The notes beneath the pieces are model-generated. The model worked only from the letters and a program-made list of their open reading frames with translations. It was not told where the DNA came from and made no database searches. 28,009 nucleotides of DNA, from positions 1 through 28,009 of the IMG/VR virus record IMGVR_UViG_3300034198_008826. One strand, written 5' to 3'. How positions within the stretch are numbered: the stretch's first letter is position 1; every line of letters starts with the position of its first letter. Both the position numbers and the translations under genes were made by a program. This stretch comes from a virus. Of this stretch, positions 1 through 28,009 are shown piece after piece.

Positions 1-319
1 TATCCGTGGTGAAGTTGCACCACTTGGTGGACCAGCAGGTTATGTAGCACCATACGCATTTGGTATTCCAATTGTTGAAGTTCCACTCCTTAATGAAATC
101 CAAGCTGGAGATTATTCAGGACACACAGGTTCACACGGTGACATCCACCTTTCATTCCCAAATAACGTTGTTATCGGAATTAAGCGTGACGTAACTGTTT
201 ACCGTTTCTTCTGGCCTCGCAAGGACTCAGTTGAGTACACACTCTACACAAGAGTTGGTGTTCAAATTGAGCAAGCCGATGCATGGGTCGTTGTAAAGAT
301 CGTTAAGGTAGCTTCCTAA
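1..319 (+). CDS. Major capsid protein, C-terminal 105 residues (5' partial)
   Basis: An open frame enters the window at base 2 and ends at TAA 317-319; only the last 105 residues are visible. The end of the protein is rich in beta strands and aromatic residues (it contains the run FFWPRKDSVEYTLYTRVG and ends IVKVAS). This looks like the P-domain/C-terminal strand region of an HK97-fold major capsid protein. Position supports this: it lies just before the connector genes and is closed by a strong terminator, as expected for a very highly expressed gene. Codon choice (CGT/CGC arginine, GGT, CTT, CCA) differs from the AGA-rich tail genes and matches the major tail protein, another sign of high expression. 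The family is inferred from context and C-terminal character, since the N-terminal scaffold and E-loop are outside the window. Confidence 0.72.
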   Translation, partial: IRGEVAPLGGPAGYVAPYAFGIPIVEVPLLNEIQAGDYSGHTGSHGDIHLSFPNNVVIGIKRDVTVYRFFWPRKDSVEYTLYTRVGVQIEQADAWVVVKIVKVAS

Positions 320-336
320 TTTAGGAAATATACTAT

Positions 337-376
337 TAAAGACCCTCGAATTAATTTTCGAGGGTCTTTACCTTTT
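337..376 (+). terminator. Rho-independent terminator after the capsid gene
   Basis: A perfect 14-bp inverted repeat (337-350 with 357-370; core GACCCTC/GAGGGTC) closes on a 6-nt loop and is followed by CCTTTT. It starts 17 nt after the capsid stop codon. It should stop or reduce most capsid transcripts and so separate capsid dosage from the neck genes. The next promoter begins in its right arm. Confidence 0.85.
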
Positions 377-395
377 AAGCTCGTAATGCTATAAT
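367..395 (+). promoter_or_regulatory. Sigma-70-type promoter with extended -10, upstream of gene 418-825
   Basis: The -10 is a perfect TATAAT at 390-395 with TG at 387-388 (extended -10). A -35-like TTTACC sits at 367-372, exactly 17 nt away. Transcription would start near 402 and give a leader of about 16 nt carrying AAGGAG (407-412) before ATG 418. The -35 overlaps the last bases of the capsid terminator stem. Confidence 0.62.
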
Positions 396-417
396 TGAAC
401 AGAACAAAGGAGATTAT

Positions 418-825
418 ATGTCATTTTCAACAATGAAAATCGCAGAACTCAAACAAATCGCAGAAGACTTTGCAGTGGACCTACCTAATTCAAAGAGCAA
501 AGCAGAAATTATCGCAGCCTTCGCAGAAGAAGGCGTAACTTGGGAAATTTACCAAAAGACATTAAAGAATCTAGAAGATGATTCAATTGAGGCGGATGAA
601 GCAATAGAAGTATTGCCAAAGTTTGACCCAAAGGCGGCAACACCAGAAGATACAACTTTAGTTAGAATGACTAGAGCAAACTTCAGATATGATATTCTTG
701 GATTTACCTTTACAAAGGAACATCCATTTGTAGCTATGCCAACAGAAAAAGCAGAAGAACTTTTTAGAATTGAAGAGGGATTTCGCATGGCTACAGCTAC
801 TGAAGTAAAAGATTTTTACAACTAA
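418..825 (+). CDS. Small SAP/HeH-like protein after the capsid gene (head-tail region)
   Basis: 135 residues; ATG 418 has AAGGAG five bases upstream. Residues 6-40 (MKIAELKQIAEDF, then SKSKAEIIAAFAEEG) resemble the short helix-extension-helix (SAP/HeH/LEM/Rho-N-like) fold often found in phage proteins near the capsid gene. The middle is acidic. The last ~50 residues (HPFVAMPTEKAEELF, then EGFRMATATEVKDFY) resemble the C-terminal part of small connector or head-decoration proteins that read an 'HPF..., GFR.A...EV..FY' pattern. It sits between the capsid gene and the adaptor, and begins a transcription unit through the promoter at 367-395. A role in head completion or capsid decoration is inferred from position; no catalytic motif is seen. 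Confidence 0.6.
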   Translation: MSFSTMKIAELKQIAEDFAVDLPNSKSKAEIIAAFAEEGVTWEIYQKTLKNLEDDSIEADEAIEVLPKFDPKAATPEDTTLVRMTRANFRYDILGFTFTKEHPFVAMPTEKAEELFRIEEGFRMATATEVKDFYN

Positions 826-837
826 AAGGAAGATTAA

Positions 838-1830
838 ATGGCTGAGTTATACGTAAATAGCAACGGAGTTTTGCGTCAAAAAATTTATTGGGCAGGAAAG
901 CCAGTAGATACAGATAATGATGTTTCTGTTGCTGTTTACGATGTAACTGAAGATCCAGCAATTATTCCAGCACTTTCCCCAACATCATTGTTGGGAACAT
1001 ATGCTGCTTCAAATTTAGAAACAGATAATGGAAACTATGAATTAGTTCTTCCATTTAATCTGACTGAAAGAAATAGAAAATTAAAGCTAATTTGGTCTTA
1101 TAGTGTAAATGGAGAGGCTGGACAGCAAACTACGTTTGTTGATGTTGTAACTCCATATACAAATATTTCTGAAGCAATTGATGCTTTAAATTTTGGAGTA
1201 GACCCATCAGACCCAGACTATAAGTCATATGAAGAACTTATGCGGGCAGAAGCTTACGCAAGAAAACTTATTGAGAATTATACATTTGACCAATTTTATC
1301 TTTATGATGATGTTCAAATTGTTTATGGAGCAGGCGACGATTCAATTGCTACTCTTTACAAGGTAAATCAAATTCATGAATTATATGCAAATGATATTCT
1401 ATTGCTTGATAATCCTCACAATATAAATAATATTGGATATGATATTATTCCAGCATCAACTGGATATGGAATTAAAATTGATAGAGGTTCTTCAATCACA
1501 AGAGACAACACCGTGTACCTTGCAAATGGAATGGTGTCTCCAACTGTATATGATTTAGGATTTCAAGGTTTCTTTCAAAAAGGTGTTGCCTACAGAGTCC
1601 AAGGAAGATTTGGATGGGATGCTATCCCAGACGAAGTAAGTCTTGCAACAATTGAACTCATGAAAGATTTCTTTAACAGAGATACACAATGGAAACATAA
1701 GTATGTAAAGAATATTCAGACATTTGACTGGAATTTTGAATATGATCCAGGAGTTTATAATGGAACAGGAAACTTTTATGCTGACAGCATTCTTTCAAAT
1801 TATGTTGTCAAGCAAATGTTGGTGATCTAA
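838..1830 (+). CDS. Head-tail adaptor (gp6/gp15-type) with N-terminal beta-sandwich
   Basis: 330 residues, ATG preceded by AAGGAAG. Residues 1-105 are beta-rich (VLRQKIYWAGKPVD, then YELVLPF and FVDVVTPY), suggesting an Ig-like or decoration-type sandwich. From about residue 125 the sequence becomes helical, with EELMRAEAYARKLIENYTFDQ. That matches the opening helices of phage head-tail connector (adaptor) proteins of the HK97 gp6/SPP1 gp15 kind, which bind the bottom of the portal ring. The adaptor family is usually 100-200 residues, so this is a long, two-part version. It is followed by a TAATG junction to the head-closure gene. The adaptor call rests on the helix pattern and gene order; the role of the N-terminal sandwich is unknown. 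Confidence 0.6.
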   Translation: MAELYVNSNGVLRQKIYWAGKPVDTDNDVSVAVYDVTEDPAIIPALSPTSLLGTYAASNLETDNGNYELVLPFNLTERNRKLKLIWSYSVNGEAGQQTTFVDVVTPYTNISEAIDALNFGVDPSDPDYKSYEELMRAEAYARKLIENYTFDQFYLYDDVQIVYGAGDDSIATLYKVNQIHELYANDILLLDNPHNINNIGYDIIPASTGYGIKIDRGSSITRDNTVYLANGMVSPTVYDLGFQGFFQKGVAYRVQGRFGWDAIPDEVSLATIELMKDFFNRDTQWKHKYVKNIQTFDWNFEYDPGVYNGTGNFYADSILSNYVVKQMLVI

Positions 1831-2258
1831 TGTTAGCAGATTTGGTAGGAACAATCCTGTCAATGAAGGTTGACATTTATGTACAACAAGATTTTCAGGA
1901 TACAGACACAGGTGCAATTAAAAAGTCTTGGATTTTAGACAGAACAATACCATGTTTTGCAAAAGGAAATATTTCAAATTCTTCAAGTGGTCGTGGATCT
2001 GACAGACAAAAATATGGAACAAGATACAAAGACATTGAATCAATTTCAGTAAGAGTTGGAGAATTTATTTCTCACAGAGAAAAACTTGTAAATATTAGAA
2101 GTGATAAAGATCAAACATTATGGTTTGAATTAAATTATCCAACAAGTACACCTACTGTTTTTGAAGTTGTTGGCAATACTCCAATTACCGATCCGTTCGG
2201 TGCAGTACTTGGATACAACTTGATGTGTGCAAGATCGGAAAATCAGACAATTGATTAA
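1830..2258 (+). CDS. Head closure protein (SPP1 gp16 / lambda gpFII type)
   Basis: 142 residues. The start ATG shares one base with the preceding stop (TAATG), and there is no strong ribosome site, so coupled translation is likely. The N-terminal segment MKVDIYVQQDFQDTDTGAI (an internal Met at residue 12) has the usual opening of head-closure 'stopper' proteins: a strand describing a tag such as 'DTGAIKKSW', followed by a small beta barrel (IESISVRVGEFIS, VFEVVGNTPITD). These proteins dock under the adaptor and form the interface to the tail. Length and place in the neck cluster fit. Sequence similarity in this family is always weak, so the assignment leans on gene order. Confidence 0.55.
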   Translation: MLADLVGTILSMKVDIYVQQDFQDTDTGAIKKSWILDRTIPCFAKGNISNSSSGRGSDRQKYGTRYKDIESISVRVGEFISHREKLVNIRSDKDQTLWFELNYPTSTPTVFEVVGNTPITDPFGAVLGYNLMCARSENQTID

Positions 2259-3042
2259 CAATACAATAGCTCTAGAAACAGCTTCACGAGGCTTAGAACG
2301 ACTTATGGTGGGTTCTAAGCAAAAAGGAGTTATAGACGATGGCGGGACAGTTCAAAAAATTTCTGCTGGACTTTATTATCAGGTTAATGTAATGAATTCA
2401 ATGGTAACAGAAGATTGCATATCTCAAGGATATGTAAATAAAATATTTAATAAGATTAAGTTTGATTTAAATGAATTTATGGATATGCAAGCAAGATCTA
2501 AACCAAAATCATTTCACCATGTTTATGAATGGGGAAAAGTTGGTCAATCAGATTCAAGATTGTTTACAATTAATAGATCTAAGCAAAATGGGTTTAATTT
2601 TGTTTTAGGATATGATTTTAAACTTTCAACAACAACTGTTCCAGAAAAAGGAAAAAATCCAAAAAAATATGTTTTTAAAAATAAAGCAATGGTTATGGAA
2701 TATGCAGAGCAAGTAATTGTTCGTCCAAAAAATCCAAAGGCAGGTTTAGCTTTTGATATTGATGGAAAGTTTATTACCCTTGCTGCTGGAAAATCTGTTA
2801 AGATTAATAACCCAGGCGGTAAAGATGTTAAACTTTCATTTGCAAATGCATATACAAGATTTATGTCTGGGCCAGTTCAAAATTCAATTGCTATGTCTGG
2901 AGCTAAAGAATCATTTCAGGCAGTAATAGCAAACTCTATGCATTTGCCAGGTATGATAAAAGCAAAATCTTATTCCTATAATCCAGCATCTGTTAAGAAT
3001 GCCGCAAAGAATGCAGTTCAATTGAACGGGAGAAACATGTGA
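2227..3042 (+). CDS. Neck/minor tail protein, HK97 gp10-like (probable)
   Basis: 271 residues from GTG 2227, overlapping the upstream gene by 32 bases. A start at TTG 2251 (8-base overlap) or ATG 2305 is also possible; none has a good ribosome site. The protein is basic, with lysine-rich stretches and no recognisable catalytic motif. It includes a region around 'HHVYEWGKVG' and a C-terminal helical/basic tail. Position between the head-closure and tail-terminator genes is where gp10-type neck proteins sit. It ends in GTGA shared with the next gene. The function is inferred from gene order; the sequence alone does not name the family. Confidence 0.42.
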   Translation: MQDRKIRQLINNTIALETASRGLERLMVGSKQKGVIDDGGTVQKISAGLYYQVNVMNSMVTEDCISQGYVNKIFNKIKFDLNEFMDMQARSKPKSFHHVYEWGKVGQSDSRLFTINRSKQNGFNFVLGYDFKLSTTTVPEKGKNPKKYVFKNKAMVMEYAEQVIVRPKNPKAGLAFDIDGKFITLAAGKSVKINNPGGKDVKLSFANAYTRFMSGPVQNSIAMSGAKESFQAVIANSMHLPGMIKAKSYSYNPASVKNAAKNAVQLNGRNM

Positions 3043-3551
3043 GTGTAAATTACAAATTGGATTCAGCTAATGAAGTTCGTAAATTTTTATGGCGGGAATT
3101 AGAAGCACAGGGAATCTTCAAAGAGACAGACTATTATTCTGATAATGTTGGGGAGATAATTATCCCTATTATTCCAGTACAACAACAGCCAGAATTAAAT
3201 CAATTCCTTAATGGTAAAAAGCACATAGTCTATGATAAAACTAATATGACTTATGACTCTAATTGGCTTATATGCACTGAAAAGATGCAGTTTACTTTAT
3301 ATGCAATTGATGTGTCTGATATCAATGAAATGAGAAACTTCATTATTGACCTATTTAGAAGAATGGATGAGTCAGCCAGAGATATTAATAGCTTTATGGG
3401 AAATGCTAGTCTTATTAGATTTCATACAATTTATATGTCTGATATATCCCCAATTGCCCCATCAGAAGAATTGCAGGGATTCCTTTCAGCAGATGTTATT
3501 ATTGAGGTAAAGTATTCAAGAGACGTAAATTCAGCAGGTAGATACAAATAA
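3039..3551 (+). CDS. Tail terminator protein (probable)
   Basis: 170 residues from GTG 3039, overlapping the previous stop by 4 bases (GTGA), with GGGAG 3028-3032 upstream. The pattern is a helix (SANEVRKFLWRELEAQG), a strand/loop segment (IPIIPVQQQPEL), strand pairs around QFTLYAIDVSD, a long helix (NEMRNFIIDLFRRMDE), and a final strand VIIEVKYSRD. This alpha/beta layout is typical of lambda gpU / SPP1 gp17-like tail terminators, which form a ring that caps the finished tail tube. It is the last gene before the major tail protein, the expected place. Moderately sure; the fold has not been tested. Confidence 0.55.
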   Translation: MSVNYKLDSANEVRKFLWRELEAQGIFKETDYYSDNVGEIIIPIIPVQQQPELNQFLNGKKHIVYDKTNMTYDSNWLICTEKMQFTLYAIDVSDINEMRNFIIDLFRRMDESARDINSFMGNASLIRFHTIYMSDISPIAPSEELQGFLSADVIIEVKYSRDVNSAGRYK

Positions 3552-3554
3552 CCC

Positions 3555-3583
3555 TTGCTTTATGAACTGATCAACTGTAAAAT
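3555..3583 (+). promoter_or_regulatory. Probable promoter for the major tail protein gene
   Basis: TTGCTT (3555-3560) and TAAAAT (3578-3583) are separated by exactly 17 nt, just after the tail-terminator stop. The -10 matches 5 of 6 bases and the -35 matches 3 of 6, so it is weaker than the other promoters described here. A start near 3590 would give a leader of about 60 nt that includes the small ORF 3599-3631. Confidence 0.4.
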
Positions 3584-3598
3584 TAGAACTGAGGAAAG

Positions 3599-3631
3599 AT
3601 GCCTAGCCAGCAGCCACTAAAAAATTTATAG
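3599..3631 (+). CDS. Ten-codon leader ORF upstream of the major tail gene (possible)
   Basis: ATG 3599 starts a 10-residue frame, MPSQQPLKNL, ending at TAG 3629-3631. A purine-rich GAGGAAAG (3591-3598) lies directly before it and could act as its ribosome site. It is 21 nt upstream of the ATG of the major tail gene, inside its probable leader and just before that gene's AGGAGG. It may be a leader peptide, a relic of an older start, or chance. No conserved domain is possible at this length, so it stays tentative. Confidence 0.25.
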   Translation: MPSQQPLKNL

Positions 3632-3652
3632 TATTCCAGGAGGTGGAAATAA

Positions 3653-4297
3653 ATGGCATTTGAAGCAAAAAATATTATTGTCGGAGCAGCACCGCTGTTC
3701 TTGTCAAAAAAGGATTCAACTAACGCAACATACGCAATAGTTCTTCCAGAAGGAACTAACGTAACAGCTAATACTTCAATTTATGATCCAGCAACTCGTG
3801 AGTTGTCAGGAGCAGGATTATCAGCAGCATATGCAAACGTTGGTTACACAAACAACGGTCTACAAATTACTTACAACCCAACATACGGTTCAGTAACAGT
3901 TGACCAGCTTCTTGATACAGCTAAGCTGTTCAAGGAGTCAATGGAAGTAATGCTTGCAACTGAATTTACAGAAGCAACACTTGAGAACGTTCTTAAGGTA
4001 TTTGGTCAAGGAGCAGACACTCTTTCAAACGATACTCTAGGACTCGAAGCAGGTGCTCTTGGTCAAGAGCCAACAGAGCGTCAACTTATCGCTGTAGGTC
4101 TTGCACCACGTTCATCAGCAAACAAGAAGCGTGAGCGTGTATATTATGCACGTCGTGTACTTTCTGTACAGCAGTCACAATTCACACTTGCACGTAATAA
4201 CCCAACAGTATTTCCAGTAACCTTCCGTCTTCTTCCAGATGCAGCATATGCAGGAGCAGAATACGGTAAGATTATTGACCGTGTAATTGAAGCTTAA
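3653..4297 (+). CDS. Major tail tube protein
   Basis: 214 residues, ATG preceded by an excellent AGGAGG (3639-3644). It begins MAFEAKNIIVGAAPLFLSKK and has the features of a tail tube subunit: an opening strand 'KNIIVGAAPLFLS', alternating short strands, a central Gly/Asn loop region, and a C-terminal 'FPVTFRLLPDAAY' strand followed by a short helix. It lies between the tail terminator and the chaperone pair, the standard place. It has its own probable promoter upstream and a terminator downstream, consistent with hundreds of copies per tail. All ten arginines use CGT, whereas tail genes around it mostly use AGA; this points to selection for fast translation. The identity is firm by context, less so by motif. 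Confidence 0.78.
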   Translation: MAFEAKNIIVGAAPLFLSKKDSTNATYAIVLPEGTNVTANTSIYDPATRELSGAGLSAAYANVGYTNNGLQITYNPTYGSVTVDQLLDTAKLFKESMEVMLATEFTEATLENVLKVFGQGADTLSNDTLGLEAGALGQEPTERQLIAVGLAPRSSANKKRERVYYARRVLSVQQSQFTLARNNPTVFPVTFRLLPDAAYAGAEYGKIIDRVIEA

Positions 4298-4327
4298 TTC
4301 AAAACTTAATAACAACTTAATATAGAG

Positions 4328-4365
4328 GCATGGCCCCCAGAAATGGGGGTCCATGCATTTGGTTT
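4328..4365 (+). terminator. Terminator-like hairpin after the major tail gene
   Basis: GCATGGCCCCCA (4328-4339) pairs with TGGGGGTCCATGC (4344-4356): 12 bp with a single bulged T at 4350, closing on a GAAA tetraloop (4340-4343). The tail is ATTTGGTTT, so the U-run is broken and termination may be partial. It lies 30 nt after the major tail stop and immediately before the next promoter. Confidence 0.72.
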
Positions 4366-4387
4366 ATCAAAACACTTTTGATATAAT
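4359..4387 (+). promoter_or_regulatory. Extended -10 promoter for the chaperone/tape-measure block
   Basis: TATAAT 4382-4387 is preceded by TG at 4379-4380 (TGA-TATAAT). A weak TTGGTT at 4359-4364 lies 17 nt upstream. A start near 4394 would leave a short leader containing AGGAAGAGG (4398-4406) ahead of TTG 4413. Same layout as the promoter at 367-395: terminator, then extended -10, then a short leader. Confidence 0.55.
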
Positions 4388-4412
4388 TAAAGAAATTAGG
4401 AAGAGGAATAAA

Positions 4413-4745
4413 TTGGCAACTACAGTATATAATGTAGAAGAAATCGAATTACAAAGCGGAGATAAGGTAAAGCTTAAGCCTTTATCAATTAAAGAACTTA
4501 GAGAGTTCATGGTCGTCATCGGAAAGACGGCAAACGTATCAACAGAAGATGAAACATTAGATATCCTTATTGAGGCATGTGGAGTAGCACTTAAGAAGCA
4601 GCTACCAGATTTGGTTACAAATAAAGATGCATTTGAAGATGCACTTGATGTTCCAACAATCAACAGAATTCTTGAGGTTTGTGGCGGAATTAATATGTCA
4701 GACCCAAACCTTCTGGCGGCTCAAGTTCTAACTGGTCAGAACTAG
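4413..4745 (+). CDS. Tail assembly chaperone, short form (G-type)
   Basis: 110 residues from TTG 4413. I chose this start because AGGAAGAGG (4398-4406) is well placed, the protein then begins MATTVYNVEEIELQSGDKV, and the alternative ATG 4353 lies inside the terminator hairpin upstream of the promoter. Short acidic chaperones of this kind have a small beta N-terminus ('IELQSGDKVKLKPLS') followed by helices ('IKELREFMVVIG'). They hold the tape measure protein soluble while the tube forms. The gene lies between the major tail and tape measure genes and ends at TAG 4743-4745 within the overlap with the -1 frame, which is the standard design. Conventional termination gives this G-like product. Confidence 0.8.
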   Translation: MATTVYNVEEIELQSGDKVKLKPLSIKELREFMVVIGKTANVSTEDETLDILIEACGVALKKQLPDLVTNKDAFEDALDVPTINRILEVCGGINMSDPNLLAAQVLTGQN

Positions 4746-5077
4746 ATCTAGCCGCTTTAGAAGGACAAGTTTTTCTACTAGGTTTTTGGAAAAATTTTGA
4801 GGACCTAGAAGAAAATCTTTCAATGCCAGAACTTATACACATACTTAAAACTATGGGCAAGAAAGAAGATGATAACAGAAGATTCCAGGCTTCATTGCAG
4901 GGAATAAACCTTGGAGAGGATGAGGTCATTGAGGAAGAGCATTCAAGTTTTGATGAGATCAAAATGAGAGCACTTGGAATTAATGGACTCGAAAACGATA
5001 TCATTGCTCTTCGTGGTTCTGCAGCATCAGCAAAAGGTTTTGGAATAAACGAAGGACTTGGTTATTCCGAAGAATAA
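4413..5077 (+). CDS. Tail assembly chaperone, long form by -1 ribosomal frameshift (GT-type)
   Basis: If ribosomes slip back one base at CCCAAAC (4703-4709), the product is 99 residues of the short form followed by 122 residues read in the -1 frame (4709-5077), 221 in total. The -1 frame is open from 4694, and its joined sequence reads PSGGSSSNWSELDLAALEG after the slip. The flexible Gly/Ser linker is typical of GT fusions. The second half contains an acidic helical domain (MPELIHILKTMGKKEDD) and ends GYSEE. An ATG at 4823 lies within this frame but has no ribosome site, so independent translation is unlikely. The G and GT forms together load and measure the tape measure protein. The tape measure ATG follows 3 bases later. 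Confidence 0.78.
4703..4755 (+). promoter_or_regulatory. Programmed -1 frameshift site: slippery heptamer plus stem-loop
   Basis: C CCA AAC is in the zero frame of the chaperone gene (codons GAC-CCA-AAC), the canonical X-XXY-YYZ layout. Six nt downstream an outer stem GCGGCT (4716-4721)/AGCCGC (4750-4755) encloses an inner stem AGTTCT (4724-4729)/AGAACT (4738-4743) with an 8-nt loop. A downstream RNA structure at this spacing commonly promotes slippage. Confidence 0.82.
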
Positions 5078-5080
5078 AAA

Positions 5081-8000
5081 ATGACAGAGAACATTAATAC
5101 CCAGATCACCGCTAGTGCTGACTTTTCTAGTTTAATAAGTCAGATACACCAAGCGGTATCTCAATTAGCTCTCTTGCAACAAAAAATCGGTGCATCAAAT
5201 GTAGCACTGAGTCAACAAATAAATGCAAGTAATAATGCATTTGCAAATACATTAAAAAATAGTAATCAATTTAGCACACACTTTGTAACCTTAGCTGGAG
5301 ATACTGAAAAATTTGGTAAAGCTTTAGATCAAGGAAAACTAAAGTTAAAAGACTATTATAATTCTTGGCAACAATATCATCGCCAAGGCACTGGATTAAT
5401 CAAAGATCTGGCAAAACAACAAGCGGCATTACAAAATGCAATTGTTCAACCTATGGGCAGAAATGCTCAAGGACAAATGCAGTTCAATGTACATGTTCCA
5501 GCTGGAATTGACGAGCTTGCAAATAAAACAAAAATTGCTAAGCAAGAAATGTCAATCCTTAATAAAGTTATGTCTGACGGGGCCAACCAGTTAATTAACT
5601 GGGGAAAGAATACACAGTGGGCAGGCCGCCAATTAACAGTAGGTTTAACAGTTCCAATGGCAGCATTTGGACAAGCTGCAGCACAATCATTTATGCAGAT
5701 TGATACAGAACTAACAAGACTTACAAAAGTTTATGGCGGACTGTCTGCTACCTCACAAACAGAGTTAACAAAAGTAAGAAATGAAACTATCAAAACAGCA
5801 AAAGAACTTTCTTCTGCATACGGAGTTAACTTTAAAGAAACTATTGCTTTAGCAGCTGACATTGCTGCAACAGGTAAACAAGGCAATGAACTTATGTCTT
5901 CACTTAGGGAAACAACAAGATTGTCTGTTCTTGGTGAAGTAAGTAGACAAGATGCAATGAAAGCAACTCTCGCTATTCAAAATGCATTTAAACAAAATAC
6001 AACAGAACTTGGTCAATCAATTGACTTCCTTAACGCTGTTGAAAACCAAACATCAACCACACTTCAAGATTTGGTTAATGCTATTCCAAAAGCTGGTCCA
6101 GTTGTAAAGGGCTTGGGCGGAAATGTAAAAGACCTTGCATTAATGTTGGTAGCAATGAAAGAAGGAGGCGTTGATGCCGCTTCTGCTGCAAACGGATTAA
6201 AGTCAGCACTTGGATCTTTAATTAATCCAACAAAAACAGCAAAGGGATTATTCCAATCTTTTGGTATTGATCTTGGATCTATTGTAAATAATAATGCTGG
6301 CCATGTAACAGATACGATTATGGCATTGCAAGAGGCATTAAATAAATTAAATCCATTACAAAAACAACAAGCTTTAGAAGCTTTGTTTGGTAAGTACCAG
6401 TTTGCAAGAATGGGTGCACTGTTTGACAATCTAGGTAAAAAGGGAAGCCAAACGCTTCAGGTATTAGATTTGATGAAAGCAAGCACACAAGATCTTGCTG
6501 GAGTAGCACAACGAGAATTAGCACAGCAAACAGAGTCAGCATCTGGAAAGTATAAAAGAGCACTCGAATCATTAAGAGCAGATTTAGCAACAGTAGGATC
6601 TGGATTTTTGGGAGTGTCAACAAATCTTCTTAAAATTGCTGATGGAATCCTTAAGGCTTTTAATGCACTTCCATCTCCAGTCAAAAAGTTTGTAACTTTA
6701 TTGGGTGGGTTAACAGCTGTAGCAGGACCAATTATTATGCTTACTGGTGTATTCTCAAACTTCTTGGGATACGTACTTAAAGGTTTTGCTGGTATTAGAG
6801 CATTCTTTAGTCATGCAGATAAGTTTAAATTATTAACTCCAGATATTAGAGCAGCAAATGAAGCTGGTCTTTTAATTGAAAAAACATTTTATTCAGATGC
6901 AGAAGCAGCAATTGTATTAAAAAATGCATTATCAGCACTTAAACTAGAAATGCAACAAATTGCTGCATTGGCAAACGAACATACTATTACAGCTAAGCCA
7001 CTTGTTGGTGGAATTAGTGGCACACAAATTGGCGGACTCGATTTTGCACATTATAATCCACAAGCTAGATTAACAGAAGAGCAAAGACTACAACAAACTT
7101 TTCATACAGCAATTCCATTAGATCCATCTACTAATAAAAAGATTGGTGAAAATCCACAGGTAATGATGATGCCAGGTCAGGGCATTGCAAAAGTTCAGGG
7201 ATTGACAATGATTAATGGAGCAACCACTGGAATTAATGCGGCAGAGTCTGCAAAGTGGAATGCTATGATGACAACAATGGCAATGCGTACTAAGTCTGAA
7301 ATGCAAGCCGTAGAAAAAGTTTTGATAGAAACAGGACAATTGCCAGCAGAATTTATGGCAGACTTTAATGTTATTCTTCCAAAGATGCAGGCAATTGCAA
7401 CAACTGCAGCAGAATCTTCTGCTAGAGTTGCTCGTTCTGCAGAACAAGGAATTCTTTCTGTTAAGGCAGCTCAATCCGAAATTGAAGCAATTAATGCTGC
7501 AATGATTGCAGATATGAATGCCCTTAGTATTGCATCTGGAGTTCCGCAAGCTAGAATGACAATGGTTCCAGGAACCAATACAGCTATTGCTTCAGGTACT
7601 GCAGTTGCTGGAAATCAAGATTACAATATGAGATCTGTTTTAAGAAGTGGCGAAGGAAGAATGGGTGGTATTACTTCTAGAATATCAAACGCACTTAAAA
7701 TTGGAATTAGAAGAATTAAACTGCAAAATGGTGGAACAGCAATTGGACATTATTCAAAGGGATTTACTCCAAAATCTGCTATGGCAGCCGCAAGAATGCT
7801 CAAAGCTTTTGCAAAAAGATCTTCTGGTATTGGTGGATTAAGAACTCCTAATTTAAGAGGAACTGGAAGTGGTCCTTCTACAATTAGTGCATCTGAAGCG
7901 GGAACTGGAATATCATTTGGATTATTAACAAAGAGAAACTCTAAGGTATATCAAGATCCAACAATTCAAGAATATGGAATTACTCCAACATCTGGAAATG

Positions 8001-11000
8001 ATTTCTTAGTACATGCATTAACTCCAGGGTATAGAGCAAGAACTGCATCCCTTCCAACAATGGGAACTCAATCAACCCCATCTGTTCCAGCAGATAGATT
8101 TGCTGAATTTGGAATAACAACTTCATCAAAATCTCCATACTTACAAACACTTCCAACACAATTTGTTAAAAATACTAAACAGTTTAATGAAGCATTAAGA
8201 GCTGGTGCAGATGCATCTCAGTTTAGACAAGTAACTGGACCTGATATGGTCAGCCTTTTGCTTTTCTTAAAAGATCAAGGTGTTAGTGCTGGTAAAGCAA
8301 AAGTAATTGCTGAAAGAGCAGCAAATGTTTTAAATGAGTTAGTTGCTTCATCTAATGTTCCTATTACAGAAGAATTATTTGGCAATATGGTTAATCGTGC
8401 TTCTGTAAGAGCAATTAGAAGCGGATTCCTTCCATCAATGACTAGAGTTGTAGATTCAATGGGCTACGATATGCACACTAGAAACAGAGGACTTGCACCA
8501 GTACCTTATGCCAATGGAGTAACAAAACTTCCAGGTTATGGCGGTGGAGATATTATTCCAGCTATGTTGGAGCCAGGAGAGTCTGTTGTAACAAAGCAAG
8601 CAACTGCAAGATATGCACCAATCATTGATATGATGAATAAAGGTCAACTTCCAGGTTTTGCACAAGGAGTTACAGGTATTGGAAAATTAGGTAACTTTGC
8701 TAAAAATATAATTACAGGTCCAGGAATTGTAGCAAGTCTTGTTGGAGGTATTGCTGGACAAAATATTGGTAATCAATTAGGTGGAACATTTGGCGGACTT
8801 GCTGGTGGAATTATAGGTCCAGCATTGTTAAGTCCAGTAATGAAATTGGGTGGAGCATTATTTAATGTTGCTAAAGCTGGCGGCGGAGTAAGAACAGTTT
8901 TGATGGGATTGAGAACAGCATTAATGGCAAATCCGTGGGGACTTGCAATTACTGGAACATTAGCGGTTGCCGCAGGAATGTGGAAACTTTGGGACAATGC
9001 TAGAAAAGCAAGACAAGCTTCTGTAGATGCATTTAAATTAACTGGCAAAGAAGCTGCTGAAGCAAAAATTAAAGTTGTAAGTTTTTCAGACAATATTAAA
9101 TCTGCTATGGAGAATGCTAAAAAACAAGCAGAATTAAACAAGGCATTAATTGAATCAACAAAAATTGCAGGTGGCACTGGCGGATTAAATATGACAGTTA
9201 AAGAACTTAAAGAAATGCAAAAGTCTGCTAAAGAAACAATGCCAGATATTGTTAAGATGTTTGATCAAATGGATCGTTCAGATGTTGTTGCAAATGCAGC
9301 AGCACTAAAAGCACAATTTGTAGCAGGTGGAAAATCAGCAGAAGAAGCATCAAAGATGATTTTTTCAATTATCTCTGTTTCTAATAAAGCTGGTATGGCA
9401 GTTAAAGCAATTTCTTCACAAGCGTTTGTTGATATTAAAGATAAGGCAACCGCAGCAACATCTTCTATAATTGCATTCAATAATGCAATGAAGGTTGGAG
9501 CAGATAAAAAAGAATTAGCAGCAGCTTTTGATTCAGCAATGAGTTCCGTAGATGCATACTATCAAAGTCTTGTTGGAAGCAAAGATGAAACTGGACATAT
9601 CATTACACAGACAGAAGCCCTTGCCATGTCTATGGATAAATTAAATAAGAATGCAAAAACAAATAAGGCAATTGGTGCAGACCAACTCGCAATCTTATTA
9701 AAAGAACGTCCAGAAATGTTGGGAATTCTTAGTGCAACAGATAGCACTGCAGATGCATATGCAAAGATTAAACTTTATACATCAGGAATTGCAGCAGACT
9801 TAACAAACATTAGCGGCAAACAAGCACAATCAATGTTGTCAGCACAAACAGCATTACAGCAAAGTGCAACAAATATTACTACAGATGCATCTCTTGGTGC
9901 ACCAACTTCTGGTTTAGCAGCACTTGGAACAAAGGCAGCAACCGATTCAAAGAATGCAGCTGCCGCTGCATCTGCTGCAGCTAAAGCAGCACAAAGAGAT
10001 ATTACTGCTGAAACAAATGCAATTGATAAAAAAATTCAAGCAATTAAAGCAGAAGCAGATGCAAGAAAGAAAGCATTGTCAGAACAACAAGCATCTGCAG
10101 ATATATCTCTTCAAATTCAACAGCAACAACTTAAATATCAACAAGCAATTGCTACTGGTAATATGGCAGATGCTGCTTCAGCACAATTAGAAATTCAAAA
10201 GTTAAGTGGACAACGTCAGACACAACTTGCTCAAAATGCGATTGATAATAAAGCACAATCTCAAACTGAGGCCCTACAATCTCAAAAAGATGGTTTGGCA
10301 GCATCAATAGCAGCAGCTCAAAAGAAAGCAACAGATCTTCAAGGAAAAGCAACTGGTGCTGCAGACTATAGTTCAAAAATTCAAGCAATCCAACAAGCTA
10401 TTGCGGGATTAATTTCTGAAACATCTCTTACTAGTGATCCAGCAACAATTAAAGCAAATGGAATAAAGTTAAGTCAGCAACTAGATGCCTTAAGAAAACT
10501 TGGATCTGAAGGTGTAAAGGCGGCAAATGCAATTGCTCCAACTTCTGGAAAAGTTTATAATGGTTCTACTCTTGAAAATAAGCCAACCGACTACGCACAA
10601 GTTCTTCAGCAGCTTGCATCTAAAAATGAACAAAATGCAAAAGATCAAAAATTATTTAGTGGATCGGTTTCAGATTTTGCAGCAGCAGTAGCACTCTTTA
10701 AGGGAGTTAACACAACTGGAAGTAATACAACCTTTACAAGTGGAAAAGCAGCTGCAGCAGCATTTAATAAAAAAACTGGCGGGTCTTGGGGTGCTAGTCA
10801 ATTTGATAATTTTGAAACAAAAGCAAATACAAATTCTGATAGCGTATCTTCACAATTTGGTAAAGGAATGGGATATTCAGAAGGAACAGAATTTTCTGTA
10901 GATCATAACTTTAAGAGATACACATATAAGATGCAAAAGAATAAAGATGGAAATCTTTATGCAGCATTTGAATCTGTTACACAGCTTCCAAAGAAAGCAC

Positions 11001-11365
11001 AAGGTGGACTTATGTTTGGTCCAGGAACTGGAACATCTGATTCAATTCCAGCAATGCTTTCTAGAGGAGAGTATGTTGTTAAAGCATCTGCTGTTCAAAA
11101 ATATGGCGTTGGCACATTAGATAGCATTAACTCTCTTAAGATGGCAGCAGGCGGAATGGTAATGTCATATGGAGACACTTCAAGATATATGGGCGGCGGA
11201 AGAATTGCTATGGCACAGGGTGGACAAGCTACCACTGGAAATGTTATAATTTCTAATAACATTACTGTTAATGGAACAAACCTATCTGGTGATGAAATTG
11301 CAAGAGCAATTACTGTTGAACAAAATCGTCAAATGGCTATGAGCGGAAGAAGAAGGACTTATTAA
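5081..11365 (+). CDS. Tape measure protein, 2094 residues
   Basis: The longest gene here, three bases after the chaperones; no strong ribosome site, so coupling to GT translation is likely. Residues 1-200 are helical and Gln/Asn rich. About 205-430 resembles the TP901-type tape measure core (FMQIDTELTRLTKVYGGLS, then ELSSAYGVNFKETIALAADI and MKEGGVDAASAANGLKSALG). Hydrophobic segments lie near 532-575, 1213-1260 and 1280-1305 and may enter the host membrane at DNA ejection. Residues about 847-1140 are an unrecognised Gly/Ser/Pro-rich region. A motif of the form IPAML..GE.VV.....A....Y occurs twice, near 1152-1180 and 1980-2018. A long Ala/Gln coiled coil spans about 1617-1775. No lysozyme or peptidase motif (such as HxxxD...H of M23) is evident. 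At roughly 0.15 nm per residue the tail would be about 300 nm, unusually long. Confidence 0.93.
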   Translation: MTENINTQITASADFSSLISQIHQAVSQLALLQQKIGASNVALSQQINASNNAFANTLKNSNQFSTHFVTLAGDTEKFGKALDQGKLKLKDYYNSWQQYHRQGTGLIKDLAKQQAALQNAIVQPMGRNAQGQMQFNVHVPAGIDELANKTKIAKQEMSILNKVMSDGANQLINWGKNTQWAGRQLTVGLTVPMAAFGQAAAQSFMQIDTELTRLTKVYGGLSATSQTELTKVRNETIKTAKELSSAYGVNFKETIALAADIAATGKQGNELMSSLRETTRLSVLGEVSRQDAMKATLAIQNAFKQNTTELGQSIDFLNAVENQTSTTLQDLVNAIPKAGPVVKGLGGNVKDLALMLVAMKEGGVDAASAANGLKSALGSLINPTKTAKGLFQSFGIDLGSIVNNNAGHVTDTIMALQEALNKLNPLQKQQALEALFGKYQFARMGALFDNLGKKGSQTLQVLDLMKASTQDLAGVAQRELAQQTESASGKYKRALESLRADLATVGSGFLGVSTNLLKIADGILKAFNALPSPVKKFVTLLGGLTAVAGPIIMLTGVFSNFLGYVLKGFAGIRAFFSHADKFKLLTPDIRAANEAGLLIEKTFYSDAEAAIVLKNALSALKLEMQQIAALANEHTITAKPLVGGISGTQIGGLDFAHYNPQARLTEEQRLQQTFHTAIPLDPSTNKKIGENPQVMMMPGQGIAKVQGLTMINGATTGINAAESAKWNAMMTTMAMRTKSEMQAVEKVLIETGQLPAEFMADFNVILPKMQAIATTAAESSARVARSAEQGILSVKAAQSEIEAINAAMIADMNALSIASGVPQARMTMVPGTNTAIASGTAVAGNQDYNMRSVLRSGEGRMGGITSRISNALKIGIRRIKLQNGGTAIGHYSKGFTPKSAMAAARMLKAFAKRSSGIGGLRTPNLRGTGSGPSTISASEAGTGISFGLLTKRNSKVYQDPTIQEYGITPTSGNDFLVHALTPGYRARTASLPTMGTQSTPSVPADRFAEFGITTSSKSPYLQTLPTQFVKNTKQFNEALRAGADASQFRQVTGPDMVSLLLFLKDQGVSAGKAKVIAERAANVLNELVASSNVPITEELFGNMVNRASVRAIRSGFLPSMTRVVDSMGYDMHTRNRGLAPVPYANGVTKLPGYGGGDIIPAMLEPGESVVTKQATARYAPIIDMMNKGQLPGFAQGVTGIGKLGNFAKNIITGPGIVASLVGGIAGQNIGNQLGGTFGGLAGGIIGPALLSPVMKLGGALFNVAKAGGGVRTVLMGLRTALMANPWGLAITGTLAVAAGMWKLWDNARKARQASVDAFKLTGKEAAEAKIKVVSFSDNIKSAMENAKKQAELNKALIESTKIAGGTGGLNMTVKELKEMQKSAKETMPDIVKMFDQMDRSDVVANAAALKAQFVAGGKSAEEASKMIFSIISVSNKAGMAVKAISSQAFVDIKDKATAATSSIIAFNNAMKVGADKKELAAAFDSAMSSVDAYYQSLVGSKDETGHIITQTEALAMSMDKLNKNAKTNKAIGADQLAILLKERPEMLGILSATDSTADAYAKIKLYTSGIAADLTNISGKQAQSMLSAQTALQQSATNITTDASLGAPTSGLAALGTKAATDSKNAAAAASAAAKAAQRDITAETNAIDKKIQAIKAEADARKKALSEQQASADISLQIQQQQLKYQQAIATGNMADAASAQLEIQKLSGQRQTQLAQNAIDNKAQSQTEALQSQKDGLAASIAAAQKKATDLQGKATGAADYSSKIQAIQQAIAGLISETSLTSDPATIKANGIKLSQQLDALRKLGSEGVKAANAIAPTSGKVYNGSTLENKPTDYAQVLQQLASKNEQNAKDQKLFSGSVSDFAAAVALFKGVNTTGSNTTFTSGKAAAAAFNKKTGGSWGASQFDNFETKANTNSDSVSSQFGKGMGYSEGTEFSVDHNFKRYTYKMQKNKDGNLYAAFESVTQLPKKAQGGLMFGPGTGTSDSIPAMLSRGEYVVKASAVQKYGVGTLDSINSLKMAAGGMVMSYGDTSRYMGGGRIAMAQGGQATTGNVIISNNITVNGTNLSGDEIARAITVEQNRQMAMSGRRRTY

Positions 11366-11823
11366 TGAGCACAGTATATTTACCAGTAGGCTCAGCACTC
11401 TTTGTTGATACTTCAACAAATGATACTCCAGTATGGCAAAAATTAACAGAGCACAATAGATCTCAGATAACTTTAGACAATAACAGAATTGAAAAAATTC
11501 AAAGAATGTCCAATGGGACACTTAGAAAATTATTTGTGGCGGATAAAAAGACATTTAGTACATCTTGGACAATGCTTCCATCATATTCAACAATGACAGT
11601 TGATGGCGGATGGGGAGCAGAAGATTTAAGATCATTTTATTATGGAACAAAAGGACAACAAACTTTTAAATTAAGAATTTCATATAATGGTACAAGAACA
11701 GAAGATTTTGTTGTTTCCTTTCAAACATGCAATTTTACAGTAGTCAAAAGAAATGTGAAGGCAAAATCATCAGATACACCCCAAGAATTTTGGGATGTTA
11801 GTCTTGCAATGGAACAGGTATAA
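11365..11823 (+). CDS. Minor tail protein after the tape measure (distal tail, probable)
   Basis: 152 residues, TAATG junction with the tape measure and a good purine-rich site GGAAGAAGAAGGA just upstream. The protein is beta-rich (TVYLPVGSALFVDTS, then TFKLRISYNG and DFVVSFQTCNFTVVKR) and includes a DDxxIEKIQRMSNGTLRK-like stretch. Many phages carry a small tail-tube-like or distal-tail (Dit-type) protein here that joins the tube to the tip. A short protein without the usual Dit galectin-like second domain fits a single-domain ring protein. The role comes from position and fold character, not from a motif. Confidence 0.5.
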   Translation: MSTVYLPVGSALFVDTSTNDTPVWQKLTEHNRSQITLDNNRIEKIQRMSNGTLRKLFVADKKTFSTSWTMLPSYSTMTVDGGWGAEDLRSFYYGTKGQQTFKLRISYNGTRTEDFVVSFQTCNFTVVKRNVKAKSSDTPQEFWDVSLAMEQV

Positions 11824-13811
11824 TGATCTCTGTAGGAACAGATGCGGACGACCTTGCCGTAAAAAATCTATTATCTCAAAGCACAAGCATGTCTATGGAT
11901 ATTGGTGCAACAATTGATATTAATGTAAATTCAATGGTAGACTTTACAAGTTCTTCTATTACTGGAAATGATTATACTACGATTGCAAATCGTCAGCCAT
12001 TTAAAAAGCTTTTTCCATTGGATACAATTGTAAAGCCATTAAGACCAGTTTCGGCGGGAATTAAATATGGGGTATCAGGAGATGTTGCACAATATACATA
12101 TGCAGATCCCACTACAGTTACATATACTCCAGATGCACAAAAAACAAATACAATTAAATATAGAACCTATTATCCAGGTTCAGACACATATTACAAATAT
12201 TGGCTAAGCCCAAAAGATCAGAACGCATCCCTTGCGATTACATATCCAAAAACAGTTTATGCAAATAAAATAATTATAACATTTGAAATTAGTCATTCGA
12301 TGCCATCTGCCTGGTCTATTACAGTTGGTTCCTCAACAATATCTGGAACATCAGCAGATATTAAAAACTTCAATTCAACAAAGTTTGATGCTGGGCAGTT
12401 GGCACTTTATTACAATGGAACAACATGGAGCAAAAATGCTTCAGATATTAATTTAAATTCTTATGCAAGCTTTACAACAATGTCAATGACCGCCACAAAT
12501 CCAGGCGGATATATTGGAGTAATTGAATTTGCACCACACTGGGTAAGAGATTTGACACCATATGTAGTTGATTTTAATTTAAGAAAAGAATCTTCAGCAA
12601 GTACTGAAGCACTAATTCCAGTAGGAAACATTACCGCAAACTCTTTATCAATGATGTTAAATAACTATAATGGCAATCAATCTTCTGGATCAATTTACTT
12701 TGAAACATATTTGAAGTCAACAACAATTGATATTACAAAGATGTATTTATACAAGCAAGCTCAAATAAATCTTTATATAAAATTATACAATTCAGGCGGA
12801 GGGTATTCAGATTCAAAGGGATCTTATTATAAGATTAATCAAGGAACATTTTATTTAGATTCATGGGATATCGCAGAGTATGGTGATGTTACTTTAAACG
12901 GACTTGATGGAGCAAAAATTCTTCAAGAAACATTAGCACCAGATATTTTTTGCGATGGCTATTCGTCCGTAGCAATTATTAGAAGATTGCTTGATGCAGT
13001 AGGATTTACAAATTATAGCTTTAACTACAATACAAATGATCAATCAATTATTTCTCCAAATTACTGGTGGACAGATGCCACAATGACAGTTTGGGATAAC
13101 TTACAAAATCTTTGCAGAGATTCTCAGATGAGTGCTGTTATGGATGAAAACAATGTATTGCAGTTTTATACAAGAGACTTTATCTATGATGCTACTAAGT
13201 CTGTAAACTATCAGTTTAGAAATTCTTTTAGTGGATCTGATTTATCAAATATAATTTCATTGGTTAAAAAAGATTTGCCATCTGTTAATCAGGTAAAAAT
13301 TATTTACTACAGTGCCGTAAGCTCTGCATACGACCAAAGTAGTGCACCTCTTTGGTCATCTGGACAATCATTTCTTGCCGCAGCAGCATTGGTTGAAAAT
13401 ATTTTAACTAGTGATGTTCCTTCAATAGGAGTAAAAAAATATCTTCATCTTAATCCAATTGTTATTAATGATTTAAATGCAGAGCAAATTGTTTATAGTT
13501 ACAACGGATTTTTTATGGTGGGATCTGAGATTATAGAGTATGATGCTATAGAATATCAATATACAGATATTAATACGTTAGATTCTAAAACAATTGATGT
13601 TACTGGAGAATCTGATCTTCTTAAATATCGTGGGCAAGCAAAAATTAATGCAACCCCAGGAAATAATTTATATCAAACAACATTTACGCCAACTGGAAGA
13701 TATAGAATTAAAACCAGAGGAGCGTTTGGCACAAAGATCGAAAATCATTATGTTAATGCAAAAAATGATTCAGATGGTTGGTCTGGATATAAAGGCGTGG
13801 TGTGGAAGTAA
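11823..13811 (+). CDS. Tail tip/hub protein, N-terminal half (probable split hub)
   Basis: 662 residues with a TAATG junction. Residues 1-120 are a Ser/Thr-rich beta region. Residues around 130-240 form a jelly-roll-like segment (NASLAITYPKTVYANKIII, then WVRDLTPYVVDFN). The middle and C-terminal part (TLNGLDGAKILQETLAPDIF, then IIRRLLDAVGF and WDNLQNLCRDSQMSAVMDEN, FYTRDF) resembles the baseplate hub fold (T4 gp27-like, prophage tail endopeptidase-associated Tal N-domain): a ring that docks on the tail tube and carries a short linker to the next domain. The protein stops at residue 662 where relatives usually continue; the next gene appears to hold the rest. No peptidase motif was seen. Confidence 0.55.
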   Translation: MISVGTDADDLAVKNLLSQSTSMSMDIGATIDINVNSMVDFTSSSITGNDYTTIANRQPFKKLFPLDTIVKPLRPVSAGIKYGVSGDVAQYTYADPTTVTYTPDAQKTNTIKYRTYYPGSDTYYKYWLSPKDQNASLAITYPKTVYANKIIITFEISHSMPSAWSITVGSSTISGTSADIKNFNSTKFDAGQLALYYNGTTWSKNASDINLNSYASFTTMSMTATNPGGYIGVIEFAPHWVRDLTPYVVDFNLRKESSASTEALIPVGNITANSLSMMLNNYNGNQSSGSIYFETYLKSTTIDITKMYLYKQAQINLYIKLYNSGGGYSDSKGSYYKINQGTFYLDSWDIAEYGDVTLNGLDGAKILQETLAPDIFCDGYSSVAIIRRLLDAVGFTNYSFNYNTNDQSIISPNYWWTDATMTVWDNLQNLCRDSQMSAVMDENNVLQFYTRDFIYDATKSVNYQFRNSFSGSDLSNIISLVKKDLPSVNQVKIIYYSAVSSAYDQSSAPLWSSGQSFLAAAALVENILTSDVPSIGVKKYLHLNPIVINDLNAEQIVYSYNGFFMVGSEIIEYDAIEYQYTDINTLDSKTIDVTGESDLLKYRGQAKINATPGNNLYQTTFTPTGRYRIKTRGAFGTKIENHYVNAKNDSDGWSGYKGVVWK

Positions 13812-15184
13812 TGGCAACAGATCGTATTGTAGATTACAATGCAACAGTATCATCTGTTGCAGCTCAAGTAGATACAACTACTCAAGCATATGATGGAACT
13901 GAACAAGTTTCATATACAATGAATAAAGAATTTAATGTTTCTAAATCTCTTCTTACAATTAGTACCGATAACGATTCTTCAACAAATTCTATTATTATAA
14001 GAGATAGCAAAATATCAACCGCCTCCCAATACTATGCTTTTGGCACAACTATGTTTTTTAAAGCATCCGTTAATGATGAAAGACAATGCGGTGGCATGGG
14101 ATTTTTTGTTGATGGAAATGGTGCCACAGGATATTTTGTTTCAATTACTAGTACATCAACTGCCGCAGCTCAAGGTGGAAATGAATTTAAATTTTATAAG
14201 GTAAAAAATGGCAATAAGTATTTATTGGATGATTCTCAATCAGTAAGTGATGCGGCTAGACTTACTGGAATTTATAGTGGAACCTCTTACAAGATAGATA
14301 TATTTGTAAATGTTGGGTCAACCAAAACCGATCTTATTGCCTATGTTAATGGATTTAAAATTACAGCTTCAGATTCATCTAAAACAGTTGGGTCTAATAC
14401 AATTGCAGTTTTACCTAAATCTAGCAAGATTGGACTTTATGCCAATCTGGGTACAGCAGCATTTGACTATGTTTATGCCATGCAAATAGATTCAACACAA
14501 TTTAACTCTGCAAATACATATAATATTTATAAGCAAAGCTTTTCTAAAACAGCAATTGATGTAGCATACGGAGATTTATTTGTAAGTGGAACTCAAGAAG
14601 TTGATTCATCAACATCAACAAAATTTGTTCAAGAGTTTGGGCCAGTTGCTAGAGAAATTAGAAATATCAAAACTAGATACGACTCTACTCCAGCTTTTCC
14701 AAAATATATTACAACTGGAATTAATCAGGCGGTTTCAGTTATTGGATCTAAACTTTCTTCGTTTACAGCAGACATATATCTTTTAAATAATTCTGGAACC
14801 TATGTTCCAATTGATGATGGAGCACTCACATCGTTTGCAATTATTGGAAATACAATTACAACAAGCAGCCCACTTACTTATATGGATGATACACTAGACC
14901 CATATTCTCCACAAGAACCAGTTGCATTTAATTCACAATGGATTCAAAAATATATTGATGCTAAAAATCTTTCTGATTGGATTAAAAATCAATGGAAAAA
15001 TCAACAAAGAACTATTGAATTAGTTACATTTGCAAATCCATTAATTTCAGTTTCAGATATTATTACAGTTGATTATCCGTTCAATGGATTGTCTTCAAGT
15101 AATAAATTTGTAGTTACAAATGTTACTCAAGCATGGAAGGACGGGTTAGAGACTACCATTACAGCTAGATCCATTTATAGTTGA
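13811..15184 (+). CDS. Tail tip/hub protein, C-terminal half with LamG/jelly-roll-like domain
   Basis: 457 residues from ATG 13811, which shares one base with the upstream TAA (TAATG). A GTG 13802 would add three residues (MEV) but gives a longer overlap and no better site. Residues about 75-225 look like a LamG/concanavalin-type sandwich (AFGTTMFFKASV, GGMGFFVDGNGATGYFVSI, YKIDIFVNVG, LIAYVNGFKI). Such domains bind sugars or serve as spacers. The final ~90 residues (KYIDAKNLSDWIKNQWKN, then IELVTFANPLISVSDIITVDYP) match the closing segment of hub proteins, where a ring-forming strand region follows an 'A..L..W...' helix. Together with the preceding gene it could form one hub. Confidence 0.55.
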   Translation: MATDRIVDYNATVSSVAAQVDTTTQAYDGTEQVSYTMNKEFNVSKSLLTISTDNDSSTNSIIIRDSKISTASQYYAFGTTMFFKASVNDERQCGGMGFFVDGNGATGYFVSITSTSTAAAQGGNEFKFYKVKNGNKYLLDDSQSVSDAARLTGIYSGTSYKIDIFVNVGSTKTDLIAYVNGFKITASDSSKTVGSNTIAVLPKSSKIGLYANLGTAAFDYVYAMQIDSTQFNSANTYNIYKQSFSKTAIDVAYGDLFVSGTQEVDSSTSTKFVQEFGPVAREIRNIKTRYDSTPAFPKYITTGINQAVSVIGSKLSSFTADIYLLNNSGTYVPIDDGALTSFAIIGNTITTSSPLTYMDDTLDPYSPQEPVAFNSQWIQKYIDAKNLSDWIKNQWKNQQRTIELVTFANPLISVSDIITVDYPFNGLSSSNKFVVTNVTQAWKDGLETTITARSIYS

Positions 15185-15186
15185 CC

Positions 15187-15205
15187 AAATGGTATAATTA
15201 AAATT
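15187..15205 (+). promoter_or_regulatory. Extended -10 promoter, possible leaderless start for gene 15206
   Basis: TATAAT 15193-15198 with TG at 15190-15191 (TGG-TATAAT) lies 7 nt before ATG 15206. A transcript started 7-8 nt after the -10 would begin at or next to the ATG. No ribosome site precedes that ATG. The -35 position (15170-15175, TCCATT) is poor, so the extended -10 would carry the promoter. Confidence 0.5.
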
Positions 15206-15598
15206 ATGACTAATGCTAACATTTCCAGCAACCAAGTAGCAAAAAATGCTCCGATATTTTTAACGGCAGATTCACCAGAGCTATATTACCTAGACCCATC
15301 CTTTGTAAGAATTATTTCTGCAAATGCTACCACTAGCTATGTTAATGCATATTTGTCTGGCGGAAATTTTGGAGGAGGAAGTGGGCCAGTTGTTCCACCA
15401 TCAAATCCAGTTGATCCAGTTAATCCAAAAACTCCAGCAAAAGGAAAAAAGCTTCCACCAGATCTTTCTGATATTTCAATTTATAAACAAGAGATTGATT
15501 ACACGGTTAATCCCCCAAAAGTTAATATTACATTTAGAGTAAAAAATTCAACTGGACTATCAGTTGTCGGACTGAATATGTTGGTGCCTAAGCAATGA
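15206..15598 (+). CDS. Small tail-tip protein with Pro-rich linker
   Basis: 130 residues. ATG 15206 has no ribosome-binding site, but a perfect extended -10 ends 7 bases upstream, so it may be translated from a leaderless mRNA. Residues 1-52 form a small beta domain (NAPIFLTADSPELYYLDPSF); residues 53-84 are a Gly then Pro-rich linker (GGGSGPVVPPSNPVDPVNP); residues 85-130 form a second strand region (ISIYKQEIDYTV, ITFRVKNSTGLSVVGLNML). That last block is a recurring small domain I know from phage tail-tip proteins ('YKQ.I.Y....P..VTF.VKNS.G'), but its function is not established. Stop and next start overlap as ATGA. It likely sits at the tail tip beside the hub. Confidence 0.5.
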   Translation: MTNANISSNQVAKNAPIFLTADSPELYYLDPSFVRIISANATTSYVNAYLSGGNFGGGSGPVVPPSNPVDPVNPKTPAKGKKLPPDLSDISIYKQEIDYTVNPPKVNITFRVKNSTGLSVVGLNMLVPKQ

Positions 15599-16470
15599 TT
15601 ACTAAATTTGGAAAAAGATTTATTACTTCTTATCTAGCAGGAAATGCCCCGTTCCCAGGGCAAGAGCTTGCAATTGGTATTGATTCAACAGCAGTTAATT
15701 CAAGCGGTAACGATACACGACTTGGATTTGAATTTTATAGATATCCAGTAACCCTAGGCTCAATTGATATTCAAACAGATCAATCTGGCAACAGCACATA
15801 TGCAGTTGTTTATAAAACAACTATTCCACAAGACGTGGCGGGGATTGTAAAGGAAATAGGTCTTTACCCAGGAGTAAGATCTAGCGTTAATGCATTTGAT
15901 AGCAAGTTTATTTCAGATTTTGAAAACAATTTATTGTGGGTAGACTCTACTGGAATTAATCCAGATTTAGTTACAACTCCAACACCAAGAATTGGATCAA
16001 CAATGTTTAAGATTGTTTCCGCATCAGGAGCTGTAAAAGAATTTACCTCATCAATTATTCCTCTTAATATTTCTGGTTATAGTCAAAATGACACACTTGC
16101 TTTGTCTTATAACCAAGCAGATACCAATCTTTCTTCTATCAAGATAAAGTTTTATAGTTCTGATTCAGATTATGTTTATTTAAACTATACTAACTTTTCC
16201 GCAACTGGAGAAGCAATTAAAAGCCTTCCGCTATCTGGATTAGTTACAGTAGGAAATCCAGATACAACATCAATCTTTAAAGTTGGTGTAGAGGTGACTG
16301 CCAAAAATACTGGTGCAACAACAGTTTATTTGGACGGATTAAGAATTAATGACGAAGATACTTTCGATCCTAGATTTGGAATGATTGCTAGATCAGTTCT
16401 TTCAACACCACTTACAAAGTTGGCTGGAAGACCAGTTGATATAGAATACAGATTGGCACTGAACTTTTAA
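15595..16470 (+). CDS. Tail tip/fibre-associated protein, receptor-binding candidate
   Basis: 291 residues, overlapping the previous gene by 4 bases (ATGA). The first ~110 residues (FGKRFITSYLAGNAPFPGQ, then LAIGIDSTAVNSSG and FEFYRYPVTLGSIDI, ending in an IVKEIGLYPG motif) have the pattern of a widespread phage tail-fibre N-terminal domain. In that family an 'IG.G..A....T.L..E..R.....' segment is followed by 'I.EIGL' before the fibre body. Residues ~140-290 are a beta sandwich with a possible carbohydrate-binding jelly roll (TLALSYNQADTNLSSIKIKF, VYLDGLRINDED, ending VDIEYRLALNF). It joins the next gene by TAATG. Attachment of fibres to the tip, or sugar binding, is an inference from these features. 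Confidence 0.5.
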   Translation: MITKFGKRFITSYLAGNAPFPGQELAIGIDSTAVNSSGNDTRLGFEFYRYPVTLGSIDIQTDQSGNSTYAVVYKTTIPQDVAGIVKEIGLYPGVRSSVNAFDSKFISDFENNLLWVDSTGINPDLVTTPTPRIGSTMFKIVSASGAVKEFTSSIIPLNISGYSQNDTLALSYNQADTNLSSIKIKFYSSDSDYVYLNYTNFSATGEAIKSLPLSGLVTVGNPDTTSIFKVGVEVTAKNTGATTVYLDGLRINDEDTFDPRFGMIARSVLSTPLTKLAGRPVDIEYRLALNF

Positions 16471-18593
16471 TGGCAGGACTATTAATCCCAGCTGATCTTA
16501 ACGTAAAAGGATATGCAGATCCTTCCGATAAGAATTACTTTGACGTAAAAGCAACAGGCTTACTTCCAAACACTGGATATGGATTTCAATTTCAATGGGT
16601 GTTTGAAGATGGAACAACAAGTGATTGGTCAGCAACAAGATATGTTTTGACAGATTTAATTTCAACTCCTGGACAACCAGATCTTGGCGTTAACGATGTG
16701 GTTGGCGGAGCTGGATATATTAAAGTAAATTGGTCAGGAACATCTCAAGGTTCTCCAATCACAAACATTTCAAGAGTTGATGTTTATATAAGCGGTGCAC
16801 CATTTGACGGAACAAAACCAGCGGAAACATTTGTTACATCTGGTACTAAAACAATTGCAGCCCCAGGCGGAACCTATATTGTAAAACTACAAGCCATTCG
16901 TCCAGATGGCACAACCTCTTCATTATTTAGTCTTTCAAGAACTGTAGTTGTGACAGACATTGTTACCGAAACAATACAAGATCCAACAAATCCAAATGGT
17001 TTTTCCATAGACAGAATTCTTTCTGGAATTCAAGTAAATTGGGCAGGAACATACGCCAATGGAACATTTACTGGATTTCAAGCAATTAAAATTTATGTAG
17101 GCAATTCAGCAACCGCTACAGCTGGAACATATAAAGAAGCTGGTGTAATGACTGGCAACAATCTTAAAAATACAATTACAATTCCAGTAGACGGAACATA
17201 TTTAAATTATGATACTCCAGTTTACATTCATGCAGCAGCAGTAAACAAAAATGGAACAGTTGGAACCATACAGCAAAATGTTGCTAACGAACCGCTTGGA
17301 GCAAGATCTGCAATACCATCTGATTTAGCAAATCAAATTATTACAAATGCAAAATTAGTTGATGCTGCAATTACTGAAGCTAAAATTGCTACATCAGCAA
17401 TTACAACAACTAAAATTGCAGATGATGCAATCACATCATCCAAAATTATTGCAAACGCTATTACTGCAGATAAAATAGTTTCATCAGCAATTACTGCAGA
17501 TAAAATTGCTGCAAATGCTATTACTGCTGGCAAAATTTCTGCTGGATCAATTGATGTTACAAAATTAGCAGCAGGAACTATATCGGTTAATAATTTAGAG
17601 GCTGGCTTGATTACAAGCACATCATATATTCGTGCAGGTGCATCAACTGGTGCTAGAGTTGAAATATCAAGTTCAAATATAACTAATGGTCCATCTGCTG
17701 GATTTTACATTTATGATTCAACTGGTGTAGCAATTCTTTCAGCTCCACTAGCTGGAGGCCTATCAATAACTGGCGGTGGAACATTTAGCGGAAACTTGCA
17801 AGGAGCTGGCGGTACATTTACTGGTGCATTAAATGTTGGAACACAAAATGCTGGTGGATTATATCCATTTAGTGTTTCTAATAATGGGTATATGAGAACT
17901 ATAAATGCATCAATTGGTGGATTTATAATTGACGACACTTCTATATCAGCAAACAATAATACTTTTCAAATGAACAGTACAAATGGCAGACTTGCTGTAG
18001 GAACAATAACAGATTCACACATTGAAATTGACGGAACAAATGGAATCATTCATAAAAACAATTCTTCAGCAACTGGTAATTTTCAATTAACACCAACAGG
18101 ATCTTTAACATTAGGTTCAAGTTCTGGATCTAATTATTTTTCTTGGACTGGATCAGCATTAACTGTTAAATCTACAAGCGTTTCTTTTATTGGAGATAGT
18201 GCTTCATCATTTACAGTTAATTCAAACGGAATTTCTTTAATAGGAAACCCAAGAACTTCAGGTTCTGGAACAGATACCTGGGCAGCATACAGTGGTGGAA
18301 CTCAAATTTTAGCTAATAGCACAGGTCTTCATATGTATGGAATACCAGTTCAGCAAGATGCAGACATTGCATACCGTGCACAAGGAGCATACGATCCTCA
18401 TCCAGGATATAGAAAAGGTTCAGGCGGTCAAGATTTATATCCATTAGGTGCAGTTGGAAGACAAAGAATGGTTGTTGAAAGACCTGAAACTGGCGAACTT
18501 CAAATGGGTATGGCTGTTTACTATAGAGCAACTGGCAACTCTGATCCAGGATATACTTCTGGGTATGTAGGAGATTTGTGGGTAGTGTACTAA
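16470..18593 (+). CDS. Tail fibre with FN3 domains and decapeptide repeats
   Basis: 707 residues, TAATG junction. Residues ~1-165 and ~170-275 look like FN3-type domains (GYIKVNWSGT, IQVNWAGTYANG, each with 'G.....LQAI..DGTTS'-type strands). Residues 300-379 are eight tandem decapeptides of the form AITxxKIxxx, drifting to SID/TIS near the end. This repeat type occurs in lambda gpJ-like and related fibres and probably winds into a trimeric shaft. Residues ~420-600 contain GGTFSGNLQGAGGTFTG and GGFIIDDTSISANN, a beta-prism-like fibre body. The last ~90 residues (GAVGRQRMVVERPETGELQM, ending YVGDLWVVY) form a compact, different C-terminal domain, a candidate tip. Likely a trimeric side or central fibre involved in host recognition. 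Confidence 0.68.
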   Translation: MAGLLIPADLNVKGYADPSDKNYFDVKATGLLPNTGYGFQFQWVFEDGTTSDWSATRYVLTDLISTPGQPDLGVNDVVGGAGYIKVNWSGTSQGSPITNISRVDVYISGAPFDGTKPAETFVTSGTKTIAAPGGTYIVKLQAIRPDGTTSSLFSLSRTVVVTDIVTETIQDPTNPNGFSIDRILSGIQVNWAGTYANGTFTGFQAIKIYVGNSATATAGTYKEAGVMTGNNLKNTITIPVDGTYLNYDTPVYIHAAAVNKNGTVGTIQQNVANEPLGARSAIPSDLANQIITNAKLVDAAITEAKIATSAITTTKIADDAITSSKIIANAITADKIVSSAITADKIAANAITAGKISAGSIDVTKLAAGTISVNNLEAGLITSTSYIRAGASTGARVEISSSNITNGPSAGFYIYDSTGVAILSAPLAGGLSITGGGTFSGNLQGAGGTFTGALNVGTQNAGGLYPFSVSNNGYMRTINASIGGFIIDDTSISANNNTFQMNSTNGRLAVGTITDSHIEIDGTNGIIHKNNSSATGNFQLTPTGSLTLGSSSGSNYFSWTGSALTVKSTSVSFIGDSASSFTVNSNGISLIGNPRTSGSGTDTWAAYSGGTQILANSTGLHMYGIPVQQDADIAYRAQGAYDPHPGYRKGSGGQDLYPLGAVGRQRMVVERPETGELQMGMAVYYRATGNSDPGYTSGYVGDLWVVY
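17367..17606 (+). repeat. Eight tandem 30-bp units encoding decapeptide AITxxKIxxx
   Basis: Units start at 17367, 17397, 17427, 17457, 17487, 17517, 17547 and 17577, in frame with the fibre. Units 4 and 5 are the closest at DNA level (sharing ATTACTGCAGATAAAAT). The regular period and conserved Ile/Lys positions suggest a structural repeat. The last two units are degenerate. Confidence 0.85.
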
Positions 18594-21500
18594 ATGCCAT
18601 TTTGGGTAAAAGATAGTGCGTATTCTTGGTCTCCTGTAAAAGAATTATGGGTTAAAGTAGCAAGCAATGGATCTGGTGCTTGGCAATTGGCTTCTGAGGC
18701 ATGGGTAAAAGTTTCATCAACTGGATCAAGTGCTTGGAAAAAGTTTTATACTAATACTTCTTTAAAGCCATACAGCACTGTACCAATTTCAATTAGAACT
18801 TCAAGTTATACTGGAACAAATGTAAGTGGATCATATACTTATGTGGGAACAAAATTATGGGGAAATGAGTCTGTAAGTCCAACTAACTATTGGCAAAATG
18901 GTCCTTTTACAAGTACATCTTATAATTGGTATTATAGTAAAACATCTGATGGTTCTGGATTATTAGATGGTTATACAAACATTGATACGTTTGATTCAAC
19001 ATATTATGATGGATATTACATTTACTTTCAAGTTAAAAAAACAAATTCAAGAGGTCTTTCTGGAACAGAAACAAGTTCTCCAGCATATATATGTTTACAC
19101 GTTCCAACTCATGGAACAAATACTTTTGGTCTTACTACAACTGCAGCACAAGTCGGGACACCGATAACCTTTGCCTACTCTTGGAAAAATTCTAGTTCTT
19201 ATGGAATTGATACGTCTAGATCAACAATTGAATGGTATAGGGGATATCCATATGCAGATAAAAGAAATTTAATTGAATCAAAAACATATTCGCAGCTTGT
19301 TGCCACATCTTATGGATCAGATTATTATGGAACTTATTCTTATACTCCAATAACTGCAGATCTAAATAATAACATTTATGTTGTGTCAACTGCATACAAT
19401 TCTTATACAGATTATACTTCATCTCCAATTGTAGACACATATTCTTCTGATGTTATTTATACTAAGCCTATAATTAATAATCCAGTAACTATAAATAAAG
19501 ACGGCGGTTATCAAACATATGGGTATAATTTAAGTGCAAATACTCAAACGTATACTCCAACATCAGATCTAGTTTATTGGGGTTGGCAATATGCATCAAC
19601 AAATACTGCAACTACAGGAAGAACATTTTATCATTATATAAGTCCACCAGGAATACAAGTAAATGATTTTGGTTCAGATTCGTATGAGGGCGGAACACAC
19701 ACATTTACTTTGAGAGACGTATACGATAATGCAACAGGAAATACCGTATCTTTAGTTGGACAGTATTTAAGATTTTATTCTATTGGTCAAAAAGGCGGGG
19801 CACAATCAGATGTAAACTATTCTTCTTGGATTGGTCCAATATATAATGCCCCAGTTGCACCAACTACAGGTCCATCTATAAGTTTTGCAGGAGCATATAG
19901 TGCTTCATATGCATACATACGTGCATTTTGGGATCCAGTAACATATACCAAAGACTATACACTTCAATATAAGTCTGGAAGTTCTTGGGTAGATTTAGTA
20001 ACTTTAACAACCGCACCACAATATGCTTCAACAGATTCATTTTTGGTTCCAGTAGGAAGTCAAATATTTAGAGTCAGAACAAGAAATGATGACGGAATAA
20101 ATTTATATTCTCCAGAAGTAACCTATGTTGTGACTGGAACTTATAACTTTGCTTTTGGAAATTATTTATATCCAAATACAAATGGTCAAATCGGTTTGGA
20201 TGGTGGAGTTCAAACTGTATATCCTTCTTCTGGAAGAGCTATTGGAGTTTATCCATTAGACATGGCAGAAACTACAACTGGATATTATTCAGATAGTAGA
20301 TATTTTTATATTCAATTTTCTGGATATCAATATCAAAATGTTGGAACTGCAACATATGCACTTAGATATCAAGTAAAATTTGATACCTTAAATCCTACAT
20401 ATGCTGATGTTTTAATATGCAATAAGGGATCATCTTTGCCTTTAACAGTAACTCAACCTGGACTCTATAATGGATCAAATGCAGTTTCTGGACTTCCAGG
20501 ACCATATGTTATTTCTACTGGTACAAAATATAGAATATATATGGACGGAACTATTGGAAGCTTTGGACAAACTCAAGCACAGATTCCATCTTCAAATTTC
20601 ATTACAGATTCCTTGGCTTATGGTACAGCAGATGATGGATATCACAGTATTGCAACTTCAGCAAATCAATATCAAAAAAATATGCTATCAGTTACATCAG
20701 CAACAGTTGATTCAAGTGGAGTACATGTTTCGTTTACTGGACTTAATGATTATTCTTATTACAACTATACACTAAATACTGGAAGTTATAGCGGATCTGT
20801 TTGGAATTCTTTAAATAGCCAAACTGCTAATCCTTTAAATATTGGAAGTTTAACAGGTGGTACTACATATTATTTAACAATCACACCTTACAACTCTTTG
20901 GGACAAGCTGGAAACGTATATCAAAATTCATTTACAGCCCCAAATAATCCACAACCATTTACAACAACCAGCGGAAGCAAAGGTTTTCCTTCTGGAGCAA
21001 CACAGTCTGTATCTGAACCATCTGGAAATAGAACAGTTACAGTGGGATGGAATTCATCTACAAATTCTGCTGTATATGAGGTAGCACTACAAGGAAGTAC
21101 AGATAACAGTACATGGAGTTATGTAACAATTGGTGGAGTATCTCAAACTTTAGATAATTCGGCATATGTTTTGTCTGGAACAAGTAAAACCTTTACAGCA
21201 CCATACTATAGATATTACAGATATACTGTTCGTGGAAGAGGCTCAGACTATAGCTTGTCAAATGCAGTATATAGTGATTATGGAACATCCACTAGTTTAG
21301 TTTGGAAAAATGTTGATGGAACTGCTCCAAGTTCTGTAAGTCTAGGAACTATAACAAAAACTACTACAACTGCTTCTATTCCATTTACAATTCCTTCTGG
21401 AGGATCAAATACAGTAGACTGGATTCAATATTCAACTGATTTAGTTAGTTGGACCAATACTTATACAAGCCCACTATCTTTATCAAGTTTAAGTGCAAAT

Positions 21501-22499
21501 ACATCTTATAACTATTATATTAGAGCTTTAAACTGGGATCAGATAGCTGGATCATATTCAACTGCAAGTTTTACAACAGATCAAATTGCAGTTCCTACAA
21601 ATAGTTCTGTGCCAACACTTAGCGGAACAACAAAAGTTGGACAGACATTAACATTTGGTGTCGGTTCTTGGACTGGTTCACCAACTTCATATTCTTTGAG
21701 GCTTTATAGAGGAACAGCTGGAGTTGCAACGTCTGAAACTTTGGTTAAAGATGCTGGAAATACAACAAGCAGTACATATGCTATTCCTTTATCTGATTAT
21801 ACAGATGCACAAAGTAATAGCAGATATTACTACAGAGCATTTGCAACAGCAACAAATGCTGGTGGAACTTCTAATAGCGGTACATATACGGCTGGTACTG
21901 AATTAGGACCTCTTACAAATATAGTTTTGTATACAGTAACATTTGATGCAAATGGTGGAAGCAGTACTCCTTCTGCAGTTACACAAACTACAGAAGGAGG
22001 ATCAGTAACATTAGCCGCTGCAATATCAAGAACTGGATATACATTTGGAGGATGGAATACAAATTCTTCTGGTACGGGAACCAACTATTCTGCATCTTCT
22101 TCATATACTCCAAGTGCAAATATTACTTTATATGCAAAATGGACAGCAAATGTTACAATTCCTCCAACCCCAACTATATCAATTTATGGTTATGGTAGTT
22201 CTAATAATTCAACGGCATCTGGATTTACAATTGCTTCTTCAGGTGCAACATCTGTAAACTGGTATTTGTACAGAACTGCAACTGGAACTGGAACTACTGG
22301 TTATGGAACTGGAACGTATACACAGGTTGCATCAGGATCATATGCCACGTCTGGAAGTGTTAACGTATTTATTTATCTTGCTTATGCAAATTCAAATGGA
22401 TATTACTACCTTACCGCATCCGCAACAAATAGTGCAGGAACTAGCTCAATTTCTTCTAGATTTCCTGCAGCAGCTACAAGAAACTGGTTTTATTACTAA
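18594..22499 (+). CDS. Large multidomain tail fibre/adhesin-like protein, 1301 residues
   Basis: Starts immediately after the previous stop (TAAATG) with no ribosome site. Residues 3-51 hold three short tryptophan repeats (FWVKDSAY, LWVKVASNGSGAW, AWVKVSSTGSSAWKK), a known phage/prophage tail module. The next ~650 residues are Ser/Thr/Tyr-rich beta domains without clear family. FN3-like units follow near 698-784, 804-906 and 913-996. An Ig-like unit lies at ~1000-1103 (VPTLSGTTKVGQTLTFGVGS, with TNAGGTSNSG at its end). An InlB B-repeat (listerial/Flg_new type) lies at 1113-1184: YTVTFDANGGSS, then GYTFGGWNTNSSGTG and ITLYAKWTA. A Gly/Thr/Tyr-rich tail ends NWFYY. The domain set resembles bacterial surface adhesins. 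The likely role is receptor binding at the tail tip. Confidence 0.65.
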   Translation: MPFWVKDSAYSWSPVKELWVKVASNGSGAWQLASEAWVKVSSTGSSAWKKFYTNTSLKPYSTVPISIRTSSYTGTNVSGSYTYVGTKLWGNESVSPTNYWQNGPFTSTSYNWYYSKTSDGSGLLDGYTNIDTFDSTYYDGYYIYFQVKKTNSRGLSGTETSSPAYICLHVPTHGTNTFGLTTTAAQVGTPITFAYSWKNSSSYGIDTSRSTIEWYRGYPYADKRNLIESKTYSQLVATSYGSDYYGTYSYTPITADLNNNIYVVSTAYNSYTDYTSSPIVDTYSSDVIYTKPIINNPVTINKDGGYQTYGYNLSANTQTYTPTSDLVYWGWQYASTNTATTGRTFYHYISPPGIQVNDFGSDSYEGGTHTFTLRDVYDNATGNTVSLVGQYLRFYSIGQKGGAQSDVNYSSWIGPIYNAPVAPTTGPSISFAGAYSASYAYIRAFWDPVTYTKDYTLQYKSGSSWVDLVTLTTAPQYASTDSFLVPVGSQIFRVRTRNDDGINLYSPEVTYVVTGTYNFAFGNYLYPNTNGQIGLDGGVQTVYPSSGRAIGVYPLDMAETTTGYYSDSRYFYIQFSGYQYQNVGTATYALRYQVKFDTLNPTYADVLICNKGSSLPLTVTQPGLYNGSNAVSGLPGPYVISTGTKYRIYMDGTIGSFGQTQAQIPSSNFITDSLAYGTADDGYHSIATSANQYQKNMLSVTSATVDSSGVHVSFTGLNDYSYYNYTLNTGSYSGSVWNSLNSQTANPLNIGSLTGGTTYYLTITPYNSLGQAGNVYQNSFTAPNNPQPFTTTSGSKGFPSGATQSVSEPSGNRTVTVGWNSSTNSAVYEVALQGSTDNSTWSYVTIGGVSQTLDNSAYVLSGTSKTFTAPYYRYYRYTVRGRGSDYSLSNAVYSDYGTSTSLVWKNVDGTAPSSVSLGTITKTTTTASIPFTIPSGGSNTVDWIQYSTDLVSWTNTYTSPLSLSSLSANTSYNYYIRALNWDQIAGSYSTASFTTDQIAVPTNSSVPTLSGTTKVGQTLTFGVGSWTGSPTSYSLRLYRGTAGVATSETLVKDAGNTTSSTYAIPLSDYTDAQSNSRYYYRAFATATNAGGTSNSGTYTAGTELGPLTNIVLYTVTFDANGGSSTPSAVTQTTEGGSVTLAAAISRTGYTFGGWNTNSSGTGTNYSASSSYTPSANITLYAKWTANVTIPPTPTISIYGYGSSNNSTASGFTIASSGATSVNWYLYRTATGTGTTGYGTGTYTQVASGSYATSGSVNVFIYLAYANSNGYYYLTASATNSAGTSSISSRFPAAATRNWFYY

Positions 22500-22696
22500 T
22501 GAACGATATAAACTTTGAAAAAATAACAAATGAGAAAATACAGATATATTTGGATAGAAAAATAAAATTTCAATCCATAATAGATTTGTCTGAAGATGAA
22601 CAAGAAAAAGCTTGGTTATCAAATGCGATAATTGAAATGGACAAGATAATTGAGTCTTTTAGGCTAAATTTAGAGTCCTTGACCCAACAGGGTTAG
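22499..22696 (+). CDS. Small coiled-coil protein, function unknown
   Basis: 65 residues, TAATG junction with the big fibre gene. The sequence is highly charged and helical (KITNEKIQIYLDRKIKFQSIIDLSEDEQEK, split here only for its charge pattern: Lys/Glu/Asp with Ile/Leu at heptad-like intervals). It has no cysteine pair, no membrane segment and no signal peptide. The last codons of this gene contain the -35 element of the promoter at 22679-22707. It could be a fibre chaperone or trimerisation helper, but nothing in the sequence decides this. Confidence 0.5.
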   Translation: MNDINFEKITNEKIQIYLDRKIKFQSIIDLSEDEQEKAWLSNAIIEMDKIIESFRLNLESLTQQG

Positions 22697-22707
22697 TTTG
22701 CTATAAT
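22679..22707 (+). promoter_or_regulatory. Near-consensus sigma-70-type promoter
   Basis: TTGACC 22679-22684, a 17-nt spacer and a perfect TATAAT 22702-22707 with TG at 22699-22700. This is the best promoter match in the window. A start near 22714 would leave a leader of about 10 nt, so the AGGAGGAGG (22710-22718) would be partly used as the ribosome site for ATG 22724. Confidence 0.72.
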
Positions 22708-22723
22708 ATAGGAGGAGGAAACA

Positions 22724-22957
22724 ATGGCAACTGAAACATCACTACTTACAAATGAAGATAAGGTAAACATCCTTAATCAACATATAAAGAATCTAGAATA
22801 TGCTATTTATGGCTTACAGCTAGATATTATTGAATACAATGCATCAACTTCAAAGGATGCTGCTCATACAGCAGAATTAAATGCTAGACTTACAGAACTA
22901 CAGGCCAAGAAAACCGTCTTGGATTCTGAAAAGGCAGATTTAACAGCAGGAGCATAA
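22724..22957 (+). CDS. Small coiled-coil protein, function unknown
   Basis: 77 residues with an excellent AGGAGGAGG before ATG 22724. Long heptad-type pattern (VNILNQHIKNLEYAIYGLQ, then LNARLTELQAKKTVLDSEKA). It has no cysteine, no transmembrane segment and no recognised domain. It opens a new transcription unit. With the following 60-residue protein it forms a pair of coiled-coil proteins one base apart, which may associate. Their place between fibre genes and the lectin-like gene suggests a tail or capsid-accessory role, but a scaffold or lysis-regulating role cannot be excluded. Confidence 0.6.
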   Translation: MATETSLLTNEDKVNILNQHIKNLEYAIYGLQLDIIEYNASTSKDAAHTAELNARLTELQAKKTVLDSEKADLTAGA

Positions 22958-22958
22958 C

Positions 22959-23141
22959 ATGGAAAAGGCGGAATTAATTATAACCGCTTTGCAATCTCGC
23001 ATTGGCGAAATTGTATCGGATTATGAAGTTAAGGTTGCTGTACTTAGAGCAGAACTAACAAACTTAATTAATGAAAAACAAGAAAGAGAACAGCAGATGC
23101 AAGACTACAGCGATAGTGTTGCTCAAAAAATTGAGGGGTAA
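22959..23141 (+). CDS. Small coiled-coil protein, function unknown
   Basis: 60 residues, one base after the preceding stop, with AGGAG 22949-22953 as ribosome site. Almost entirely helical and charged (ALQSRIGEIVSDYEVKVAVLR, shown only in its first part; then LINEKQEREQQMQDY). Like its neighbour it has no membrane segment, so it is not a holin by sequence. It is probably a partner of the 77-residue protein. The next ATG follows two bases after the stop. Confidence 0.52.
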   Translation: MEKAELIITALQSRIGEIVSDYEVKVAVLRAELTNLINEKQEREQQMQDYSDSVAQKIEG

Positions 23142-23143
23142 AA

Positions 23144-23587
23144 ATGGCAACGGACTTTAAAAATATTACATTTCAAGAGGGTGCACCAATTAGTGCCAGC
23201 CAATTACAGGATCTTGTCACATATGTAAATGAAATTAATTCCAATGCTGCACAATTTGCTGGAACATTTGGAACACTGGCTGATAAAGCTATTTCTAGAA
23301 AAATGGTTGCTGGAACATGGCCAGTTGGAACGGTTGATGTTTCAAAGGCTGGACATCCAGTAAGAATTAATTTTACCCCACCATTAACAGCAGAACCTGC
23401 AACAGTTCAAATAACATTAGAGACTGCTTCAACAGATTCAGAATTAATTCATTTTATTCAATCTGGAACAGCCTCAGCCACAGGAGTTACAGTTTGGATC
23501 ACTAGAGCGGCTAATGGAGTTGGCTCAGCAATTGTAAAGCCAACATCAGTAACCCTACATTATTTTGCAGTAGCAAAATCTGGTTGA
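23144..23587 (+). CDS. Tail-associated protein with H-type-lectin-like C-terminal domain (probable)
   Basis: 147 residues. Residues 5-33 (NITFQEGAPISASQLQDLV, then TYVNEI) have the 'F..G.PI.A..L..L' pattern found at the start of many phage tail-fibre and structural proteins. Residues 55-147 are a beta domain (VGTVDVSKAGHPVRINFTPP, TVQITLETAS, TGVTVWITRA, VTLHYFAVAKSG) like the H-type lectin fold, whose strands read 'F..pp.V.v.l' and end in a 'W/Y.A...' strand. H-type lectins bind sugars and occur in some tail fibres. The stop codon TGA at 23585-23587 overlaps a TTGACA hexamer. Alternatives: fibre-tip protein, or a decoration protein. Fold call is by pattern only. Confidence 0.5.
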   Translation: MATDFKNITFQEGAPISASQLQDLVTYVNEINSNAAQFAGTFGTLADKAISRKMVAGTWPVGTVDVSKAGHPVRINFTPPLTAEPATVQITLETASTDSELIHFIQSGTASATGVTVWITRAANGVGSAIVKPTSVTLHYFAVAKSG

Positions 23588-23611
23588 CAAACCAATAAAA
23601 TATAGTACACT
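23584..23611 (+). promoter_or_regulatory. Possible promoter at the tail/replication boundary
   Basis: A perfect TTGACA (23584-23589) is followed at 16 nt by TACACT (23606-23611, 4 of 6 matches). Transcripts would start near 23618 and meet the hairpin 23624-23644 almost at once. It may be a real start controlled by attenuation, or only a chance match, given the weak -10. Confidence 0.3.
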
Positions 23612-23623
23612 TATCAAAACAAC

Positions 23624-23647
23624 AAGTCACGGCAATCGTGACTTTTT
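23624..23647 (+). terminator. Rho-independent terminator at the tail/replication boundary
   Basis: AAGTCACG (23624-23631) and CGTGACTT (23637-23644) form an 8-bp stem with a 5-nt loop, followed by five T (23643-23647). It lies 36 nt after the last tail gene, before the metallophosphoesterase. It should separate the structural block from the DNA genes. Confidence 0.75.
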
Positions 23648-23672
23648 GTGTCTAACAGAATAGATATTATTA

Positions 23673-24482
23673 ATGTCAAATGATTTAAAATGGATGCTTT
23701 CATCCGATCAGCAGTTCCCTCATCAAGATGATAGAGCAATCGCTTTATGGTTTCAGGTAATGAAATGGTTTAAGCCAGATGTAATTGATTATCTTGGAGA
23801 TACAGACGATCAGGCATGCTATAGTAAGTATACAGAGGGACGTTCAGCAGAATTTATGCAGTTGCACAAAGATGACAGCAGGGATCTTATTGTTCCTATG
23901 ATTCGTCACGAAGCAAAAGCTGCAAGAGATTTTTACGCCAAAACAAGAGACATGATGCCTAACGCACAACTATTTTCTGCACTTGGAAATCACGATATTA
24001 GAATTTTTGAATATTTGGATAAAAAGCTTCCAGAGTATGCAGCAGATGTAACCCCAGAAGCATTGTGGTCTTTAGATTCTTTGGGCTATGAATATATCTA
24101 TTATAATGATGCACCAAAGCGTCGCTTTGGAGACATCCACGTACATCATGGAAATGCTATTTCACAAAATGCTGGTGAGTCAGTTCGAAAAGATGTAGAA
24201 AATTTTGGAGTATCTATTATTCGTGGACACTCTCACAGAGCAGGAACATTTTATCAGACATTCCAACTTCGCAACGGCGGAGAAGGAGAAACTCTTCGTG
24301 GATATGAGATTGGCCACATGTGTGATGAAAATAGTGACGGAATGAAATATACTAATAATCATAACTGGCAGAAGGCTTTTGCTATTGCTCATATTGAGAA
24401 TGGGGAAAAGCCACACATTCAACTAATTGAAATAGCAAAAGACTATACTTGCTATGTTGATGGAAAGAAGTTTTCAGCATGA
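23673..24482 (+). CDS. Calcineurin-like metallophosphoesterase
   Basis: 269 residues. All five blocks of the calcineurin-like metal-binding fold are present: D12-x-Q14 (in place of the usual D-x-H), G42-D43-x-x-D46, G105-N106-H107-D108, H159-G160 (HVHHG), and G185-H186-S187-H188. Two divalent metals would be held by these residues. The Gln at block I is an unusual ligand. Family members act as phosphodiesterases, phosphatases or nucleases; the substrate is not visible here. The gene opens the DNA-metabolism block just after the terminator, and a role in nucleic-acid or nucleotide processing is a reasonable guess. ATG 23673 has no ribosome site and no good promoter of its own. The stop overlaps the next start (ATGA). 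Confidence 0.85.
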   Translation: MSNDLKWMLSSDQQFPHQDDRAIALWFQVMKWFKPDVIDYLGDTDDQACYSKYTEGRSAEFMQLHKDDSRDLIVPMIRHEAKAARDFYAKTRDMMPNAQLFSALGNHDIRIFEYLDKKLPEYAADVTPEALWSLDSLGYEYIYYNDAPKRRFGDIHVHHGNAISQNAGESVRKDVENFGVSIIRGHSHRAGTFYQTFQLRNGGEGETLRGYEIGHMCDENSDGMKYTNNHNWQKAFAIAHIENGEKPHIQLIEIAKDYTCYVDGKKFSA

Positions 24483-24667
24483 TGAAATGTAAAAAGTGCG
24501 GAGGAAGAGTATTCGTAGATAGAGTATTTTCCCAAAAGCTACATATAGAACTATATTGCTTGATGTGTGGCAAGCGTTGGATGATTAGTAAAGAAACGAG
24601 TGCATTCGGAAGATGGCTAGATCAAAGGGAAACAGAACACAAGAAAAATTTTGGTATTTCTTCTTAA
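24479..24667 (+). CDS. Small zinc-ribbon protein
   Basis: 62 residues, starting with MMKCKKCGGR; the ATG overlaps the previous stop (ATGA), and ATG 24482 is an equal alternative start. Cysteine pairs C4-x2-C7 and C27-x2-C30 form a zinc ribbon: CKKCGG, then CLMCGKRW. Small zinc ribbons next to replication genes often bind DNA or a polymerase, but no partner can be named. The last 55 bases overlap the next gene in another frame. Confidence 0.65.
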   Translation: MMKCKKCGGRVFVDRVFSQKLHIELYCLMCGKRWMISKETSAFGRWLDQRETEHKKNFGISS

Positions 24668-25104
24668 ATGGTAAAATACATAAGGTTTTAAAAACATCTA
24701 GAGTTAGAGACACACTAATTGCTTGGTCCTATCCAGATAAAAAAAGAGTTTTATATGTATTTTCAGATGTTAGAAAACATAAGCAAAATGCTTATACTTT
24801 AACAGAAGTTGCTAAAATGTTAAATAAGCACAGAGTTACAATCGAGGATTATATTCTTGAAGGTAAAGTACGTGCACCACAAAAAATTTACCCAATCGGA
24901 AATTCCGAAAGTTTAAAATGGTCTCAGTATATGTTTAGCGAAGATGATGTATTAGAAGTCTATGACTATATTCTTTCTGCTGGAAGAATGATAGAAGACT
25001 TGCCAACAAAATCTGAGCTAAAGGCCTTGATGAAACATAACATCATATTGTATACTAAGACCTCTGAGGGAAACTTTGTTCCAGTTTGGAAGGCTAATGA
25101 TTGA
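24613..25104 (+). CDS. DNA-binding protein with MerR/excisionase-type HTH
   Basis: 163 residues. ATG 24613 lies inside the zinc-ribbon gene (55-base overlap) and has GGAAG directly before it. Residues 60-85 (YTLTEVAKMLNKHRVTIEDYI) form a helix-turn-helix of the excisionase/MerR winged-helix kind, with a wing-like segment to ~95 (ILEGKVRAPQKIYPIG). A dimerisation or regulatory helix may follow (FSEDDVLEVYDYIL). The N-terminal 58 residues are basic and unassigned. Candidate transcription regulator or replication-initiation factor for the downstream genes; no binding site was identified. The stop TGA lies inside the next gene's start (ATGATTGA). Confidence 0.6.
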   Translation: MARSKGNRTQEKFWYFFLNGKIHKVLKTSRVRDTLIAWSYPDKKRVLYVFSDVRKHKQNAYTLTEVAKMLNKHRVTIEDYILEGKVRAPQKIYPIGNSESLKWSQYMFSEDDVLEVYDYILSAGRMIEDLPTKSELKALMKHNIILYTKTSEGNFVPVWKAND

Positions 25105-25435
25105 AGAAGATTTCGAAGAGTTAAACGAAGGCTTAGCTCTAGAAAGAATTGCATCGAATTTAGATCTAGCATCTGCTCATGCAAATAAAAAGAAAAATGT
25201 TGCTGGTTTAATTACAATTGCAGGGGCATGGATGGAAGTAGCCAGCATACTTTCAGATACGCCAAGAGTTAAAAAGAGTGTCCCTATGGGATTCTCACCA
25301 ATGGAAGAGGAAAATAATGAGTCAAGAATCATCAAAGACAGTGGTAAAAGTAGATCTCCATTACACACGGAACCTGGGGAATTACGAGAGCGTTCGAATT
25401 GGAATTGGCGTAGAGGATATAGTAAGAAATGGTGA
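25097..25435 (+). CDS. Small hypothetical protein overlapping the next gene
   Basis: 112 residues from ATG 25097; GGAAGG (25088-25093) is a good ribosome site, and this is preferred to a TTG at 25076. It overlaps the previous stop by 8 bases. Residues 1-35 are acidic/helical (EEDFEELNEGLALERIASNL), then AHANKKKNVAGLITIAGAWMEVASIL. The last ~38 residues are read in a region that also encodes the next gene in another frame and look like a chance tail (ending RRGYSKKW). No domain recognised. A small acidic helical protein in this position is a common actinophage-type feature by my recollection, but the function is unknown. Confidence 0.55.
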   Translation: MIEEDFEELNEGLALERIASNLDLASAHANKKKNVAGLITIAGAWMEVASILSDTPRVKKSVPMGFSPMEEENNESRIIKDSGKSRSPLHTEPGELRERSNWNWRRGYSKKW

Positions 25436-25535
25436 GAACGTAGACACTGCAACTGATCGTGTGTATAAGTTTGTAGAAGAAAAGCTTATTCAAAAAACAG
25501 AGGAAATGGAAAAGGAATTAAAGGGTGGCAAGTAA
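25317..25535 (+). CDS. Conserved small phage protein of unknown function
   Basis: 72 residues from ATG 25317 with AGAGG (25306-25310) six bases upstream; an upstream GTG 25278 would have no clear site. It starts MSQESSKTVVKVDLHYTRNL and continues GNYESVRIGIGVEDIVRNGE, a beta hairpin followed by a helix (DTATDRVYKFVEEKLIQKTE). I recognise this strand-helix pattern as a widespread small phage family near replication genes, though I cannot name its role. It shares 119 bases (25317-25435) with the previous gene in a different frame. It ends over the start of the next gene (GTGGCAAGTAA). Confidence 0.68.
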   Translation: MSQESSKTVVKVDLHYTRNLGNYESVRIGIGVEDIVRNGENVDTATDRVYKFVEEKLIQKTEEMEKELKGGK

Positions 25536-25902
25536 AACTACTAATCAAGAGCCTCATGCTTTAATTACACTATACGTTTCTTTATTTGAAGATAAGTATG
25601 GTAAAAAGCCTTCTCTAAATAGATTTAGGGAAAAGTGGGCTATGCAAGACTTGATTGATAGTGTAGGATATGAAAGAGCAAAAGGTTTAATAGAATATTA
25701 TTTTACCTTGGCAAAATATGGTCATCCATTAAATTGGTTTTTCTATAACTTTGATAAAATAGATAAGATGTGGAAAGATATTGAAGATGACAAGATGCAT
25801 AGAGATATGCTAAGATCTAATACCAAGGTCATGGTGGAAGAACGAGAGAGGCGGCTAAGTGAATACGGAAGCAACATTAATATCAGCAGTCTGCAAGAAT
25901 AA
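25525..25902 (+). CDS. Probable helicase loader / primosomal protein
   Basis: 125 residues from GTG 25525, overlapping the previous gene by 11 bases (AAAGGG just upstream). Mostly helical with a pattern of aromatic and charged residues (LITLYVSLFEDKYGKKPS, then REKWAMQDLIDSVGYERAKG and LIEYYFTLAKYGHPLNWFFY). It lies directly before a DnaB-type helicase and overlaps it by 44 bases, the position used by helicase loaders in many phages. No ATPase motif is present, so it would be a DnaC-independent or gp59-like loader; this is inference from place, size and fold character. Confidence 0.45.
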   Translation: MASKTTNQEPHALITLYVSLFEDKYGKKPSLNRFREKWAMQDLIDSVGYERAKGLIEYYFTLAKYGHPLNWFFYNFDKIDKMWKDIEDDKMHRDMLRSNTKVMVEERERRLSEYGSNINISSLQE

Positions 25903-27085
25903 AGATATAAGTACTATCCTTGCGGATAATGTTGATGAGCTATTTACATCTCACAAAGATGTATGGGATGGATTAAAGTCTTACTATTATAAGTTTAAAT
26001 CCGTACCCGAAATTGGTATTCTACAAGAAAAGTTTAGAGACTTCGAGGCATCAGACCCTAAAGCAGAAACTGGTTATTATTTAGATCAACTTAAGTCAGA
26101 ATATTTGGCTAACAAGTTAAAGACTATTATTCTTCGTGGTGGAGCTGGACTAAAAGAGGATGCTCCTTCCAGAGTTATTGCACAAATGCAATCAGATCTT
26201 GCCTCATTAAGTAAGTTTACGAGTAACGTTCGTGATATTGATGTAACTGACTTTGAGTCAGCAGAAAAATATTTTGAAAATCTTCGTGTTCGTTCTGCAG
26301 CAATGGGTGGAAGCCCAGGTATTCCTACTGGCTTTAAGGCTATTGATACTGCCTATGCAACTGGTATGGCTCCAGGACACCTTATCGTTGCTATTGGTTG
26401 GCCAGGACGTGGTAAGACATGGTTTACGTCCTACCTTGCATGCAAGGCATGGGAACAAGGATTCAAGCCAATGATTATCTCGCTTGAAATGTCTCCAGAA
26501 GATATGCGTAATCGTATCTATACAATGATGGGCTCTGGATTATTTAAGGCATCTGATTTTTCTAGAGGAGATGTCAATATTGATGATTTCCATAATTGGG
26601 GTAAGAAAAACTTTGCGGATAAAAATGGTTTTGTTCTTGTGTCTAATGAAGGCATGGGAGAGGTAAGTGCTAATACTGTTCAAGCCAAGATTGACCAGCA
26701 TAAGCCAGACTTAGTTATTCTTGATTACCACCAGCTTTTTGTAGATACTAAACGTAGTACTGGTGCAACAGAACGTAATATGAATATCTCTCGTGAGTTT
26801 AAAATGCTTGCTATGAATAATAATATTCCAGTAATTGATATTACTGCAGCAACTATGGATGATATTTCAGATCAAGACAACCCTCCTATGCTTTCTCAGG
26901 TGGCATGGTCAAAGGCTATCGAATATGATGCTGACATGGCTATTGCTATTCATAGATACACAGATACTAATATGATTGAAATTGTTTCTAGAAAAAATCG
27001 TCACGGAGATGCATTTGATTTTTACCTAGATTGGGATATCAATCGAGGAATTATTAAAGAGATTTATGAAAACATTGCAAAGTAA
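25859..27085 (+). CDS. Replicative DNA helicase, DnaB/RecA fold
   Basis: 408 residues from GTG 25859 with GAGAGG upstream; it starts in the previous gene. Residues 1-125 are a short DnaB-like N-terminal helical domain with a linker. The RecA-type core has Walker A G180-W-P-G-R-G-K186-T187, the catalytic Glu of motif H1a at E210 (MIISLEMS), Walker B LVILD289-Y, a region like motif H3 (EFKMLAMNNNIPVIDITA) and a conserved QVAWSKAIEYDADMAIAIHR region ending with R/K finger residues (SRKNRHG). It is expected to be a hexameric 5'-3' helicase at the fork, working with the primase that follows. Start codon and ribosome site agree; the C-terminal end overlaps the primase start by 20 bases. Confidence 0.88.
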   Translation: MNTEATLISAVCKNKDISTILADNVDELFTSHKDVWDGLKSYYYKFKSVPEIGILQEKFRDFEASDPKAETGYYLDQLKSEYLANKLKTIILRGGAGLKEDAPSRVIAQMQSDLASLSKFTSNVRDIDVTDFESAEKYFENLRVRSAAMGGSPGIPTGFKAIDTAYATGMAPGHLIVAIGWPGRGKTWFTSYLACKAWEQGFKPMIISLEMSPEDMRNRIYTMMGSGLFKASDFSRGDVNIDDFHNWGKKNFADKNGFVLVSNEGMGEVSANTVQAKIDQHKPDLVILDYHQLFVDTKRSTGATERNMNISREFKMLAMNNNIPVIDITAATMDDISDQDNPPMLSQVAWSKAIEYDADMAIAIHRYTDTNMIEIVSRKNRHGDAFDFYLDWDINRGIIKEIYENIAK

Positions 27086-28009
27086 TATAACAAGGTATAC
27101 ACCTTCACACATTAAATCTGTTCTTAAATCGCTTAATGTAAAAGTTGCCAGCGAAACAGGAAACGATTTTTTGGTTTACTGTCCTTTTCATTCTAACAAT
27201 CACAGTCCAAGTTGCAGTGTTAGTAAAGAAAAAGGTGCATGGCTTTGCTTTAATCCTTCATGTGGAGAAAGCGGAACATTAATTGATTTAGTAAAACGTA
27301 TAACAAATAGAAATGATTACGAGGCTTTGCGTTTTGTTACGGCAAAAGAATCAGAAGTTTTGGCAAATTTCGATGACTTGCTTCAAGATACTTTAGAAGA
27401 AAAACCAGACTTTGTAGAGTTTGATAAAGATATATTAAATAAGCTTTCTTTAGAAATGAAAGAATTTTCTGAAGGCAAAGAGTATATGTATACTCGTGGA
27501 TTCACAGATGAAACATTGGAGTATTTTAATGTTGGTTATTCTAATAATAGATCTATGGTTACAGTTCCTGTTCATAGTCCAGATGGTATTTGTGTTGGGA
27601 TTGTTGGCAGAAGTATCAAAGCCAAAGAGTTTAAAAACTCCCCAGGGCTTCCAAGGAATGCTACCCTCTTTAACATTAATCGTGCTAAGCGTATCGGTGC
27701 AACTTGCATCATTGTGGAGTCTAGTTTTGATGCGATGAGAGTTCATCAGGCTGGTTTTCCAAATGTTGTAGCAACTTTGGGGGGACATATATCTGCAAAT
27801 AATTTAGGATTACTCAATAAATATTTTAACAGACTTATTATAATGACTGACAATGATCAGGCAGGAAGAGCATTGGGCAATAATATTGTTCATAAGTTAA
27901 AAAATAAAGATGTCTTGTGGGCTTCAGAATCTTATGGTAAGATATACCCACATGATGCAAAAGATGCAGGCGATATGACTGATGAAGAAATTAAAACCTG
28001 TATAAAAAA
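27066..28009 (+). CDS. DnaG-type DNA primase, 3' partial
   Basis: The frame is open from ATG 27066 to the last base, giving at least 314 residues without a stop. It overlaps the helicase by 20 bases; AAAGAG lies just upstream. A CHC2-type zinc ribbon is at 39-66: C39-P-F-H42, then C61-F-N-P-S-C66, with an extra Cys50 (PSCSV, where related proteins often have PSFSV). Toprim residues E218 (IIVESSFDAM) and D262-N-D264 (TDNDQAG) are present, so the catalytic core is intact. It would synthesise RNA primers for the phage fork next to the DnaB-type helicase. The C-terminal part lies beyond the window. The frame is not interrupted. Confidence 0.86.
   Translation, partial: MKTLQSNITRYTPSHIKSVLKSLNVKVASETGNDFLVYCPFHSNNHSPSCSVSKEKGAWLCFNPSCGESGTLIDLVKRITNRNDYEALRFVTAKESEVLANFDDLLQDTLEEKPDFVEFDKDILNKLSLEMKEFSEGKEYMYTRGFTDETLEYFNVGYSNNRSMVTVPVHSPDGICVGIVGRSIKAKEFKNSPGLPRNATLFNINRAKRIGATCIIVESSFDAMRVHQAGFPNVVATLGGHISANNLGLLNKYFNRLIIMTDNDQAGRALGNNIVHKLKNKDVLWASESYGKIYPHDAKDAGDMTDEEIKTCIK

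Follow-up and report, generated by a model that had tools for sequence, protein, structure and literature searches.

The structural genes of the phage fragment analysed here are, with high probability, read as several transcription units through host-type promoters, one of which is predicted to produce a leaderless mRNA. Segment-by-segment expression had been proposed in a preliminary description of the same DNA. Three features of the sequence now argue for it: a promoter motif conserved at fixed gene junctions, the enrichment of that motif upstream of gene starts, and terminator-like hairpins kept at two of the junctions (A and B, below).

The window, meaning the whole stretch of DNA that was analysed, is a 28-kb virus fragment from IMG/VR (28,009 nucleotides, GC content 35.7%). 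Over the compared parts it is 99.99-100% identical to a contig of 109,063 bases (G001), in which it starts at position 39,679. Among the window proteins are matches to phage families for head, tail and replication functions. An Rfam search of the window gave no matches, and eight of its proteins had no Pfam family above cut-off. At the protein level the nearest named phages are Rhodococcus phages and the Stanwilliamsviridae of Streptomyces, and the gene order of the window is retained in Jay2Jay, Comrade and Trina. We place the window in an aquatic relative of the Stanwilliamsviridae and Trinavirus phages.

Extended -10 boxes at four gene junctions

The exact motif, TGNTATAAT, stands on the + strand at 387-395, 4379-4387, 15190-15198 and 22699-22707, directly upstream of genes 418 (ATG start), 4413 (TTG), 15206 (ATG) and 22724 (ATG), just where the preliminary description had placed TGN-TATAAT. 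We refer to these junctions as A, B, C and D, respectively. The box reads TGCTATAAT at both A and D, TGATATAAT at B and TGGTATAAT at C, and in each case a TG lies one base ahead of a TATAAT-like hexamer, which is the arrangement of an extended -10 promoter of the sigma70/sigma-A type. Two more exact sites, absent from the earlier list, occur at 11242-11250 (+ strand, in the tape-measure gene) and at 12273-12281 (- strand, inside gene 11823). We rejected both as promoters, since none of 11 aligned relatives retains the first and none of 54 the second.

The preliminary description had proposed comparing the motif with shuffled sequence, and by count alone the comparison is not significant: six sites were found in the window where 3.08 were expected, and 8 of 100 shuffles reached six. 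We therefore rejected the window count as evidence of significance. Placement gives a different picture, with four of the six sites lying no more than 60 nt upstream of a start, a zone that holds 3.3% of strand positions (P ~2e-5). Position and conservation are decisive, and the observation stands despite the weak count.

It had also been proposed that the motif should be more frequent upstream of genes than inside them, and this is what we found. Across nine related phage contigs (976,885 bases in total), 102 of 181 copies of TGNTATAAT lie no more than 60 nt upstream of a same-strand start, against 3.6% expected, whereas the reversed word used as a control does so in 3 of 91 cases. Gene starts for these nine-genome counts came from our own simple codon-score gene finder. 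Summed over twenty relatives, the forward words number 364 and the reversed words 186. Altogether 24 words were tried for upstream enrichment in the nine genomes. The next most enriched all follow the same pattern: CGNTATAAT (11 of 38), TGNTACAAT (22 of 94), TGNTAAAAT (32 of 152), TGNTAGAAT (14 of 92) and GTNTATAAT (11 of 79).

For 27 window genes, the sequences upstream of orthologues were collected by tblastn, whose alignments also defined the gene starts in these counts, and were clustered at 90% identity over 80 nt; hits that started past query residue 6, lacked a nearby start codon or lay near a contig end were excluded. The working consensus, TGNTANAAT, was present in 102 of 103 distinct orthologue clusters at junctions A-D. 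The figure for the 22 other junctions was 14 of 589; four of these junctions comprise only 1-4 clusters and carry little weight. Junction by junction, it was found in 28/28 clusters at A, 32/32 at B, 22/22 at C and 20/21 at D. It also occurs at gene 23673 (junction E), where it is placed farther upstream, in 28 of 39 clusters. Column profiles show a near-invariant box amid variable surroundings, most clearly at C. Aligned segments keep the motif at site 15190 in 38 of 55 cases and at site 22699 in 12 of 14. P values for such aligned sites, like those for the nine genomes, treat the sites as independent and are too small given the shared ancestry of the relatives. The other type of alignment at 15190 has a gap at the motif end, which we take to be an alignment-edge effect.

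Putative terminators, proposed restarts and the probable reader of the promoters

At A and B the promoter follows closely upon a hairpin. Putative terminator tA (337-376, + strand), after the major capsid gene, has a 14-bp stem at 337-370 and a T-rich tail (MFE -22.6 kcal/mol). Inside this tail lies the -35-like hexamer TTTACC (367-372; 4/6 bases), 17 nt from the -10 box, and in the relatives, too, the terminator T-tract supplies the -35 hexamer, as TTTTCA at 17 nt. The RNA would start near 402, ahead of the first gene of the segment (418-825), which matches family phrog_9487. Putative terminator tB (4328-4365, + strand), after the major tail protein gene, has a core stem at 4328-4356 with one bulge (MFE -24.3 kcal/mol). 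It is followed by the -35-like TTGGTT (4359-4364; 17 nt spacing, 3/6 bases, TTG kept in relatives), a predicted start near 4394 and, as first gene of its segment, one annotated in relatives as a tail assembly chaperone (4413-4745, TTG start).

The hairpin is kept in 27 of 28 clusters at A and in all 32 at B, while four control junctions gave 2/32, 8/43, 4/42 and 3/26. None of 200 shuffles was as stable as the stretch containing the stem at 337-370, at 4328-4356 or, at junction E, at 23624-23644. The three terminators claimed earlier, at 337-376, 4328-4365 and 23624-23647, thus fold into stable hairpins. A T-tract follows the stem at A and E; at B it is weak in the window and better in relatives. 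Across the nine genomes, the distance from terminator-like hairpins to such -10 boxes downstream of them peaks at 31-50 nt (20 cases among 201 promoters).

Junction D has the best -35 of the four, TTGACC at 22679-22684 (17 nt spacing, 5/6 bases), and a TTGAC-type -35 with an extended -10 is found in most relatives. Its RNA would start near 22714, ahead of three called small genes on the + strand (22724-22957, 22959-23141 and 23144-23587). The earlier statement that three of the four boxes have a recognisable or near -35 at 17 nt is thus roughly right, the matches at A and B being partial, and none precedes the box at 15190. No strict terminator was found before C or D. A hairpin occurs in 14 of 21 clusters at D and in 1 of 22 at C, where we rejected a terminator.

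We suggest that most upstream transcripts would end at intrinsic terminators that follow the genes for the major capsid and major tail proteins, and that the RNA polymerase of the host, together with its main sigma factor, would restart at extended -10 promoters A and B just downstream, the T-tract of the terminator at A doubling as a -35. Promoter D would restart transcription ahead of the three small genes, and promoter C, with neither a -35 nor a preceding terminator, would have its start site on the ATG that opens gene 15206. Alongside these restarts there may be a long operon transcribed by read-through. The likely benefit would be large amounts of capsid and tail-tube protein, with the amounts of the remainder set separately. 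If this is true, transcription restarts within the structural block are how large actinophages set the stoichiometry of the virion. Because the layout is shared with cultured relatives, the proposal is directly testable.

We favour a host sigma factor as the reader of these promoters. The preliminary description had called them host-type, for which the support is indirect, consisting of the sigma70-like boxes and of Sigma70 region 2 being found in 0 of 9 relatives. The main rival is that the promoters are read by host RNA polymerase altered by a phage factor and are active only late in infection. This would suit the -35 elements, which at A, B and C are weak or absent, as is the case where assistance comes from an activator or a changed sigma contact, and a distinct upstream element does mark a class of promoters on the opposite strand (see below). 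Moreover, five of the nine relatives have a match to Sigma70 region 4, below cut-off and in a frame of about 50 amino acids. However, no upstream element is common to A-D, sigma region 2 was found in none of the nine relatives, and an extended -10 promoter is able to function without a -35. We consider a phage-altered polymerase possible but rather unlikely, and retain the host sigma factor as the favoured reader. Searches for the host itself gave no lead. A scan of genome contigs with the major tail protein gave 64 candidate stretches and no relatives, a WhiB search for an actinobacterial signal was positive in 0 of 3 genomes, and the matches listed for AAATGGTATAAT-N6-ATG in genome contigs were AT-rich genomes of many phyla, uninformative about the host.

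A predicted leaderless start and its parallels

Gene 15206 (15206-15598, + strand) encodes 130 amino acids without a family match, and its AlphaFold model is poor (pLDDT 58). Its first residue is common to 26 aligned orthologues, and each of the nine genomes has a predicted leaderless gene of its family. The -10 box of promoter C ends 6 nt ahead of the ATG in 21 clusters and 7 nt ahead in one, the window. All eight named phages with junction C (six of Streptomyces and two Trinavirus; two Weaselvirus phages without the junction were left out) likewise have a -10 6-7 nt ahead of the ATG, which in the Streptomyces phages is TATAAT without the TG. RNA synthesis starts about 7 nt downstream of a -10 box, and with the ATG 6-7 nt on, the RNA should therefore begin on the ATG itself, at 15205-15206. 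We infer that the mRNA of gene 15206 is leaderless. By eye, no Shine-Dalgarno sequence is present upstream of the gene in the window or in relatives, and a leaderless mRNA, as proposed, would need none. The leaderless promoter at C went unnoticed in the preliminary description.

The same spacing recurs elsewhere. In the nine genomes, and independently of gene calling, 29 of the 181 copies of TGNTATAAT have an ATG at precisely 6 nt, whereas the counts at other spacings have a mean of 3.5 and a maximum of 8. This peak agrees with RNA starts about 7 nt beyond a -10 box. TGG is preferred at 13 of 16 leaderless sites as against 7 of 85 leadered ones, although a single gene family accounts for many of these 16; nine of the leaderless sites are of one family. 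If true, such regularities provide rules for start sites by which gene starts would be corrected. Two sites, Trina L223 11321 and Grayson L221 21406, have the motif overlapping the annotated start and lack an ATG 6 nt on.

Conservation at C could instead serve translation, either through reinitiation after the upstream stop or through a two-codon frame, ATG-GTA-TAA. Indeed, the box is located at the upstream stop, and ATGGTATAA can be read as a frame of two codons. But similar boxes at 6 nt precede unrelated genes, and the Streptomyces phages keep the -10 at this junction without the ATGG context, which makes a purely translational role improbable. If the predicted leaderless start is correct, it has persisted in a tail-region gene across phages that infect Streptomyces, Rhodococcus and aquatic hosts.

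Parallels exist both in bacteria and in other actinophages. Leaderless genes of Actinobacteria and other bacteria are described as having TANNNT some 12 nt ahead of the start codon and no Shine-Dalgarno sequence (PMC3160421, PMC4633059). Promoter C resembles them in both respects; unlike them, it lies in a phage structural block, and the -10 is of the extended kind, mostly with TGG. Cluster O mycobacteriophages such as Corndog are closest in kind, having several predicted SigA promoters, some of them predicted to be leaderless and one lying in the structural operon, and a predicted terminator after the major tail subunit gene (PMC4351075). In the account cited, however, the leaderless promoter within that operon serves a single leftward gene (PMC4351075), whereas the promoters described here would restart forward structural genes at fixed junctions kept across many phages. 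In cluster K mycobacteriophages, start-associated sequences (GGGATAGGAGCCC) lie a few nucleotides before start codons and were proposed to act in translation (PMC3203893). Our phages likewise have a repeated element a few nucleotides ahead of start codons, yet inspection of their upstream sequences by eye revealed no GGGATAGGAGCCC 3-7 nt before starts, but the -10 box instead.

The late genes of L5 and D29 are also unidirectional and terminator-ended, their late transcripts beginning some 230 bp in from the left end and stopping at the gene 32-33 terminator (PMC5712189); against this one late start, at least four conserved promoters lie inside the block here. That our TGN-TATAAT boxes are chance words of an AT-rich genome in one such long operon would agree with the single late start known in L5 and D29 (PMC5712189) and with the unexceptional window count, but conservation at the four junctions and upstream enrichment refute a chance origin of the sites and leave this reading extremely unlikely. 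In the open-paper literature we did not find a description of fixed junctions across a phage group, fused terminator-promoters, a kept leaderless gene or a junction like E.

Junction E and a strand-specific promoter class

The third hairpin claimed as a terminator (23624-23647, + strand; MFE -14.0 kcal/mol) is indeed a hairpin with a T-tract, but it does not look like a plain terminator, as a conserved promoter overlooked in the preliminary description points into it. This promoter E, TTGACA-N16-TACACT (23584-23611, + strand), has a predicted start near 23618, and the first gene after it, at 23673-24482, matches the metallophosphoesterase family. TTGACA with a 16-nt spacer is found in 38 of 40 relatives, and a TG accompanies the -10 in 34 of 40. 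The hairpin starts 6-16 nt past the -10 in 39 of 40 (in L013 the program chose another stem), at least five T within 8 nt occur in 33 of 40, and stem changes are compensated. From hairpin to gene start the distance is mostly 17-22 nt in relatives and 28 nt in the window. In 17 of 33 cases the -10 arm lies inside a perfect inverted repeat, which has two covarying forms.

A tentative but plausible reading of these features is that E acts as a gate: unless an antiterminator intervenes, the hairpin would end most transcripts once they are about 30-35 nt long. The high conservation of the promoter, hairpin and T-tract, the compensated stems and the inverted repeat are all consistent with this, as is Comrade, where by eye a promoter, an unrelated hairpin, a T-tract and the gene follow in the same order. 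On the other hand, inspection by eye showed that the Annadreamy hairpin has no T-tract and that Jay2Jay, Yaboi and the Rhodococcus phages have no such hairpin. A scan for the order promoter then hairpin was positive at 5 of 18 sites with a -35, at 3 of 519 with an extended -10 alone and at 4 of 273 in the reversed control; since the extended -10 alone does no better than the reversed control, only the -35 version stands out. The scan matches together come from six places, all with the E-type hairpin. Two rivals to a gate are that the hairpin halts incoming late transcripts, while RNA born at E escapes and retains it as a stabilising 5' hairpin, and that the short RNA is itself the product. In phage lambda, pR' is followed by the terminator tR', on which Q acts. 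The gate would resemble this arrangement, although the hairpin at E is far nearer the start and we identified no antiterminator.

A second class of promoters is marked by TGTCAG. A spacing of exactly 7 nt between GTCAG and a downstream YGNTANNAT occurs 57 times in the nine genomes, while each other spacing from 3 to 13 occurs 0-2 times, and 56 of the 57 sites are on the strand opposite the structural genes. The class was found in none of 199 sequences upstream of junctions A-E. Another ten relatives add 55 sites, spread over 9 of the 10 records, and ten named phages have one site in total. An exact scan of viral contigs gave at least 80 loci; among the matches listed, 71 of 80 share proteins with the clade, and the remaining nine appear mostly to be chance matches. 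We recognised no report in the open-paper literature on a TGTCAG element in phage promoters or on promoters of Stanwilliamsviridae.

T4 middle promoters, which depend on MotA, pair a good -10 with an additional element around -30. The TGTCAG class is similar in layout, but its sequence and spacing differ and we identified no activator. We would raise, as a doubtful possibility, that one extended -10 box in three surroundings constitutes a timing code, with terminator-promoters and a leaderless start for the structural genes, TGTCAG for small genes on the opposite strand, and the gate at E. By analogy with MotA, the TGTCAG promoters may be read with a phage-coded or host-specific factor, and E may be a strong promoter running into a hairpin at the border of the replication genes, opened by antitermination. 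The TGTCAG class, which also went unnoticed in the preliminary description, lies outside the window, its nearest site starting about 20 nt past the right end.

Candidate leaderless elements and annotated gene starts

In the Rhodococcus phages Grayson and Trina, TGNTANAAT elements end exactly 6 nt upstream of several annotated structural-region genes (at 7202, 8630, 13198 and 17086 in Grayson, and at 5514 and 13764 in Trina), and leaderless candidates are more numerous in these two phages than in the window. At Trina 11321 and Grayson 21406, the annotated start codon is itself overlapped by the extended -10, and therefore these two starts may have been placed too early. The Streptomyces phages BillNye and Wakanda carry a strong inverted repeat directly 5' of the predicted leaderless -10, about 40 nt before junction C, which in the window precedes gene 15206.

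Genes at the heads of segments A and B

The first gene of segment A (418-825) encodes an N-terminus with a weak Rho_N-like match that fell below the cut-off (E 0.0033), and in that same part a weak match to an endonuclease VII family. Within gene 4413, the tail assembly chaperone gene that opens segment B, the heptamer CCCAAAC at 4703-4709 lies in a frame suited to a putative -1 programmed frameshift, and the shifted frame stays open as far as 5077.

Promoter E and a second class of predicted promoters

Promoter E, predicted upstream of the metallophosphoesterase gene at 23673, would be directed into a hairpin bearing a T-tract (23584-23647 for the whole arrangement). Its -10 lies within a covarying inverted repeat in about half of the relatives, and we consider this repeat a candidate operator.

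A second predicted class of promoters, in which TGTCAG precedes the extended -10 by exactly 7 nt, lies outside the window, on the opposite DNA strand from the structural genes. In G001, the 109,063-base contig that matches the window at 99.99-100% identity over the compared parts, these promoters occupy the minus strand at about 99-108 kb (for example at 107948, 105861 and 104583). They stand 24-38 nt upstream of the starts of mostly small genes, and are also present on the corresponding side of other relatives.
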